From Pleomorphomonas carboxyditropha (GTDB taxonomy: Bacteria; Pseudomonadota; Alphaproteobacteria; Rhizobiales; Pleomorphomonadaceae): a DNA stretch of 64,000 nt. Location of the stretch: the NCBI RefSeq assembly GCF_002770725.1, contig NZ_NQVN01000003.1, positions 1 to 64,000 of the forward strand. Reading direction: 5' to 3'. The notes beneath the pieces are model-generated. The model was not told the DNA's origin. It was given only the letters and a program-made list of their open reading frames with translations, and did no database searches. Every line of letters starts with the position of its first letter. Positions within the stretch are counted from its first letter, which is position 1. Made by a program: the position numbers and the translations under genes. This document shows positions 1 through 64,000 of this stretch, piece by piece.

Positions 1-25
1 CCACCGGCGTCAGTCCCGCCGCCCC

Positions 26-1189
26 TCACCCCCACGTATCGTCTTCCGCCTCGTCCGGACGGTGCATCGGCAGCATCAGCGTGAAGGTCGCGCCCTGGCC
101 GTTGCCGCCGGGATCGGCCATCAGGTCGCCGCCATGATTCTGGGCGATCGCCCGCGAAATGGCCAGTCCGAGCCCCATGCCGGACTTCTTGGTCGTGCTG
201 AACGTCCTGAACAGCGACTTGCCGACATCCTCGGAAAAGCCGGGGCCGCTGTCGGTCACCGACACGAAGGCCGAGCGATCGTCGGAACCAATCGAGACCT
301 TGACCCAGCGCTCCTCGCTCTCCTTGGCCACCTCGAGGGCGTTGCGCAACAGGTTGAGGATGATCTGCTGGATCTGCGTCGCGTCGGCGTCGACATGGAT
401 CGGCGTCATGCCGAACACGCGGCGGATGGTGACGGTGGCGCCCTGCGCCACGAATTCGCTGAGGTCGAGCGCCTCGTTGACCACCTCGCGCAGGTCGACG
501 GTGGCGCGCTCGGGATCGCGCTTCTCCACCATCTGGCGCATGCGCTGGACGATGTGGCTGGCCCGCTCGGCCTCCTGCACCGCCTTGTCGAGCACGTCGA
601 GCATCTTGTCGCTGGGCGGCTTGGCGTCGGCGTGGCAGGCCTTGACCTGGCGCGCCACCGCCTGGAGATAGAGCAGCAGCGCGGTGAGCGGCTGGTTGAG
701 CTCGTGCGCCATGGCGGCGCCCATCTCGTCCATGGCGGAGAGGCGCGTCATGTGCACCACCTGCGCCTGGAGCTGCGACACCCGCTGCTCGACGGCGCGG
801 CGGGAGCGCAGGTCGCGCAGCACGCCGATATATTGCCGGCCATCGGCCGTCTTCGCCTCGCCGACCGACAGCTCCAGCGGGAAAACGGAGCCGTCGCGGT
901 GCATGCCTGAGACTTCGCGGCCGATGCCGATGATCCGCCTCTCGCCGGTCCGGTGGTAGTTGTGCATGAAACGGTCGTGGGACGTCGAGAACTCCGGCGG
1001 CATGATCAGCGACACGTTCTGGCCGATCGCCTCCTCGGAGGTATAGCCGAACAGTTGTTCGCAGATCTTGTTGAAGACCAGCATACGACCGGTCTCGTCG
1101 ATGACGATGATGCCATCGGCGGCGGTGTCGAGAAGACTCTCGAAACGAGCTTCCGAGACCGCGGTCCTGCGGTCCTCGAGTTCTCCCAT
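26..1189 (-). CDS. fixL: FixL-type oxygen-sensing PAS histidine kinase
   Basis: Two-component sensor kinase with one PAS domain followed by HisKA and HATPase domains and no membrane segment, so probably cytosolic. The PAS domain has the haem signature of FixL: a proximal His in the SHDRF stretch (about residue 71 from the chosen start) and the distal-side Arg in IIGIGR (about residue 91). The phospho-acceptor His is in MAHELNQP (about residue 162); the GMGLGLAI and NLLRNA motifs mark the ATP-binding domain. A TTG 60 bases and an ATG 39 bases further upstream are in frame. I chose this ATG because a GAGG lies 5 bases before it. By family knowledge FixL phosphorylates FixJ under low oxygen; fixJ would lie left of base 26 and is not visible. 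The haem reading is strong; the target regulon is inference. Confidence 0.85.
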   Translation of the reverse strand: MGELEDRRTAVSEARFESLLDTAADGIIVIDETGRMLVFNKICEQLFGYTSEEAIGQNVSLIMPPEFSTSHDRFMHNYHRTGERRIIGIGREVSGMHRDGSVFPLELSVGEAKTADGRQYIGVLRDLRSRRAVEQRVSQLQAQVVHMTRLSAMDEMGAAMAHELNQPLTALLLYLQAVARQVKACHADAKPPSDKMLDVLDKAVQEAERASHIVQRMRQMVEKRDPERATVDLREVVNEALDLSEFVAQGATVTIRRVFGMTPIHVDADATQIQQIILNLLRNALEVAKESEERWVKVSIGSDDRSAFVSVTDSGPGFSEDVGKSLFRTFSTTKKSGMGLGLAISRAIAQNHGGDLMADPGGNGQGATFTLMLPMHRPDEAEDDTWG

Positions 1190-1354
1190 ATCCGCCTCGC
1201 TCTCCCCTTCTTCCCGATGGGGCCACATCCTCGCCCGCGGGCCTGTCAAATCAGGAACAGCCCTTCAGTGCAAGTCCGGATGTAACATGCACGACTTCGA
1301 CGGAAAAGGAACTGTTCCAGATCAAATTCAAATGCAAATGTCCGCAAAAAAACG

Positions 1355-2578
1355 CTACCCGCCGCCGGCGGCGCGCCGGCGCGCCGCGAGCCAGGCCGGA
1401 AGGCGGCCGAGCGCGGCGGTGATTTCCTCGGGGTCGCCGGCGAAGCAGAGGCGCATGAAGCGCTCGCCGCCCCGGCCGAAAGCGGTGCCCGGCGCAATGC
1501 CGACGCCGGCCTCGCGCACCATGTCGAGGCAGAGGCGGCGCGGGTCGCTCTCGCCCTCGACGGAGAAGAACAGGTAGAAGGCGCCGTCGGGCGGCGACAG
1601 CGTCACGCCGCCGGCGGCGGCGAGCGCGGCGATGACGGTCGCCCGGTTGTGACGCGCACGGGCGATCTGGAAGGCCAGGAAATCCTCGCCGTTGTCGAGC
1701 GCCTCGACGGCCGCCCGCTGCATGAACACGGCGGTGCCGGAACTCGTGTACTGCACCAGATTCTGGACGGTGGCGTTGAGGGCGGCCGGCACCTCGATCC
1801 AGCCGATGCGCCAGCCGGTCATCGCCCAGTTCTTGGAGAAGGTGTTGACGAAGATCAGCCGGTCCTCGGGCTCGGCCACCTCGTGGAAGGAGGGCGCCAC
1901 CGCCTGGCCGTCCAGGTAGCAGAAACGGCCGTAGACCTCGTCGGCGACGATCCAGACGCCGTGCCGGCGGGCGATGCCGAGGATGGAGGCGAGCCGGTCG
2001 CGGCTCGCCACCCAGCCGGAGGGATTGCTGGGCGAGTTGACGAAGATGGCCCTGGTCCGCGGCGTGATCGCCGCCTCGAGGTCGTCGGGATCGAGGTCCC
2101 AGCCGGCGGGACCGAAGCGCATCGGCACCTCGCGCACCGCGGCGCCGCACAGCGCGGCGGCGGCCGGCGCGTTCGGCCAGGCGGGCGTCGGCACGATCAC
2201 CTCGTCGCCGGAGCCGGCGACCAGCGAGGCCGCCATCTGGATGGCGTGCATGCCCGAGGCGGTGACGAGGAAGCGGTCCACGTCGGCCGGCCGGCCGCCG
2301 AACGGTCCGTAGAGCCGGTCGTGATAGCGGCAGAGGGCCTCTCTCAGCTCCGGCAGGCCGGCCTGGTGGGTGTAGAAGGTCTCGCCGGCCATCAGCGAGC
2401 GGACCGCCGCGTCGCGAATGTTGGCCGGGGTCGGCAGATTGCCCTCGCCCACCCACAGCTTGGCCGTTCCCGGTCGCCGCAATCCCTCGAGATGCACCTC
2501 GACGATGCCGCTCGGCGGCGCGTTGCGGGCAGCGGGCCTGATGTCGTCCAGAAAACGCGCGGCAACGTCGAGTGTCAT
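1355..2578 (-). CDS. PLP-dependent class I/II aminotransferase
   Basis: Fold-type I aminotransferase of about 407 residues. Visible family marks are the NSPSNPSGW loop, the VADEVYG segment carrying the pyridoxal-binding Asp and Tyr, the Schiff-base Lys in NTFSKNWAMTGWRIGW, and the conserved Arg near the C-terminus. It transfers an amino group between an amino acid and a 2-oxo acid; the substrate cannot be read from sequence. The frame is open for 14 more codons upstream, but the ATG at 2578 has an AAGG about 6 bases before it and starts the conserved part. It stands alone on the minus strand between fixL and mscL and looks monocistronic. Confidence 0.85.
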   Translation of the reverse strand: MTLDVAARFLDDIRPAARNAPPSGIVEVHLEGLRRPGTAKLWVGEGNLPTPANIRDAAVRSLMAGETFYTHQAGLPELREALCRYHDRLYGPFGGRPADVDRFLVTASGMHAIQMAASLVAGSGDEVIVPTPAWPNAPAAAALCGAAVREVPMRFGPAGWDLDPDDLEAAITPRTRAIFVNSPSNPSGWVASRDRLASILGIARRHGVWIVADEVYGRFCYLDGQAVAPSFHEVAEPEDRLIFVNTFSKNWAMTGWRIGWIEVPAALNATVQNLVQYTSSGTAVFMQRAAVEALDNGEDFLAFQIARARHNRATVIAALAAAGGVTLSPPDGAFYLFFSVEGESDPRRLCLDMVREAGVGIAPGTAFGRGGERFMRLCFAGDPEEITAALGRLPAWLAARRRAAGGG

Positions 2579-2710
2579 GGATATGCCTTGCTCGGTGGGC
2601 CGGCGAGAATCGCCGCCCACCGGGAATATCAGTCCCGCAAAAACGAATCAAAAGACAGGACATGGAGAAAGCTGCCGCGAACCCGGCAAGGCCGTCCCGG
2701 CCGGCCCCGG

Positions 2711-3127
2711 TCAGCCCTTCTTCAGAAGGTCGCGAATCTCCGTGAGCAGCGCGACGTCGGCCGGCACCTCCGGCGGCGCTTCCACCGGCGGTTCCGAGGC
2801 GTTCTTCAGGCGGTTCATCACCTTCACCACCAAAAACAGCACGAAGGCGATGATCAGGAAGTTGATGGCCAGGGTCACGAAGTTGCCGTAGGCGACCGTC
2901 GCGCCGGCCCTGCGGGCGGCGTCGAGGTCGCTGGTCACCGGCGCGCCCGAAAGCTGGACGTAGAGATTGGTAAAGTCGATGCCGCCGGTGATCAGACCGA
3001 TGACCGGCATCAACAGGTCGGCGACGATCGAATTGACCAGCCCGCCAAAGGCGCCGCCGATGATCACGCCGATGGCGAGGTCGACCATATTGCCGCGCAG
3101 CGCGAATTCCCTGAATTCCTTGAGCAT
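2711..3127 (-). CDS. mscL: Large-conductance mechanosensitive channel MscL
   Basis: 138 residues, the usual MscL size. The N-terminus ([27 protein letters not shown]) carries the amphipathic helix and the start of TM1. A second hydrophobic helix ([23 protein letters not shown]) is TM2, followed by a charged cytoplasmic helix ending [12 protein letters not shown]. The channel opens under membrane tension and releases solutes during hypo-osmotic shock; it acts as a pentamer in the inner membrane. It is preceded by about 140 bases of non-coding DNA that should hold its promoter and is probably transcribed alone. Confidence 0.97.
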
Positions 3128-3266
3128 CTTTCATCTCCATACGGGGTTGTTCGGAGTCGGTGCGATCATGCCGCAGCCCTCGGCGGGCTGCCATGCCCCG
3201 GACCGCCGCCGACCGCATTTTTACTGAGAAAGCTGTGGATTCCCGCTGACCCGGCGGCAGGCGACG

Positions 3267-3695
3267 CTAGATCGGCCCCTCGTCGCGCTGGCGCAGCCGT
3301 TCGACGAGATCGAAGAAATGGCGGAACATGCGATCGCCGAGGTCGAGAAATTCCTGGAGACGCCGCTCGTCGTTCTCGTCGAGAAGCGGCGCCCGCGCCT
3401 CCTTGTCCCGCGCCTCCAGCGCGGCGATCCGCTTGCCGAGCCTGTCGTTTTCCGCCTCGAGCTCGGCGATGCGCTCCTCGTAGGCCTTGCGGTCCTCGGC
3501 GATCAACTGGCAGGACCAGGCGCCGCCGCGCACGGCGCAGTGCGAGACGTCGCCGGTGCGGCGGTCGATCTTGAGATAGTCGCCGACGGCCGGCTGCAGG
3601 CTGTAGCCGTCGTCGGCCGGTGGGGTCTGGGCCGAGACGGCTGAAACGGCGAGAAGAGCGCCGGACACAAGAAGGGTTGCCAGGATCGCGCGCAT
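3267..3695 (-). CDS. Secreted coiled-coil protein of unknown function
   Basis: I do not recognise a family. The start is the ATG at 3695, preceded by a GGAGA Shine-Dalgarno 7 bases upstream. The frame is open further upstream but without a ribosome site. The 142-residue product begins with a clear signal peptide (basic start, LATLLVSGALLAVSAVSA, then QTPP). Next is a short region with two Cys (SHCAVRGGAWSC), then a heptad-rich coiled coil (EERIAELEAENDRLGKRIAALEARD), then a charged helix. The two Cys could form a periplasmic disulfide. It is probably a periplasmic or lipid-associated structural protein. Confidence 0.7.
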   Translation of the reverse strand: MRAILATLLVSGALLAVSAVSAQTPPADDGYSLQPAVGDYLKIDRRTGDVSHCAVRGGAWSCQLIAEDRKAYEERIAELEAENDRLGKRIAALEARDKEARAPLLDENDERRLQEFLDLGDRMFRHFFDLVERLRQRDEGPI

Positions 3696-3921
3696 CGTGG
3701 GTCTCCCGGTTGGGTCTCGGCAGGAGAATACCCCATCGCGCCGCCGACGGGGGGTATTCCGGGTCAAAATCTTATTCTTGCCTCAATCGACCGCGCGCCT
3801 TCGGTCCCTGGCTTCCGCGTTTCGCGCGCGGTGCCGCTTGGCGTGGAAGCCGCTCCGTGGCCTAGGATATCCTGCATCCTGATGCTCGGTACGGCGACCT
3901 ATATATGCCGCCCGCTCCATT

Positions 3922-4021
3922 CTGCCCGAGGTCCTACGCCTTCGCGTAGGATGACACCTTATGTATATGTTTCTTATATATAATTCTGTCATCCTACGCG
4001 AAGGCGTAGGACCTCGGGCAG
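3922..4021. repeat. Perfect 35-bp inverted repeat, extragenic palindrome
   Basis: The gap 3696-4145 has no gene. It holds two 35-base arms (3922-3956 and 3987-4021) that are exact reverse complements, separated by a 30-base AT-rich loop. Each arm also folds on itself (CCTACGC/GCGTAGG around a 4-base loop). The flanks carry a weaker mirrored tatatat motif near 3899 and 4040, and two GGCTTCC-type hairpins near 3806 and 4109. It reads as a REP/REPIN or small MITE-like element lying between the MerR gene and the coiled-coil gene. Confidence 0.8.
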
Positions 4022-4145
4022 GAAAAGGCAAGGGGTATATATAGGGCTCCATCTGTGCGGCGCCGTTTAGTTATATAGATGCCGGGCAGGCGGCTTTTCC
4101 TCCGCCCCTGGCTTCGCGCGGACACCGCTCGGCGCCGGAAGCCGG

Positions 4146-4697
4146 TCAGCTCCGGCGCGCGCCGGCCTCCTTCTCTTCCTTTTCCTTCAGAAGGCCGCTG
4201 ACCACCGCCGTGGTGCGGCGCAATTCCATCAGCGCCTGCTCGATCTCCTTTTTCTGCTTCTCCAGAATGGCGATCCGGTCGTTGAAGCGATCGAGCGCCA
4301 CCTTGAGCTGGGCCACCTGGCCGTCGCGCAGGTCGTAGAGGTCGAGCATGCCCTTGATCTCGGTCAGCGAGAAGCCGACGCGCTTTCCCATCAGCACCAG
4401 CTTGAGGCGGGCGCGGTCGCGGCGGGAATAGAGCCGGTTGAGCCCTTCCCGGCGCGGGCTGATCAGCCCCTTGTCCTCGTAGAAGCGCAAGGTGCGCAGC
4501 GTGACGTCGAACTCGCGGGCAAGGTCACCGATGGAAAACAGCGATCCCCGGGGGTGCAGCCCGTCGTCGTCCTCGAGCTTGTCGGCAATGACGGCCCCGA
4601 TCTGCGCCTCGGCGGCCGGCTCGTCGCTTTCGGTCACCTGCCATCCCTCCATGCAAGGCCGCCGGAACGGCTCCAGGGTGGCGGTCAGACTGCGCAT
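4146..4697 (-). CDS. MerR-family transcriptional regulator
   Basis: 183 residues. A typical MerR winged helix starts near residue 52 (FSIGDLAREFDVTLRTLRFYEDKGLISPRREGLNRLYS). It is followed by the second helical hairpin and a long C-terminal dimerisation coiled coil (DRFNDRIAILEKQKKEIEQALMEL). There is no Cys cluster, so it is unlikely to be a metal sensor. The N-terminus has about 50 extra acidic residues that are unusual for the family. The start ATG is 6 bases after GGGAAG. It is divergent from the PodJ-like gene across a 228-base gap, so the two may share a control region. Effector unknown. Confidence 0.85.
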   Translation of the reverse strand: MRSLTATLEPFRRPCMEGWQVTESDEPAAEAQIGAVIADKLEDDDGLHPRGSLFSIGDLAREFDVTLRTLRFYEDKGLISPRREGLNRLYSRRDRARLKLVLMGKRVGFSLTEIKGMLDLYDLRDGQVAQLKVALDRFNDRIAILEKQKKEIEQALMELRRTTAVVSGLLKEKEEKEAGARRS

Positions 4698-4925
4698 AAG
4701 CTTCCCTTTACGTCAAGCGACGGGCATTTCGCGGGCCGGCATCGTTGTTTTTCGGTGCGCTTCGGTAAGGTTCCGTTCAGAGCGCTTAAAAAGCCGCGAA
4801 AACCGGCCCTCCGGTTAACCGGGCGTTTACCCTGTTTTTGCAAATTGCCCAATGAATGCATCCTGGCGGTGTTCCGTCCCGGCGGCCCTTGCCGCGAGGA
4901 CCCATCGCAAACGGGGAGAACGATC

Positions 4926-7900
4926 ATGGCGTCGCGGGCTACGTCTCGTTTGGGCGGCGGAATGGACGGAGCGAGCCAGTACGACCGGGAGCCGGCCGGC
5001 TTCGACGACTACGGATCCGAAGGCGACCGGCAGGGCGGCGATCCGGTCGACCGCATCCTTACGTCTCTCGACCGGCTCGGCGAGCGCATCCGGACGCTGT
5101 CGCCGGCCGAAGAGCGGCGGCCGGTCCGGCCGGTGCCGCGCGCCAGCGAACCCGACGACCTGCAAAGGGCCATCGACCAGATCTCGCGCAAGCGCGACGC
5201 CCTCGCCCCGGCACGGCACGGCCGCCGCGGCGAGGCCGATGTCGCCGAGCTCGGCGCCCGCGTTCGCGCCCTCAGCCAGGAAATGAGCGGCGATCGCCGG
5301 CGGACGACGGCGCCCGGCGAGGGCCTTGCCACCGAGGTGGCCGACCTGCGGGCCGAGGTCGAGCGGCTGGTCGAGGCGAGCTCCGGACGGTCGCTGGAAA
5401 GCGCCTTCGACACGCTGGTGGCGCGGCTCGACGACATTCGCGCCTCCGTCGACAACCCGCGCGTCGTCGGCGACCTCGTGCAGCGGCTCGCCGAAATCCG
5501 GCGGCTGATCGCCACGCTGCCGTCGGGCGAGCAGGTCGGCGTCATCACCGCGCGCCTCGATCGCCTCGCCGAACGGCTCGACCAGGGGCTCGGCGACCAG
5601 CGGGTGCTCGGCGATTTCGGCCGCAGCCTGTCCGACCTCGCCGCCGCCGTCGCCCAGCTCGACAAGCGCGAGGTGATCGCCGCCATCGAGCGCCGGCTCG
5701 ACGACGTCGCCGGCAGCCTGCGCGCCATCGAGCGCGACGTCGGCGACTTCGCGCGCTGGCAGGACGGCCTCGAGCGCCAGAACGCCACGCTGTCGCAGGT
5801 CGCCCAGCGCTCCGAGCAACTGCCGCGTTTCGCCCATGAACTGGAGCGGCAGTCGGCCTCCATCGAGCGCATCGCCCGCTCGACCGACAAACTGCCGCGC
5901 CTTGCCGAGGAAATCGACGGCCTGCGCCTCTCCCTGGACCGGCCGGGCGTGACGCTCGACGCCGCCGCCATCCGGGCGCTCGACGAGCGCTTCGCCGAGC
6001 TCGGCCGGTCGCTGGAGGCGCAGCTCCGGCCGGCGGCCGGCGGCGGCCTGCCGGCCGATCTCGCGGCGGCCCTGTCGCGCATCGAGACCAAGCTCGCCGA
6101 GCCGGCGACCGGCGGCCGCATCTCGGAAATCGAGGACCGCATCGCCGTGCTGACGCGATCGGTGGCCGACATCGATTTCGCCACCGGCAAGGACGTCGCC
6201 GCGCTCGAAAACGCCGTCGAGCGGCTGCGCGAGGACGTGCTCGCCGCGGCCGGCCGGCCCGATGCCGGCCTTGCCGCCGACGTGCGGACGCTGGTCGAGC
6301 GGATCGACCGGCTGGATGCGCCGTCGATCGGTGCCGCCGCCTTCGACCGGCTGGAGAGCCGGATAGCCGACATCGCCGCCCGCCTCGAAACGCGGCCGAA
6401 CGAAATCGCGGCGCTGGCCGACGCGCTGGAGCGGCTCGACGCCACCATGTCGAACTCGCTGTCGGTCGACGCCATCGCCGATCGGGTGGCGGCCGTCGCC
6501 GGCCGTCACGGCGACGATGCCCCCGCCCGCCTCGCCGGCGTCGAGGCCGGCATCAACCGGCTCGGCGAGGATCTTAGGGCCGATGCCGAGCGCGATCGCG
6601 GCCTGCTGCTGGCCATCGGACAGACGGTGGAGCGCCTGGCCCTGCGCGAAGTCGGAGAGGATAGGGCGCACGCCGTGGCCGCCGAGCCGAAGGCGCCGCC
6701 CCCCACCAAAGACAACTGGGAAGAGATCCAGGAGGCGCTCACCCGGCGGATGCCGCCGGTCGCCGACGAGGGAGACGACCTGCCGCGCATCTTCGGCCGG
6801 AAGTCGCCGCCGACGCCCCGCGTCGAGCCGCAGCTCGGCAAGCCGGAGCCGGCGAAGGCGGACGAGCCGGCGCTGCCGCCCGGCTTCGACGTCAACAAGC
6901 CGCTCGAGCCCGGATCGGGCAAGCCGCGTTTGCCGAATTCGATGCCGCCGACCGACAGGACGGCCGCGCCCGAAGCGGCCCGCGCCCCCACCAAGGCCGA
7001 TTTCATCGCCGCCGCCCGCCGCGCCGCCCAGGCGGCCGGCAGCGGCGTGCCCGGCGAGACCGCCAAGGACGAGGAGCCCGCCGGCGGCAAGCCGCGCTTC
7101 GCCCTGCCGAAATTCCGCTTCAACCGGCGCAAGGCGGCGATGGCCGCCGCCGTGGTGCTGATCGCGCTCGGCCTTGCCAAGATCGCCAACGACACGGTGA
7201 ATCGCCTGTCGGCATCCGGCGAACCGCCGGCGGAAGCCGTCTCTTCGTCCGAGCCGACCGCCTCAGCGGCGCCCGCCCCGGAGGCGCCGGCAGCCGAACC
7301 GTCGGCGGCGGCAACGCCGTCGCCGATGAGCGAGGCCGCGCCGTCGCTCGAACCGCCGGCAAGCGCCGAAATGCCGGCCTCGCAAACCGCGATGCCGAGC
7401 GACGGATTCTCGCAGACGCCGCCCGCCCTGCCGACCGACGGCTTCGCGCCGGTACCGGCGGTGACTTCGGCGCCGCCCGTCTCTCCCGAAGCGGCAATCG
7501 AGACGCCGGCCGCGCCGGTGGCGAGCGCCGCGCCGGCGCTGCCGAATGCCATCGGACCGAAGGCGCTGCGCGATGCCGCGGCCGGCGGAGACCCGCTCGC
7601 CGCCGTCGAGGTGGCCTCCCGCTTCGCCGACGGCCGTGGCGTGCCGCAGGATTTCGCCGCCGCCGTCGACTGGTACCGCCGGGCCGCCGAGGCCGGCCTC
7701 GCGCCGGCCCAATACCGGCTCGGCAGCCTCTACGAGAAGGGTACCGGCACGCCGCGCGACGCCAAGACCGCGGCGCAGTGGTATGCCAAGGCGGCCGCCC
7801 TCGGCAACGCCAAGGCCATGCACAACCTCGCCGTGATCAACGCCGAAGGCAGCCTCGGCGCACCGGATTATGCGCTGGCCGCCAAGTGGTTCCAGGAAGC

Positions 7901-8390
7901 CGCCGACCGCGGCATCCGCGACAGCCAGTTCAACCTCGGCATCCTCTATGCCCGTGGCCTCGGCGTGCCGCGCGACCTTGCCACCTCCTACAAGTGGTTT
8001 GCGCTGGCCGCCACCGCCGGCGACGCCGACAGCGCCAAGAAGCGCGACGACATCGCCCAGGTTCTTTCCAAGGAAGACCTCGCCCGCGCCCGCCTCGCCG
8101 TCGAGACCTGGGTCGCCAAGCCGCTCGATCCCAAGGCCGAGGAGGTGCCGCCGGCCGATGCGGCCTGGACGGCGGCGCCCGAGCACACCGCCTCGGTCGA
8201 CACGTCGAGGACGATCGCCCGCACCCAGGCGATCCTTTCGAGCCTCGGCTTCGATGCCGGCCCGCCCGACGGCAAGATGGGCCGCAAGACGCGCGACGCC
8301 ATCGCCGCCTTCCAGACCGCCAAGGGCCTGCCGGCCACCGGCGAGATCGACAAGGCGCTGGTCGACGCGCTCGGCATGCCGGCCATCTGA
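4926..8390 (+). CDS. podJ: PodJ-like polarity protein with Sel1 repeats and peptidoglycan-binding domain
   Basis: About 1154 residues from the ATG at 4926, which follows a GGGGAGA site. Residues from about 30 to 620 are a long series of leucine/arginine-rich coiled coils. A Pro/Ala-rich linker follows, then one membrane helix near residue 735 (MAAAVVLIALGLAKIA) and another low-complexity Ala/Pro/Glu linker. About four Sel1 repeats (residues about 880-1035; GRGVPQD, GTGTPRD and similar) and a PG_binding_1 domain at the C-terminus (about 1095-1154) complete it. This is the order of PodJ/PodJL localisation factors of Caulobacterales and Rhizobiales: cytoplasmic scaffold, membrane anchor, periplasmic wall-binding end. 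The assignment rests on architecture, so the symbol is tentative. Confidence 0.75.
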   Translation: MASRATSRLGGGMDGASQYDREPAGFDDYGSEGDRQGGDPVDRILTSLDRLGERIRTLSPAEERRPVRPVPRASEPDDLQRAIDQISRKRDALAPARHGRRGEADVAELGARVRALSQEMSGDRRRTTAPGEGLATEVADLRAEVERLVEASSGRSLESAFDTLVARLDDIRASVDNPRVVGDLVQRLAEIRRLIATLPSGEQVGVITARLDRLAERLDQGLGDQRVLGDFGRSLSDLAAAVAQLDKREVIAAIERRLDDVAGSLRAIERDVGDFARWQDGLERQNATLSQVAQRSEQLPRFAHELERQSASIERIARSTDKLPRLAEEIDGLRLSLDRPGVTLDAAAIRALDERFAELGRSLEAQLRPAAGGGLPADLAAALSRIETKLAEPATGGRISEIEDRIAVLTRSVADIDFATGKDVAALENAVERLREDVLAAAGRPDAGLAADVRTLVERIDRLDAPSIGAAAFDRLESRIADIAARLETRPNEIAALADALERLDATMSNSLSVDAIADRVAAVAGRHGDDAPARLAGVEAGINRLGEDLRADAERDRGLLLAIGQTVERLALREVGEDRAHAVAAEPKAPPPTKDNWEEIQEALTRRMPPVADEGDDLPRIFGRKSPPTPRVEPQLGKPEPAKADEPALPPGFDVNKPLEPGSGKPRLPNSMPPTDRTAAPEAARAPTKADFIAAARRAAQAAGSGVPGETAKDEEPAGGKPRFALPKFRFNRRKAAMAAAVVLIALGLAKIANDTVNRLSASGEPPAEAVSSSEPTASAAPAPEAPAAEPSAAATPSPMSEAAPSLEPPASAEMPASQTAMPSDGFSQTPPALPTDGFAPVPAVTSAPPVSPEAAIETPAAPVASAAPALPNAIGPKALRDAAAGGDPLAAVEVASRFADGRGVPQDFAAAVDWYRRAAEAGLAPAQYRLGSLYEKGTGTPRDAKTAAQWYAKAAALGNAKAMHNLAVINAEGSLGAPDYALAAKWFQEAADRGIRDSQFNLGILYARGLGVPRDLATSYKWFALAATAGDADSAKKRDDIAQVLSKEDLARARLAVETWVAKPLDPKAEEVPPADAAWTAAPEHTASVDTSRTIARTQAILSSLGFDAGPPDGKMGRKTRDAIAAFQTAKGLPATGEIDKALVDALGMPAI

Positions 8391-8409
8391 ACCGCCTTTC
8401 GTGCCATCG

Positions 8410-8444
8410 GCCCCCGGCGCCACCGCTCCGGGGGCTTTCTTTTT
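8410..8444 (+). terminator. Rho-independent terminator of the PodJ-like gene
   Basis: An 8-bp GC stem (GCCCCCGG / CCGGGGGC) with a 10-base loop is followed directly by TTTCTTTTT, starting 19 bases after the stop codon. Confidence 0.88.
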
Positions 8445-8559
8445 GCCGTGTCGATGCGCTTTTTTGCCGGAAAGCCATGGCAGAAGCCTATTCCGTTGCA
8501 CTTTCGCAAGGGGTTGCCAGCTAATACTGGCCCGGACGCCCCTCAACGGATGACAGGCC

Positions 8560-9483
8560 GTGGATCTCTACCTGCCGATCGCCGAAATGCCGATGAACCT
8601 CTTCCTGCTGCTCGGGATGGGCGCGGCGGTCGGCTTCCTGTCCGGCATGTTCGGGGTGGGCGGCGGCTTCCTGCTGACGCCGCTCCTGATCTTCTCCGGC
8701 ATCTCGCCGGCCGTCGCCGTCGCCTCGGTGTCCTCGCAGATCGTCGCCAACTCCGCTTCGGGCGTCCTCGCCTATCTGCGCAAGAAGACGGTCGACCTGA
8801 AGCTCGGGCTCTACCTGACGCTGTCCGGCATCATCGGCTCGGCGATCGGCGTCTGGGTCTACGGGGCGCTGCGCGGCGTCGGCCAGCTCGACGTGGTCAT
8901 CGCCCTCTGCTACGTCGCCTTCCTCGGCACCATCGGCGTGCTGATGGCGGTGGAGGCGGTGCGGGCGATCATCGCCAAGCAGCGCGGCACGCCGCTGCCG
9001 GTGCGCCGGCCGGGCCAGCACAGCTGGATCGCCGGCCTGCCGCTCAGGATCCGCTTCCATCGGTCGCGGCTCTACATCTCGGCGCTGCCGGTCATCGCGC
9101 TCGGCGCGGCCATCGGCTTCCTCGGCGCCCTGCTCGGCATCGGCGGCGGCTTCATCATGGTGCCGGCCCTCATCTATCTTCTGAGGGTGCCGACCACCAT
9201 CGTCATCGGCACCACGCTGCTGCAGACGCTGGGCACCATGGCCTTCACCACGTTCATGCAGTCGGCCACCAACCAGACGGTGGATGTCATCCTCGGCCTC
9301 GCCCTGATGGTCGGCGGCGTGGTCGGCGCCCAGTTCGGCGCCCGCGTCGGCCAGTCGTTGCGCGGCGAGACGCTGCGCCTGCTGCTCGGCCTCCTGGTGC
9401 TGTCGGTCGGCCTCAGGTTCGCCGTCGATCTGGTGGTGAAGCCTGAAGAGCTCTATTCGATCAGCCGGATAGGAGGGGGATGA
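8560..9483 (+). CDS. TauE/SafE-family sulfite/organic anion exporter
   Basis: 307 residues with about eight membrane helices. Two copies of the family glycine motif are visible: GFLSGMFGVGGGFLLTP near residue 22 and GFLGALLGIGGGFIMVPAL near residue 187. They form the twofold repeat of the TauE/SafE fold. Members export sulfite or other C1/C2 sulfur and carboxylate anions; this substrate is unknown. The start is a GTG. A downstream ATG (MPMNLFLLLGM) is an alternative. It overlaps the next gene by 4 bases (ATGA), so the two are translationally coupled. In alphaproteobacteria this pairing with a TIGR02186 protein is common (family knowledge). Confidence 0.88.
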   Translation: MDLYLPIAEMPMNLFLLLGMGAAVGFLSGMFGVGGGFLLTPLLIFSGISPAVAVASVSSQIVANSASGVLAYLRKKTVDLKLGLYLTLSGIIGSAIGVWVYGALRGVGQLDVVIALCYVAFLGTIGVLMAVEAVRAIIAKQRGTPLPVRRPGQHSWIAGLPLRIRFHRSRLYISALPVIALGAAIGFLGALLGIGGGFIMVPALIYLLRVPTTIVIGTTLLQTLGTMAFTTFMQSATNQTVDVILGLALMVGGVVGAQFGARVGQSLRGETLRLLLGLLVLSVGLRFAVDLVVKPEELYSISRIGGG

Positions 9484-10247
9484 TGATCGCCCGCGCCCTC
9501 CGCCTCGCGGCGATGCTCATCATCGCCCCCTTGCCCCTCCGTGCCGAGACGCTGGTGACGGCGCTTTCCACCGAGCGCGTCTCCATCGAATCGAACTTCA
9601 CCGGTTCGGGCGTCGTCATCTTCGGCACCGTCGAGCGCGACCGGCAGACCGTCGCCCGCGGCGCTCCCTACGAGATCGTGGTGACGCTGACCGGCCCGCT
9701 GCGCCCCATGGTGGCTCGTCGCAAGGAACGCGTGGCCGGCATCTGGATCAACCGCACGTCGAGCGAACTGCCGCGCGTGCCTTCCTTCCTCGCCATCGCC
9801 ACCACGGCGCCGATGGCCGACGTGGCCGGCAATCCGGTGCGCGCCCGCCAGGGCCTCGGCTTCGACATGCTGCCGACGCGCGGCCTGCCGGATGCCCTGC
9901 CGCCGGTTCGCACCGAATTCGACGCCGCCTTCTTTCGCCTGATGCAGAAGGAAAACCTGTTCAGCCTCAACGAGGGCAGCGTCGAATTCCTGTCGCCGCA
10001 GTTGTTCAAGGCGCCGATCGCGCTTCCCTCCAACGTGCCGATCGGCTGGTACACGGCCACCGTCTACCTGTTTTCCGGCGGCGTGCTGCTCGCCAAGACG
10101 ACGCAGGATTTCTCCATCCTGAAGGGCGGGTTCGAGCAGGCGATCACCGACCTCGCCCATCAGCGGCCGGCCCTCTACGGCCTCGCCGCCGTGGTCGTCG
10201 CCTGCTTCACCGGCTGGCTGGCCGGCGTGGCGTTCCGGCGAGACTGA
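9480..10247 (+). CDS. TIGR02186-family membrane-anchored protein
   Basis: 255 residues. It starts with a signal peptide or first helix (LRLAAMLIIAPLPLRAE) and ends with a single C-terminal helix (LYGLAAVVVACFTGWLAGVAF) and a short basic tail. The body between them would therefore be periplasmic. It starts at AGGAGGGGG-ATG and overlaps the stop of the TauE/SafE gene by 4 bases. The family has no proven activity; its steady neighbour is a TauE/SafE exporter, so an accessory role in anion export is the natural guess. The next gene, pdeM, converges with only 6 bases between stops. Confidence 0.8.
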   Translation: MMIARALRLAAMLIIAPLPLRAETLVTALSTERVSIESNFTGSGVVIFGTVERDRQTVARGAPYEIVVTLTGPLRPMVARRKERVAGIWINRTSSELPRVPSFLAIATTAPMADVAGNPVRARQGLGFDMLPTRGLPDALPPVRTEFDAAFFRLMQKENLFSLNEGSVEFLSPQLFKAPIALPSNVPIGWYTATVYLFSGGVLLAKTTQDFSILKGGFEQAITDLAHQRPALYGLAAVVVACFTGWLAGVAFRRD

Positions 10248-10253
10248 ATAAGC

Positions 10254-10976
10254 TCAATCCGGCAAAAACTCGGCCGAACGCACCGGATACACCCGGCCGT
10301 CCGACAGCATCCAGGCGATCAGCCGCGACCGCTCGAAAAGCCCCTTGAAGGCCATGTCCATGACGTTGAGCCCGCCCGTATAGGCGCCGAAGGCCGGCAG
10401 CAGGCAGCGGCTGCCGTCCGAGACGAAGGCGCGCCGGCGGACCGAGCGGGTCCGCCCCACCTTGGCCGCCGGATGCAGGTGGCCGGCCACTTCGCCGGCG
10501 GCGCGGCCGGCGCGCGGCTCGTGCCTGAAGACGAGCGGGCCGACGACGATCTCGGCGACCGGCCGACCGCCGAGGCCGGCCGGCGGCGACGGATCGTGGT
10601 TGCCGGCCACCCAGGTCCAGTCGACGGAGCCGACCAACGATGCGAGGCTCTGAAGGTCGGCCGGCGAAAGGCGCCCCTCGGCGCCGCCGTCGTGAAAGCT
10701 GTCGCCGAGGGCGATGACCCGCTCCGGCCGGAGACGGCCGATCGCCTCCGCCAGCGCCCGGAGCGTGGCGCGGGTGTCGTAGGGCGGCACGAAACGGCCG
10801 CGCGCGCCTTGCGAGGAGCCTTTTTCGAGGTGCAGGTCGGCGACCACCAGGAGCCGCTCTTCCGGCCAATGCAGCACGCCCGAGGCATCGAAGCGCACGG
10901 CGGCGCCATTGAGATTCACGAGACCGCCCGCTGTCAGCACGTCGTCGTCTCCCTGTCCCGCCGTCAGCGCCGTCAC
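10254..10976 (-). CDS. pdeM: Ligase-associated DNA damage response endonuclease PdeM
   Basis: 240-residue metallophosphoesterase. Visible metal-binding motifs in order: VVADLHLEKG (D-x-H) near residue 44, ALGDSFHDGG (GD) near 94, AGNHD (GNHD) near 133 and GHLHPAA (GHxH) near 173. The start is the GTG at 10976, which overlaps the helicase stop by 4 bases (GTGA), so translation is coupled to the helicase. In this family the phosphoesterase travels with a DEXH helicase and often an ATP-dependent ligase and exonuclease; only the helicase is adjacent here. The same frame is open far upstream, but that part is antisense-type shadow of the helicase. Confidence 0.9.
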   Translation of the reverse strand: MTALTAGQGDDDVLTAGGLVNLNGAAVRFDASGVLHWPEERLLVVADLHLEKGSSQGARGRFVPPYDTRATLRALAEAIGRLRPERVIALGDSFHDGGAEGRLSPADLQSLASLVGSVDWTWVAGNHDPSPPAGLGGRPVAEIVVGPLVFRHEPRAGRAAGEVAGHLHPAAKVGRTRSVRRRAFVSDGSRCLLPAFGAYTGGLNVMDMAFKGLFERSRLIAWMLSDGRVYPVRSAEFLPD

Positions 10977-13501
10977 GCCATGGCCTCCCGAATGATTTCG
11001 TCCGCCGCCTGCCGGAGGACATCCTCGTCGGCCTCGCCCGCCACCCGCTCGCCGCCGATTTCCAGCATGATCGGCACGGCCAGCGGCGAAATGCGGTCGA
11101 GCCGCTTGTGCACGATGCGGCCGCTGATTCGCGACAGCATATCCGACAGGCGCCGGAGGTCCAAAAGGCCGGTGGAGGCATCGGCCCAGGCGGCTTCCAG
11201 CAGGATGTGGTCGGGCTGGTGCTCGCGCAGCACGTCGTAGATGAGATCGGTGGACACCGTGACCTGCCGGCCGGTCTTGCGGGCGCCGATGGCATTCTTC
11301 TCGACGAGGCCGGCGATCATGGCGCAGGCCTTGAACATGCGTTTGAGCAGATAGCTCTCGGCCATCCAGGCCTCGAGGTCGTCGCCCAGCATGTCCGGCT
11401 CCAGGAGACGCGACAGCGTCGGCTCGCCGCGGGCAAAGGCGCTGCCGACGTCGGCGGCGCACCAGACGCCGATCACATAGTCGGTGGCGATGAAGCCGAG
11501 CGGCTTGAGGCCGAAGCGTTCGAGCCGGCGGGTGAGCAGCATGCCGAGCGTCTGGTGGGCGAGCCGCCCCTCGAAGGGGTAGAGCACCACGAAGAAGCGG
11601 CCATGATGGGGAAAGGTCTCGACCAGGAGCTCGTCGGGCTTGGGGAGAAGGGAATGATCGCGCTGCAGGGCCAGCCAGTCGCGCACCGGCGCCGGCAGCC
11701 TGTGCCACGAGGAGGGGTCGGACAGCATCTTGCGGACGCCGGCGGCGAGGAAGGTGGACAGCGGGAACTTGCCGCCGGCATAGACCGGGATGCGCGGATC
11801 GCTCGACCGCGTCCGCGACACGATCACTTCCGTCTCGCGCATTCCCTCGAAGCGCAGCACCTCGCCGCCGAACAGGAAGGTGTCGCCGACCTTCATCTGC
11901 TCGCAGAAATATTCCTCCACCTCGCCGAGCAGCCGGCCGCCGGTCACCGGCCCGCGTCCCCGCGCCTTGCCGCCGAGCCGCACCTTCAGCATCGGGCTCT
12001 CGATGATGGTGCCGACGTTGAGCCGGTAGGCCTGGCCGAAACGCGGATGGGTGAGGCGCCAGGTGCCGTCGGCGGTCAGCCTGATCTTGGCATAGCGCTC
12101 GTAGGCGCGCAGCGCGTAGCCGCCGGTGGCGACGAGGTCGATCACCCGGTCGAACCGCTCGCGGTCGAGACGGCGGTAGGGATAGCTGGAGACGACCTCG
12201 GCGTAGAAGTCGTCGGCGCGAAACGGGCCGGCCACCGCCCGGCCGAGCACGTGCTGGGCGAGCACGTCGAGCGCGCCGTCGCGGATCGGCGGGGTGTCCT
12301 GGGCGCCAAGATAATTGGCGTCGAGCGCCGCCTGGCATTCCAGCACTTCGAAGCGGTTGGCCGGCACCAGGAGCGCCGTCGACGGCTCGTCCATGCGGTG
12401 GTTGGCCCGGCCGACCCGCTGGGCGAGCCGGCTCGCCCCCTTGGGCGCGCCGACGTGGATGACGAGGTCGATGTCGCCCCAGTCGATGCCGAGGTCGAGC
12501 GTCGAGGTGGCGACCACCGCCCGCAGGCGGCCGTCGGCCATCGCCGCCTCCACCTTGCGCCGCTGGCCGACGTCGAGCGAGCCGTGGTGGAGGGCGATCG
12601 GCAGGTTGGCGTCGTTGAGCCGCCACAGTTCGGAGAAGATCATTTCCGCCTGGCTGCGGGTGTTGACGAAGATCAGCGTCATGCGGCGGCGATCGATCTC
12701 GGCGAGCAAGCCCTGATAGGCGTAGCGGGCCGAATGGCCGGCCCAGGGGATGGTCTCGTCGGCGTCGAAGATGCGGATGTCGGGCCGGGCGCCGCCCTTG
12801 ACGGTGACGATCTCCGACAAGGCCGGCGGCTCGCCCGGCGCCTGCGGCAGCAGCCAGGCGCGGAGCTCGTCCGGCTCGGCGACGGTGGCCGACAGGCCGA
12901 CGGTGCGGATGGCCGGGGCGATGGCCCGCAGGCGGGACAGACCGAGCGCCAGGAGGTCGCCGCGCTTCGAGGTCACCAGCGCGTGCAATTCGTCGAGGAT
13001 CACCGTTTTCAGGTCCTCGAAGAAGGCTTCGGCGTCGCGGCCGGCAAGCAGCAGCGCCAGTTGCTCGGGCGTGGTCAGCAGGATGTCGGGCGGGATCAGC
13101 TTCTGCCGCTGGCGGCGCGCGGCGGAAGTGTCGCCGGTGCGCGTCTCGATGGCGACGTCGAGACCGATGCCGGCAACCGGCGTTTCGAGATTGCGCTCGA
13201 TGTCGACGGCCAGCGCCTTGAGCGGCGAGACGTAGAGCGTGTGGACGCCGCGCCGGCGGGTGCCGGGCTTCCACTTCGGCCGGGCGGCGAGGTCGACGAG
13301 GCTCGGCAGGAAGCCGGCCAGCGTCTTGCCGGCGCCGGTCGGGGCGATCAGCAGCACCGAGCGGCCGGCGAGGCCGTGCTCGAGGAGCGCGAGCTGGTGG
13401 GCGCGCGGGCTCCAGCCGCGCGAGGCGAACCAGGCTTCGAACTTGGGGGGCAGGAGATTCGTCTCGGTCACCGGCGGAGTAAGCCCGATTTCCGCGAACA
13501 A
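10973..13501 (-). CDS. Ligase-associated DNA damage response DEXH-box helicase
   Basis: 842-residue Lhr-like superfamily 2 helicase. Motifs: the Q-motif region near residue 28, Walker A APTGAGKTLAG near 54, DELHAL near 168, SATVAEPDE near 204, and in the second RecA domain IFVNTRSQAE near 276, STLDLGIDWGDIDLVIHVGAPKG near 332 and QRVGRANHRM near 364. The C-terminal part matches the DUF4910/Lhr winged-helix extension. It is the first gene of a two-gene unit with pdeM. It probably unwinds or remodels damaged DNA with the associated nuclease; the cell role is inferred from the family. Confidence 0.92.
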   Translation of the reverse strand: MFAEIGLTPPVTETNLLPPKFEAWFASRGWSPRAHQLALLEHGLAGRSVLLIAPTGAGKTLAGFLPSLVDLAARPKWKPGTRRRGVHTLYVSPLKALAVDIERNLETPVAGIGLDVAIETRTGDTSAARRQRQKLIPPDILLTTPEQLALLLAGRDAEAFFEDLKTVILDELHALVTSKRGDLLALGLSRLRAIAPAIRTVGLSATVAEPDELRAWLLPQAPGEPPALSEIVTVKGGARPDIRIFDADETIPWAGHSARYAYQGLLAEIDRRRMTLIFVNTRSQAEMIFSELWRLNDANLPIALHHGSLDVGQRRKVEAAMADGRLRAVVATSTLDLGIDWGDIDLVIHVGAPKGASRLAQRVGRANHRMDEPSTALLVPANRFEVLECQAALDANYLGAQDTPPIRDGALDVLAQHVLGRAVAGPFRADDFYAEVVSSYPYRRLDRERFDRVIDLVATGGYALRAYERYAKIRLTADGTWRLTHPRFGQAYRLNVGTIIESPMLKVRLGGKARGRGPVTGGRLLGEVEEYFCEQMKVGDTFLFGGEVLRFEGMRETEVIVSRTRSSDPRIPVYAGGKFPLSTFLAAGVRKMLSDPSSWHRLPAPVRDWLALQRDHSLLPKPDELLVETFPHHGRFFVVLYPFEGRLAHQTLGMLLTRRLERFGLKPLGFIATDYVIGVWCAADVGSAFARGEPTLSRLLEPDMLGDDLEAWMAESYLLKRMFKACAMIAGLVEKNAIGARKTGRQVTVSTDLIYDVLREHQPDHILLEAAWADASTGLLDLRRLSDMLSRISGRIVHKRLDRISPLAVPIMLEIGGERVAGEADEDVLRQAADEIIREAMA

Positions 13502-13526
13502 GTGAAGAACATTTGCGCGGAAGGCC

Positions 13527-14435
13527 TCAGCGTGCCGGCCTTGCCAGCATGATCAGCCCGCCGATCGGCGTGCCGCGGTCGTACCGCAGCGTATCGCGCA
13601 CGAGCCCGGCGACGGCAAGGCCGGCCTCGGCGAGGACGCGGCGGATATAGGTCTCGCCATGGGCGTAGCGCAGGCTGTCGCGCAGCACGAGATCGCCGTC
13701 GTCGGCCTCCTCGACGCTGAATGCAAAAAGGCCGCCCGGTGCGAGACGGGCGGCCACATGCCGGAACAGGTTGTCGAGCGCGCCGATGTAGACCAGCACG
13801 TCGGCGGCGGTGACGAGATCGAGGGTTTGGGTGCGCTCCGACAGGAAGGCGGCCGCCTCGGCCACGACGAGCGCCTGGTAGCGATCGCCGGCCTCGGCGC
13901 GGGCGATCATTTCCGGCGAAAGATCGCAGCCGGTAAAATGCGCCACCCGCCCCTTCAGCGCCTCGGCCACCAGGCCGGTGCCGCAGCCGAGGTCGACGCC
14001 GCGCGCGAAGCCGGCGCCGGGGCGGACCTTGTCGATGAGTTCGGCGATCCGCCAAGGCGCGCGATAGCCGAGGTCGTCCACCAGCACCGCCTCGAAGCGG
14101 TCGGCATAGTCGTCGAAGAGACCGCGCACGTAGGCCTCCGGCGGAGCATCGGGAACCTCGGCGAGGCCGAGGGCCGCGAGCCTCAGCGACGTGCCGAACA
14201 GGCCGTCGCGGTCGTGCGCCGCCGCCTGCCGCAGCAGCGGCCCGGCCTCGTCGCGGCGGCCGAGGACGGTCAGCGCGTCGGCGGCCCCGACCAGCGCCGG
14301 CAGCCAGCCGGAGGCGCGTTCGAGCGCCTGGAGATAGAGATCGGCCGCCGCCCGATGATCGCCGGCGTCGAAATAGGCGCGGGCATATTCGTAGCGGCGG
14401 TCGGCGAGAAGGTCCCCGGAAGAGGCAACGTGCAA
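13527..14435 (-). CDS. TPR-containing class I SAM methyltransferase
   Basis: 302 residues. The N-terminus is a short TPR region (EYARAYFDAGDHRAAADLYLQALE). A Rossmann methyltransferase follows, with motif I VDLGCGTGLVAEAL near residue 146, the acidic strand-2 end FTGCDLSPEMIARAE, and the motif-IV-like ADVLVYIGAL. It resembles predicted TPR-repeat methyltransferases of Rhizobiales. The substrate is unknown. The only in-frame start at the conserved N-terminus is a TTG with no strong ribosome site, so the exact start is uncertain. Confidence 0.8.
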   Translation of the reverse strand: MHVASSGDLLADRRYEYARAYFDAGDHRAAADLYLQALERASGWLPALVGAADALTVLGRRDEAGPLLRQAAAHDRDGLFGTSLRLAALGLAEVPDAPPEAYVRGLFDDYADRFEAVLVDDLGYRAPWRIAELIDKVRPGAGFARGVDLGCGTGLVAEALKGRVAHFTGCDLSPEMIARAEAGDRYQALVVAEAAAFLSERTQTLDLVTAADVLVYIGALDNLFRHVAARLAPGGLFAFSVEEADDGDLVLRDSLRYAHGETYIRRVLAEAGLAVAGLVRDTLRYDRGTPIGGLIMLARPAR

Positions 14436-14520
14436 GATGGCGGCACTCGGCGAAAGGAGCGCCGGGTCATCTCGCCAAAGCGGCTCGCCGTCAAGATGGA
14501 TTCAGCGACTAAATCCCGCC

Positions 14521-14934
14521 TTACCCGATCTTGCGGTAGCGGACGCGGGCCGAGTGCTCGATGGCGGCGACGGCCAGCTTGTTGAGGGCGAAGCGGTCTT
14601 CCAGCATTTGCAGGAACACCAGCTCCTCCTGCTTGACGTCGACGTCGGAAGCGGCGACCTCGATGGCCAGCGCGTAGGCCGTCTCGTAGAGGCGCTCCGG
14701 CAGCGACATCGCCACCCGGTCGAGGATATGGTCGATGCCGTTCACCGACTTCAAATTCTCCGAACAGGCGTCGGCGATGGCGCCGACCGAGCCCTCGAAG
14801 CCCTGGAATACCGGCAGGAAGCCGATCAACCGCTCGAACTGATTGAGTTCGCGCTCGGTCATGTTGCGATCGGCGATCGCGGCGGTAACCATCACCCAGA
14901 TCAGCGCTTCCTGGATGGACAACGGCTTCTGCAT
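14521..14934 (-). CDS. TerB-like (tellurite-resistance fold) protein
   Basis: 137 residues, all helical, with the acidic pattern of TerB proteins: EALIWVMVTAAIADRNMTERE near residue 8 and the matching AYALAIEVAASDVDVKQEE near residue 87, each placing acidic side chains that may bind a metal. TerB domains are widespread stress or membrane-stress adaptors. A stand-alone copy like this does not imply tellurite resistance. The start ATG at 14934 has a GAGGG site; an upstream TTG is less likely. It is divergent from lysK. Confidence 0.78.
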   Translation of the reverse strand: MQKPLSIQEALIWVMVTAAIADRNMTERELNQFERLIGFLPVFQGFEGSVGAIADACSENLKSVNGIDHILDRVAMSLPERLYETAYALAIEVAASDVDVKQEELVFLQMLEDRFALNKLAVAAIEHSARVRYRKIG

Positions 14935-15109
14935 GGAACCCTCGGGCAAAAGTCAAACGGCACCCTATTTGGGACGCTGCCGACAAAAGCGCAAGCGTCC
15001 TGTCGGCGGAATCGACGCAAAACCGCCTCGCGTCCTTGACCTTTGGGGGCCTCGTCCCTACTGTCCCGCGCGCCCGGAAACTCCGGGTTTTCTCGAATAG
15101 AGGCAACCG

Positions 15110-16774
15110 ATGGCAACCGTTTCTTCCACCCTGCTTTCCGATCCCGCGCTCCTCGCCGCGGCCGGCCGCTCCAAGGCCTGGCCGTTCGAGGAAGCCAAGA
15201 AGATCGTGGCGCGGATCGAGAAACGGAAAGACGCCTCGAAGCCGGTGATCTTCGAGACCGGCTACGGTCCGTCCGGCCTGCCGCACATCGGCACCTTCGG
15301 CGAGGTGGCGCGCACCACCATGGTGCGCCACGCCTTCCGCGTGCTGACCGGCGACAGCGTGCCGACGCGCCTTCTCTGCTTCTCGGACGACATGGACGGC
15401 ATGCGCAAGGTGCCGGACAACGTGCCGAACCCCGAGTTGCTGCGCGCCAACCTCGGCAAGGCGCTGACCAATGTGCCGAACCCGTTCGACAACGGCTATC
15501 CGAGCTTCGGCCACAACAACAACGCCAAGCTCCGGCAGTTCCTCGACACCTTCGGCTTCGACTACGAATTCATGTCGGCCACCGAGGAGTACAGGAAGGG
15601 CACCTTCGACGAGACGCTGCTGCGCATGCTGGCCAAATACGACGCGGTGATGGAGATCATGCTGCCGACGCTGCGCGAGGAGCGGCGCAAGACCTACTCG
15701 CCCTTCCTGCCGGTGCATCCGAAGACCGAAGTGGTCATGCAGGTGCCGGTCGAGGAGCGCAACGTCGAAAAGGGCACCATCGTCTGGACCGATCCCGATA
15801 GCGGCGAGCGCTTCGAGACCCTGGTGACCGGCGGCCACGCCAAGTGCCAGTGGAAGCCGGACTGGGCGCTGCGCTGGGCGGCGCTCGGCGTCGACTACGA
15901 GATGAGCGGCAAGGACCATATCGACAACGTCAAGACGTCGTCGAAGATCTGCAAGGTGCTGGGCGGCACGCCGCCGGACGGCTTCAACTACGAGCTGTTC
16001 CTCGACGAGAACGGCGAGAAGATCTCCAAGTCGAAGGGCAACGGCCTCACCATCGACGAGTGGCTGACCTACGCCTCGCCGGACAGTCTGGCGCTCTACA
16101 TGTTCCAGAAGCCGAAGACGGCCAAGCGGCTGTTCTTCGACGTGATCCCGCGCGCCGTCGACGAGTATTTCGCCTATCTCGACAAATATCCGACGATGGA
16201 CCTCGACCAGCGGCTCACCAACCCGGTGTGGCACATCCACTCCGGCAACGTGCCGGTGACGCCGATGCCGGTCAGCTTCTCGATGCTGCTCAACCTCGTG
16301 TCGGCCAGCCACGCCCACGACAAGAGCGCGCTCTGGGCCTATATCGGCCGGCATACGCCGGGCGTGACGCCGGAGACGCATCCCAAGCTCGACGAGCTCT
16401 GCGGCTACGCGCTGGCCTATTACCAGGACCGGGTGAAGCCCTTCGTCACCTTCCGCACGCCGGACGACGAGGAGCGGCAGGCGCTGGCGAAGCTGCGCGA
16501 CGCGCTCGACGCGCTGCCGGTCACCACGGCCGGCGAGGCGATCCAGGACACGGTGCTGGCGGTCGGCCGGTCGTTCCCGCGCTTCCAGGATCCGTCGAAG
16601 AAGAGCCCGGACGGCGGGCCGGGCGTCAGCCTCGAATGGTTCGCGACGCTCTACCAGGTGCTGCTCGGCCAGGAGAAGGGCCCGCGCTTCGGCTCCTTCG
16701 TCGAGCTCTACGGCCTGAAGGAAACCGTGGCGATGATCGACGCGGCGCTCGCCGGTACGCTCGGCCAGGCCTGA
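15110..16774 (+). CDS. lysK: Lysine--tRNA ligase, class I
   Basis: 554-residue class I lysyl-tRNA synthetase, the archaeal-type enzyme used by most alphaproteobacteria instead of class II LysS. The HIGH signature is HIGTFGE (residues 59-65) and the KMSKS loop is KISKSKGNG (about residue 303). The family insertions [12 protein letters not shown] and PYELFLD-like [11 protein letters not shown] are present. It charges tRNA-Lys with lysine in the cytoplasm. The start ATG follows GAGGCAACCG. It is monocistronic, ending at a bidirectional terminator. Confidence 0.95.
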
Positions 16775-16845
16775 CGGCCGCAAATCGCCAGGGCATTTTC
16801 TTCACGCGAACCGGTATCCACTTCGCTCGAAAATGCTTTAGGATC

Positions 16846-16872
16846 AAAGGCCGGTGCACGCGCCGGCCTTTT
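16846..16872. terminator. Bidirectional terminator between lysK and the nuclease-fold gene
   Basis: A stem GGCCGGTG / CGCCGGCC with a 4-base loop is flanked by AAA on the left and TTTT on the right, so it can end both converging transcripts. Just upstream, about 16801-16840, lies a GCGAACCGGTATCC...GCTCGAAAATGC stretch that, from memory, resembles an intergenic motif repeated in rhizobial genomes. Confidence 0.85.
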
Positions 16873-17594
16873 CATTCGTCGGCGGGGTCCGGCGGCCGCA
16901 GGCTGCCGTCGCCGTAGCGGCCGAGCTTCTCGGCCTTCGCCTTGCCGGCATAGGGGGCGAGCAGCGGATCGGCGGGATCGGCCGGCTCGGCCCAGCCCCG
17001 GCTGACCATGAACAGCGACAGGTTGCGGTTGCCGACCCAGCAGTCGGCGCGGCTCTCGCCGTCGTCGCCTTCCGCCGCGATGCCGACGCAACCGACGGCG
17101 CGCGGGCCGATCAGCCGGGCGAGATCGGCGCGCGCCCGGGCGCCGCAGTTCCAGCGGCCGACCGTGCCCTCGCAGGAGTCGGAAAAGGCGAGGCCGTTGA
17201 TGCCGGCGAGATGGACGACCAGCGGCTCGCGGTCGCGGATGGTCCGGAAGCGACCGGCATCGAGCACGGTGACGCGCGGGAACAGCGCCTCGAAGCTGTC
17301 CGGCGGCGGCGCCAGCGGCAGCGCCGGCTCGGGTGCCTTGGCGGCAGTGCCGGCCGCCGCCGTCCGGCCGCTTCCCTCGACCGGCGGCGGCGGATCGGCG
17401 GCAAGCGGCTGCCGCAGCACGGGAGGGGACGGCAGGCGGCCGAAATCGAGAATGGTCGGGCGGGCGGCGGCAAGATCCTCGCGCTCGGCGTCTTCGGAAA
17501 GCCAGAGCAGCGCAGCGGCGGTCAGCGCCGGCCCGGCGATCAGCGGCGCCACCCAGCGTATGAGAAACCCGTATCGCCGTTCCTGTCGAGCCAT
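16872..17594 (-). CDS. Degenerate thermonuclease (SNase)-fold membrane-anchored protein
   Basis: 240 residues. One N-terminal membrane helix (WVAPLIAGPALTAAALLWL) is followed by a Pro/Ala-rich linker and a C-terminal SNase-like domain. The scaffold is recognisable: VTVLDAG, HLAGIN, NCGARARADLARLI, DCWVGNRNLSLFMVSRGWA. The catalytic positions of active thermonucleases are not kept: the RLAGIDAPE motif is HLAGINGLA here, losing the Arg, Asp and Glu. Two Cys pairs may make disulfides. It probably sits outside the membrane and may bind nucleic acid or another ligand rather than cut. Confidence 0.7.
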   Translation of the reverse strand: MARQERRYGFLIRWVAPLIAGPALTAAALLWLSEDAEREDLAAARPTILDFGRLPSPPVLRQPLAADPPPPVEGSGRTAAAGTAAKAPEPALPLAPPPDSFEALFPRVTVLDAGRFRTIRDREPLVVHLAGINGLAFSDSCEGTVGRWNCGARARADLARLIGPRAVGCVGIAAEGDDGESRADCWVGNRNLSLFMVSRGWAEPADPADPLLAPYAGKAKAEKLGRYGDGSLRPPDPADE

Positions 17595-17764
17595 CGCCTG
17601 CGGAATTCCCTAACCGGAGCGCACGCCGCGGAAAATGCTGGATTTCCGCTGAAGGAGCAAGCCGCGCCAACGGGGACGCCATTGCGCGGGGATTTGATCC
17701 CGGCAGGGTGGCATCGAACCGCCGGATGTTCTAGAGGAAGGCCGCAGCCTTTCGGAGTTCCCCC

Positions 17765-18118
17765 ATGGATCGTCTCGTCTACAAGATCGCGCCGCGCCCG
17801 TTGTGGGAAGCCGCCGAAGCGACCGGCGTATTCGCCGGCGCATCCGTCGACTTCGAGGATGGCTTCATCCACCTGTCGTCGGCGGCGCAGGTCAGGGAGA
17901 CGGCGCGCCTCTACTTCGCCGGCCAGAACGACCTTCTGCTGAGCGGCATCGAGACGGCGGCGCTCGGTGAGGCGCTGAAGTGGGAAGCTTCGCGCGGCGG
18001 CGACCTCTTCCCGCACCTTTACGCACCGCTGGAATTCTCGGCGGTCGACTTCGTCGTGCCGCTGCCGCTCGGGCCGGACGGCGCGCACGAGTTCCCCGAC
18101 CTGGAGACCGGCCGATGA
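17765..18118 (+). CDS. DUF952 family protein
   Basis: 117 residues matching the DUF952 pattern: YKIAPRPLWEAAEATG, then DGFIHLSSAAQVRETARLYFAGQNDLLLS and FPHLYAPLEFSAV. The family resembles small enzymes of the ADP-ribosyl/RNA phosphotransferase type, but no activity is known to me. Its stop overlaps the start of pyrD by 4 bases (ATGA), an arrangement that makes the two one operon. Confidence 0.85.
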   Translation: MDRLVYKIAPRPLWEAAEATGVFAGASVDFEDGFIHLSSAAQVRETARLYFAGQNDLLLSGIETAALGEALKWEASRGGDLFPHLYAPLEFSAVDFVVPLPLGPDGAHEFPDLETGR

Positions 18119-19215
18119 CCCTTTCCGAACTGATCGGCTCGTTCGGCGCCGGCATGCTGAGACGCTTCGATCCGGAGGTCGCCCATACGCTCGCCGTCTC
18201 CGCCATGCGCTTCAACCTCGCCCCCGGCCTGCCGAAGATCGTCGACGACCGCCTCGCCGTCGGCTTGTTCGACATGCGGCTCGACCACCCGGTGGGGCTC
18301 GCCGCCGGCTTCGACAAGGATGCCGAGATTGCCGATGCCCTGCTGAAGCAGGGCTTTTCCCACGTGGAAGTCGGCACGCTGACGCCGCGGCCGCAGCCGG
18401 GCAATCCCAAGCCGCGCATCTTCCGCCTGCCCGAGGCGGGGGCGGTGATCAACCGCTGCGGCTTCAACAACAAGGGCCACGCCCATGCCCTGAAACAGCT
18501 CGAGCGGCGCAATGGACGACCGGGCATCATCGGCGTCAACGTCGGCGCCAACAAGGACAGCGCCGACCGCGCCGCCGATTACGTGACGGGCATCAAGGCC
18601 TTCGCCGGCCTCGCCTCCTACTTCACCGTCAACATTTCCTCGCCCAACACGCCCGGCCTGCGCGACTTGCAGGCAAGCGCCGCCCTGTCCGACCTCGTCG
18701 CCCGCGCCATCGAAGCGCGCGACGACACGACGGCGGCGGTCGGCCGGCGGACGCCGGTGCTGGTCAAGATCGCGCCCGACCTCGACGAGGCGGCGCTCGA
18801 CGACATCGCCGCGGTGATGGCGGCGCGCGGCGCCGACGGCCTCGTGGTCTCCAACACGACGCTGTCGCGCAGCGGCGTGTTCGGCCCGACGGCGGCGGAG
18901 CCGGGCGGCCTTTCCGGCAAGCCGCTGTTCGAGCGCTCCACCATCGTGCTCGCCAAGATGCGCGAGCGGGTCGGCCGCGCGCTGCCGATCATCGGCGTCG
19001 GCGGCGTGATGACCGGCGAGGACGCCTATCTGAAGATCGCCGCCGGCGCCAATCTGGTGCAGGTCTACACCGCCTTCATCCTGGGCGGCGGCAATGCCGT
19101 CAACGCCATCACCGGCGATCTTCTGGCGCGCATCGAGCGGAGCGGCATCGGCTCGGCGCGGGCGCTTGCCGGCTCCGACAGCCGGGCCTGGGCGAGCCGG
19201 CCGATCCCGGCTTGA
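18115..19215 (+). CDS. pyrD: Dihydroorotate dehydrogenase (quinone), class 2
   Basis: 366 residues. It oxidises dihydroorotate to orotate with FMN and passes electrons to membrane quinone in pyrimidine synthesis. Class 2 features are the N-terminal membrane-associating helices (LSELIGSFGAGMLRRFDPEVAHTLAV), the FMN site GLAAGFDKDAE, the catalytic Ser in NISSPNTPGLRDLQ, VLVKIAPDL and IIGVGGVMTGEDAY. The start is the ATG overlapping the DUF952 stop. It converges with the SDR gene with only two bases between stops. Confidence 0.96.
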   Translation: MTLSELIGSFGAGMLRRFDPEVAHTLAVSAMRFNLAPGLPKIVDDRLAVGLFDMRLDHPVGLAAGFDKDAEIADALLKQGFSHVEVGTLTPRPQPGNPKPRIFRLPEAGAVINRCGFNNKGHAHALKQLERRNGRPGIIGVNVGANKDSADRAADYVTGIKAFAGLASYFTVNISSPNTPGLRDLQASAALSDLVARAIEARDDTTAAVGRRTPVLVKIAPDLDEAALDDIAAVMAARGADGLVVSNTTLSRSGVFGPTAAEPGGLSGKPLFERSTIVLAKMRERVGRALPIIGVGGVMTGEDAYLKIAAGANLVQVYTAFILGGGNAVNAITGDLLARIERSGIGSARALAGSDSRAWASRPIPA

Positions 19216-19217
19216 GA

Positions 19218-20009
19218 TCAGATCGTGTTGAGCACGCCGCCGTCGACGCGCAGCGCCGCGCCGGTGGTGGCCGAGGCCTGCGGCGAGCAGGCATAGACCA
19301 CCATGTTCGCCACCTCCTCGACGCTGGCCGGCCGGCGGATGATCGACGAAGACCGATGCGTCATGACGAAGTCGGCGCCCACCTCTTCCACCGTCCTGCC
19401 GCTGCGCTTCACCTCGTCCGACAGCATGTCGGCGAAGCCTTCGGACAGCGTCGGCCCGGGCAGCACCGAATTGACGGTGACGCCGGTGCCGGCCATCCGC
19501 TTGGCGAGGCCGCGGGCGATCGACACCATCGCCGTCTTGGAGACGCCGTAGTGGATCATGTCCTCGGGGATGTTGAGGGCCGATTCCGAGGAGATGAACA
19601 CCACCCGCCCCCAATCCCGTGTCGCCATGCCCGGAAGCCAGGCGCGCGACAGGCGGACGCCCGACATCACGTTGACCTCGAAATAGCGGCTCCACTCGTC
19701 GTCCGGCGTCTCGAAGAAGTCGCGCGGGCCGAAGATGCCGAGATTGTTGACGAGGACGTCGCAATCGGGGTGAGCGGCGACGATCGCCGCGCAGCCTGCG
19801 GTCGTGCCGAGATCGCCGGCGTGGCCGATGAAGCGGCCATCCGGCACGTCGGCCCTGGCGGCGGCAATCGCCTTGTCGACCGCCGCCCGGGTGCGGCCGT
19901 TGATGACGACGCTGGCGCCGCATTCGGCGAGGCCCTTGGCGATGGCGAGGCCGATGCCCACCGTCGAGCCGGTGACGACGGCACGCTTGCCGGAAAGGTC
20001 GATCCGCAT
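19218..20009 (-). CDS. SDR-family NAD(P)-dependent oxidoreductase
   Basis: 263-residue classical short-chain dehydrogenase. The cofactor motif is TGSTVGIG (about residue 13), followed by NNLG, the catalytic Ser in FISSES (about 143) and Tyr/Lys in YGVSK (about 157). It ends with the usual RVDGG. It is the last gene of the minus-strand lsr unit, 18 bases after the epimerase gene, so it probably oxidises or reduces a sugar or diketone intermediate linked to that pathway. The link to AI-2 metabolism is inference from position. Confidence 0.85.
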   Translation of the reverse strand: MRIDLSGKRAVVTGSTVGIGLAIAKGLAECGASVVINGRTRAAVDKAIAAARADVPDGRFIGHAGDLGTTAGCAAIVAAHPDCDVLVNNLGIFGPRDFFETPDDEWSRYFEVNVMSGVRLSRAWLPGMATRDWGRVVFISSESALNIPEDMIHYGVSKTAMVSIARGLAKRMAGTGVTVNSVLPGPTLSEGFADMLSDEVKRSGRTVEEVGADFVMTHRSSSIIRRPASVEEVANMVVYACSPQASATTGAALRVDGGVLNTI

Positions 20010-20027
20010 GGCTGTCTCCTTCAGCGA

Positions 20028-20765
20028 TTATCGGCCGGCTGCCCGGCGTAGTCCCTCAAGATTGTCGGCGACGCTGGCGCCCGCCTTGAAGACGGCGCTG
20101 CCGCTGACGATGATATCCGGCCGGAAGCCGGCGGCAACCCCGATGGTCGCCTCGGTGATGCCGCCGTCGATGGCGATCAGCGGATCGGCGCCGGCTTCAC
20201 CGGCGAGCCGTCTCAGCCGTTCGACCTTGCGGCCGAGCGCCGCGTCGGGCGCGCCGCCGCTCCAGCCGGGATCGACGGCGAGCAGCGTCACCATGTCGAT
20301 GTCGCCGAGCACCGGCGCCACGACATCGGCCGGCGTCGCCGGATTGAGCGCCACCGCGCGCAGCACGCGCCGCGCCGGTCGTCCCGCCACCTCGACGTCG
20401 AGCATGGCGAGCGCCCGGTGGAGATGCGACAGTCCCTCGGGATGGACGTGGACGATATCGGCGCCGGCCTTCAGCGCTGCCGGGATGACGGCGATCGGGT
20501 CGGCCACCATCAGGTGGACGTCCTTCAGCATCTTCGTCCGCGATGCCGCGACGAGCGGCGGCCCGGCGGTGAAGCCGGGACAGAACACGCCATCCATCAC
20601 GTCGAAATGCAGAAGGGCGGCGCCCGCCGCTTCCAGCCCGGCGATGGCGGCACCATAGGTCATGGCGTCGGCGGCCGTCAGGCCGACGCTGAGGCAGGGC
20701 GCGGCGCGACGCAGGAACGCCTTCAGCGCGTCGCGCGTCGCAAGATCGTCCGATGAGGGAAACAT
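20028..20765 (-). CDS. Ribulose-phosphate 3-epimerase family protein
   Basis: 245-residue TIM barrel of the pentulose/ketohexulose-phosphate epimerase family. Key segments: LHFDVMDGVFCPGFTAGPPLVAA near residue 52, KDVHLMVADP near 80, ADIVHVHPEG near 104, DPGWSGGAPD near 166 and AIDGGIT near 197. It is longer at the N-terminus than housekeeping Rpe and keeps the metal-site Asp and His residues. It follows lsrG by 10 bases in the lsr unit, so it may act on a phosphorylated five-carbon ketone there. It is unlikely to be the only housekeeping epimerase. Confidence 0.82.
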   Translation of the reverse strand: MFPSSDDLATRDALKAFLRRAAPCLSVGLTAADAMTYGAAIAGLEAAGAALLHFDVMDGVFCPGFTAGPPLVAASRTKMLKDVHLMVADPIAVIPAALKAGADIVHVHPEGLSHLHRALAMLDVEVAGRPARRVLRAVALNPATPADVVAPVLGDIDMVTLLAVDPGWSGGAPDAALGRKVERLRRLAGEAGADPLIAIDGGITEATIGVAAGFRPDIIVSGSAVFKAGASVADNLEGLRRAAGR

Positions 20766-20775
20766 GGCGGCCCCG

Positions 20776-21072
20776 TCAGTCGCGCGGCATGATGCCGACG
20801 AACACCTTGTGGCTGCGCGGGCCGGTCATGATGTCCTCGAGCTCGGCCTTCACCTTGAGATAGTGCGGCGTGGTCTTGTGGAACTTCACCGCCGCCTCGT
20901 CGACGAAGGCCTCGTAGATGGTGAAGCGGGCGGGATCGGCAGGATCCTGCAAGACGTCGAAGCGGCGGCAGCCGGGTTCGGCGAGGGTACCCTCGCGGTT
21001 GGCGCCGAAGACGCGCAGGAAATCGTCGATGCGGTCGGGCTTGACGTTGATCTCGACGAGCGTGACGTGCAT
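20776..21072 (-). CDS. lsrG: (4S)-4-hydroxy-5-phosphonooxypentane-2,3-dione isomerase LsrG
   Basis: 98-residue antibiotic-biosynthesis-monooxygenase fold. It matches the LsrG pattern closely as I remember the E. coli protein: [13 protein letters not shown] at the start, [30 protein letters not shown] and [10 protein letters not shown]. LsrG rearranges phospho-AI-2 to 3-hydroxy-5-phosphonooxypentane-2,4-dione, lowering the inducer of LsrR. The ATG at 21072 has an AGGAGAG site; longer in-frame starts lack one. It lies downstream of lsrB after a hairpin-rich spacer. Confidence 0.9.
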
Positions 21073-21106
21073 GGGGCTCTCCTCTTGAACTGGCTGGAAA
21101 AGGACG

Positions 21107-21133
21107 GCCGGCCGCCGGGGGATGGCGGCCGGC
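21107..21133 (-). other. Stable hairpin between lsrB and lsrG
   Basis: Perfect 10-bp arms (GCCGGCCGCC / GGCGGCCGGC) with a 7-base loop and no T-tract, followed by more G/C-rich structure up to 21200. It fits an mRNA-stabilising or partial-termination element at the 3' end of the binding-protein message. Confidence 0.6.
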
Positions 21134-21231
21134 TCTCCGGGTGCCCCGCGCGGCCCCATGGGGAGCCGGCGGGGGGAGGAGCGGACGGCGGACGGGAGGG
21201 ACCGCCGTCTCGCGGAGACACGAGACTCCGA

Positions 21232-22257
21232 TCAGAAGTCGAAGTTGTCGATATTGTCCTTGGTGAACACCTGACGCTCCGGCAGCAGGATGATGCCGTT
21301 GTCGTCGGCCTCGTAGTCATAGCCCTGGACGCTGTTCGGGCTGACCTCGACGGTGCCGACATCCGGAATGTCGAGCTTGTCGCCGACCTTCATGGCGCCG
21401 TTCTTGATGAGGTGATCGGCGACGTAGATGGAGATGGCGCCCTGCTTGGTGACGTCCCAGAGGCCGAAGGCCTTGACGGTGTCGCGCTTGACGTAGGGGC
21501 GCATCACGTTGGGCGTCGAGAAGCCGACGATGGTCACCTTGCCGGCGCGGCCGACGTTCTCGGCGGCCTGGGCGGCGGCCGGCAGCGCGTTGGCGTCCGG
21601 CGCGATGATGATGTCGACGTCCTTGTAGGCCTGCAGGATGCTTTCGCCGGTCTGCAGCGACTTCTGGGCATCGTTGTAGCCGTATTGGGTGGTGACGATC
21701 TCCCAGCCCGGCTTGTCCTTGGCGATGATCGCCTTGGCCTGCTCGACCCACTGGTTCTGGTCGGTGACCGTCGGGCTCGAATAGAAGAAGGCGACCTTGG
21801 CCTTGTCGTCCGGATGCTGCTCGGCGGCCATGTCGACCAGGAGCTTGCCGAGCTGGGCCGGCGTGCCCTGGTTGATGTAGTAGCTGCGGCACTCGGGATT
21901 GACGTCGCTGTCCCAGGTCAGGACCTTGATGCCGCGCGACATGGCGCGCTTCAGCGCCGGGCAGAGACCATCGGGCGACACGGCGGAGACGACGATGGCG
22001 TTGAAGCCCTGGTTGGCGAAGGTGTTGATATATTGCACCTGGCCGGACACCGACGGCTCGGTCGGGCCGTCGTAGGTCACCTCGACGCCCAGCTTCTTGC
22101 CGGCCTCGACGGCGCCCTTGCCGCCGGAGGTGAAGAAGCCGACGCCGACCAGCTTGGGAATGAAGGCGATGCGGGTGCTGTCGGCGGCAACCGACGGACC
22201 GGCGCAGGTCGCGGCGGCGGCCACGGCAAGCGCGAGGGAAACGGTACCAAACTTCAT
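21232..22257 (-). CDS. lsrB: AI-2 ABC transporter substrate-binding protein LsrB
   Basis: 341 residues with a cleavable signal peptide ([18 protein letters not shown]). The mature part matches E. coli-type LsrB nearly motif for motif: [93 protein letters not shown]. These include the Lys, Asp, Pro and Ala residues that line the AI-2 pocket. It is periplasmic and delivers AI-2 to LsrC/LsrD. The ATG at 22257 follows GGAAGGAGAG; the upstream in-frame region is non-coding. Confidence 0.96.
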
Positions 22258-22333
22258 TGTTGCTCTCCTTCCAAGACATGGCCCCGAGGCGGAATACCCC
22301 GCTTTTCCGGGCCCTCCTCCACACGTCAGACCG

Positions 22334-23335
22334 TCATTCGGCCGCAACGTTCCGCAAGACGCGCCGGTGCTGCAGCCAGACGCGTCCCATCTCCGACAGG
22401 CTGCGCAAGGCAACCACGATGACCAGCAGGCCGCCCGACAGGGCGCTCGACACGTGGCTCGACACGCCGACGAGCTGGAGGCCGGTCTGCAGGTAGCCGA
22501 CCAGCAGCGCGGCCAGCGCCGTACCCAGGATGGTGCCCGAGCCGCCGTAGATCGACGTGCCGCCGAGCACCACGGCGGTGATCGCCGGCATCAGCGCCGT
22601 CGAGCCGAAGTCGGAGCGGGCCGAGCCGAAATAGGAGGCGAGGATCAGGCCGGACAGCGCCGCCAGCAGGCCGGTCAGGGCGTAGGCGACCACCAGCGTG
22701 CGGAACACCGGCGTGCCGGCATAGGCGGCGGCGCGCGGGTTCTGGCCGATCAGGTAGACGTAGCGGCCGAAGCGGGTGCGGTGCAAGAGCGCCATGAAGC
22801 CGACGGTCAGCGCCAGGAACAGGGCGAACGGCAGCGGCAGGCCGACGACTTCGAGGTTGGCGAGGTTGACGAAGGCCGGATCGAAGTTGCTGATGCCCTC
22901 GTAGCCGGTGGCGCCGGCAAGGCCGGACAGCACCAGCGCGGCGCCGCCGTAGAGGAAGCCGGTGCCGAGGGTGATGACCAGCGGGTTGACCTTGGAGAGA
23001 TGGATGGCGACGGCGTTGAAGACGCCGCCGAGCGTGCCGACGGCGAGCGCCGCCACGGCCGCCAGCCAGATGTCGACGCCGCCCACCCAGAGGATGCCGA
23101 GGGTGATGGCCGAGAGGCCCATCACCGAGCCGACCGACAGGTCGATGCCGCCGGTGATGATGACCAGCGTCAGCGCTAGCGCCGTGATGCCGACGTGGAT
23201 GAAGTCGGAGGTGGCGTAGAGCAGCATCGACGGCTGCAGGAACACCGGGTTGAGGGCGCCGAACAGCAGGATCTCGGCGACGAGCAGCAGCGCCAGCACG
23301 CCTTCCCAGCGCTTGAGGACAGGGTGAAGCTTCAT
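22334..23335 (-). CDS. lsrD: AI-2 ABC transporter permease LsrD
   Basis: 333-residue inner-membrane permease of the ribose/AI-2 type with about nine or ten helices. Family marks are [18 protein letters not shown] near residue 60 and [37 protein letters not shown] near 245, the coupling segment. The start overlaps the lsrC stop by 4 bases (ATGA). It forms the membrane channel with LsrC, powered by LsrA. Confidence 0.93.
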
Positions 23336-24392
23336 TTGCGCGCCTCCGAGGTCTCGAGCGCCGTCTTGAGCGGCCGGGCGGCCTTGGCGGCGTCGGCTTG
23401 CGGGCCGGCCGCCTGCGGGTCGATGAACTTGCGGTATTTCTGGTAGCGGAGGAGACGATCGACGGCCTCGCGGATCTTGCCGTCGGTGATCAGCACCACC
23501 AGCAGGATGGCGCCGGCGATGATGTCGTTCCAGTAGGCTTCGAGGCGCAGCAGCACCAGGATGCTGTCGATCGACGTCATGAAATAGGCACCGAGCGCCG
23601 CGCCGAGCACCGTGCCGGTGCCGCCCAACAGGCTGACGCCGCCGAGCACGCTCGAGGCGATGGCGCGCATTTCCATGCCGGTGCCGGCGGTGTTGGGGAT
23701 GAAGCCGATCTGCGAGGCGAAGATGACGCCGGCCAACGCCGCCAGCAGGCCGTTGAGGCCGAAGGCGACGATCTGCACCTCGTTGACGCGGATGCCGATC
23801 AACCGGGCGCCTTCGCGATTGTCGCCAACGGCGAACATCGAGCGGCCGAAAGCGGTGTAGCGCAGGCCGAAATGGGCGACGACCAGCAAGACCAGCACCA
23901 GCCAGGCGACCGGCGACAGGCCGAGCGAGCCGGCCTTGGTCAGCGCCTTGAAGTCTTCGGGCAGGCCCTCGATCCAACTGCCGCCGGACAGGAGGTGGAC
24001 GAGGCCGCGATAGAGGCCGAGCGTGCCGAGCGTGGCGACGATCGCCGACACCTTCAGCCACGACACCAGCACGCCGTTGAACAGGCCGCAGAGAAGACCG
24101 ACGAGCAGCGCCACGCCGATCGAGAGGGGAATGCCCCAGCCGGCGTTCATCAAGAGGCCGGCGACCACCGCCGCCAGGCCCATGATCGAGCCGACGGAGA
24201 CGTCGAGGCCGTGCGTCGCCATCACCATGGTGGCGCCGATCGCCAGCACGAACAGGATGAGGCTGTTGCCGTAGACGAGCAGCACGGTGTCGAAGGACAG
24301 GTAGCTGCGATCGACGAGGCCGAGGATCGCGAACAGGACAACGATGATCAGCGCGACCGAGGCTTCGCGGTGGCGCTGCAGGAAGCGGATGA

Positions 24393-24396
<4 letters not shown>
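23332..24396 (-). CDS. lsrC: AI-2 ABC transporter permease LsrC
   Basis: 354 residues; multi-spanning permease related to LsrD. Visible marks are ATHGLDVSVGSIMGLAAVVAG near residue 60 and AIASSVLGGVSLLGGTGTVLGAALGAYFM near 245, with a 40-residue charged C-terminal tail. It overlaps both neighbours by 4 bases, so lsrA, lsrC and lsrD should be made in step. Confidence 0.93.
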
Positions 24397-25910
<1,514 letters not shown>

Positions 25911-26040
25911 ATCGACAGTCTCCCAGTTTATTATTGGAAACGCCGGAGCCCTCCCCCGCGTTTCGTCGCGCCCTCCTCCGGGCGGGCCGCCGGACTCGTC
26001 GAGAAGCCCGGCGGCGCGGTCTGCGGTCCCTTTGGCGGCC

Positions 26041-26925
26041 TCAGGCGGCCTTCGCCCGGCCGGACTTGTAGATATCGTAGGCCCGGTCGACGCTTTCGCC
26101 GTCATGGACCACGGCCCGCACGGCGGCGATCATCGCCAGCGGGCAATCGGACTGGAAGATGTTGCGGCCCATGTCGACGCCGGCGGCGCCCTGGTCGACG
26201 GCGCGCCAGGCCATTTCGAGCGCGTCGCGTTCCGGCAGCTTCTTGCCGCCGGCGATGACGATCGGCACCGGGCAGCCGGCCACCACCTTCTCGAAGCCGC
26301 TGTCGATATAGTAGGACTTGACGATATGCGCGCCGAGCTCGGCGCAGATGCGGGTGGCGAGGCCGAAATAGCGGGCGTCGCGCGCCATGTCCTTGCCGAC
26401 GCCGGTCACCGCCATGGTCGGGATGCCGTAGCGGTTGCCGGTGTCGATCAGCTTGACGAGGTTGGCGAGCGACTGGTGCTCGTATTCGGCGCCGACGTAG
26501 ACATTGGTGGTGATCGCCGAGGCGTTGAGGCGGATGGCGTCCTCGATGTCGACGGCGACCAGCTCGCGCGACAGCTCGGTGAGCACGCTCATGCCGCCCG
26601 AACAGCGCAGCACCACCGGCTTGCGGCTGTCGGCCGGCATGGTCTGGCGGAGACCGCCGCGCGTGCACATCAACACGTCGGTATAGGGAACGAGCGGGCG
26701 GATGGTGAGGTCGAGCCGCTCGAGACCGGTGGCCGGCCCCTGGAAGTAGCCGTGGTCGAAAGCCAGCATGACGGTGCGGCCGCTCCTGGCCTGGAAGATG
26801 CGGGCGAGACGATCCTGCATGCCCCAGTCGAGCGAGACGGAACCGCGCACGGGAAACGCCTTCGCCTCCACCGGCTGGTCCAATCCGAAATCCTTGCCTT
26901 CCTTCACGTCGTCCAAATCGGCCAT
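26041..26925 (-). CDS. lsrF: 3-hydroxy-5-phosphonooxypentane-2,4-dione thiolase LsrF
   Basis: 294-residue class I aldolase-like barrel. Matches to LsrF include [13 protein letters not shown] near residue 31, [12 protein letters not shown] near 52 and [17 protein letters not shown] near 202, which holds the Schiff-base Lys. VIAGGKK near 225 and [10 protein letters not shown] also match. It splits the LsrG product with CoA into DHAP and acetyl-CoA. The ATG at 26925 follows TGGAGGATC. Here it is the first gene of the import unit, whereas in E. coli it follows lsrB. Confidence 0.94.
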
Positions 26926-27292
26926 GGGATCCTCCAGGAGTTGGCGGGGGTCTGCAATCAGCAGTACCAGCCGTTCAAATGAACGCCGCCTTATCAATTG
27001 CACGCTGAATTATTCGCCGGACAACCCCTATCGTCAACCCGCATTCTGCACATAAGTGACATCGCAGCCCAAAAGAATCGACGCGCACATTCGTGGCATT
27101 ATGGCGATGCGCATTTAAGCCATTGATTTTGCTGATCAGCCCTGCCATTGATCTGATGCATCCTACGACTTAATGATGATCAGGGACTTCATCACTTGCG
27201 CTTATGTGCGCATCGTGATCATATGATCGACGAAAAGGCCGCACAGACGCGATGGCCGCATCGCCCGTGCAAATGTCGTGAAGGTGAGTGAC
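26926..27292. promoter_or_regulatory. Divergent lsrF / lsrR control region with candidate operators
   Basis: The gap between the two divergent lsr units is relatively AT-rich. It holds the 9-base motif GCACATAAG at 27048-27056 and its inverted copy CTTATGTGC at 27201-27209, a perfect 12-bp palindrome GATCATATGATC at 27217-27228, and a related GCGCATTTAAG at about 27110. Placing one 9-mer near each start suggests LsrR sites controlling both directions. This is inference; no promoter hexamers were assigned with confidence. Confidence 0.5.
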
Positions 27293-28243
27293 GTGAACGA
27301 AGCCTATGACGAACTGGCATTCGAGCCGCACGAGGAAGAGCTGCTCAGCCGCGTTGCCTGGCATTATTATCATGACGGCCTGACCCAGAGCGAAATCGGC
27401 GATCGGCTGAACCTCTCCCGCATCAAGGTGTCGCGCATGCTCGAGCGCGGCCGGCGGATGGGCCTCATCCACGTCCACATCAATTCCAGCTACGGCGGCT
27501 GCTTCGCCCTCGAAGCCAGATTGCAGGAAATCTACGGCCTCGACGAGGCGCGCGTCATTCCCGCCCAGGAGACCGGCAATATCAACGACCGCCTGGCCGA
27601 GGCGGCCAGCCAATACCTGATGGGCCGCCTCAAGGACCAGGAAATGCTGGCGGTCGGCTGGGGCGCCACGGTGATGGGCACGCTGCAGCGGCTGGCGCGC
27701 ACGCTCTCCTATCGCGACATCTCCCTGGTCAGCCTGACCGGCGGCGTGTCGGCCTATATCGAGGGCGTCGCCTCCGGCCGGTCGTCGCAGAACGTCCACC
27801 TGATCCCGGCGCCGCTCGTCGTGTCGCAGGAGAGCATCGCCGAGGCGATCCGGGCCGAGCGGCACGTCGTCGAGGTGATGAGCATGGCGCGCACCGCCAA
27901 CTACGCGCTGATCGGCATCGGCGCCGTCGCCGACGAGGCGACGCTGATCGCCTCCGGCTACGCCAGCCGCTCGCAGTTCGAGATCTTCCGCCGCCAGGGC
28001 GCGGTGGGCGACATCATCGGCATCTTCTACGACCAGAACGGCGTGCCGCTCGACCTTCCCTTCCACAAGATGCTGGTCGGCCTCGATTTCGAGGCGCTGT
28101 CGGCCATCCCGCAGGTGATCGCCGCCGCCGGCGGCCCCAAGAAGGTCGAGGCCATCCGCGCCGCCGCCCGCGGCGGCCGCATCGACGTGCTGATCACCGA
28201 CGAGCCGACCGCCGAGGCCATCCTCGAGAAGGACCAAGCATGA
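27293..28243 (+). CDS. lsrR: LsrR, SorC/DeoR-type transcriptional repressor
   Basis: About 316 residues, the size of E. coli LsrR. The N-terminal HTH is WHYYHDGLTQSEIGDRLNLSRIKVSRMLERGR. The C-terminal part is the SorC sugar-phosphate-binding domain (LAVGWGATVMGTLQRLARTL, SLTGGVSAYI, GIGAVADEATLIASGY, GLDFEALSAIPQVIAAAGGPKK). It represses the lsr units until phospho-AI-2 binds. I take the GTG at 27293, 8 bases after AAGG; an in-frame GTG at 27278 is possible. It overlaps lsrK by 4 bases. Confidence 0.92.
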   Translation: MNEAYDELAFEPHEEELLSRVAWHYYHDGLTQSEIGDRLNLSRIKVSRMLERGRRMGLIHVHINSSYGGCFALEARLQEIYGLDEARVIPAQETGNINDRLAEAASQYLMGRLKDQEMLAVGWGATVMGTLQRLARTLSYRDISLVSLTGGVSAYIEGVASGRSSQNVHLIPAPLVVSQESIAEAIRAERHVVEVMSMARTANYALIGIGAVADEATLIASGYASRSQFEIFRRQGAVGDIIGIFYDQNGVPLDLPFHKMLVGLDFEALSAIPQVIAAAGGPKKVEAIRAAARGGRIDVLITDEPTAEAILEKDQA

Positions 28244-29805
28244 CCAGCCCCCACGTTCTCGCCATCGATGCCGGCACCGGCAGCGGCCGCGCCGTCATCT
28301 TCGACACCGCCGGCCGGCAGGTGGCCGTGGCGCAGGAGGAGTGGACGCATCTCAGCGATCCCCGCCATCCCGGCTCGATGGAATTCGACTGCGCCGCCAA
28401 CTGGGCGCTGCTCTGCCGCTGCGTCCGCAAGGCGCTGTCCGACGCCGGCCTCCCCGCCTCGGCCATCCGCGCCGTCTCCGCCACCTCGATGCGCGAGGGC
28501 ATCGTGCTGTGGGACCGCGACGGCCGCGAGCTCTGGGCCTGCGCCAACGTCGATTCGCGCGCCTCCGACGAAACCAAGGCGCTGAAGGCCGCCCAGCCGG
28601 GCTTCGAGCGCGACGCCTACGCCGTCACCGGCCAGACCTTCGCGCTCGGCGCCATCCCGCGCCTCAAGTGGATCGAGCGGCACCTGCCGGAGGTGCATGC
28701 CCGCACGGCGCGGATGTCGATGCTGTCCGACTGGATCGTCGCCCGCCTGTCGGGCGAGATCGCCTGCGATCCGTCGAACGGCGGCACGAGCGGCCTGCTC
28801 GCCCTCGACACCCGGACCTGGGACGCCGATATCGCCCGCCGCGCCGGCATCGACCCGGCGATCCTGCCGCCCGTCCACGAGACGGGCACCGCCATCGGCC
28901 GGGTGACGGCGACCGCGGCGGCCGATACCGGCCTTGCCGAGGGCGCGCCGGTGGTGGTCGGCGGCGGCGACGTGCAGCTCGGCGCGGTCGGCCTCGGCGT
29001 CGCCCGGGCCGGCGAGGCCGCCGTGCTCGGCGGCACCTTCTGGCAGCAAGTGGTCAACATGCCGCGGCCGACCGCCGATCCGGCCATGCGGGTGCGCGTC
29101 AATCCGCACGCCGTGCCCGGCCTCAGCCAGGCCGAGGGCATCGCCTTCATGGTCGGCATGACCACCCGCTGGTTCCGCGACGCCTTCTGCGACGAGGAAA
29201 GGCGCGTCGCCGCCGAACGCGGCATCGACGTCTACGCGCTGCTCGAGGAGAAATCGGCGGCGGTGGCGCCGGGCGCGGGCGGCATCCTGCCCATCTTCTC
29301 GGACGTGATGAATTGCGCCGCCTGGTATCACGCCGCGCCGTCGCTTTTGAACCTGTCGCTCGACGCCAACGTCTGCGGCAAGCCGCAGATCTTCCGCGCC
29401 ATCCAGGAGAACGCGGCGATCGTCGCCGCCGAAAACCTGCGGCTCGCCGCCGACCTGGCCGGCGTGACGCTGACCGACCTCGTTTTCGCCGGCGGCGCCT
29501 CCAAGGGGGCGCTGTGGGGCCAGATCCTGTCCGACGTCACCGGACTGCCGGTCAAGGTGCCGGAGGTGACCGAGGCGACGGCCCTGGCGGCCGGTCTCGC
29601 CGCCTGGGTCGGCATCGGCGAATATGCGTCGCTGCCGGAAGCGGCGGACGCCGTCGTCCGCTGGCGTCGCCGCTATGAGCCGGACGCCGGCCGTCACGCC
29701 CTTTACGGCGAGGTGACCCACCGCTGGCGCGAGGCCTATGCCGCCCAGCGCGCCCTGGTCGACGCCGGCATCACCCGCTCGATGTGGAAGGCGCCGGGTC
29801 TCTGA
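28240..29805 (+). CDS. lsrK: Autoinducer-2 kinase LsrK
   Basis: 521-residue FGGY-family kinase. N-terminal domain: AIDAGTGSGRAVIFD (about residue 6), SATSMREGIVLWD and NVDSRASDET. C-terminal ATP site: VGGGDVQLGAVGLG, FAGGASKGALWGQILSDVTGLPV (about residue 410) and EATALAAGLAAWVG. It phosphorylates AI-2 on C5 in the cytoplasm, trapping it and making the LsrR inducer. The ATGA overlap with lsrR makes lsrRK a coupled pair, as in enteric bacteria. Confidence 0.94.
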   Translation: MTSPHVLAIDAGTGSGRAVIFDTAGRQVAVAQEEWTHLSDPRHPGSMEFDCAANWALLCRCVRKALSDAGLPASAIRAVSATSMREGIVLWDRDGRELWACANVDSRASDETKALKAAQPGFERDAYAVTGQTFALGAIPRLKWIERHLPEVHARTARMSMLSDWIVARLSGEIACDPSNGGTSGLLALDTRTWDADIARRAGIDPAILPPVHETGTAIGRVTATAAADTGLAEGAPVVVGGGDVQLGAVGLGVARAGEAAVLGGTFWQQVVNMPRPTADPAMRVRVNPHAVPGLSQAEGIAFMVGMTTRWFRDAFCDEERRVAAERGIDVYALLEEKSAAVAPGAGGILPIFSDVMNCAAWYHAAPSLLNLSLDANVCGKPQIFRAIQENAAIVAAENLRLAADLAGVTLTDLVFAGGASKGALWGQILSDVTGLPVKVPEVTEATALAAGLAAWVGIGEYASLPEAADAVVRWRRRYEPDAGRHALYGEVTHRWREAYAAQRALVDAGITRSMWKAPGL

Positions 29806-29908
29806 CGACTGCCGCGCCGGCATCCGGGCGCGGCGGGCGAGGCGCGAAGCCAAGGCCTCAGGTATCAGGAAGGACCGCCATCCGGACCGGGACAGCGGTG
29901 GAGGAACG

Positions 29909-30262
29909 ATGTTCAAAACCCGAGAAGACGAGCACAGCTACCGCTTCGGCGACCACGGCCCCAAATATCTCCTGCGCGGCCCGCGCATCGATGTCGGCGT
30001 GGTGACGCTGCAGCCGGGCCAGCATTTCTCCACGCACAAGCACCAGCATGTCGAGGAGAACTTCCTGACGATCGCCGGCGAGGTGCACATGTATGTCGAC
30101 GGGGAACTGCATGTGCTGGGCGTCGGCGATTTCCTGCGCTGCGAGCCCGGCGAAGGCCATCACGTGGTCAATCGAGGCGATACGCCGTGGAAGGCGGTGT
30201 TCGTCAAGGCGCCCTACGACCCCAAGGACAGCGTGCCGATCGCCTGGTCGCCCGAGGAATAG
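29909..30262 (+). CDS. Single-domain cupin protein near lsrRK
   Basis: 117 residues. The cupin metal motif is HFSTHKHQHVEENFLTIAGE near residue 38 and the second His motif is EPGEGHHVVNRG near 82, enough for a metal site of two or three His and one Glu. The ATG has a GGTGGAGG site. It follows lsrK by about 100 bases on the same strand, so it is probably co-transcribed. Such small cupins can be sugar or diketone isomerases; a role in handling AI-2 forms is possible but unproven. Confidence 0.8.
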   Translation: MFKTREDEHSYRFGDHGPKYLLRGPRIDVGVVTLQPGQHFSTHKHQHVEENFLTIAGEVHMYVDGELHVLGVGDFLRCEPGEGHHVVNRGDTPWKAVFVKAPYDPKDSVPIAWSPEE

Positions 30263-30362
30263 CCGGGGCTCGGTCGCCGTATCCGCCGCGGGCGGCGGCG
30301 CCAGGAACTTTCAGGCGGATAAGCGGTTTCCTTCGGACCCATCCGCAAGAAGGAGAGGTTCC

Positions 30363-30722
30363 ATGCCCCGTGGAGACAAATCCGCCTATACCGACAAGCA
30401 AAAGCGCAAGGCCGAGCATATCGAGGAGAGCTACGAGTCGCGTGGCGTTTCCGAGGACGAAGCGGAGCGCCGCGCCTGGGCGACCGTCAACAAGGAAAGC
30501 GGCGGCGGCAACAAGTCCGGCTCCGGACGTGGCCGTCCCGACACCCACGTCTCGTCCGAGAAGGGCGGGCGGAAAGGCGGCGCCGCCGCAGCATCCCGGT
30601 CGAAGGAAGACCGCTCGGCGTCCGCCAAGAAGGCCGCGGCCTCGCGATCAAAGGAAGAGCGGTCGGCTTCCGCCAAGAAGGCGGCGGCAACGCGCAAGCG
30701 CAACCGGGAACAGGCCGCCTGA
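30363..30722 (+). CDS. Small basic Lys/Ala-rich protein, 'plasmid stabilisation'-type family
   Basis: 119 residues, highly charged. The N-terminus (MPRGDKSAYTDKQKRKAEHIEESYESRGVSEDEAERRAWATVNKESGG) matches a small rhizobial family often labelled plasmid stabilisation protein; I know of no proven function. The C-terminal half is a Ser/Lys/Ala repeat, with RSKEDRSASAKKAAA followed by RSKEERSASAKKAAA, an 18-residue tandem duplication. The tail resembles histone H1-like DNA-binding tails. AAGGAGAGG precedes the ATG. Confidence 0.75.
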   Translation: MPRGDKSAYTDKQKRKAEHIEESYESRGVSEDEAERRAWATVNKESGGGNKSGSGRGRPDTHVSSEKGGRKGGAAAASRSKEDRSASAKKAAASRSKEERSASAKKAAATRKRNREQAA

Positions 30723-30858
30723 CGTCGGCGCCCCGACGACCGGACGGCACGGAAGAAGCCGAGCGGCAGCGAGACTCGCCTCGAGCCGGCAATTTTTGAT
30801 TTTTAAGACAACCCTCGCCACCGCTCGGCCCGGCACGACTTCCGAAAGAAGTGACCAA

Positions 30859-31971
30859 CTAACCGGCCAAGCCTGATCCGACATCCGTAAATCCGTCGAG
30901 TTTCTCGCCGATCGACGCCAAAGCCTCCTTCAACGTCATGCCGGTCGCCATGCGCCGCTTGTCGGGCATCAGATCGAGACCTTTTTCAATCGCCGCTCGC
31001 CACCGCGATCCTCTATTCCAAGCTTCCACGAAAACTTCGGCAAGTTCATCCTGACGACGCGTGATCTTCAGCGCCTCGATAAGGAGGCTCGCCTGATAAA
31101 CGTCCTTTTCGCGTTTCGAAATACCGCTTGCATCGGACTGGCGGCGCGAGGCGACAATCAGTTTGTGGACAGCATAGCGCTCCGGCGACGGCACTGTCAC
31201 CGGTACACCCGACCGATGCAGCATCACCGTGCGTATGGGCTCATGGATCAGGAAATCCAGAAATCGCAGCGGCTGCGCCGATGCCCCACCGAGAGACGGC
31301 ATCGGGCTCGCATGGTCGTCATAGTCATCCGATCCTCGGTTCGGTGTCAGGAATTCGACCTTGTATCTCGCGGCGTTCTCGAACTGCGTGGCGCGTGCAG
31401 GGTCGGACCGATGGGGAATGGCCCGAAAAGTCGAATCAACGCCTTTGAGAAGGTCGAGTATGGGGGGAAGACTGTCTTCAACGGATGACGATATGGAATG
31501 ATGTTGGGCGAAATCGGCGTCGCCCGTCTGCAGCGAGGCGCCGGGCAATCTAACGCCGAGATAACCGGCATAGGTCTGGAATGCGACCGTTCCGACGAGA
31601 ACGCCCCGCAGGCGAAAGATGCCTGCATTGGCCATCGCTTCCACGACATCGCCCGTGAAGCGATCGGGAGCAACCAGCCCGGCTTGCCTTGTCAGGGTGG
31701 ATACCAGCTTGCGTCGCCCCCGCAGGTCTTCCTTGATCTCCTTGAAGGCCGCAACCCTGCTGGCAATCTCGGAATCGTTGGCCGGGCCGACATATTTCCG
31801 CGTCTTGTTCGGCTGGGTTTGCTCAAAATACCAGTAATCCCGATCCTTCACGGGCACTCGGACGAAGTTGCCCGTCGTCGGGAAATCGATCTCGAACGAC
31901 GCATCGAGACTCCGCTGCGCCAGTTCGGCAAACATCGTTCGATACACAAGGTCGATTGTTTTCATCGACAT
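30859..31971 (-). CDS. GSU2403-type nucleotidyltransferase-fold protein
   Basis: 370 residues. The middle has the nucleotidyltransferase marks: VLVGTVAFQTYAG (residues about 124-136, the G-x-A helix cap) and GDADFAQHHS (150-159), giving the D-x-D metal pair at D151 and D153. The N-terminal 100 residues are helical and basic; the C-terminus is helical. This matches the GSU2403/NTP_transf_8 family, related to AbiEii/MNT-type toxins. GC content looks lower than in its neighbours, suggesting transfer. No antitoxin-like partner gene is next to it. Two palindromic operators lie directly upstream. The toxin or defence role is inference. Confidence 0.75.
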   Translation of the reverse strand: MSMKTIDLVYRTMFAELAQRSLDASFEIDFPTTGNFVRVPVKDRDYWYFEQTQPNKTRKYVGPANDSEIASRVAAFKEIKEDLRGRRKLVSTLTRQAGLVAPDRFTGDVVEAMANAGIFRLRGVLVGTVAFQTYAGYLGVRLPGASLQTGDADFAQHHSISSSVEDSLPPILDLLKGVDSTFRAIPHRSDPARATQFENAARYKVEFLTPNRGSDDYDDHASPMPSLGGASAQPLRFLDFLIHEPIRTVMLHRSGVPVTVPSPERYAVHKLIVASRRQSDASGISKREKDVYQASLLIEALKITRRQDELAEVFVEAWNRGSRWRAAIEKGLDLMPDKRRMATGMTLKEALASIGEKLDGFTDVGSGLAG

Positions 31972-31977
31972 CGGCCG

Positions 31978-32061
31978 TTATAAGATTTCCGCATATTTCT
32001 TATAACGCCCTCTCCACCAGCAAACAAGTTGGGTTATAAGAAAATCGCAAAAATCTTATAA
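31978..32061 (-). promoter_or_regulatory. Two 28-bp inverted-repeat operators before the nucleotidyltransferase gene
   Basis: Site 1 is TTATAAGA (31978-31985), 12 bases, then TCTTATAA (31998-32005). Site 2 is TTATAAGA (32034-32041), 12 bases, then TCTTATAA (32054-32061). Both sites have identical 8-base arms and the same 12-base spacer, with centres 56 bp apart. Site 1 ends 6 bases before the ATG. The arrangement is that of a dimer-binding repressor site in tandem, typical of autoregulated toxin-antitoxin loci. Confidence 0.75.
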
Positions 32062-32215
32062 CTCACGACCGAGACTGGCGCCTCATGCTCTCGCCTCTTC
32101 CATAAGCGGAGACCGCCCGGAAGATTGCCAGGGCCTGGGTGGAAGCGAGGACGACCTGAGCCACGCGACAAGACGCGACACGAGAGCCGCAGCGAGCATT
32201 GAACAGGATGTTGGC

Positions 32216-32233
32216 TGGAGCGGGTGAAGGGAA
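32216..32233 (-). other. ICE attachment site: 3' end of tRNA-Gly
   Basis: The plus strand reads tggagcgggtgaagggaa. Its complement is the last 18 bases of a tRNA-Gly (T-arm end, acceptor stem and CCA discriminator end) as found in alphaproteobacteria. The rest of the tRNA is absent to the right, so this is a direct-repeat end and not a tRNA gene. ICEclc-type elements integrate in exactly this position of tRNA-Gly. Confidence 0.85.
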
Positions 32234-32271
32234 CATCATCGTGTTCCCAACTCGTTGATTGATAACGAGTT
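32229..32271. repeat. Two abutting inverted repeats at the ICE end
   Basis: GGGAACA / TGTTCCC (32229-32235 and 32242-32248) and AACTCGTT / AACGAGTT (32249-32256 and 32264-32271) lie back to back. The first overlaps the attachment core. They may be integrase or excisionase recognition sites. The rest of the gap to the LysR stop (32272-32401) shows nothing I can name. Confidence 0.6.
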
Positions 32272-32401
32272 TTCCGCACTCGGCGAACCGAGATGGACAT
32301 AATTATGGACTGAAAACCACGCTTGGTCAACGCGCGCTCCGAGCAAGTCCAGTGCGAGCCATGGACAGCCAGCAGTAGCCAATGTACCCGAGCGCTCAAC
32401 G

Positions 32402-33310
32402 TCACGAGGCCGGTTCATCTCCCTTTGGCAGGAACTCCTCGCGGGCGCGCTGCAGAAACCGCTTCATGGGCTCAGAGGGTTCGGCGCTGCGGCGCAGCAG
32501 GTAGGTAGACAGCATGGGCGGCGTGCCGGCCAAGGGGCGAACGGTTATGTCGGGGCGGTTCAGGGTCTGCACCTGCGAGGCAATGGCGAAACCTAGGCCA
32601 TAACCGGCACCGACCAGAGTCAGCATCACGCCTAGGCTCGTCACCTGATCTACCAGCTTGAGCGGCTTGGACGCACCTTGAAGCACCGCCTGGATCTGGT
32701 GGTGGCAGCCCGATCCCGCGTCCGGATGGCACAGTACCAACGGAAACTTCAAGGCTTCATCCAATGGCACTTCCGCGTGCGCCAACAAGGGGTGGCGCAC
32801 GGGCACGATCACCGACAGAGGATCGGTCCACACGGGCTCGGCGACAAGGCCTTCGCTCACCGCGTCCGACAGCGCAAAGCCGATGTCCAGCAGATCGTTG
32901 TGCAGGCCCTTGAGCTGCTGCGCGAAAGGCAGCTCGAAGACGCGAATCTCCAGTTCGGGCTCTTCCTCGCGGCTGCGCGCCAGCAAGGTGGCAATGTGGG
33001 GCTGCGCCAAGCTGTCGCAGATGGCGATGCGCAGATAACCCTGATAGCCCTGCGCCGCCGCCTTTGCGGCACTCACCGCCTGCTCCACGGTGGCCAGCAC
33101 ACGCCGGCACTCACCGAGGAACACTTGACCGGCCCAGGTCAGTCGCGTCTGGTGCGCGCTGCGGTCGAACAACTGCACGCCGAGCGTGGCTTCGAGATTG
33201 CGCATTGCGCGCGACACAGGCGATTGTTCTACGCCAAGGCGCTCGGCCGCTCGCGCGAAATGCAGTTCTTCCGCGACCGCAACGAAATAGCGCAGTAGTC
33301 TGAGTTCCAA
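32402..33310 (-). CDS. LysR-family transcriptional regulator (ICE end copy)
   Basis: 302 residues. The N-terminal winged helix is LRLLRYFVAVAEELHFARAAERLGVEQSPVSRAMRNLE and the C-terminal part is a periplasmic-binding-like effector domain (IAICDSLAQPHIATLLAR, DIGFALSD, VPVRHPLLAHAE). The start is a TTG at 33310 with GGAGG 5 bases upstream; the frame is open 43 codons more without support. It is clearly related to the LysR gene at 51098-52006. Target unknown; the effector domain resembles those of BenM/CatR-like regulators. Confidence 0.88.
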   Translation of the reverse strand: MELRLLRYFVAVAEELHFARAAERLGVEQSPVSRAMRNLEATLGVQLFDRSAHQTRLTWAGQVFLGECRRVLATVEQAVSAAKAAAQGYQGYLRIAICDSLAQPHIATLLARSREEEPELEIRVFELPFAQQLKGLHNDLLDIGFALSDAVSEGLVAEPVWTDPLSVIVPVRHPLLAHAEVPLDEALKFPLVLCHPDAGSGCHHQIQAVLQGASKPLKLVDQVTSLGVMLTLVGAGYGLGFAIASQVQTLNRPDITVRPLAGTPPMLSTYLLRRSAEPSEPMKRFLQRAREEFLPKGDEPAS

Positions 33311-33542
33311 TGCGGCCTCCTGTTTGCCTCGTTCCTGGCCTGCGTCCACCTCATGCGGATTGCGCCTCGCTTTCTCCTTCGATGATTGGCAAGAGGTTCC
33401 GGCGTTGCATGCTTGCCTATTCGGATAGGCAGATCGCATCCGAAAATTACGGAGGTTGAGGCGGAACGCTACCTGGCCGAAGACCTGAGAACCTCAATCA
33501 CCGCGACGCTGCACTACCGCCTGATCCACAGGTTCAGTTCAA

Positions 33543-34694
33543 TCAATTCCCGGGTTGCAGCTCCACACGCACCTCGCGCGATTTGCCGGCCCGTTCCACT
33601 GACAAGACCACCACATCGCCGACCTTCCTGTCGTCTAGCCGCGCGAGCAGCTTGGCCACATCGTCCGTCGCCTTGCCATCAACATCGATGATGCGGTCGC
33701 CCGGCACGATGCCTTGCGGCGTGACTTCGACACCCGCGAGGCCGGCCTTGTGCGCTGCCGAACCAGGGGTAACACGCAACACGAACACGCCCTTGCTTCC
33801 GGTCAGTGCAAGCAGACGCTGATTGAGCTGTTCGTCCACCTCAATGCCCAGCGCCGGACGGATGTACTTACCGGTCTTGATGAGTTGCGGGACTACGCGC
33901 ATGACGGTGTCCACCGGCACGGCGAAACCAATCCCGGCCGAGGCGCCGGAGGGGCTATAGATCGCCGTGTTGATGCCGATGAGCCTTCCTGCCGAATCGA
34001 GCAGCGGCCCACCGGAGTTGCCAGGGTTGATGGCGGCGTCGGTCTGGATCAGGTGATCGATGGCCGGGCCGCCCGCTTCTCCGGGTAACGAGCGGTCGAG
34101 CGCGGAGACGATGCCGGTGGTGAGCGTCCAGTCCAGGCCGAAGGGGTTGCCGATAGCGAACACCTTCTGACCCACCTTGAGGTCGGCACTGGTGCCGACC
34201 GGCACGGCCGGCGGGCGCTTGAAACCGACGCCAATCTTGAGCACGGCGATGTCGTGCGCTGGGCTCGTCCCCACCAGCGCGGCCTGGTAGTCGCGGCCAT
34301 CGGCGAGTTTGACCGTGGCTTCAGAAGCACCCTGGATGACGTGGAAGTTGGTGACGACGTGGCCGGCATCGTCCCAGATAAAGCCCGAACCGGTGCCGCG
34401 CGGCATGGAAAAGACATTGCGAGTCCAGACGTCGCGCACCAGCTGCGCGGTGGTGATGTAGACCACCGAAGCGCGCGATTCTTCGAACAGTTCGATGGTG
34501 GCTTTCTCGTCCGCCGCCAGATCGCCACGCGCCGTCACGGTGCGATCTGCCGCCTCGCGCGGACTGAACCAGGCCTCGATGGCGGGCAGGAACTGCCACA
34601 GCAGCATGAGCGTGGCAATACAGGCGGTGATGAAGAGCCAGCGCCGGATGAAGGGGTCCGGTGCGGGGCGTGGGTACGGGTCGGGGTAGGCCAT
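33543..34694 (-). CDS. degP: LHR DegP/DegQ-like serine protease
   Basis: 383 residues. One N-terminal membrane helix (WLFITACIATLMLLWQFLPAI) is followed by a trypsin-like domain with the triad His in NFHVIQ (about residue 118), Asp in HDIAVLK (about 148) and Ser in NPGNSGGPL (about 227). A single PDZ domain (about 275-375) closes it, versus two in true DegP. It should sit in the periplasm and remove or refold damaged proteins. The ATG at 34694 follows CAGGAGA. It is the last gene of the LHR unit. Confidence 0.9.
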   Translation of the reverse strand: MAYPDPYPRPAPDPFIRRWLFITACIATLMLLWQFLPAIEAWFSPREAADRTVTARGDLAADEKATIELFEESRASVVYITTAQLVRDVWTRNVFSMPRGTGSGFIWDDAGHVVTNFHVIQGASEATVKLADGRDYQAALVGTSPAHDIAVLKIGVGFKRPPAVPVGTSADLKVGQKVFAIGNPFGLDWTLTTGIVSALDRSLPGEAGGPAIDHLIQTDAAINPGNSGGPLLDSAGRLIGINTAIYSPSGASAGIGFAVPVDTVMRVVPQLIKTGKYIRPALGIEVDEQLNQRLLALTGSKGVFVLRVTPGSAAHKAGLAGVEVTPQGIVPGDRIIDVDGKATDDVAKLLARLDDRKVGDVVVLSVERAGKSREVRVELQPGN

Positions 34695-34718
34695 GAGAAG
34701 TCTCCTGTTGATAGGCAA

Positions 34719-35684
34719 TCAGCGCCACAGCCCGCTCGGGTGCCAGCGCGGCGGGCGCGGCGTCACAGCGGATTCCGGCAAGAAATGGGGCGCGTGGAAT
34801 GGCAACGCTGATGCTGGCCCAGGCGCCAACGTCAGCAGGCGTGCGATACGCTCTTGCGTTGCCGGATGCGTGCGCAAGCAGGAGGGCTCGGGATTGCCCC
34901 ATCCCGGCCACAGCCAGGCACGCCAGGAGCGGCTGACCCGCTCGATTTTCGCCAGCGCGGACGCCAGCCCCTGCGGGTCGCCCGTCAGTTCCGCCGCGAG
35001 GCGGTCAGCGTCGAACTCACGCACGCGAGACAAGCCGAGCTGTGCGAGCAGGGCCAGCTGGGGCGATGCGGCCAATAACAATAGACCAGGCCAATAGACC
35101 TCCGCCGCGCCAACCAGCAGCGCGGGCAGGTTGAGCAGGATCGCGATTTGTCCCATGAGGGCCAGCAGGCTCGTGAGGCGACTGACGGAATCCGCCAGCC
35201 TCATGACGCGCAGATCCTCATTGGTGATGTGCGCGATCTCGTGCGCGAGCACACCCGCCAGCTCGCGTGGGCTCAGGCTGCGCAGCAGGCCATCGGTGAG
35301 GGCGATCGATGCCTCCTGCTTCGATCCGGTGGCGAAGGCGTTGACGACGGCACTGGGCACATAGTGCGGCACCGGCGTGGCGGGCAAACCGGCACGGGCG
35401 GGCAGCTCGCGCAACAGGGCCCACATCTCGTGGGCTTCTTGCGGGTGCAAGGCCCGTACGCGGTACAGGCGCAAGCTCAGCGCCGACGCGGCTACCGGTT
35501 CCAGCAGCAACGCACCTGCAACGGCAAACAGCGCGAGCCACAGGCCGCCTTCCCCAAACGGCAGTCTCCCTGCTGCGGCTGCGATCCCGACCAGGGTCAG
35601 GACCAACAGCCCGGTCTGCAGGCGGTTGAGCCAGCGGTGTTGCAACAGCGCCGTGCGCGGATCACTGGGATGATGACGGGTCAT
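34719..35684 (-). CDS. LHR M48 (HtpX-like) membrane metalloprotease
   Basis: 321 residues. Two N-terminal membrane helices are followed by the M48 domain with zinc motif AHEIAHITNED (HExxH, about residue 155), further hydrophobic segments and the third zinc ligand in REFDADRLAAEL (about 230). HtpX-type enzymes cut misfolded membrane proteins. The ATG at 35684 starts the conserved part; the frame extends 19 codons upstream from a GTG without better support. It lies 24 bases before the DegP-like gene. Confidence 0.88.
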   Translation of the reverse strand: MTRHHPSDPRTALLQHRWLNRLQTGLLVLTLVGIAAAAGRLPFGEGGLWLALFAVAGALLLEPVAASALSLRLYRVRALHPQEAHEMWALLRELPARAGLPATPVPHYVPSAVVNAFATGSKQEASIALTDGLLRSLSPRELAGVLAHEIAHITNEDLRVMRLADSVSRLTSLLALMGQIAILLNLPALLVGAAEVYWPGLLLLAASPQLALLAQLGLSRVREFDADRLAAELTGDPQGLASALAKIERVSRSWRAWLWPGWGNPEPSCLRTHPATQERIARLLTLAPGPASALPFHAPHFLPESAVTPRPPRWHPSGLWR

Positions 35685-35771
35685 GCTCAGAGGTCTCGGC
35701 GGCGCGGTCGCCGCGCTTGCGCAGCAGCCAGTAGGTCGCACCCAGAGCCAGCGTGGCGCCTGCCAGCGCGG

Positions 35772-36158
35772 CTATCTTGCGGGGCTCGCCTCGGGGTCAA
35801 GGATCACGAACTTGCGCGCCAGCGCGATCAGACCGATGAGGATCACGGTCTTGACCTGGATGATGCTGTCCCGACGCAGCGCCACGCGCACAATGGAATG
35901 CTTGAACTCCATCGCGATCAAGAGCGTCATGATCATGCCGAACACACTCTGGAATACCTTGTGATCCAGGGGATTGAAGGCATCGAGGACCAGCAGCGTG
36001 AAGACGATGGCGATGAGCTGGAACAGCGACACCACGATGATGACGGCAATTACCGCCGACAGAACGAGGGCGACGACCTGCTCGAAGCGCTCGTATAAAC
36101 TCATGATGGCCCATTGGTCACGGAAGACCTGAAATGGATTGCGGCCTGTTGACTTCAT
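35772..36158 (-). CDS. psiE: LHR PsiE-family membrane protein
   Basis: 128 residues, four membrane helices: ERFEQVVALVLSAVIAVIIVVS, LFQLIAIVFTLLVLDAF, SVFGMIMTLLIAME and SIIQVKTVILIGLIALAR. The conserved EFKHSIVRV and ARKFVI segments fit the phosphate-starvation-inducible PsiE family. Function unknown; it is a constant LHR member. The ATG at 36158 overlaps the kefB stop by 4 bases; longer in-frame starts run antiparallel inside kefB and are not used. Confidence 0.88.
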   Translation of the reverse strand: MKSTGRNPFQVFRDQWAIMSLYERFEQVVALVLSAVIAVIIVVSLFQLIAIVFTLLVLDAFNPLDHKVFQSVFGMIMTLLIAMEFKHSIVRVALRRDSIIQVKTVILIGLIALARKFVILDPEASPAR

Positions 36159-37870
36159 GCAGATGGACTCCCTGCGACATTGCCGCTGTCGAGACGGCGG
36201 CGCATCGCACTGATGTTTCGTTCGACGAGCTTGGCCGACATGCCAAGCGACGACATCACTTGTTCCGCCAGCCCAAGGCCTGCGGCAAAGGATTGCTGGT
36301 ACACACGCACGTTGGGCATGGCGCGAAATGCATCGGCCGCGGTCGTACTTCTGCATGACACCCACAAGGTCAGCGCCGGACGGCGCTCGGCAATCGCCTG
36401 GGCGATGCGCAGCACTTGCTGGGCATGGGCGAACGTGAGCACCACCAGACGCGCTTGCGCCAACCCGGCAGCCAGCAGGGTATCGGGCCGACTCGCATCG
36501 CCATGGAACACCGGCACGCCGGCGGCACGCTCGGCCTCTACCTTCTGCTCGTCTGCTTCCAGCAGCAGATGCGCCACGCCGGCGTGGCGAAGAATCTCAC
36601 TGACGGTCAGGCCAAGCTCGCCCGCGCCGCAGATGATGACGTGGTCTCGAAATCGCGCTGTCTGCGCGGTGATCTCAACTTCTTCAGCCTGGGGTGGCTG
36701 AATGACGCCGCCGGTGCGGCTCAAGAACCGGGCAAGTACATCGTGATGGCGGATCAGCAGCGGTGCCAAGGCCATGCTGAGCACCAGCGCGACCAGCATG
36801 GGTTGTACGACGGTCGCGGGAATCAGATGCTGCTGCAAGACCATGCCCAACAACAGCAGGGCGAACTCGCCGCCATGCCCCAACGCTATGCCCGTGCGCC
36901 AGGCATCGAGGGCGGACAGGCGCGTCGCCCGCAAGGCCAGGGTGTTGAGCCCGATCTTGACCGGTACCAGCACTGCCAGCCACGCGAACACCGCCAGTGG
37001 TGCCGAAAGAATCTGCGCTCCGTCCAACTGCAGGCCGATGGTCACGAAGAACACCCCCGACAACACATCGCGAAACGGTTTGAGGTGGCTTTCCATGTGG
37101 TGACGGAAGTCGCTCTCGCCCAGCACCATGCCGGCCAAAAACGCACCCAGGGCGGCGGATACGCCGACCGCGTGTGCAGCAGCGGCGGCAGCCACCACCA
37201 CGCACAAGGAAACCAGCACGAAGGATTCTTCGTGGCCCTGCCGCGCCACCCAGCCCAGCAGGCCATGCAACAGACGACGGGAGGCGAGGGCCGCTGCCGC
37301 GAACAACATCAGCACGCCCAACACTTCGAGCAGCACGCTCTCGATCTTCGGCGACTCGCCGCGCGCCCAGATCGCCAGCAGGGCCAGCAGGGGCACGCTG
37401 GCCAGGTCCTGAAAGACCAGCACGCCGATGGCGCTGCGGCCGTGGCGGGTGGTGAGCTCGCCTTGGTCGGCCAGCTGTCGGCTGACCAGCGCCGTGGACG
37501 ACATGGCCGCCGCAGTGCTGAGCAACGCAGCGCGCTGAACTGGCTGTCCCAGCCACATCAACATCAAGGTCAGTGGCGTGGCGACAGCGATCATCTGCAA
37601 GCTGCCGGCCGCCAATACGGTTTTACGGGAAAGCCAGAAGTGCCCGAGGGAGAACTCCAGCCCAACCATGAACAGCAGCAGGGCCACGCCCAGCTCGGAC
37701 AGAAAATCAAGCGCTTCTCCCGGCGCGACTACACCGCTGACCGACGGGCCCAGCAAGGCGCCGACGGCGAGGTAACCCAGCAAGGCGGGTACTCTGAACG
37801 CCGCCGTCGCCACATCCGCGAGGCTGCATGCCGCCAGCAGGATCAGGGTGGCGCCGAGCAAGTCCTGCAT
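36155..37870 (-). CDS. kefB: LHR KefB-type cation:proton antiporter
   Basis: 571 residues. About 12 helices of the CPA2 antiporter fold (VPALLGYLAVGALLGP, SELGVALLLFMVGLEFSLGHFW) are followed by a C-terminal TrkA-N/RCK domain with Rossmann motif VIICGAGELGLTVSEILRHAG near residue 418 and FHGDASRPDTL. It should export K+ or another cation in exchange for protons and acidify the cytoplasm under electrophile or oxidative stress. No separate KefF/G-type ancillary gene is seen. It starts 3 bases after the thioredoxin stop. Confidence 0.9.
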   Translation of the reverse strand: MQDLLGATLILLAACSLADVATAAFRVPALLGYLAVGALLGPSVSGVVAPGEALDFLSELGVALLLFMVGLEFSLGHFWLSRKTVLAAGSLQMIAVATPLTLMLMWLGQPVQRAALLSTAAAMSSTALVSRQLADQGELTTRHGRSAIGVLVFQDLASVPLLALLAIWARGESPKIESVLLEVLGVLMLFAAAALASRRLLHGLLGWVARQGHEESFVLVSLCVVVAAAAAAHAVGVSAALGAFLAGMVLGESDFRHHMESHLKPFRDVLSGVFFVTIGLQLDGAQILSAPLAVFAWLAVLVPVKIGLNTLALRATRLSALDAWRTGIALGHGGEFALLLLGMVLQQHLIPATVVQPMLVALVLSMALAPLLIRHHDVLARFLSRTGGVIQPPQAEEVEITAQTARFRDHVIICGAGELGLTVSEILRHAGVAHLLLEADEQKVEAERAAGVPVFHGDASRPDTLLAAGLAQARLVVLTFAHAQQVLRIAQAIAERRPALTLWVSCRSTTAADAFRAMPNVRVYQQSFAAGLGLAEQVMSSLGMSAKLVERNISAMRRRLDSGNVAGSPSA

Positions 37871-37873
37871 CGG

Positions 37874-38314
37874 TCAGCGCCCCACCTGTGCAGATGCCCA
37901 GCGCACGATGTCCTGCGCGCCCAAGGCGCCAGCCTGACGCCCGATCTCCCGCCCACCCTGGAACAGGGCGAGCGTCGGAATGCTGCGGATGCCGAACTGC
38001 GCGGCCAGGTGGGGTTCTGCCTCGGTATTGACCTTGGCCAGCCTGACCCTGGGTTCGAGCTGGCGCGCCGCTTGCTGGAACTGCGGGGCCATCATCTTGC
38101 ACGGCCCGCACCAAGGTGCCCAGAAATCGACCAACAGTGGCAGGTCGCTGCGCTCCACGTGGCGCGAGAACGTCGCCGTGGTCAACTCGATGGGCTCGCC
38201 CGTGAACAAGGGCTGCTGGCAGCGGCCGCAGTTGGGATGTTCCGATAGCTTCGCAGTCGGTACGCGGTTGATGGACTGGCAATGCGGGCAGACAAGGTGA
38301 AGATCATTCTTCAT
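37874..38314 (-). CDS. LHR thioredoxin 2-type protein
   Basis: 146 residues. An N-terminal zinc ribbon (CPHC at about 9-12 and CGRC at about 29-32) is followed by a thioredoxin fold with active site WCGPC (about 68-72) and the cis-Pro in RSIPTLALF. This is the TrxC arrangement: a cytosolic disulfide reductase that resists oxidative stress. Its ATG lies 11 bases inside the end of the upstream gene, so the two are coupled. Confidence 0.93.
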   Translation of the reverse strand: MKNDLHLVCPHCQSINRVPTAKLSEHPNCGRCQQPLFTGEPIELTTATFSRHVERSDLPLLVDFWAPWCGPCKMMAPQFQQAARQLEPRVRLAKVNTEAEPHLAAQFGIRSIPTLALFQGGREIGRQAGALGAQDIVRWASAQVGR

Positions 38315-39449
38315 GGTTCGCCTCCTTGGACCACAGTGAGGCTGCCTCGCTTCGGGTCACAGACAATGCCGACCAATCAACGCCTTGGAGCCAATCGTTC
38401 CCGTTTTTGCTTACTCCGGCCTCTTCCAGATGAGCAGCGATGAATGCTTCGGCCTGCATGAGCCACCTTCGGACAGCATCTTCCTTACTAGGAATCAGCA
38501 GGATTTCAGAGACGCTGCTGGCATTCAGCCCGTCCACACGGATAAGCAGAAAAATGCGCCGCCACAAACGCGGCATGTCCTTCAGCAGGTCGAATGCAAA
38601 AGCGAACTCGCTCGACCGATCAATCAGCTCCTCCTGTTCCGCGATCGTTGCGACATCGGGATGCTGACTGCCAGCGAAGATATCGGCCAGCTTGAGTGTG
38701 TCATCGGGCTGATAAAATTCGAAGATTTCCTCTTCCACCATGGCCTCGGCGACGTCCTGGGCATCCGGTTCGACCGGCGCGTCCAGAGAAACGAATTCGC
38801 CAAATTGCCGGCTGCTTGCCACTTCGTTATCCAGGACGGCGAACAGATGCTTCAAAAGACCGGTGTAAGCCTCTTTTTCCCCCGGCACGGATTGCCATTC
38901 CACCTCAGCTCGGACAATCGCTTCATCCACCACGTCGCGCAGCGTCGGATAATCGCGCGGTAAATCGCCGACGGCCCGCAGATAAGCCAGCTCACGCCTT
39001 GCGACAGCCTCAAGTTTCGACAGTAGAGGCATTCGGGTCTCTTTGGCCTCATGGGCGGCTGACGCGGGTTTTGCAGCAATTCGCACCTTGAGCTCGCGCA
39101 AGCGCTCGCGTCGTGCTTTGCGCTTGATTTGATCCTGAGCATGCAGTCGGTCAAAATGCTTCTTGGCCTGACGGAACAACGACTGTGCGAGCATCTGCGC
39201 GAGGGGCGTCAGCTCGTCATGTGATGCAGTAACGCTGACAATCTTTTTGCCGGGCAGGTGCATATAGCCACTGGCCAGAAATTGCCGCTTGATCTTGTCG
39301 CGATCAAGGACGATTTGAAGTTGCGCTGAATCTTTAGTGTGTTTGTCGAGCAATGGCTTGAGGGCGTGCTCGATCACATTTCCCAAAGCTCTCTGCCAAG
39401 GTTCATGAAACTCTTTGTCGATAGCTCGATAGCTATATTGCATCTGCAT
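38304..39449 (-). CDS. LHR protein with HPF/RaiA-like and sigma-70-like regions
   Basis: 381 residues from the ATG at 39449 (GAAGGAG upstream). No firm family assignment. By eye, residues about 10-110 look like a hibernation-promoting-factor fold: helix, strand LQIVLDRDK, strand, KKIVSVTASHDELTPLAQMLAQSLFRQAKKHFDRL, then a basic tail. Residues about 140-230 (RRELAYLRAVGDLPRDYPTLRDVVDEAIVRAE) recall sigma region 2. Residues about 205-350 hold a SLDAPVEPD acidic stretch and RRIFLLIRVDGLNASSVSEILLIPSKEDAVRRWL, like sigma region 4. It is the LHR gene usually listed as hypothetical between hdeD and trx. Confidence 0.7.
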   Translation of the reverse strand: MQMQYSYRAIDKEFHEPWQRALGNVIEHALKPLLDKHTKDSAQLQIVLDRDKIKRQFLASGYMHLPGKKIVSVTASHDELTPLAQMLAQSLFRQAKKHFDRLHAQDQIKRKARRERLRELKVRIAAKPASAAHEAKETRMPLLSKLEAVARRELAYLRAVGDLPRDYPTLRDVVDEAIVRAEVEWQSVPGEKEAYTGLLKHLFAVLDNEVASSRQFGEFVSLDAPVEPDAQDVAEAMVEEEIFEFYQPDDTLKLADIFAGSQHPDVATIAEQEELIDRSSEFAFAFDLLKDMPRLWRRIFLLIRVDGLNASSVSEILLIPSKEDAVRRWLMQAEAFIAAHLEEAGVSKNGNDWLQGVDWSALSVTRSEAASLWSKEANHEE

Positions 39450-39528
39450 GTATGACTCCTTCGATGTCATTTCTATGGAGGTATGAATCGAGGATGCTCA
39501 TATCCATAGAATTTAGTTTGACCCGCTC

Positions 39529-40140
39529 TTATCCCTGGCGCGTTTTGCGAAGACGCCAACTCAAGAACAAAAGCGTGACACCATAGACTGCCGCATAGAA
39601 GCCCAACAGCCAGCCTGCGGCCAGGAATGACTCGACCGGACGGGAAAAAAATATCCACAAGACGATAGCGCCAAGGACAATCGAGAGCAGTCCACTGAAG
39701 GCAAGCCAGATTTCACCCTTGATTTCTTGACGCAGCCGAACGGCGGCGGATATCTCCAGCACACCGGTGAAAATCGCCCAGAACCCCACGCTAGCCCATA
39801 AAAAAGAAGCCATGACCATCGTGGCGACCCAAGGAGCAACCAGGACGACGACGCCGGTAAGTATGCCGACAATGCCGCTGAACAGCAGCCAGCCCCAGCG
39901 CTCTTTTTTCTGGATATGGCGCACCGCTGCAACCAAGTTGAAAGCGCCATTGACCAAGGAAAATGCGCCGAACACTAAGGTCATGGCCAACAGAGCCGAT
40001 TGTGGCATCCAGAACGCAAGGGCTGCGAAAATCAATGCCAAGACACCGCGCAACGCAAAAATCCACCAATTTTCGGTCAATGAACACAGTGTTTTGGTGG
40101 GCTCATCCGCACTGGAATCGGTGATGGTGTCTGTATTCAT
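39529..40140 (-). CDS. hdeD: LHR HdeD-family acid-resistance membrane protein
   Basis: 203 residues with six membrane helices in three paired DUF308 repeats (WWIFALRGVLALIFAALAFW, LLFSGIVGILTGVVVLVAP, LAFSGLLSIVLGAIVLWIF). It has the HdeD pattern of a short acidic N-terminus and basic C-terminus (LSWRLRKTRQG). HdeD supports acid resistance in dense E. coli cultures by an unknown mechanism. AGGAGAT precedes the ATG. GC content here and in the yfdX genes looks lower than in clpK or ftsH. Confidence 0.92.
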   Translation of the reverse strand: MNTDTITDSSADEPTKTLCSLTENWWIFALRGVLALIFAALAFWMPQSALLAMTLVFGAFSLVNGAFNLVAAVRHIQKKERWGWLLFSGIVGILTGVVVLVAPWVATMVMASFLWASVGFWAIFTGVLEISAAVRLRQEIKGEIWLAFSGLLSIVLGAIVLWIFFSRPVESFLAAGWLLGFYAAVYGVTLLFLSWRLRKTRQG

Positions 40141-40236
40141 GCTATATCTCCTAAAGATCTAATGGGGTGAAAAAGCAAACACTCCTGAGCCAAGAGAGGG
40201 GCGCGACGCGCCCCTCTTACGCCCTATCCAGCGGTT

Positions 40237-41124
40237 TCAGAACAACTTGGACAGCTTTGCCTTGATTTCATCGAGCCAGCCTTTTCCGCCGCCTCCCCCA
40301 GCCGTCTTTTGCTTGACTTTCTTGAGTTCAGCATACAGGGGCTCAAAGTCCTTCTTCTTTCCATAGCCCAGCAGTTCTGCCATTTCCAACTGCTGCCGCG
40401 CTTCGTTCAATAATGTCTCCAGGCGCTCATTGGACGCTTCGCTCCGCTGACCATCTTCTACCAAGGTCTCGGCGCGCTTCAGGAGCAGCCTGGCGCGCAG
40501 GGCGGGCAGCGGATGCACGCTGCGCGTCTCGACCAGCGTGCTGAGCGCTGCCTGCAGCGCGGCTTTGGCTTCTTCAATCTTGCCCTGATCGATCAGCGGC
40601 ACGACTGACTTCACGGCTGCGGGATAGGACGCCAGAGGGATGTTGGTGACCGCGATCACGATTTCACTGGCCAGCAAAGCCAGCACGTGACGTGCCTGTT
40701 GCACCTCGCCATGTTTGAGGGCATCCAGCGCCTCGTCGGTCATCGCCTCAATGGTTTCCGTGTTGGCGAACAAGTCGTGCACGATGGTGCGCACATCAAC
40801 GGGGGCCAGGGCGAGCGTGGGTTCGCGCGCAACGATCAGCTCCAGCTTTCCCGTCACTTCGGCCAGCGTTGCCAATGCGCGTGCAGCGTCCTTTCCGTCA
40901 AGTGCGGCCAGCGCTGATTTGGTCAGCGCCAAGGCCGAGACGGCCTCATCGAGGACTTGTTTACGTTTGTCTGCCGCCTGCGAGTCCGTTTCCTTCTGAA
41001 CCTCAGGCTGTACCTCCGTGACGACTTCAGCCTTGGCCTCTGGACTGACAGGAAGGCTGCTTACCGCGGCCTGTTCGTTTATTTCTTTGTTCGTCGCATT
41101 GGGATTCGATGTTTGCTCATTCAT
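40237..41124 (-). CDS. yfdX2: LHR YfdX-family protein, no signal peptide
   Basis: 295 residues. The helical YfdX core runs from about residue 52 to 260 (DEAVSALALTKSALAALD, LALAPVDVRTIVHD, ALLASEIVIAVTNIPLASYPAAVKSV, ARLLLKRAETLVEDGQ, LLGYGKKKDFEPLYAEL). The first 50 residues are an acidic, Glu/Gln/Val-rich tail without hydrophobic core, so it lacks an export signal, unlike its neighbour. The end is Gly/Lys-rich (TAGGGGGKGWLDEIKAKLSKLF). YfdX proteins are linked to acid and antibiotic tolerance; mechanism unknown. Confidence 0.88.
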   Translation of the reverse strand: MNEQTSNPNATNKEINEQAAVSSLPVSPEAKAEVVTEVQPEVQKETDSQAADKRKQVLDEAVSALALTKSALAALDGKDAARALATLAEVTGKLELIVAREPTLALAPVDVRTIVHDLFANTETIEAMTDEALDALKHGEVQQARHVLALLASEIVIAVTNIPLASYPAAVKSVVPLIDQGKIEEAKAALQAALSTLVETRSVHPLPALRARLLLKRAETLVEDGQRSEASNERLETLLNEARQQLEMAELLGYGKKKDFEPLYAELKKVKQKTAGGGGGKGWLDEIKAKLSKLF

Positions 41125-41226
41125 GGTGATATGCCTCGTGTGAGTTAGTGAAAATAGGCGAATCTATTGGGGCTGACTGCGAACATCGCGAGACTGACCG
41201 ACCGAACAGTCGGCCCCTTCATCACC

Positions 41227-42141
41227 TCAAAACAGCTTTTGGAGGCGCGTCTTCAACTCGTCGAACCATCCCTTGCCGCTTTTGCCACCAGCCGACTTTT
41301 GCTCAATGGACTTCACATGATCGAAGATGGGTTTGAAATCCGCCTTCTTGCCATAACCCAGGATCTGCGCCATCTCGATCTCCGTGCGCACGGACGACAG
41401 CAAGGTGCTGAGCTCCTCGTTCTGCTTGGCATCGCGCTTGTCGGTCTCGGCCAGCTTTTCAGCTTTTGCCATCGCGGCTTCAGCCCGTAGCACGGGCAGA
41501 GGAAAGGCGACCGAGGTCACCACCAGCGTGTTCAGTGCTCGGGCGAGTTCCGCCTTGGCGTCGTCGATCTTGCCGCTGTCGATGAGCCGTGCGGCCGACT
41601 TGATCGCTGCCGGGTACGTTGCCATCGGCAGGTTGTCGGTTTCGATCACGATTTCGCTGGCCAGATTGGCGACGATGGGCCGGGCCTTTTGCAGCTCGCC
41701 ATCACCCAAGAACTCCCGAGACAACTTGACCGCCTTCTTCACCGATTCCACGTTGGCGTGGATATCGTGGGTGATGACGCGTACATCGACCGGCGCCAAA
41801 GCAAGTTTGGCGTCGCGTGCCAATACCAGTTCCAGCTTTCCGCTGGCCAGTTCCAGCGCAGCGAGCGCCTCCTTGGTCTTCTTTGCATCAAGGAGTGTCA
41901 AAGCCTCCTGGGTCTTGGTGAGCGCCGTGATGGCGTCCTGAGTGAGCTCAGCACGCTTTTTTTCGGCTTCCCGGGCGGCCTTGTCATCTACCTGTGGCTG
42001 CGCCGCCTTGGAAGCGGCAGAGGGTGCTGCAGCACCTGGGCTAGAACCTGCCGCCGATTGGGCCAGAGCCGGTCCGCTCAGTCCGACGACGACCGCCAGG
42101 GCTAGTGCGGAGAAGGTTGATTGGGGCTGTTTGATATTCAT
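41227..42141 (-). CDS. yfdX1: LHR YfdX-family periplasmic protein
   Basis: 304 residues with a signal peptide (FSALALAVVVGLSGPALAQ) and an Ala/Pro-rich linker. The YfdX core follows (DAITALTKTQEALTLLD, LALAPVDVRVITHDIHAN, IVANLASEIVIETDNLPMATYPAAIKSA, LLSSVRTEIEMAQILGYGKKADFKPIFDH). It ends KGWFDELKTRLQKLF like its paralog. It should fold in the periplasm. It is separated from yfdX2 by about 100 bases, and the two look like an old duplication. Confidence 0.9.
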   Translation of the reverse strand: MNIKQPQSTFSALALAVVVGLSGPALAQSAAGSSPGAAAPSAASKAAQPQVDDKAAREAEKKRAELTQDAITALTKTQEALTLLDAKKTKEALAALELASGKLELVLARDAKLALAPVDVRVITHDIHANVESVKKAVKLSREFLGDGELQKARPIVANLASEIVIETDNLPMATYPAAIKSAARLIDSGKIDDAKAELARALNTLVVTSVAFPLPVLRAEAAMAKAEKLAETDKRDAKQNEELSTLLSSVRTEIEMAQILGYGKKADFKPIFDHVKSIEQKSAGGKSGKGWFDELKTRLQKLF

Positions 42142-42163
42142 GATCTTGGGCTCCTAATTAAAG

Positions 42164-42620
42164 TTAGTTGACTGAGATTTCAATCTGTTTCGGTTTGGCT
42201 TGCTCGGCCTTGACAAGCCGCACTCCCAGCGCGCCGTCTTTCATCAGCCGTCACCTTGGTCGGATCAACGTTGTCAGGCAAGACAGAGCTGCGCACAAAG
42301 CGGCCATACGCACGTTCGATGCGGTGGAACTTCTTGCACTGCTTCTCTTTTTCCAGTTTGCGCTCGCCGCTGATGGTGAGCACGCCGTTTTCCGCGCTGA
42401 CGCGCGCGGCATCCTTGGGGACCTCCGGCAGATCCAGCTTGAGGAGGAATGCGTTCTCATCCTCGCTGATGTCCACCATTGGTGCCCAGTCCGCCGTGGT
42501 CATGGCTTCGTTGCCGGTACGGGCGCCCTGTCGCTGGGGTATTCGTCCGAACATCGTCGCCAGGCCGTTTTGCAATTCATCCAGTTCCCGGAAGGGGTCC
42601 CACGGAGTCAATGCAGACAT
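42164..42620 (-). pseudogene. hsp20: LHR second small heat-shock protein, frameshifted near the C-terminus
   Basis: Starts at the ATG at 42620 (AAGGAGAAC upstream). The alpha-crystallin domain is normal to about residue 115 (WAPMVDISEDENAFLLKLDLPEVP, GVLTISGERK, SVLPDNVDPTKVTAD). The expected VTADMKDGALGVRLVKAE continuation is present but in another frame: GATGAAAG near 42240 replaces what should be GAT-ATG-AAA-G. Read with the shift, the protein would end at the TAA at 42164-42166 with KPKQIEISVN. As read it ends at 42180 with an unrelated Arg/Ala-rich tail, losing the last beta strand and IxI-type tail. Either a real lesion or a base-call error. Confidence 0.75.
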
Positions 42621-42698
42621 ATCGGTTCTCCTTGAACAATGCCGGCGAATTGGATGACGCACCGAACAGAGCCGCCGGCTTACTCTGAATAGCGCCTA

Positions 42699-44528
42699 CT
42701 ACTTTTCGTTTCCATCAAGAACAAGTCCTTGGGTCAATTGAAGGATGTCGTTCTCGTCGAGCGTTTCCCGCGCCAGCAGTTCGCGCGCACAACGCTCCAG
42801 CACCGCGCGGTTGGTGTCGAGGATCCCGTAGGCGCGCTCGAACACGCCCATCACGATGTCGCGGATGGCCTGATCGATGCGCGCCTGGGTCGATTCGGCC
42901 ACCCGGCAGCCGCCGTGGGCCAGTTCCGGTGTATCGAGAAAGCGTGGCCGCTGCGCCTCGAAGGCGATGTAGCCCAGTCCTTCGTCCATGCCAAAGCGGG
43001 TGATCATGTCGCGGGCAATGTCGGTGGCCCGTGCGAGGTCATCGGCAGCCCCGGTGGACAGCTCGCCGAACACGAGCTTCTCGGCCGCACGACCGCCCAG
43101 CAGCACGGCGATCTTGTGTTCCAGATCGGCGCGCGTCATCAGGAAGCGGTCTTCGGTGGGGCGTTGCAGCGTGTAGCCCAGCGCGCCGATGCCGCGCGGG
43201 ATGATTGAGATCTTGTGCACGGGGTCGGTGCCGGGCAGCGCCAGCGCCACCAGCGCATGGCCCATCTCGTGATAGGCCACGGTTTCCCGCTCCTTGGGAT
43301 TGAGTACTCGGTTCTTCTTCTCCAGGCCCGCCACGATGCGCTCGATGGCGGCGGTGAAGTCCTGCAACTCCACGGCGGACGCTTTGCGCCGGGTCGCGGC
43401 CAGCGCGGCCTCGTTGACCAGGTTCGCGAGGTCTGCACCCGAAAAGCCCGTGGTCAGCGCAGCCACCTGTTCGAGATCGATATCCTGGGCCAGCGTCACC
43501 TTCTTGACATGAACCTTCAGGATGTCCAGCCGTCCCTTCTTGTCGGGCCGGTCCACCAGCACCTGACGGTCGAAGCGACCGGCGCGCAGCAGCGCCTGGT
43601 CGAGGATTTCGGGGCGGTTGGTGGCGGCGAGGATGATCAGCCCGACCGAGCTGTCGAAGCCGTCCATCTCCGTGAGCAGCTGGTTGAGGGTCTGCTCGCG
43701 CTCGTCGTGGCCGCCGATGGGGCCGCCGACGCCGCGCGCGCGGCCCAGCGCATCGAGCTCGTCGATGAAGATGATGGCCGGCGCCTGCCCGCGGGCCTGC
43801 TCGAACAGGTCGCGCACGCGCGCTGCACCCACGCCGACGAACATCTCGACAAACTCTGATCCGGAGATGGAGAAGAAGGGCACCGCCGCCTCGCCGGCAA
43901 CAGCCTTGGCCAGCAATGTCTTGCCGGTGCCCGGTGGGCCGACCAGCAACACGCCCTTGGGAATGCGCGCCCCGAGCCGTCCATACTCCTGCGGATTCTT
44001 GAGGAAATCGACGATCTCAACCAACTCCGCCTTGGCCTCATCGACACCCGCGACATCGGCAAAGGTGACGCCGGTGTTCTTCTCCATGAACACCTTGGCG
44101 CGGCTCTTGCCGATGCTCAGGAAGCCGCCCATGCCCTGCTTCTCGGCGAAGCGGCGGAACAGGAAGAACCAGACGCCGAAGAAGGCCACCGCCGGCAGAA
44201 TCCAGGAGAGCACATCACGTAGCCAGGTGCTTTCCACCACCCGCGCGTAAGGCACGTCGTACTTGGACAGCCGCTCGGCCAGGTCGGGTTCGACGCGAGT
44301 GGCCACGATGGTGGTCTTGCCCCGGCTGTCCGGCGATTTCAGGCGCCCGGTGACCGTGCGGTCCGACACCAGCACTTCGGCGACGCGCCCCTCGGCCAGC
44401 GCCTTCTCGAATTCGCTGTAGGGCACGGGCTCGACGGTCTTGGCCGCCTGCCAGTAGTTCTGCAGCGTCAGCAGCAACAGGCCGGCGACGATCCAGTAGC
44501 CAATGTTCCATTGATCTTTCTTTTCCAT
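42699..44528 (-). CDS. ftsH: LHR FtsH-type AAA+ membrane protease
   Basis: 609 residues from the ATG at 44528 (GAGGAAC upstream). Two N-terminal membrane helices flank a short periplasmic domain. The AAA domain has Walker [14 protein letters not shown] near residue 198, Walker [12 protein letters not shown], and [26 protein letters not shown]. The M41 zinc site is HEMGHAL near 420. It degrades damaged membrane and soluble proteins. It is an accessory copy; the host should also have its own chromosomal ftsH. Confidence 0.95.
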
Positions 44529-44555
44529 GGGCAATGTTCCTCGCAAGTCGTGCCG

Positions 44556-46007
44556 CTAGAGAATGGGGGTGAACAGACGGGCCACCCCGTCGCGCAAGCG
44601 GATGGCCAGCGGGCGGGCGCGCAACGCCATGGCCGATATCTCGTTCGATGCATCACGGGCGGCATCAAAAAGGGATTCCAGCCGCGTAGACAGCGCGGTG
44701 TCGTACACCTCCACATTGAACTCGAAGTTGAGGCGCAGGCTGCGCGCATCCCAATTGGCCGAACCCAGGCAGCACCACTGGCCGTCTATCAGCATCAGCT
44801 TGCTGTGGTCGAACGGGCCCGGCCGTTCGAAGATGCGCATACCGTGCTCCAGCACCTGCCAGTAGTGGGCGCGTGCGGCCCATTGCACCGTGGGATGGTC
44901 GCCGTTTGCGGGCGTCAGCACGTCGATACGCACGCCGCGCAACGCGGCCGTGCTTAGCGCCGCGATCATCGGCTGATCGGGCACGAAGTAAGGTGTCCAG
45001 ATGCGCACCGAATGCTTCGCCGCGCTCAAAGCGCCCATGAAGGTCCAGCGCAGCCGGTCCAGGGCCTCATCGGGACCGGCCTCGATGCCGCGCGCCCAAG
45101 AGGTTCCTTGCTCATCAGCCGTTGCGGGCGGTTCGCCCCAGAGACCCTCGTTGAGCCGCTCGCCCGTGGTATCGCACCAATCGTCGGTGAAGCACCGCAT
45201 CAGATGCGCAACCACCGGCCCGCGCAGACGAAAGTGCAAATCGTGACAGGCCCGGCCCGGCGCATCGGGCCGCCAATACGGGCTGAAGATGTTCATGCCG
45301 CCGGTGAAACCCGTCTCGCCATCGATCACCAGCAGCTTGCGGTGATTGCGCAGATGCGCGGCATGCAGGCGCGCGGGAATCAACGTCGGGTTGAACGTCG
45401 CCGCCGGAACGCCGGCGCGCTGCAAGGCGCGGTAGGCGCTGCGGGGCGTCCAGCGGGCATACACGTCGTCGATCAGCACCCGCACTTGCACGCCGCGCTC
45501 ATGAGCCCGGCGCAGCGCATCGACGAACTGCGCCCCGATGCCTTGGCTGTCGAAGATGTACGAGGCCAAGGCGACGCTGTACCGCGCCGATTCGATGGCG
45601 GCGAGCATGGCCGGGTAGGCCTGCTCGCCATCGACAAGCGGCTCGATGCGGTTGCCGCTGGTCAGCGACTGGCCGGTGGCGCGTCCCACCAGGTGGGCCA
45701 GACCGGCAAGCGGCGGCGATACAGCCTCGGGCATCGTGGGCGAGAGGTCCTGCCGAACAGCAGGATCTGCCCCCGGGAAGAGCCGCCGCGCCCGCCGCTG
45801 GTAACGGTTGATGCCGAACAGCCCATACAGCAGCGAACCGCCCAGCGGCAACAAGGCGATCAGCAGTACCCACAGCGTGGCCGATCGAGGGTCACGCTTG
45901 TAGATGACCGCGTGCCCCGCTGTGGGGATAGCGACCGCCAGCGACACGAGGGTGGCTGCCCATGTCAGCCCGTTGGGGTCGGACACGACAGCCTCCCCAT
46001 GACTCAA
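44556..46007 (-). CDS. LHR phospholipase D / cardiolipin-synthase-like protein
   Basis: 483 residues. Two N-terminal membrane helices (LVSLAVAIPTAGHAVI, LWVLLIALLPLGGSLLYGLF) are followed by two HKD motifs: HLRNHRKLLVIDGE near residue 218 and FDHSKLMLIDGQWCCLGSANWD near 397. This is the layout of bacterial cardiolipin synthases, so it probably remodels phospholipid head groups in the inner membrane under heat stress. Its ATG overlaps the clpK stop by 4 bases. Confidence 0.87.
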   Translation of the reverse strand: MSHGEAVVSDPNGLTWAATLVSLAVAIPTAGHAVIYKRDPRSATLWVLLIALLPLGGSLLYGLFGINRYQRRARRLFPGADPAVRQDLSPTMPEAVSPPLAGLAHLVGRATGQSLTSGNRIEPLVDGEQAYPAMLAAIESARYSVALASYIFDSQGIGAQFVDALRRAHERGVQVRVLIDDVYARWTPRSAYRALQRAGVPAATFNPTLIPARLHAAHLRNHRKLLVIDGETGFTGGMNIFSPYWRPDAPGRACHDLHFRLRGPVVAHLMRCFTDDWCDTTGERLNEGLWGEPPATADEQGTSWARGIEAGPDEALDRLRWTFMGALSAAKHSVRIWTPYFVPDQPMIAALSTAALRGVRIDVLTPANGDHPTVQWAARAHYWQVLEHGMRIFERPGPFDHSKLMLIDGQWCCLGSANWDARSLRLNFEFNVEVYDTALSTRLESLFDAARDASNEISAMALRARPLAIRLRDGVARLFTPIL

Positions 46008-48853
46008 GATTCGCCGCCCGCTGACTTCTTCTTGCGCGCAGGCTTGCTCGCGTCGCTCGGCGGCGTCTCGGCCGCGTTCGCGGCATCGGGCTTCTCAGGC
46101 TCGGCCGGCTTCGCGGGTGGCTCCTGGCGCTCGAAGACCACCCGTTCGGCCTTGTCGTCCCAGCGGGCGCTGGCGTGATCGGCCTTGCCGATACCGCCAC
46201 CCAGCATCTCGCGCGCCAGTGCCGTCTCCAGCTCGCTGCGGATCAGCCGCTTGAGCTCACGCGCGCCGAACTCGGGCTTGTAGCCTTCCTCCGCGAAGTG
46301 ATCGATCAAGGTCTGATCGAAGGTCAGCGTCACGCCCTGGCTGGCGGCGTTGCGGGCCACACGATCGAGCTGCAGGCCGACGATATGGCGGATCTCCTCC
46401 TTGCCCAGCGCATGGAAGACGATGATCTCGTCGATGCGGTTGAGGAACTCGGGGCGGAAGTGTCCGCGCAGCACGTCCATCACCTCGCCCTTGGTCTTCT
46501 CGTATTCCTCGCCGGCGGCGCCACGGGCCTTCAGCCGACGCTGGATGATGTCCGAGCCCAAGTTCGAGGTGGCGATGATGATGGTATTGGTGAAATCCAC
46601 CACCCGGCCCTTGCCGTCGGTGAGCCGCCCGTCGTCGAACACCTGCAGCAGGATGTTGTAGACGTCGGGGTGAGCCTTCTCGATCTCGTCCAGCAGCAAC
46701 ACGCTGTAGGGTTTGCGCCGCACCTTCTCGGTGAGCTGGCCACCCTCGTCGTAGCCGACGTAACCCGGAGGCGCCCCCACCAGGCGTGCCACGGTATGGC
46801 GTTCCCCGTACTCGGACATGTCGATGCGCAGCAGAGCACCTTCATCGCCATAGATGGACTCGGCCAGCGCCTTGGCGAGCTCGGTCTTGCCCACACCCGT
46901 CGGCCCGAGGAACAGGAAGGTGGCCACTGGCTTGCCGCCTTCGCGCAGGCCCGCGCGCGCCAGACGCACGGCATCGGCCACCGCGCGCACCGCTTCGTCC
47001 TGGCCCACCAGGCGCTCGTGCAGCCGCTGCTCCAGATGCAGCAGCTTCTCGCGTTCTTCCACCGTCAGCTCGTTGACCGGAATGCCGGTCAGGCGCGAGA
47101 CGATCTGCGCGACATGCTCGGCTTTGACTTCGGCGCTACCCGAGGCGCGCTCGCGTTCCCATTCCTCGACAAGCTTCTTGAGTTCGGCCTCTTTGGTCTC
47201 GATGTGCTTGCCCAGCTCGGCGGCCTTGTCGTACTGCTTGCGCGAGGCCACATAGTCCTGCTCACGCCGCAGCTGGTGCAGTTCGGACTCCAGCTCTTGT
47301 ACGGCCACTGGGCGGGCCGTGGCCGACAGCTTCACACGTGCGGCCGCCTGGTCGAGCAGGTCAATTGCCTTGTCGGGCAGAAAGCGGGCGGTGATGTAGC
47401 GGTCGGACAACTCGGCGGCGGCGATGATCGCGTCCTCTGTGATACTGACCTTGTGGTGCGCCTCGAACGTGTCGCGCAGGCCGCGCAGGATCATCATGGT
47501 CTGCGCTACCGTCGGCTCGGGCACCATCACCGGCTGGAAGCGACGCTCCAGCGCGGCGTCCTTCTCGATGTACTTCTGATACTCGTTGAGCGTGGTGGCG
47601 CCGATCAGGTTCAGCTCGCCGCGCGCCATCATCGGCTTGAACACGTTGGCCACGTCCAGCCCGCCTTCGCCGCCACCCTGGCCGGCACCGACGATGGTGT
47701 GCACCTCGTCGATGAAGAGAATCAGCTCACCCTGGTGCTCGGTCACTTCCTTGAGCACCTTCTGCACGCGCTCCTCGAACTCGCCGCGGTACTTGGCGCC
47801 TGCCACCATGGCGTTGATGTTGAGTTCGACCAGACGCTTGTCGCGCAGCGTCTCGGGCACTTCGCCGGCGACCATGCGCTGCGCCAGCCCTTCGACGATG
47901 GCGGTCTTGCCGACGCCGGGCTCGCCGATCAGCACCGGGTTGTTCTTCTTGCGCCGGGCCAGCACTTCGATGGTCGTCTCGATCTCCTGCGCGCGGCCGA
48001 TGACCGGATCGAGCTTGCCCTCGCGCGCCATCTTGGTGAGGTCGCGCGAATACTTGTCGAGTTCCGGCGTGTTGGTCGGCGTCTCGGCGCGGCCATCCTC
48101 GGCCCCTTTGCCGACCACCTTGCTTACCTGCTGGCGCAGCGCTTGCGGCGTGAGGCCGTAACGGCGCAGCAGGTTGGCCGCCAAACCTTCGCCTTCCTCG
48201 GCGAGCCCGATCAGGAAATGCTCCGGCCCGACATAAGAGTGGCCGAGTTCGTTGGAGGCCACGAAAGCACGGCTGAGCGCGTCCTTGACCCGGGGCGACA
48301 CGCCGATCTCGCCCTCGAACGGCTTATCGCCGCGCTTGGCTTCGGATTCGATCTGGCGCTTGAGGTCATCGACCTTGATCTTGAACTGCCCCAGGATGGT
48401 CTTGACCACGTCGCTGTCGGATAGCGCCAGCAGCAGGTGTTCGGTATCGACTTCGGCGCGCCCGAACTCTGCAGCGTGTCGGGCGGCCTCCTGCAATAGG
48501 GCCTCGGACTGTTCGCTGATACGGCTGGCGAGCCCACTGCCGCGACGGCGCGCGGTGCCCGTACCGGCCGGGGCGGGTTCGCCGAACGAGGCATCGACGA
48601 CCTCGTCGGTATCGGCCGCCATGGACGGTGCGTCGTCACCGATGCGGAAGAAGTCGCTGCCAAGGAAGTCTTCGAACAGCCCGCTGCGCGAGCCGAACAA
48701 GGCTTCCAGCGGTGAGACGGTGCGCTTTTGCTGGCGCACCAGTTGGCGATAGTGATCGTCACACAACAGCATGGTGCTGTGGCGACCATTGAGATTGGCT
48801 TCCACCCGCACCGTGGCGGGCTGGCCGCAGACTTGGCATTGTTTTCTGGCCAT
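46004..48853 (-). CDS. clpK: LHR disaggregase ClpK (ClpG-GI)
   Basis: 949 residues from the ATG at 48853 (AGGAGC upstream), the size I recall for ClpG-GI. N-terminus: a zinc-finger-like C6-x2-C9 and C31-x2-H34, then a Clp N-domain pair ([21 protein letters not shown]). AAA1: [16 protein letters not shown] short middle domain ([23 protein letters not shown]) is followed by AAA2: [20 protein letters not shown]. The C-terminal tail is Pro/Lys-rich ([10 protein letters not shown]...ARKKKSAGG). It dissolves protein aggregates at lethal temperatures and is the main heat-resistance factor of these islands. Confidence 0.95.
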
Positions 48854-48946
48854 GCTGATGCTCCTGTAAAGATTGATCTGACGAGGCACCGCCGATCACG
48901 GTGCCTCATCTCTTTGTGGTTTTTGAGAAAAACGCGCTGCCCCGCG

Positions 48947-49516
48947 TCAGCCGTTGATCGGGATCGAGCGCCCCTGCTTGGGCGTACTGGCCTCGCGCTT
49001 TTCCATCGTGATCGTGAGCACGCCGTTCTTGAAAGCGGCCTTGATCGTGTCCTGGTTGGCATCGGCCGGCAGATTCAGAGCGCGCTGAAAGCTGCCGTAG
49101 GAGCGCTCCACCCGGTGGAAACCACCGTCTTTGCTTTCCTGCTCCTGACGCTTTTCACCGCGCACCAGCAGCACGTCGTTGTCGAGCGTGATCTGGATGT
49201 CTTTTTCCTCGATGCCGGGTACTTCCAGGGCGATCTTGTACTGCTTGTCGGTCTCCTGGATGTCCAGCGCCGGCTTCAGCATGCCCGGCCAGTCCGACGG
49301 CCAGCGTGGCATGGCCAGCGTCGGGAAACCGAAGCCTCGAAACGCGTCGTCGAACAGGCGGTCGATCTCGCGATGCAATTGCAGGATGGGACTGACGGGC
49401 CCACCCGCCACCGGCAGGTCATTGCGCTGCACCGGCAGCGAGGCAGTGCTCTGTTGTTCTTCCTGCTCCTTTTTGAACCAGTTCCAGGGAGCCAATTTCT
49501 TGAAATCAATGTCCAT
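48947..49516 (-). CDS. hsp20: LHR small heat-shock protein (sHsp20c type)
   Basis: 189 residues. The alpha-crystallin domain covers about residues 75-165 (PALDIQETDKQYKIALEVPGIEEKDIQITLDNDVLLVRGEKR, SYGSFQRALNLPADANQDTIKAAFKNGVLTITMEK). Long N-terminal arm; short C-terminal tail with an IPI motif (RSIPING) for oligomer contacts. It holds denatured proteins for ClpK. The ATG at 49516 is 5 bases after GGAGGT. Unlike the second copy, this one is intact. Confidence 0.93.
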   Translation of the reverse strand: MDIDFKKLAPWNWFKKEQEEQQSTASLPVQRNDLPVAGGPVSPILQLHREIDRLFDDAFRGFGFPTLAMPRWPSDWPGMLKPALDIQETDKQYKIALEVPGIEEKDIQITLDNDVLLVRGEKRQEQESKDGGFHRVERSYGSFQRALNLPADANQDTIKAAFKNGVLTITMEKREASTPKQGRSIPING

Positions 49517-49548
49517 GTCATACCTCCAGAAATCAATTGAAGACTCAC

Positions 49549-49830
49549 TCAATCCGCTTGCCTGCGGCTATGGATAGCGCGCCCAGGCAACACGGGATGT
49601 TTCGCTGACTTCGGCTGCTCATCTGTGCGTATCACCTCCTTCTTTCTGCCTGCTTGGATCTGATCATTGATCCATTGATCGATTTCACTTTGACGAAACC
49701 GCCACGTCCCGCCGACCTTGAAGGCCGGAATTTCCCCGTGCGCGGCGAGCCGGTAAAGCGTCCGCTTGCCGACCTTTAAGTAGGTAGCCAACTCGTCGAG
49801 TGTGAAGATCGCCTGCTGGCGCGCTGTCAT
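49549..49830 (-). CDS. LHR excisionase-type HTH DNA-binding protein ('dna' gene)
   Basis: 93 residues. A helix-turn-helix of the excisionase/MerR-like HTH_17 type (FTLDELATYLKVGKRTLYRLAAHGEIPAFKVGGTWRFRQSEIDQWI) with a basic tail. It is the first gene of the LHR unit and corresponds to the small gene upstream of shsp20c-clpG in published islands. It is likely a regulator or nucleoid-type protein acting on the direct repeats just upstream. The ATG at 49830 follows GGGGGTGG. Confidence 0.85.
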   Translation of the reverse strand: MTARQQAIFTLDELATYLKVGKRTLYRLAAHGEIPAFKVGGTWRFRQSEIDQWINDQIQAGRKKEVIRTDEQPKSAKHPVLPGRAIHSRRQAD

Positions 49831-49878
49831 ACCACCCCCACATGTTCCGTCGTCACGCGGCCTCGCTCGAGGAAGTTC

Positions 49879-49930
49879 TTGCAAGACTTTGCAAGATAGT
49901 GCGCCTAAAATGCCGAAAGTCAAGAGTCAA
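49879..49930 (-). promoter_or_regulatory. LHR promoter region with helically phased direct repeat
   Basis: TTGCAAGA occurs twice, at 49879-49886 and 49889-49896, exactly 10 bp apart, about 50 bases before the HTH gene. On the transcribed strand, TTGACT hexamers end near 49925 and 49918, with loose -10 candidates (CTATCT/TATCTT) near 49895. The repeats would sit at the start of transcription, where a repressor such as the HTH protein could bind. The gap from here to 50053 shows nothing else. Confidence 0.45.
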
Positions 49931-50053
49931 CATCCAGCGATCTGCTGGCCGATCGATGTGAATCAATCGTAAGCAGCGAGGAAACAAATGTTGGCTGCCG
50001 CCGCGATGGTGCTCCCCAAGTCGTCAATCTGTAGCCATGTGAAGGGGAAGTCC

Positions 50054-50430
50054 ATGAACGAGATTGCCCGAGTCGGGGTGGATCTGGCCAAGCGGGTTAT
50101 CTAGGTGCATGCGGTGGATGCGCGCGTGGTGGTTGCCAAGGCGCTGGCCGCTGACAAGTTTGCGGCCTGGTGCGTGGAGCTGCCTCCCGGCTGCCTGGTG
50201 GCCCTGGAGGCCTGCGGCGGTGCGCATCACTGGGCACGCAAGCTGCGCGGCTATGGGCTGGATGCGCGGCTGATTGCAGGCCACTTCGTCACGCGCTACC
50301 GCATGGCCGGCAAGGGACGCAAGAACGGTGCGGCCGATGCCGCAGCGATCTGCGAGGCGGCAACCCGCCCGCACATGCGCTTCGTGCCGGTGAAGCCGCC
50401 GGCGCAGACGCTGCTGACCACCCATCAGCT
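50054..50430 (+). pseudogene. IS110-family transposase fragment with in-frame stop
   Basis: Starts MNEIARVGVDLAKRVI, then a TAG stop at 50102-50104, then VHAVDARVVVAKALAADKFAAW. It continues through ALEACGGAHHWARKL and KNGAADAAAICEA to VPVKPPAQTLLTTHQ. These are the DEDD-domain motifs of IS110 transposases. The C-terminal transposase_20 half is missing, cut at the junction with the IS66 fragment. Not functional. Confidence 0.88.
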
Positions 50431-50980
50431 GCGCAAACCTCCCGATTCACTCACGCAGCTGATTCCTGCTTGCCTAGGGACGACCGTGTAAGCGGCAGAT
50501 GGTCGGAGTCCTTTGCGACCAGCACCTACGTGAGCAGCCCGGAGGTGGGGATGCCCTTGGCGATGATCTCCGCCGGGACTGGCGCCTGGGTCAGCGTTCG
50601 GCACCTGTGCGCAGGTCCACTTGCCGCGGATGTGGCACTCTACCGTGAATACGCCCGGTGTGTTGTCCAGCTTCTCGCTGATGCGCTTGAGCGCACAGCC
50701 GCACGCGCAGCGAGTGTTCTCGGGCTCGTGGTGGCAGTCCACGCGCGGCAGGTCCGCCGGCAAGGCGGTGCGCTTAGGCATCGCGCCAGGCGTAGCCGGC
50801 GGCTTCTTCTTGCCCAGCAGTTCCTGGAGCTGCGCCTCAGCCGCGGCAAGGTCGGCGTCCAGAGCCTCGTCGAACAGCGCGCGTTGTTCGGCATCGAGCT
50901 GCTCGCTCTTCTTGCCGAACTTCAGGCGTCGCAGCTGGGCGATCTCGAACGAGAGCTTCGCCGTAGGCGCTGACATGGGC
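50431..50980 (-). pseudogene. IS66-family transposase (TnpC) fragment, frameshifted
   Basis: Minus-strand fragment beginning LSFEIAQLRRLKFGKKSEQLDAEQRALFDEA, then the IS66 zinc-ribbon region CACGCALKRISEKLD and GVFTVECHIRGKWTCAQ. After that the frame breaks. The continuation LTQAPVPAEIIAKGIPTSGLL and VLVAKDSDHLPLYT is in the other frame and carries a TAG between them. Both ends are truncated. Confidence 0.85.
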
Positions 50981-51053
50981 GAAAAGCATCCGAGCATCAC
51001 CCCCCAGGATGGCTCTCATCTCGATACAGAGGTGAATCCTCCGCACTATTCGG

Positions 51054-51092
51054 CTCCCTACGATGATATGGACTGATCACATCGGTAGGGAG
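51054..51092 (+). promoter_or_regulatory. Inverted repeat covering the LysR ribosome-binding site
   Basis: CTCCCTAC-GATG (51054-51065) pairs with CATCGGTAGGGAG (51080-51092), with one bulged base and a 14-base loop. The right arm contains the GGGAG ribosome site, 5 bases before the ATG. As RNA it could hide the start of translation; as DNA it resembles a LysR binding site. Confidence 0.6.
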
Positions 51093-51097
51093 AAAGC

Positions 51098-52006
51098 ATG
51101 AACTTACGCCATCTTCGCTGCTTCATCGCCGTAGCCGAGGAACTGCACTTCGGCCGGGCTGCTCGACGGCTGCACATCGAACAGTCTCCACTGTCGCGCA
51201 CGATCCGCCAGATGGAGGCGGATTTAGGGGTGCCGCTGCTCAACCGCTTGCCACGCAGTGTTCGTCTCACACCGGCGGGACAGGTCTTCCTCGAAGAAGC
51301 CCGGCGCGTACTGCTGGCCTTCGAGCAAGCGCAGACCAAGGCACGCGCCGCAGCGAACCAGCGGAACACGCTGCGCATCGCACTATCTGGTGACATGGGG
51401 CAGGCCCGCTTGTCGGCGTTGCTTGCGCTTTGCCGCGAGGAGGCACCACAGGTCGGCATTCGGATATTTGAAACGCCACTGGCGCAGTTGGTGACTGGAC
51501 TGCGCAACGACTTGTATGACGCAGGTTTTGCATTGGCTGGTGAAATGGACGCCGGCATCGTCGCCATGCCGGTGTGGCGAGACCCGCTGGTGGTGGCTTT
51601 GCCCGCCAGGCATCCGCTGCTGGCTTTCAAGGAAGTGCCGCTGGAGGAAGTGGCGAGCTATCCGCTGGTGCTGTGCGATCCCCAGGTCTGCGAAGGTTGC
51701 AGCCGGCAGCGCGAACGGCTGCTCCGCACGGTGGATGCGCAGCCGACGGTAGCCGAGTACGTCAAGACCCATTCCCTGATGCTGGCCCTCGTGGCCGCCG
51801 GCTACGGCGTGGGCTTTTCGAGCGCGGCGCATCTGGCGGGTTGCCATCAGGCCGATGTCGTCGTGCGGCCGCTGGCCGACGAGACCGCTTCGCTGACGAC
51901 CTATCTACTGCGACCCGAAGGCGAAATCATGGAGCCGCTGCGGCAGTTCATCGACCGCGTGGAGCGTGTCGGACGCCCGCAAGGCACCGATCAACGCCCG
52001 ATGTGA
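51098..52006 (+). CDS. LysR-family transcriptional regulator (ICE-side copy)
   Basis: 302 residues. HTH: LRHLRCFIAVAEELHFGRAARRLHIEQSPLSRTIRQMEADLG. Effector domain with DAGFALAGEMDAG, ALPARHPLLAFKEVPLEE and LALVAAGYGVGFSSAAHLAG. By eye roughly 45% identical to the LysR at 32402-33310 along its whole length, so the two are paralogs. ICEclc transfer is controlled by LysR-type proteins (TciR, BisR), so an ICE-regulatory role is possible, but I cannot tell which one this is. Confidence 0.88.
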   Translation: MNLRHLRCFIAVAEELHFGRAARRLHIEQSPLSRTIRQMEADLGVPLLNRLPRSVRLTPAGQVFLEEARRVLLAFEQAQTKARAAANQRNTLRIALSGDMGQARLSALLALCREEAPQVGIRIFETPLAQLVTGLRNDLYDAGFALAGEMDAGIVAMPVWRDPLVVALPARHPLLAFKEVPLEEVASYPLVLCDPQVCEGCSRQRERLLRTVDAQPTVAEYVKTHSLMLALVAAGYGVGFSSAAHLAGCHQADVVVRPLADETASLTTYLLRPEGEIMEPLRQFIDRVERVGRPQGTDQRPM

Positions 52007-52220
52007 CGCGGGGATTTTGGACGGTACGATTCCCTTTCGGTCTGGACCTTGACCCGCATTGCATCGGCGGCCGACCTTTTGCGTCACGGGCATGGATGGC
52101 GAATCGGGCCTATCCACCCGGCATCAAGCAAGGCACCTTCAAGCTGTCGAGGTCACAGCAGTGACGCAGAACGCATGAGCCCTTGCTGGATGCAAACCGG
52201 CTCAGCCGGAAGTCGCATTG

Positions 52221-52278
52221 GCGCTTTACCCCGCCCGTATTCCTACGAAAACTTTGCCCTGGTTTTCCGGTAAAGCGC
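52221..52278. repeat. 10-bp inverted repeat in the gap before the ICE core
   Basis: GCGCTTTACC (52221-52230) and GGTAAAGCGC (52269-52278) are exact reverse complements 38 bases apart. The whole gap 52007-52545 has no convincing gene; this repeat is its only clear structure. It may be a remnant element end or a regulator site for the following operon. Confidence 0.5.
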
Positions 52279-52545
52279 AGCATCCCTTCCTGATCGAACT
52301 TGGATGCGCGGCTTTTCAGACCGTTGCGCCGGTAACAAGATTTTTCGCAGGTGCATTATGGTTGAGGTGTAGCGGGCACCGCAAGAAGGTTTGCCCCCTG
52401 CGTAACGCTCGGCGACATCGCCGCACCCAACGTCCACCACGATGCCGACCGGCTCGCGCTTCATCGGGTTCTTTGGGCAATCGCTGCGCCCATGTGGGCC
52501 GCGCGCGCTTGCCATGTGTCGATCCGACGATGGGAAGAGCGCGAT

Positions 52546-53304
52546 ATGCCGAAATCGAGCAGCCACGCCTTTGGCGCAAAGACGTACTACCGACCGATCG
52601 AGGCGGCCGTCCGCTGGTGCGGTCTCCTGCGCTTCGAGCAGCGTATTCTGGAAGCGCTGGAGCAGCGTGCCATGCCGGAGCCCGGCGAATTCCCGCGCTG
52701 GCCGCTGCTGCGCCTGTATGCCGAGCGCATCTTCGACGCGCTGACGCATGGCGAATTGCCCGGTGGCAAGGCCGGCATCGTGCTGGACTCGCAGCGGCCG
52801 GCGCTCGACGACCCCGAGCTGACCGTGCGCCACGTGGACTTGAAAGCGTGGATGTCGCAGTTCTACCCCGGCGATCGGCCGGGGTTTTTGTTTGACGGCA
52901 TCGAACGCGCGGTGCATCCGGCGGTGAGCGTGGACACGCTCAACATTCTGCTGGCCGATCGCGAAGCAGCGAAGTCGCAACTTGCCGAACTTGCCCTGGT
53001 GCATGAAACGCTGCGCACCGCGCACGAAGCACTGGCGAAGGAACATGCCACGCGCGCGGCCAACGACGAACAGGCGCGCGAGCCTGGCCTGCGCAGCGAG
53101 ACGACTTACCTCAACATCATCGGCGGACTGCTGACGCTGCTGCTGGGCAATTCGCCGTCAGGCGCGGCCTATTCGTCGTTCCGCAGCATGGATGCCGTGG
53201 TCAGCGCGCTGATCGCACACCATGAGGGGCGGCCGGGTCTCAGCGAGCGGACGCTGTGGAGCAAGCTCGCGCAGGCGCGGCGCCACCTGGAGGCGTCGCG
53301 CTGA
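52546..53304 (+). CDS. Conserved hypothetical protein of clc/PFGI-1-type ICEs
   Basis: 252 residues, start at the ATG MPKSSSHAFGAKTYYRPIEAAVRWCGL. I recognise it only as a protein that commonly precedes alpA in these ICEs, sometimes mislabelled as a receptor tyrosine kinase; no kinase motif is visible. Residues about 60-130 are a mixed domain (RWPLLRLYAERIFDALTHGELP, LKAWMSQFYPGDRPGFLF). About 140-180 is a coiled coil (LADREAAKSQLAELALVHETLRTAHEALAKEHA). The C-terminal 60 residues (TTYLNIIGGLLTLLLG, ERTLWSKLAQARRHLEASR) look like a small helical DNA-binding end. Confidence 0.75.
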   Translation: MPKSSSHAFGAKTYYRPIEAAVRWCGLLRFEQRILEALEQRAMPEPGEFPRWPLLRLYAERIFDALTHGELPGGKAGIVLDSQRPALDDPELTVRHVDLKAWMSQFYPGDRPGFLFDGIERAVHPAVSVDTLNILLADREAAKSQLAELALVHETLRTAHEALAKEHATRAANDEQAREPGLRSETTYLNIIGGLLTLLLGNSPSGAAYSSFRSMDAVVSALIAHHEGRPGLSERTLWSKLAQARRHLEASR

Positions 53305-53336
53305 CGACGCGGCCAGCATGATGCCGATGCGGCGCA

Positions 53337-53369
53337 CTGCAATTGCAGTCGCTGCTTCTGCAATTGCAG
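53337..53369. promoter_or_regulatory. Paired 12-bp palindromes upstream of alpA
   Basis: CTGCAATTGCAG occurs at 53337-53348 and again at 53358-53369. Each copy is a perfect palindrome, and their centres are 21 bp apart, two helical turns. The outer bases (CA...TG) extend the symmetry of the whole 37-base block. Position and spacing fit an operator bound by two dimers, controlling the alpA-parA operon. Confidence 0.7.
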
Positions 53370-53445
53370 TGATTTCGGCGACCGCGGTGTATTGAATACG
53401 AGGCACTTTCCGAACAGCGCCAGTGAGCGTCAAGGAGTGTCTCTC

Positions 53446-53664
53446 ATGTCTTCGCAGACCACCGCGCCGGCAGTGCCGGCCGAGCACCGCATCCTGCGTC
53501 GCGCCGAAGTCGAGGCCAAAACCGGCTTCAAGCGCGCGCATATCTACAGCCTGATGAAAGAAGGCAAGTTCCCCAAGGCGCTGCGCTTGGGCGTGCGCGC
53601 CGTGGGCTGGGACTCGGCGGAGGTCGAGCAATGGATCGCCGATCGCCTCGATGAGCGCGCCTGA
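53446..53664 (+). CDS. alpA: AlpA-family regulator
   Basis: 72 residues. Excisionase-like HTH: ILRRAEVEAKTGFKRAHIYSLMKEGKFPKALRLGVRAVGWDSAEVEQWIADRL, the AlpA pattern. The ATG at 53446 follows AAGGAGTG. In ICEclc-type elements alpA heads the regulatory operon that leads to transfer competence. It ends 14 bases inside an open frame leading into parA and is 40 bases before the parA start. Confidence 0.92.
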   Translation: MSSQTTAPAVPAEHRILRRAEVEAKTGFKRAHIYSLMKEGKFPKALRLGVRAVGWDSAEVEQWIADRLDERA

Positions 53665-53704
53665 CGCTTTTCCTCGGTACATGCCATTCAACCGGGAGAG
53701 GCCC

Positions 53705-54571
53705 ATGCAGGTGGTGTCCATCATTTCGACCAAGGGCGGCGTCGGCAAGACCACGACGGCGGCCAACCTGGGCGGCTTCGCAGCCGACACCGGGCTGCGC
53801 GTGCTGCTGCTGGACCTGGACGTGCAGCCCACGCTGTCGAGCTACTTCACGCTGGCCGAGCGCGCGCCGGCCGGGATCTACGAGATGCTGGCCTACAACG
53901 AGCAGCGCGCCGAGCAACTGGTGTCGCGCACCGCGATCGAGCGGCTTGACCTGGTGCTCTCGAACGACGACCGCGGCGAGCTGAACACGCTGCTGCTGCA
54001 CGCGCCCGATGGCAGATTGCGGCTGCGCCACCTGCTGCCCACGCTGGCGCCGCACTACGACCTGCTGCTGATCGACACCCAGGGCGCGCGCAGCGTGCTG
54101 CTGGAGATGGCGGTGCTGGCCTCGAACTTGGCGCTTTCGCCGGTGACGCCGGAAATCCTCGCGGCGCGCGAGCTGCGGCGCGGCACGCTGCAACTCATCG
54201 AGGACATCGCGCCGTACCGCCACCTCGGCATCGAGCCGCCGCCGCTGCACCTGCTCATCAACCGCGTGCATCCGGTGTCGTCGAATGCGCGGCTGATCCA
54301 GCAGGCGCTGCGTCAGGTATTCCAGGAGCAGCCTGGCGTGCGCGTGCTGGACACCGACGTGCCGGCGATTGAAGCCTATCCGCGCGCCGCGACGCGCGGA
54401 CTGCCGGTGCATCGGGTGGAATACCGCCAGCCGGCGGGCCGCACGGCACCTGCCGCATTGGAGACCATGCGCGCGCTGGCCGGCGAGCTGTTCCCGGCGT
54501 GGCAGGAGCGCTTTGCGCTCGTCACCGGCCGAGGCGACGCGGGAGGGGCCGGCCATGGCCAGCGCACATGA
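53705..54571 (+). CDS. parA: ParA/Soj-family partition ATPase
   Basis: 288 residues. Deviant Walker A STKGGVGKTTTAANL at about residue 8, Walker B LLLLDLDVQPTLS, second motif LLIDTQGARSVL. The C-terminal regions fit ICE ParA proteins. It probably stabilises the excised circular form with the ParB-like partner downstream. The ATG at 53705 follows GGGAGAGG. Its end overlaps the next small gene by 17 bases. Confidence 0.93.
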   Translation: MQVVSIISTKGGVGKTTTAANLGGFAADTGLRVLLLDLDVQPTLSSYFTLAERAPAGIYEMLAYNEQRAEQLVSRTAIERLDLVLSNDDRGELNTLLLHAPDGRLRLRHLLPTLAPHYDLLLIDTQGARSVLLEMAVLASNLALSPVTPEILAARELRRGTLQLIEDIAPYRHLGIEPPPLHLLINRVHPVSSNARLIQQALRQVFQEQPGVRVLDTDVPAIEAYPRAATRGLPVHRVEYRQPAGRTAPAALETMRALAGELFPAWQERFALVTGRGDAGGAGHGQRT

Positions 54572-54812
54572 CCTGGCCCGCGGCCACAAGCGGCTGCGAG
54601 GGCTGATCGAGTTCGCCCTGGGAGAAGGTTGGAAGGTGGTGCGCACCCGCGGCGGGCACCTGCTGTTCACGAAGCAAGGCTGCGCGCCGATCTACACCAG
54701 CTCGACGGCGAGCGACCACCGCGCCGAGCGCAACGCCCGTGCGCAGCTTCGCCGCGCCGACCGACAGGCGGCCCAGGGTGTTGCAGCATCTCAGGAGAAT
54801 GGCCGTGGCTGA
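54555..54812 (+). CDS. HicA-like small protein between parA and parB
   Basis: 85 residues. The core RGLIEFALGEGWKVVRTRGGHLLFTKQGCAPIYTSSTASDHRA has the HicA/YcfA shape: a helix, two strands and a GGH that sits where the catalytic GSH-type His of HicA lies. There is no HicB antitoxin next to it. The gene overlaps parA and the ParB-family gene, so it is embedded in the operon and may serve as an RNA-binding partner. It corresponds in position to the small gene called shi in ICEclc (from memory). Confidence 0.65.
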   Translation: MASAHDLARGHKRLRGLIEFALGEGWKVVRTRGGHLLFTKQGCAPIYTSSTASDHRAERNARAQLRRADRQAAQGVAASQENGRG

Positions 54813-56466
54813 CCTGACGCCGCAGGACATGGCCGCCAATCTGCTGGCCTCGGGCTTCGAGCGCAACGGCCCTTCGGTCGCGGCCCTGAGCGACCCCATC
54901 GCCGACACGCCGATGGTGGTGACGCTGGACCAGTTGCGCCCCTACGACCACGACCCGCGCGTGACGCGCAACCCGGCCTACGAGGACATCAAGGCCTCGA
55001 TCCGCGAACGCGGGCTCGATGCGCCGCCCGCGATCACGCGCCGGCCCGGCGAACCGCACTACATCATCCGCAACGGCGGCAACACGCGCCTGGCGATCCT
55101 GCGCGAGCTGTGGAGCGAGACGAAAGACGAACGGTTCTTCCGCATCCCCTGCCTGTTCCGCCCGTGGCCGCAGCGCGGCGAAGTGGTGATGCTGACCGGG
55201 CACCTGGCCGAGAACGAGTTGCGCGGCGGGCTCAGCTTCATCGAGCGGGCCTTGGGCGTGGAGAAGGCGCGCGAGTTCTACGAGCAGGAAATGGGGCGGG
55301 ACAGCGGCCAGCCGCTGTCGCAGAGCGAGCTGGCGCGGCGGCTTACGGCCGATGGCTTCCCGCTGCCGCAGTCGCACATCAGCCGCATGCAGGACGCCGT
55401 GCACTACCTGCTCCCGGCGATCCCCACGCTGCTGTACGGCGGGCTCGGCCGGCATCAGGTGGAACGGCTCGCGGTGCTGCGCAAGGCCTGCGAACGCACC
55501 TGGGAGCGGCATGCCCTGAGGCGCAACCTGTCGATGGACTTCGCTACGCTGTTCCAGGACCTGCTGGCGCAGTTCGACACGCAGCCCGACAACTTCTCAC
55601 CGCAGCGGGTGCAGGACGAGCTGGTCGGCCAGATGGCCGAGCTGCTGGAAGCGGACTACGACACGCTGAGCCTGGAAATCGACGACAGCGAGAGCCGGCA
55701 GCGCGCATTGACCAGCGATCCTGCGCCGCTGCAGGCGGCAAGACCTGCGGTGCCGGCCGGGCCACCGCGACCACCGTCACCGCCTTCGCTGCCGCCCGGC
55801 CCCTCGGTGCAGTCGTCGGAGCCTGGCCCTGGCCAGGCTGCGCAGGCCGGTTCCACGCCGGCCGCCAGCGACAAGGGCATGCAGCAGGATGACGAACGCC
55901 TGCAGGGTCACATCGTGTCCCCGGCCCCGACCACCGAACGCCTGCAATCCATCCAGCGCATGGTGGCCGATCAGATGGGCGACAAGCTGCCCGACTTCGA
56001 GGCCGACGCGCTGCGCGCGATCCCTGTGCAGGCGGGCGGGCTCTACCCCATCTCGGATGTCTGGTACATCGAGCCCGGCCTGGATGTGCCGGATCGGCTG
56101 CGGGTGCACATCGCACAGTTCGCGCGCGAGATCGCCGAGGAAGCCGACGTGGCCGGGCAGGTCGAACCCAGCGAAGGCGGCATGGGCTTCGTCTGCGTGG
56201 CGCCCCCGGCGGTGCGCGCATTGCCTCCGTTCGCGTGTGCGGTGCTGACCTTGCTGCATGCGCTGTGCGCCGCGCCCCGACCCGCCCCCGGCTTCGATGG
56301 CGCCCGGCTGGCCGACGACCTTGCGGCCTTGCTGCATGGCGGCGGCGCATATCCGCGCCTGAGCGATGCCGGGCTGGTAAAGCTGTTCCGGCTGCTGCGC
56401 ATGGCGCGCCGGCTGCTGGATCTGGAGACCGGCGCGGCCTTCAGCAACCCCGGCCACGGCGCCTGA
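54799..56466 (+). CDS. ICE ParB-family protein (TIGR03764, PFGI-1 class; BisD-like)
   Basis: 555 residues. The ParB/Srx nuclease-like domain starts near residue 45 (VVTLDQLRPYDHDPRVTRNPAYEDIKASIRERGLDAPPAITRRPG, YIIRNGGNTRLAILREL). An HTH region follows (LSQSELARRLTADGFPLPQSHISRMQDAVHYLLPAIP). A long Pro/Ala-rich linker (about 310-390) leads to a C-terminal domain. In ICEclc the equivalent protein, BisD, acts with BisC to switch on transfer genes. Start ATG at 54799; the GTG at 54805 has better ribosome spacing. Confidence 0.9.
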   Translation: MAVADLTPQDMAANLLASGFERNGPSVAALSDPIADTPMVVTLDQLRPYDHDPRVTRNPAYEDIKASIRERGLDAPPAITRRPGEPHYIIRNGGNTRLAILRELWSETKDERFFRIPCLFRPWPQRGEVVMLTGHLAENELRGGLSFIERALGVEKAREFYEQEMGRDSGQPLSQSELARRLTADGFPLPQSHISRMQDAVHYLLPAIPTLLYGGLGRHQVERLAVLRKACERTWERHALRRNLSMDFATLFQDLLAQFDTQPDNFSPQRVQDELVGQMAELLEADYDTLSLEIDDSESRQRALTSDPAPLQAARPAVPAGPPRPPSPPSLPPGPSVQSSEPGPGQAAQAGSTPAASDKGMQQDDERLQGHIVSPAPTTERLQSIQRMVADQMGDKLPDFEADALRAIPVQAGGLYPISDVWYIEPGLDVPDRLRVHIAQFAREIAEEADVAGQVEPSEGGMGFVCVAPPAVRALPPFACAVLTLLHALCAAPRPAPGFDGARLADDLAALLHGGGAYPRLSDAGLVKLFRLLRMARRLLDLETGAAFSNPGHGA

Positions 56467-56478
56467 GCAGAGGCCATC

Positions 56479-57039
56479 ATGTCGGCACCGCATCCGCTCA
56501 ACCAGGCCGTCATCGCACAGGCGCTGCACGACCTGCGCAATGGGCAACTGCGGCGCTGCAAGGCGATGGGCTTCGGCGAGGAGGAGCTGGACGCGCTCAA
56601 GCACCCCGAACTCGTGAGCATGCTGGTGAACGCCACGGTGTCGTGGTGTTCGGTGTCGGTGAACCGCGATGTGCTGAAGCGGCTGCTGAGCCAAGTGCAC
56701 GACGTGGAGCGAGAGATCGCGACGGTCGACCGCATGCTGCGCCTGGGCGCCAGCACGGAGATGGTCAGCCGCTTCTACGGGCTTACGCACCAGGAGGTGG
56801 CCCTGCGCCGCGACATCCTCGGCCTGCCCAAGCGCAAGGGGCGGCATCCGGTGCTGGACGAGGCGCAGGACACGGCGCTGTGGAAGCAGTGGAAGGCCGG
56901 CGTCATGGAGCGCGGCATCGCGCTGGACGATGAGGTGGCGATGCTGACGCTGACCATGGACCTGGCCGAGACCTTGAACCTGCCGATGTCGGTGATCTGG
57001 TCGGCGATACGCAACTGGATCGACCAGGGGCTGGTGTAG
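56479..57039 (+). CDS. DUF2857 family ICE protein (BisC-like)
   Basis: 186 residues, helical. Motifs: QALHDLRNGQLRRCKAMGFGEEELDALKHPE, VSVNRDVLKRLLSQVHDVERE, and an HTH-like stretch LRLGASTEMVSRFYGLTHQEVALRRDILGL near residue 92. From memory the ICEclc counterpart BisC shows distant similarity to the flagellar activator FlhC and works with the ParB-like BisD. It starts 12 bases after the ParB gene, so it is in the same operon. Confidence 0.85.
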   Translation: MSAPHPLNQAVIAQALHDLRNGQLRRCKAMGFGEEELDALKHPELVSMLVNATVSWCSVSVNRDVLKRLLSQVHDVEREIATVDRMLRLGASTEMVSRFYGLTHQEVALRRDILGLPKRKGRHPVLDEAQDTALWKQWKAGVMERGIALDDEVAMLTLTMDLAETLNLPMSVIWSAIRNWIDQGLV

Positions 57040-57042
57040 GCC

Positions 57043-58293
57043 ATGGCGACCGGCGGCGCACCCCGGCGCGATGGCCCCGTGGCGCTGTCGGCACTGTTCG
57101 ACGACGCGCTGCGGGAACTGGTGCCACGGGCACCACCGACACCGCCAGCCCCGCGCGGCGCTGCTGCTGCATTGCCGGCCGCGCCGGTCAGCGACGGCTT
57201 CCTCTACAGCGGCAACCGGCACGAGAGCGTGCCGCGTGCGCTGTTCCTCGACCGGCGCCTGACGCCGCTGGAGCGCAACGCCTGGCAGGTGCTCCGCCTG
57301 CAGCTCCAGAGCGACGGCGTGACGGCGTTCCCGACCTACGACCAGCTTCGCCCCTACCTCGCCTCGATGCCCTGCGCGGCGCAGGCCTCGCACGAGACCG
57401 TGGCGCGCGCCTTGACGCTGCTGCGGCTGACGCGCTGGCTGAGCCTGGTGCGACGGCGCCGCGACCCGAAGACCGGGCGCATCCTGAGCAACCTCTACGT
57501 GCTGCACGACGAACCGCTGACACCCTTCGAGGCGATGCAGCTCGACCCCGACTACCTCGGCCTGGTCAGCCAGGCGCTGACCCATGCGGCGAAGGCGGTG
57601 CAGATCGTCGGCATGAACACCCTGCGCGAGATCGCCGAAGACCCGATGCTCAACGGCCGCACGCTGCCCACGCGGCTGCAGGTGCTGGCACAGCGCATGG
57701 CGCGCAACGAATGGGCGGACGCGAGTTATCCACAAGCGCCTGTGGATCACGAATCCGAAGAAGGCCAGGACGGCCTGCTTCGGAATCTCGAAGGCCCGTC
57801 TTCGGAATCCGAAGCAGGGCTGAAATCCGCGCCAGACGGCTCACTTCGGAATCCGAAGGAGGACCGTACTGTACGTATGGATCGTATAAATCAAGTACGT
57901 ACAGTACCGCGCGCGAAGTCGTTGCAGCACCTGCGCCTGCCCGAGCGCCTGCTGCGCTTGAAGGACGAGCAGCAAAGCGGCGCGATGGTGGCCTTGCAGC
58001 AGGTGGACGAGTCGCTGCGGCAGGCGGTGTTGGACGAATGGGATGCGCGCTGCCGCAAAAGCGCGGTACGCAACCCGGCCGGCTATCTGTTCGGCATCAT
58101 CCAGAAGGCGATGCGCGGCGAGTTCAAGGCCTGGGCCGGCGAAGGCGGTTCGCCATCGACGCCGCCTGCGCCGCCGCCACGGCCAGCCGCACCGGCACCG
58201 TCTGCACCGCCACCGCCCGCGCCGAACGGCCCTGGCCGCGAGGCAGCGCGGGCCTACCTGGCGAAACTGCGTTCAACCCTGGGCGATTCCTGA
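57043..58293 (+). CDS. STY4528-type pathogenicity-island replication protein
   Basis: 416 residues. N-terminal part holds a winged-helix replication-like domain: LDRRLTPLERNAWQVLRLQLQSDGVTAFPTYDQLRPYLASMP, then ETVARALTLLRLTRWLSLVRRRRDPKTGRILSNLYVLHDEP. The middle is low complexity. The C-terminal end (LDEWDARCRKSAVRNPAGYLFGIIQKAMRGEFKAWAG) is a conserved helical end, followed by a Pro-rich tail. It is thought to help replicate the excised element. It starts 3 bases after DUF2857, with palindromes directly after its stop. Confidence 0.85.
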   Translation: MATGGAPRRDGPVALSALFDDALRELVPRAPPTPPAPRGAAAALPAAPVSDGFLYSGNRHESVPRALFLDRRLTPLERNAWQVLRLQLQSDGVTAFPTYDQLRPYLASMPCAAQASHETVARALTLLRLTRWLSLVRRRRDPKTGRILSNLYVLHDEPLTPFEAMQLDPDYLGLVSQALTHAAKAVQIVGMNTLREIAEDPMLNGRTLPTRLQVLAQRMARNEWADASYPQAPVDHESEEGQDGLLRNLEGPSSESEAGLKSAPDGSLRNPKEDRTVRMDRINQVRTVPRAKSLQHLRLPERLLRLKDEQQSGAMVALQQVDESLRQAVLDEWDARCRKSAVRNPAGYLFGIIQKAMRGEFKAWAGEGGSPSTPPAPPPRPAAPAPSAPPPPAPNGPGREAARAYLAKLRSTLGDS

Positions 58294-58295
58294 GC

Positions 58296-58316
58296 AGCTA
58301 TCCCCAGGGGATAGCT
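58296..58316. repeat. ICE palindrome copy 1 (CTATCCCC/GGGGATAG)
   Basis: Ten-base arms AGCTATCCCC and GGGGATAGCT around a central A, starting 3 bases after the replication-gene stop. Identical 21-base copy at 60346. Confidence 0.8.
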
Positions 58317-58386
58317 GGGACACGAAGCCTTCCAGGCATCGGCTTCGGTTCTGTCATGCGTCGCACGGTCGCAGCCCGGCGCGGAC

Positions 58387-58403
58387 CTATCCCCTGGGGA
58401 TAG
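58387..58403. repeat. ICE palindrome copy 2, opposite centre base
   Basis: Arms CTATCCCC and GGGGATAG around a central T, so it is the reverse orientation of copies 1 and 3. The DNA after copies 1 and 2 is also similar (GGACACG or GGAACACG followed by CCTTCC). Confidence 0.78.
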
Positions 58404-58522
58404 ACGGAACACGCGACCTTCCGGGGCGACAACCGGGAGCGCACCCGCTGCGGTTTGTTGACTGACGCCCTTCCGGGCGATGCCGATGCTGGCGGCTCGT
58501 TCCCGTACCGCGAGTCGTCACC

Positions 58523-59302
58523 ATGGCCAATGAATCCCAGCCGCCCCTGCAGTTGAATCTCGGATCGCTGCGCAGCGCGATGTCGCTGACGCTGCACACC
58601 CACCACGCTTCACGCATCTGGCATGGCCGAGCGCCTGCCGAGGGCCGGCCCGGGATCATCGGCCTGAACGGCTACATCAGCGTGATGAACAAGATGAAGC
58701 GCGGCGCCGAGCAGGACGATCCCTACTCGGATTTCTGGATGCTGCGCATCGAGGACAAGCTGACGCAGACCAAGGACAGCTTGCAGGCGCTGCGTGAGCA
58801 GGTGGACCAGGCGCTGGCCGACGTGCCGCCCGCGCTGTCGCTGGGCGAGAACATGAACGTGCAGCCCGTGAAGCTGCCGCTGTTCGTCAATGCGCAGCTC
58901 GGCTTCATAGCGGTGTACCTGCTGGCCGACTACGACGACCTGGCCCGCAAGCTGATCCTCGCCCACCACACCGCGCTGATCGACCGCAGCACGCTGGAAC
59001 GCTGGCTCAACGACGGCGCGCATGCGCTGCGCAGCCTGTTCTCGCTGGCACAGCAGTACCGCTACTCCGGCGCGACGCGCGACGACTTCGCCTCGAAGAA
59101 CGCGGTGGCGCGGGCGGCGCTGGAGAAGTTCGGCGAGTTGCCGCAGGACGTGCTCGAAGGCACGCGCCGCTCGCGCTTTGCGCCACCGATCGCACGGCGG
59201 TCGGGCAAGCCTGGTAAAGCCGCGGATGCCGCACCCAGCGCTGGCGCAGCCGACGTGGCGGACGACGACCACGACCATGACGGCGAAGGCACGAAGGCAT
59301 GA
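58523..59302 (+). CDS. TIGR03761 (PFL_4669) family ICE protein
   Basis: 259 residues. Motifs of the family: LHTHHASRIWHGRAPAEGRPGIIGLNGYISVMNKMKRGAEQDDPYSDFWMLRIEDKL near residue 24, LFVNAQLGFIAVYLLADYDDLARKLILAHHTALIDR and ARAALEKFGELPQDVLEGTRRSRFAPP. The C-terminal tail is acidic and His-rich. Function unknown; it is restricted to integrating conjugative elements. It overlaps the DUF3158 gene by 4 bases. Confidence 0.9.
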   Translation: MANESQPPLQLNLGSLRSAMSLTLHTHHASRIWHGRAPAEGRPGIIGLNGYISVMNKMKRGAEQDDPYSDFWMLRIEDKLTQTKDSLQALREQVDQALADVPPALSLGENMNVQPVKLPLFVNAQLGFIAVYLLADYDDLARKLILAHHTALIDRSTLERWLNDGAHALRSLFSLAQQYRYSGATRDDFASKNAVARAALEKFGELPQDVLEGTRRSRFAPPIARRSGKPGKAADAAPSAGAADVADDDHDHDGEGTKA

Positions 59303-59850
59303 CAGCATCGTCTTCCAACGGCCAACCGGCGCGCTTCCTGCCGCTGGAACAGGCGGACTTCCAGCGCCTGGAACACGGCTCCTACCTAAAAGGCCTTTTA
59401 CAGCCTTTTAAAGGTAAGGGGAGTCTGGAGGCCTGGGCCAACCAGTGCACGGCGCTGCGCGACGACTTAATCGGGCTGGCGCAGCGGCGCGTGCTGCAAC
59501 AGGCGCGGGCCTACCCCTTCTCGCTGCTCGACGTGCAACTGGCCCAGCAGACCACTGGCGCAGGCACGACCTTCCTGCGCTGGCGCAACCACGACCGTTC
59601 TTCCATGGGCGTGGCGCTGTGGGAATCGCTGCTCGACCGCCCGGCGACGCCGGCCTCGCTGATCGACGACCTGTACGCGATGGAGCTGCAGCGCATCGCT
59701 TTGAACATGCAGATCAGCCTCCTTCACACGCTGGGCCGCCAGGCCCAGGAGTGCGCCAGCAAGGCCGCGCAGGCCGAAGCGGCTTACCTGCGACGTGTCC
59801 ACGGGCATGCCGCGTCGGTTCCATCCACCACCCCCAAGGAGTCTCCATGA
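59299..59850 (+). CDS. DUF3158 family ICE protein
   Basis: 183 residues. FLPLEQADFQRLEHGSYLKGLLQPFKGKGSLEAWANQCTALRDDLIGLAQRRVL and TTFLRWRNHDRSSMGVALWESLLD match DUF3158. The end (LLHTLGRQAQECASKAAQAEAAYLRRVHG) is a helix. No known activity. It overlaps both TIGR03761 and ssb by 4 bases, so all three are coupled. Confidence 0.88.
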   Translation: MTASSSNGQPARFLPLEQADFQRLEHGSYLKGLLQPFKGKGSLEAWANQCTALRDDLIGLAQRRVLQQARAYPFSLLDVQLAQQTTGAGTTFLRWRNHDRSSMGVALWESLLDRPATPASLIDDLYAMELQRIALNMQISLLHTLGRQAQECASKAAQAEAAYLRRVHGHAASVPSTTPKESP

Positions 59851-60296
59851 GCACGCACTTCGTCGGCGAGGGCAACATCGGTTCCGCGCCGGACTATCGC
59901 GAATTCCCTAACGGCAACGACGAGCCGCGCCGGCTGCTGCGCCTGAACGTCTACTTCGACAACCCGATCCCAAAGAAGGACGGTGAATTCGAGGACCGCG
60001 GCGGCTTCTGGGCGCCGGTGGAGCTGTGGCACCGCGACGCCGACCACTGGAAAGACCTGTACCAGAAGGGCATGCGCGTGCTGGTAGAAGGCCGCACGGT
60101 GAAGGACGAGTGGGAGGACGCCGACGACAACGAGCGCACGACCTTCAAGATCGAGGCCCGCCGCATCGGCATTCTGCCGTACCGCATCCAGGCCGTGACC
60201 CTCAGCGCCAGGACGCTGGAACCCGAGGCCGCAGTACCGCCGCCGAAGGAGACCAAGGGGACGAAGGCGTCGAAGGAAACCAAGGCCAAGGGCTGA
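59847..60296 (+). CDS. ssb: ICE-encoded single-stranded DNA-binding protein
   Basis: 149 residues. The OB-fold starts HFVGEGNIGSAPDYREFPNGNDEPRRLLRLNVYFDNP and continues with a long strand pair (VELWHRDADHWKDLYQKGMRVLVEGRTVKDEW, FKIEARRIGILPYRI). The C-terminus is Lys-rich (KGTKASKETKAKG) rather than the acidic DDDIPF tip of chromosomal SSB, so it probably does not contact the usual SSB partners. It protects single strands during transfer or replication. AAGGAGT precedes the ATG. Confidence 0.88.
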   Translation: MSTHFVGEGNIGSAPDYREFPNGNDEPRRLLRLNVYFDNPIPKKDGEFEDRGGFWAPVELWHRDADHWKDLYQKGMRVLVEGRTVKDEWEDADDNERTTFKIEARRIGILPYRIQAVTLSARTLEPEAAVPPPKETKGTKASKETKAKG

Positions 60297-60345
60297 TTCC
60301 CCGCAGGGGGCGGCTGTAGCAACCGTCAGACGCCCGCCATGCACC

Positions 60346-60366
60346 AGCTATCCCCAGGGGATAGCT
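60346..60366. repeat. ICE palindrome copy 3
   Basis: Exact 21-base copy of the palindrome at 58296, in the 277-base gap between ssb and topB. The rest of that gap shows no gene. Confidence 0.8.
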
Positions 60367-60573
60367 CCAGGGTGTTCCACCGGGTTCCAGCCGCCCTCCC
60401 GAAACGACGCTCCCGCTGCGCCAGCCGTTGCGGCTTCGCGCATGCCGCTGCGGCAACGCATCGCCTGCCGATCACAAAGCGGTGTCTGCGCCAATCGGCT
60501 TCCTTGCTGCCGTCATCCGCTGGCCCGGCCAAGCTGGGGCCATCCGATGACCGCACACTTCCAAGGAGGCTTC

Positions 60574-62589
60574 ATGCGCGTGTTCCTGTGCGAGAAGCCG
60601 TCCCAGGGCAAGGACATCGCCCGTGTGCTGGGCGCCGGCCAACGCGGCAACGGCTGCTACAGCGGTGCGGGTGTCGTCGTGACCTGGTGCATCGGTCATC
60701 TGGTCGAAGCGGTTCCGCCCGAAGGCTACGGCGAGCAGTACAAGCGCTGGGGCATCGAGCAACTGCCTATTCTTCCCGAGCGTTGGCGTGTCGAGCCCAA
60801 GGCGGCGACCGCGGCGCAGTTCAAGGTCGTGCAGCAGCTCGTCGCCAAGGCGGGCGAACTGGTGATCGCGACCGACGCCGACCGCGAGGGCGAGATGATT
60901 GCCCGCGAGATCATCGAGCTGTGCGGCTACCGCGGCCCGATCCAGCGCCTGTGGCTGTCGGCGCTCAACGATGCGTCGATCCGCAAGGCCCTGGGCACGC
61001 TCAAGCCGTCCGCCGAGACGCTGCCGCTTTACTTCTCCGCGCTCGCCCGATCGCGTGCCGACTGGCTGATCGGGATGAACCTGAGCCGCCTGTTCACGTT
61101 GCTCGGGCGCCAGGCCGGCTACACCGGCGTGCTGTCGGTCGGGCGCGTGCAGACACCGACGCTCAAGCTGGTGGTGGACCGTGACCGCGAGATCGCGCGT
61201 TTCGTTTCGGTGCCGTTCTGGGCCATCGAGGTTGCACTCTCACATGCGGGCCAGTCCTTCGTCGCAAGCTGGACGCCGCCGCAGGGCAGCACCGACGACG
61301 CCGGCCGCTGCCTGCAACAGCCGGTGGCGCAGCAGGCTGCCGAGCGCCTGCGCGCGGCCGGTGCCGCCCAGGTGCTGTCGGTGGAAACAGAGCGCGTGCG
61401 CGAAGGGCCGCCGCTGCCGTTCGACCTCGGCACGCTGCAGGAGGTGTGCTCGAAGCAGTTGGGTCTGGACGTGCAGGAGACGCTGGACATTGCCCAGGCG
61501 CTGTACGAGACGCACAAGGCGACCACCTATCCGCGCTCGGACTCAGGCTACCTGCCCGAGAGCATGTTGGCCGAGGTGCCCACCGTACTCGACAGCCTGC
61601 TCAAGACCGACCCCGGCCTGCGCCCGCTGATCGACCGCCTGGATCGCCAGCAGCGTTCGCGGGCCTGGAACGACGGCAAGGTCACGGCGCACCACGGCAT
61701 CATTCCCACGCTGGAACCGGCGAACCTCTCGGCGATGAGCGACAAGGAGCTGGCCGTCTACAGGCTGATCCGCGCCCACTACCTCGCGCAGTTCCTGCCG
61801 CACCACGAATTCGACCGGACGGTGGCGCAGCTTACGTGCGGCGGGCAGTCGCTGGTCGCGGTCGGTAAGCAGATCGCGGTGGCCGGATGGCGCCAGGTAC
61901 TGGCGGCGCCGGAGCCCGACGACGCGGACGGCGAGGAAGCGCAGCGCGGCCAGGTGCTGCCGGCGCTGCGTGCTGGAGCTTCCTGCCAGGTCGGCCAGGT
62001 CGATCTGAAGGCGTTGAAGACGCTGCCGCCCAAGCCCTACACGCAGGGCGAGCTGGTCAAAGCCATGAAGGGCGTCGCCAAGCTCGTGACCGACCCACGC
62101 CTGAAGCAGAAGCTCAAGGACACCACGGGCATCGGCACCGAGGCCACGCGCGCCAACGTCATCAGCGCCTTACTGGCACGCGGCTATCTTGTGAAGAAGG
62201 GCCGTGCCATCCGCGCATCGGATGCGGCTTTCACGCTGATCGACGCGGTGCCGGCGGCCATCGCCGATCCGGGCACGACGGCGGTGTGGGAGCAGGCGCT
62301 GGACATGATCGAGGCCGGCCAGATGACGCTGGACACCTTCATCGCCAAGCAATCGGCCTGGGTCGCCCAGCTCGTGCAGCAGTACCGCGGCGCAACGCTC
62401 CCCCTCAAGCTGCCGCCCGCGCCGAGCTGCCCGCAGTGCGGCGCCCCGATGCGCCAGCGCACTGGCAAGAACGGCGCGTTCTGGTCGTGCAGCCGCTACC
62501 CGGACTGCAAGGGCACGGAGCCGGTCGAAACCGCGACAGGCAAGCCCGCAGCGCCAAGCCCGCGGCGTCGGTCTCCGAAGGCGAGCTGA
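60574..62589 (+). CDS. topB: ICE-encoded DNA topoisomerase III
   Basis: 671-residue type IA topoisomerase. N-terminal TOPRIM: MRVFLCEKPSQGKDIARVLG, CIGHLVEAVPP and ATDADREGEMIAREII (acidic metal triad). Active-site Tyr in TTYPRSDSGYLPES, about residue 319. It ends in a single zinc ribbon (CPQCGAPMRQRTGKNGAFWSCSRYPDCKG, about 612-640). It resolves replication or transfer intermediates. The ATG at 60574 has AGGAGG 4 bases upstream; the frame extends 44 codons before it without support. Confidence 0.94.
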   Translation: MRVFLCEKPSQGKDIARVLGAGQRGNGCYSGAGVVVTWCIGHLVEAVPPEGYGEQYKRWGIEQLPILPERWRVEPKAATAAQFKVVQQLVAKAGELVIATDADREGEMIAREIIELCGYRGPIQRLWLSALNDASIRKALGTLKPSAETLPLYFSALARSRADWLIGMNLSRLFTLLGRQAGYTGVLSVGRVQTPTLKLVVDRDREIARFVSVPFWAIEVALSHAGQSFVASWTPPQGSTDDAGRCLQQPVAQQAAERLRAAGAAQVLSVETERVREGPPLPFDLGTLQEVCSKQLGLDVQETLDIAQALYETHKATTYPRSDSGYLPESMLAEVPTVLDSLLKTDPGLRPLIDRLDRQQRSRAWNDGKVTAHHGIIPTLEPANLSAMSDKELAVYRLIRAHYLAQFLPHHEFDRTVAQLTCGGQSLVAVGKQIAVAGWRQVLAAPEPDDADGEEAQRGQVLPALRAGASCQVGQVDLKALKTLPPKPYTQGELVKAMKGVAKLVTDPRLKQKLKDTTGIGTEATRANVISALLARGYLVKKGRAIRASDAAFTLIDAVPAAIADPGTTAVWEQALDMIEAGQMTLDTFIAKQSAWVAQLVQQYRGATLPLKLPPAPSCPQCGAPMRQRTGKNGAFWSCSRYPDCKGTEPVETATGKPAAPSPRRRSPKAS

Positions 62590-62794
62590 CGCCCACGTTT
62601 CCCTCTGCCACGCCGGCTGCTGCCGACGGCGGGGCAAACCTCCCGCACCCCGCGGGACTCCCCAGCGCGCGTTCCCTTCTGCAACGGTGTGCGCGTCCTG
62701 CAGGCCCATCACGGCCTGCTGGGCGAGAAGGTCATTTCTCCCCGGATCGCGTTCGCCGCGGTTCCCCTGATCGAGGTGCTTCCGCCGATACGCG

Positions 62795-62847
62795 AGCGGT
62801 CTCCTGACGCCTTGGTGTGCAAAACTGCGAGGCGCCAGGAGACCGCT
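62795..62847. other. Long imperfect hairpin in the topB downstream gap
   Basis: Twelve-base perfect arms AGCGGTCTCCTG (62795-62806) and CAGGAGACCGCT (62836-62847), then one mismatch, then a further 5 bp (CGCCT/AGGCG), closing on a 17-base loop that contains CAAAAC. There is no T-tract. It could be the core of a small RNA, an oriT-type nick-region hairpin, or a recombination site. Confidence 0.6.
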
Positions 62848-63033
62848 TGCGGTCGACGGTATTCGGTGCCGGTGCCCGCCGGCGGAACAACGGGCTCCCT
62901 TTGTGTGTGGATGCACGCCAGAGGATTCCGGCCCCCAGCCACGAAACGGGCCGGGTGAGATTGCTGACGCAGCGAATGGCTTTGACGATGGCCTGGCCTG
63001 CTTGCAGCCCACAGGTGGATTGATTTCTCTCCA

Positions 63034-63394
63034 GCCGAAGCCTTGCGAGGCTTCGGCGCCTTTGTCGTGGGCGAACGGAATCGTGCATCGCTGCTCTTGC
63101 CAGCGCTCGGCCCAAACTGGACGGCGTTCGGTTCCGTTTGATCAGCGACGGAGTGCCGCCGCGCTTTCATTCTTCCCGCATGTGTCGCTGACGGTCGTCA
63201 GCACCATGCCCTGGCAGCCCCGGTCCTCAAGGCTGCAACGCGGTTCGCCGCGTTGACCGATCCAGTCCGCTTCGCACCGACCACCGCGGACGCGCGTCGC
63301 CACGACGCGGGTGCTTTTCATGTTCAACCCTTCGGGAGGTATCCGCTCCCGTCAGGGCGTGGTGCTCCCGGTCTTCAACCAACAGGAGAAAACC
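63034..63394 (+). other. Hairpin-rich leader before a small ICE gene
   Basis: The gap 62590-63394 has no supported gene. Its second half holds four strong hairpins: GCCGAAGCCT/AGGCTTCGGC with a TGCG loop (63034-63057), CAACGCGG/CCGCGTTG with a TTCG loop (63236-63255), CGCGTCG/CGACGCG (63293-63309) and CGGGAG/CTCCCG (63333-63351). The last two are within 105 bases of the next ATG. The first could terminate topB; the last two look like a structured 5' leader. Confidence 0.55.
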
Positions 63395-63646
63395 ATGTCC
63401 CTTGCGCTCGCATCGGCACCTTTGAGTGCTGAACAGGCCCGAGCCGAATCCATCGGCTACCAGGCCCTGGCCTGCGTCGGCAAGCGCCTGCCCCTGCAAG
63501 TGCTGTGCAGCGCAGCCGGCCACTACATCGGCACCGCCGATGCGGACGGCCCGGTCTCGCGGGAGTCGGTCAGCTACTTCCGCTCGCACCACGCCGCCGA
63601 GCACGCCCTGCAAACGGGCCGCTGGCAGCAGCGCCTCCACCCGTGA
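63395..63646 (+). CDS. Small ICE protein of unknown function
   Basis: 83 residues, ATG after AGGAGAAAACC. ESIGYQALACVGKRLPLQVLCSAAGHYIGTADADGPVSRESVSYFRSHHAAEHALQTGRWQQR is typical of small proteins encoded after topB in these ICEs; I know no function. It has a mixed alpha/beta composition and no membrane segment or metal motif. A structured leader precedes it. Confidence 0.7.
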   Translation: MSLALASAPLSAEQARAESIGYQALACVGKRLPLQVLCSAAGHYIGTADADGPVSRESVSYFRSHHAAEHALQTGRWQQRLHP

Positions 63647-63671
63647 TGTCCAACCACCAGGAGCCCATGTC

Positions 63672-64000
63672 ATGAACCGTGCCCTGCCTCAAGAGGTACT
63701 TGATCAGATCGAGCTGGAACACCAGCACTTCGCCGCCGCGCCCCAAGCCTTCTTCGAGGCGTGGAAACGCGGCGTCGACATCGCCGGAGCCGAATGGTTC
63801 GGCGACGGCACCCGCGAAGGCCTGCAGCGTGCCACCACCAAGTGGGATCTGCGGCCGAAGCTGCTGATGCTCAACGATGCCCTCGGCGTCCTGAGCAGCG
63901 GCCAGCGGATGTTCCTGTCCGCGATGGTGAGCTTCTACAACGCCCGCGAGGGCGGTGCGATGCTCAAGCGTTGCGGCTTCGAGGGTCTGTCCGACCTGGG
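63672..64000 (+). CDS. ICE hypothetical protein, cut by window end
   Basis: At least 109 residues, open to the right edge. MNRALPQEVLDQIELEHQHFAAAPQAFFEAWKRGVDIAGAEWFGDGTREGLQRATTKWDLRPKLLMLNDALGVLSSGQRMFLSAMVSFYNAREGGAMLKRCGFEGLSDLG. Mostly helical. It starts at the second of two overlapping ATGs; the first meets a stop at once. I do not recognise a family beyond its ICE context. It probably shares an operon with the 83-residue gene. Confidence 0.65.
   Translation, partial: MNRALPQEVLDQIELEHQHFAAAPQAFFEAWKRGVDIAGAEWFGDGTREGLQRATTKWDLRPKLLMLNDALGVLSSGQRMFLSAMVSFYNAREGGAMLKRCGFEGLSDL

Follow-up and report, generated by a model that had tools for sequence, protein, structure and literature searches.

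A tLSTa/TLPQC-1-type stress-tolerance island on a tRNA-Gly ICE that very probably entered an alphaproteobacterium recently

The 64,000-nucleotide stretch of DNA analysed here (the window, numbered as its contig) carries at 33543-49830 a stress-tolerance island of the tLSTa/TLPQC-1 type. From sequence comparison, this island is very probably the left-end cargo of an apparently self-transmissible 76.6-kb ICE of the tRNA-Gly, MOBH, PFGI-1/ICEclc-like kind, which would have entered an alphaproteobacterium very recently, most likely from a betaproteobacterial pool. It is the near-identity to the element of a sludge betaproteobacterium, Zoogloea, together with a clean insertion in a tRNA gene of an alphaproteobacterium, that points to a recent move between classes. 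The preliminary description of this DNA had proposed a cross-class transfer by a conjugative element, and this proposal is supported by the Zoogloea copy, by the att ends and by the placement of ClpK. The alphaproteobacterial host and the very recent cross-class transfer are new, while this kind of element has already been published.

The island was compared with published islands, as had been suggested, and matched that of E. coli S43 (CP010237), called tLSTa in the relevant passage of PMC8407380, at 94.3% identity over 100% of the query. A megablast search with 33543-49830 gave further full-length matches of 94.4-94.5% to plasmid copies of E. coli and Klebsiella, so that DNA conservation over the full length (94.3-94.5%) lies above the 80% that defines a tLST against published islands. 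A single place accounted for at least 80% of the island query in 213 of the 1367 matching plasmid records and in 121 of 5426 E. coli genomes. The conserved segment reaches slightly beyond the query, from about 33.52 to 49.97 kb.

All island genes lie on the minus strand, starting with the core operon dna-hsp20-clpK: the HTH regulator dna at its head (49549..49923, Pfam HTH_17), an Hsp20 small heat-shock protein (48947..49552, Pfam HSP20) and clpK (ClpG-GI), a stand-alone disaggregase (46004..48889; NCBIfam NF033606, 2159 bits against a cut-off of 1900). They are followed by a PLD-type cardiolipin synthase, cls (44556..46007; NCBIfam TIGR04265, 294.5 bits, cut-off 290), ftsH-GI (42699..44546, NCBIfam TIGR01241 above cut-off), the small heat-shock protein sHSP20-GI (42180..42662, NCBIfam Hsp18-like below cut-off, named from the E. 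coli annotation), yfdX1 (41227..42141) and yfdX2 (40237..41124), both with Pfam YfdX, and the membrane protein gene hdeD-GI (39529..40140; NCBIfam HdeD below cut-off, Pfam DUF308, E. coli annotation). Next come a conserved tLST orf (38304..39470), for which no Pfam family was found and whose E. coli counterpart is hypothetical, thioredoxin Trx-GI (37874..38314, Pfam Thioredoxin with a Zn-ribbon) and a kefB/kefC-like K+/H+ antiporter (36155..37870, NCBIfam Kef models below cut-off), aligned with E. coli kefB-GI. The set ends with psiE-GI (35772..36365, from the E. coli alignment, Pfam PsiE to model position 94 of 122), an M48, HtpX-like zinc protease (34719..35741, NCBIfam HtpX models below cut-off, E. 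coli annotation) and a degP/htrA-like serine protease (33543..34718; NCBIfam Do family, 297 bits, below the cut-off of 416), whose aligned E. coli gene encodes a trypsin-like peptidase. The locus had been described as complete and in the known order: every gene listed is there, in that order, and the claim needs correction only for psiE. Because of a frameshift near 35.78 kb this gene is truncated at its C-terminus, about 37 last residues of the E. coli protein being missing, whereas E. coli psiE is intact; the start of the ORF extends beyond that of the E. coli gene. A consensus search for a sigma-70-like promoter ahead of the operon found none in 49500-50300. At the outer border of the island, 50425..51000 (minus strand) is, judging from its translation, a possible remnant of an IS66-type transposase.

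The ICE spans contig positions 32216-108836 (76.6 kb), bounded by 18-bp direct repeats, and its portion inside the window is 32216..64000. An exact repeat search placed attL, the left end, at 32216..32233 with the sequence TGGAGCGGGTGAAGGGAA; the identical partner lies outside the window at 108819-108836, in the 3' end of a tRNA-Gly(CCC) gene (108819-108892), close to an integrase ORF at 106724-108580. No other att copy with up to five mismatches occurs in 30000-33000. Between attL and the island there is a LysR-family regulator (32402..33439, minus strand, Pfam PF03466 and PF00126), and a second one, also recognised by Pfam, stands at 51098..52006 on the plus strand. The backbone genes that follow in the window are also on the plus strand: ParA (53651..54571, NCBIfam ParA-like below cut-offs, its gene-order position being that in an annotated P. 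veronii plasmid), a ParB family protein in the BisD position (54739..56466, TIGR03764 ICE_PFGI_1_parB above cut-off, no Pfam match), a DUF2857 protein in the BisC position (56479..57039, Pfam PF11198), an STY4528-family ICE replication protein (57043..58293, NF040582 above cut-off), a PFL_4669-family ICE protein (58523..59302, TIGR03761 above cut-off) and DNA topoisomerase III, TopB (60442..62589, TIGR01056 and PRK07726 above cut-off). BisC carries DUF2857 according to the section of PMC7423338 that treats it.

Over the whole ICE, the mating genes above cut-offs are MobH/TraI, TraD, TraC and nine of the families TIGR03745-03759, with TraG_N found by Pfam. The MOBH relaxase scores 372 bits with NF041494 (cut-off 200), and the relaxase of PFGI-1 class, TraC PFL_4706, TraD and the TIGR0374x-0375x mating genes are those of a PFGI-1-type (MPF_G) ICE. 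With both att repeats, an integrase, a relaxase and mating genes in place, the earlier assignment of the island to an ICE is borne out. In an NCBIfam scan of 20 further ICE proteins, seven had no family and two had one only below cut-off. A CBASS locus is a second cargo, with PADLOC matches at contig positions 83651-87877 and capH and capP at 81886-83273; its effector, CD-NTase, E1-E2 and JAB genes are adjacent, a set which we take to be type II.

For further comparison we took 14 of the 80 kept ClpK loci, mostly for their long matches. Zoogloea matches the ICE at 99.73% over 70,973 bp, A. ruhlandii from end to end in one 76.8-kb alignment (97.48%), A. anxifer from end to end in two pieces (97.3% and 98.5%), and Curvibacter over 72.9 kb (97.4%). 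In the backbone, 58000-108818, only 31 mismatches separate the Zoogloea copy in 50,819 aligned bases, suggesting recent movement. In the tLST half, 149 of 14,487 aligned bases differ from Zoogloea and a kefB segment has been replaced; since this half diverges more than the backbone does, the element is a mosaic. The right-end repeat of Zoogloea is exactly TGGAGCGGGCGATGGGAA.

The ClpK tree that had been proposed as a check was built from the best 80 of 556 confirmed loci. ClpK of the island nests among beta- and gammaproteobacterial rows and is identical to that of Zoogloea over 948 tree columns (99.9% over all 961 residues), apart from the divergent clade formed by 24 of the 25 rows labelled Alphaproteobacteria. 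These alphaproteobacterial ClpK proteins (loci L061-L085), themselves among the best 80 of 556, are 70-74% identical in their best segments. A native alphaproteobacterial island was rejected on this placement. The preliminary description would have been overturned by many alphaproteobacterial genomes carrying the same ICE and island, and these did not appear: at E <= 1e-100 none of the 384 other genomes of the class sample had the island core (385 with its own genome, the sole match), and the right end of the ICE occurred in two of 397 genomes sampled from the order, its own and G007 (72% over 1.7 kb). Both are samples, not a census, and they do not support an element common in alphaproteobacteria. 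It is thus unlikely that the element arose in, or had long resided in, alphaproteobacteria before passing to betaproteobacteria, although some alphaproteobacteria have bisDC loci (as stated in PMC7423338), a Tistrella plasmid carries a related backbone (77.9% over 65% of 50000-64000) and alphaproteobacteria own divergent ClpK islands. The carriers in Table 2 of PMC5347186 also argue against it, being beta-, gamma- and one deltaproteobacterial, with no alphaproteobacterium in that table. Nine plasmid records match 50000-64000, none of them from E. coli.

A slightly less probable reading treats the ICE as decayed and immobile and the tLST as a passive relic, to which the psiE frameshift and the possible IS66-like remnant at the border would lend some weight. 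However, the mating and integrase frames are open, with 91-100% protein identity to the four other copies, and the aligned counterparts of the 63 called ICE proteins in those copies (Zoogloea, two Achromobacter and Curvibacter) are all free of stops. The identity of the att repeats and the few backbone differences from the copy of another species speak against decay as well.

The host chromosome is alphaproteobacterial, as had been claimed. Its class is fixed by the tmRNA, which matches alpha_tmRNA RF01849 (E 2.7e-87, 297 bits, cut-off 50); in a control scan the model matched one of 14 control genomes, that of Caulobacter. The assembly, a draft in 80 contigs whose contamination is estimated at 3.54%, yielded no 16S gene. 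When 20 kb of host chromosome was compared with 16 named genomes, the matches listed reached only 66-78% identity, highest with Shinella and Paracoccus, and some of them were to betaproteobacteria and one gammaproteobacterium. A tRNA-Thr call at 28834-28909, overlapping a long ORF (28240-29805), was judged spurious. At the att junction, the inner sequence is shared with Zoogloea, A. anxifer and A. ruhlandii and the outer sequence differs; with a query begun at 31000, these three and loci L009, L026 and L057 match only from 32216, and L056 from 32214. On either side of the insertion the chromosome is collinear with same-genus genomes among the 40 genomes used for comparison (own genome included). 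The right flank is collinear in all four relatives examined; of these, G005 and G012 present the direct empty site, and in G002 and G013 the matched flanks are separated by 1.7-1.9 kb of other DNA, which shows the insertion site to be variable. It follows from the collinear flanks and the two empty sites that 32216 is exactly attL and not the chimeric joint that had been named as fatal to the proposal. A betaproteobacterial ICE falsely joined to an alphaproteobacterial contig, which the near-identity to Zoogloea, the draft state and the estimated contamination might favour, is very improbable, since each end meets the chromosome precisely at the 18-bp repeat, one of them within the host's own tRNA-Gly, the 280 kb of sequence read contain no Ns, and two independent false joins at attL and attR are implausible.

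In the scenario of a recent transfer, integrase-mediated recombination at the 3' end of the tRNA-Gly(CCC) gene would have brought the ICE into the alphaproteobacterial chromosome, where the HTH-headed operon would be expressed. Disaggregation by ClpK and Hsp20, proteolysis by FtsH, DegP and HtpX, envelope protection by YfdX and HdeD and redox control by Trx and KefB may then improve survival under heat and chlorine, as in E. coli. The element could still be able to excise and transfer. The direction was probably from beta- to alphaproteobacteria because of the numbers of carriers, which come from uneven species sampling.

The backbone comparison is unusually direct evidence of recent ICE movement between classes, and the host range of a stress-tolerance island noticed in clinic and industry would extend to an alphaproteobacterium, with vehicle, exact ends and insertion site visible. 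Phage defence and stress tolerance travel together on one element, whose near-identical copies across classes make tests of host range and fitness possible. More tentatively, with slightly less than even confidence, we suggest that one broad-range ICE with a complete heat and chlorine island and CBASS may now be passing between Beta- and Alphaproteobacteria in settings such as wastewater communities, excising, mating and functioning across the class border, and that no alphaproteobacterium before this host may have been seen with the archetypal island in complete form, as opposed to the divergent or partial versions that alphaproteobacteria have of their own.

Among the literature matches listed, mainly open-access papers, we recognised no report of this element in alphaproteobacteria. 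The islands had been described beforehand as known from beta- and gammaproteobacteria, but tLST genes in alphaproteobacteria, mostly in partial islands, are already reported in the pertinent part of PMC8290217. These tLST-like islands (also L061-L085) resemble the present one in that several of them combine ClpK with FtsH, HdeD and small HSPs, and differ in their divergent, separately clustering ClpK. A tLST inside a tRNA-Gly ICE is likewise described in passages of PMC5347186 and PMC7685784. The TLPQC-1 ICE of Nguyen et al. 2017 (PMC5347186), compared by its description and not by alignment, has the gene set of the same island clade and lies at tRNA-Gly with an 18-bp att, as here; its att core is TGGAGCGGGCGATGGGAA, from which ours differs at 2 of 18 positions, and its host class differs. 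PACGI-1/TLPQC of Pseudomonas aeruginosa clone C, also compared by description, similarly carries its tLST at one border of a PAGI-like island, which sits at the tRNA-Gly 3' end and is of similar size (86 kb; PMC7685784), but its host is a gammaproteobacterium and it reportedly lacks the cell envelope stress module (PMC8290217). The tLSTa of E. coli S43 is alike in sequence throughout and differs in its E. coli context. As for the clc-type label given at first, the att differs from the ICEclc repeat GTCTCGTTTCCCGCTCCA at 5 of 18 positions, where the family rule in PMC10732049 allows 2; the architecture nevertheless fits the ICEclc family as these sources outline it (PMC10732049, PMC7423338), with insertion at the 3' end of tRNA-Gly, 18-bp repeats, a MOBH relaxase, a size within 57-133 kb and the ParB and DUF2857 pair at the bisDC position.

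The locus at 33543-49830 (minus strand) is a whole stress-tolerance island, encoding in this order HTH (dna), Hsp20, ClpK, cardiolipin synthase, FtsH, sHSP20-GI, YfdX1, YfdX2, HdeD, a conserved orf, thioredoxin, KefB, PsiE, M48/HtpX and DegP. The preliminary description, which had called it a complete heat-resistance locus, was right in substance: all the genes that it listed are present in the order it gave, psiE being frameshifted near 35.78 kb, so that about the last 37 residues of the E. coli protein are missing, while the E. coli copy is intact. The island aligns over 100% of its length, at 94.3% identity, with E. coli S43 (CP010237), the tLSTa reference (PMC8407380), and E. coli plasmid copies cover 100% of the query at 94.4-94.5%. 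At least 80% of the island query is covered at one place in 213 of the 1367 matching plasmid records and in 121 of 5426 E. coli genomes.

The island lies near one end of a larger element. The window makes up the first 64 kb of a contig that is 386,455 bp long and belongs to a 5.88-Mb draft genome. Beyond it, conserved chromosomal sequence begins again at 108819, where a minus-strand tRNA-Gly(CCC) gene has its 3' end. The 18 bp at the 3' terminus of this gene are repeated exactly at 32216, and 76.6 kb are found between the two repeats. A tyrosine integrase of 618 aa (106724-108580) adjoins the tRNA gene. Mating and maintenance genes of the PFGI-1 kind (ParB TIGR03764, the STY4528 replication protein, PFL_4669, TopB, the MobH/TraI relaxase, TraC PFL_4706, TraD TIGR03754, RAQPRD and STY4534) each scored above the curated cut-off, as did TIGR03745, 03746, 03747, 03750, 03752, 03755, 03757, 03758 and 03759, and TraG_N was matched by Pfam. 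Twenty element proteins were submitted to two family scans, in which seven had no family match and two matched only below the cut-off. In all, 63 proteins were called in the element; the caller missed seven, including psiE, hdeD and part of a CBASS locus. This second cargo, with the type II gene set (capP, capH, a patatin phospholipase effector, CD-NTase, E1-E2 and JAB), was recognized by PADLOC beyond the window at 81886-87877, each gene at E 5e-20 or better; a CBASS with CapH/CapP regulators travels on the same ICE as the island.

That the joint at 32,216 might be an artifact of a chimeric assembly was considered and rejected, given collinear flanks, an empty site, shared inner and different outer end sequences, and the absence of N bases in the 280 kb read. 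The left flank has kilobase-long matches at 81-89% in 12 of the 13 same-genus genomes, unbroken to 30646-30766 in three of them (G005, G012 and G013); in most others the match ends near 30.26 kb or resumes as a separate piece. The right flank, from 108.8 kb onward, is collinear in all four genomes examined (G002, G005, G012 and G013). In G005 and G012 the chromosome leads directly into an uninterrupted tRNA-Gly gene, that is, an empty site, while in G002 and G013 the flanks are separated by 1.7-1.9 kb of other DNA. When the ICE ends were compared with betaproteobacterial copies, the inner sequences were the same and the outer ones different, and the joint itself falls on the exact 18-bp att repeat. 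Between the conserved flank and attL, about 1.4 kb (30767-32215), carrying a PF12281 nucleotidyltransferase gene (30859-31971), are absent at the same spot in G005 and G012. Further out, at about 21-29 kb, genes annotated as part of autoinducer-2 (lsr) operons match the left flank, for example those of Roseateles sp. XES5 (NZ_CP084754.1, 74%).

Copies of the element were sought in 14 genomes, chosen from the best 80 of 556 ClpK loci, with the ICE right end and segment 48900-64000. Four of them, Zoogloea sp. LCSB751 (from activated sludge, PMC5648520), Achromobacter anxifer, A. ruhlandii and Curvibacter delicatus, have the right end at 100% among the matches listed and the segment at 98-100%; among the remaining ten, at least one of the two segments finds at best a weaker or shorter match, or none, and four have no match to the right end. 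A. ruhlandii gives a single unbroken 76.8-kb alignment (97.48%), and A. anxifer two pieces (97.3% and 98.5%) plus an inserted stretch of about 1.1 kb. Curvibacter aligns at 97.4% for 72.9 kb, as far as its contig reaches, and Zoogloea at 99.73% for 70,973 bp. All four share the CBASS, with 99.85-100% identical DNA in the comparison segments spanning 82-88 kb, and no stops occur in any aligned counterpart of the 63 called proteins. DegP and HtpX have no match in Curvibacter, whose contig ends at that point and whose LysR match is a 48% paralogue; KefB has none in Zoogloea. The Zoogloea backbone (58000-108818) shows 31 mismatches in 50,819 bp, and its island half is more divergent (149 in 14,487 aligned bases), with the kefB segment replaced, which makes the element a mosaic with a very recently moved backbone. 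The kefB segment (36105-37896) is a variable slot within the island: the Zoogloea copy, near-identical elsewhere, has a longer stretch of about 3.2 kb in its place. In four further betaproteobacterial loci, of Xenophilus, Thauera, Melaminivora and Castellaniella, the match of an island-bearing element starts at the same attL (32214 or 32216), with more divergent interiors.

The host is alphaproteobacterial by its tmRNA, which matches RF01849 at 297 bits, a family found in one of 14 control genomes. In the ClpK tree (84 rows, 948 columns), which the preliminary description had proposed, the window falls among beta- and gammaproteobacteria, in a supported 36-row set (23 beta, 9 gamma, one row each of Desulfuromonadia and Desulfovibrionia, an E. 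coli plasmid and the window itself), apart from 24 of the 25 rows labelled Alphaproteobacteria, which lie in a separate clade of 27 rows. Over the columns of the tree its ClpK equals that of Zoogloea, and over the full 961 residues the identity is 99.9%. The remaining alpha row, Sphingopyxis sp. LK2115 (ClpK 92%), is placed among the gammas, and no YfdX was found in the 19.7 kb searched at its locus. The evidence for a recent cross-class transfer is strong; a transfer between classes by a conjugative element had been suggested from the sequence alone.

Whether such islands are already common in alphaproteobacteria was evaluated on samples that include the host. The island core (38304-42662, E <= 1e-100) was found in one of 385 class genomes, the host itself; ClpK DNA (E <= 1e-250) in three of the 385, the other two at 76%; and the ICE right end in two of 397 genomes of the order, the host and one other that matches at 72% for 1.7 kb. 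Some island-DNA match exists in 39 of 40 genomes, nearly all at 66-76% and in ClpK/ClpB- and FtsH-type genes. The alphaproteobacterial ClpK loci (L061-L085), at 70-74% identity, represent a tLST-kind lineage of their own; several also carry FtsH, HdeD and small HSPs, and Trx or KefB-like genes are present in some. The 2.14-kb yfdX1-yfdX2 segment (40159-42300) recurs at 98.6-98.8% identity and with the same boundaries in L099:3412-5555, L070:15270-17413 and L077:11618-13761, beside divergent alphaproteobacterial-kind tLST-like genes, and is a cassette that the two island lineages have exchanged. A divergent ClpK accompanies it in L070 and L077; L099, a short contig of the same-genus genome G003, holds HdeD, Trx and KefB-like genes only. 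In the 40-genome sample G003 has this piece (2.1 kb, 99% among the matches listed) and not the island.

Two copies of the 18-bp site enclose the element, one completing the tRNA-Gly gene. Judging from protein families, the integrase would excise the element, the MOBH relaxase would nick the DNA and the TraD/TraC/TraG machinery would export it. The YfdX pair we take to be pscA and pscB. Published E. coli knock-outs assign protection from both heat and chlorine to sHsp20, ClpK, sHspGI, pscA, pscB and HdeD, and from chlorine only to KefB (PMC8407380); by extension the island genes may act in this way here. psiE is outside these seven genes, so its defect would not necessarily abolish heat resistance.

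Among known systems, a ParB gene and, after it, a DUF2857 gene (54739-57039, by family matches) occupy the position of the bisDC regulators in ICEclc, where BisD has a ParB domain and BisC a DUF2857 domain (PMC7423338). Among the papers listed by literature searches, none was recognized as reporting the complete island, carried by this ICE, from an alphaproteobacterial host. Methylobacillus flagellatus KT, which the review PMC8290217 gives as an alphaproteobacterial example of an archetypical island, belongs to the Betaproteobacteria according to the NCBI taxonomy. PACGI-1 of P. aeruginosa (PMC7685784) is also a tRNA-Gly island, and the stress-tolerance locus lies at its border. TLPQC-1 was described inside ICEs at tRNA-Gly with the att core TGGAGCGGGCGATGGGAA (Nguyen et al. 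2017, PMC5347186), from which the att of our element differs by two bases, and Table 2 of that paper contains no alphaproteobacteria. The element is therefore of a published, already known kind, and what is new is its host class.
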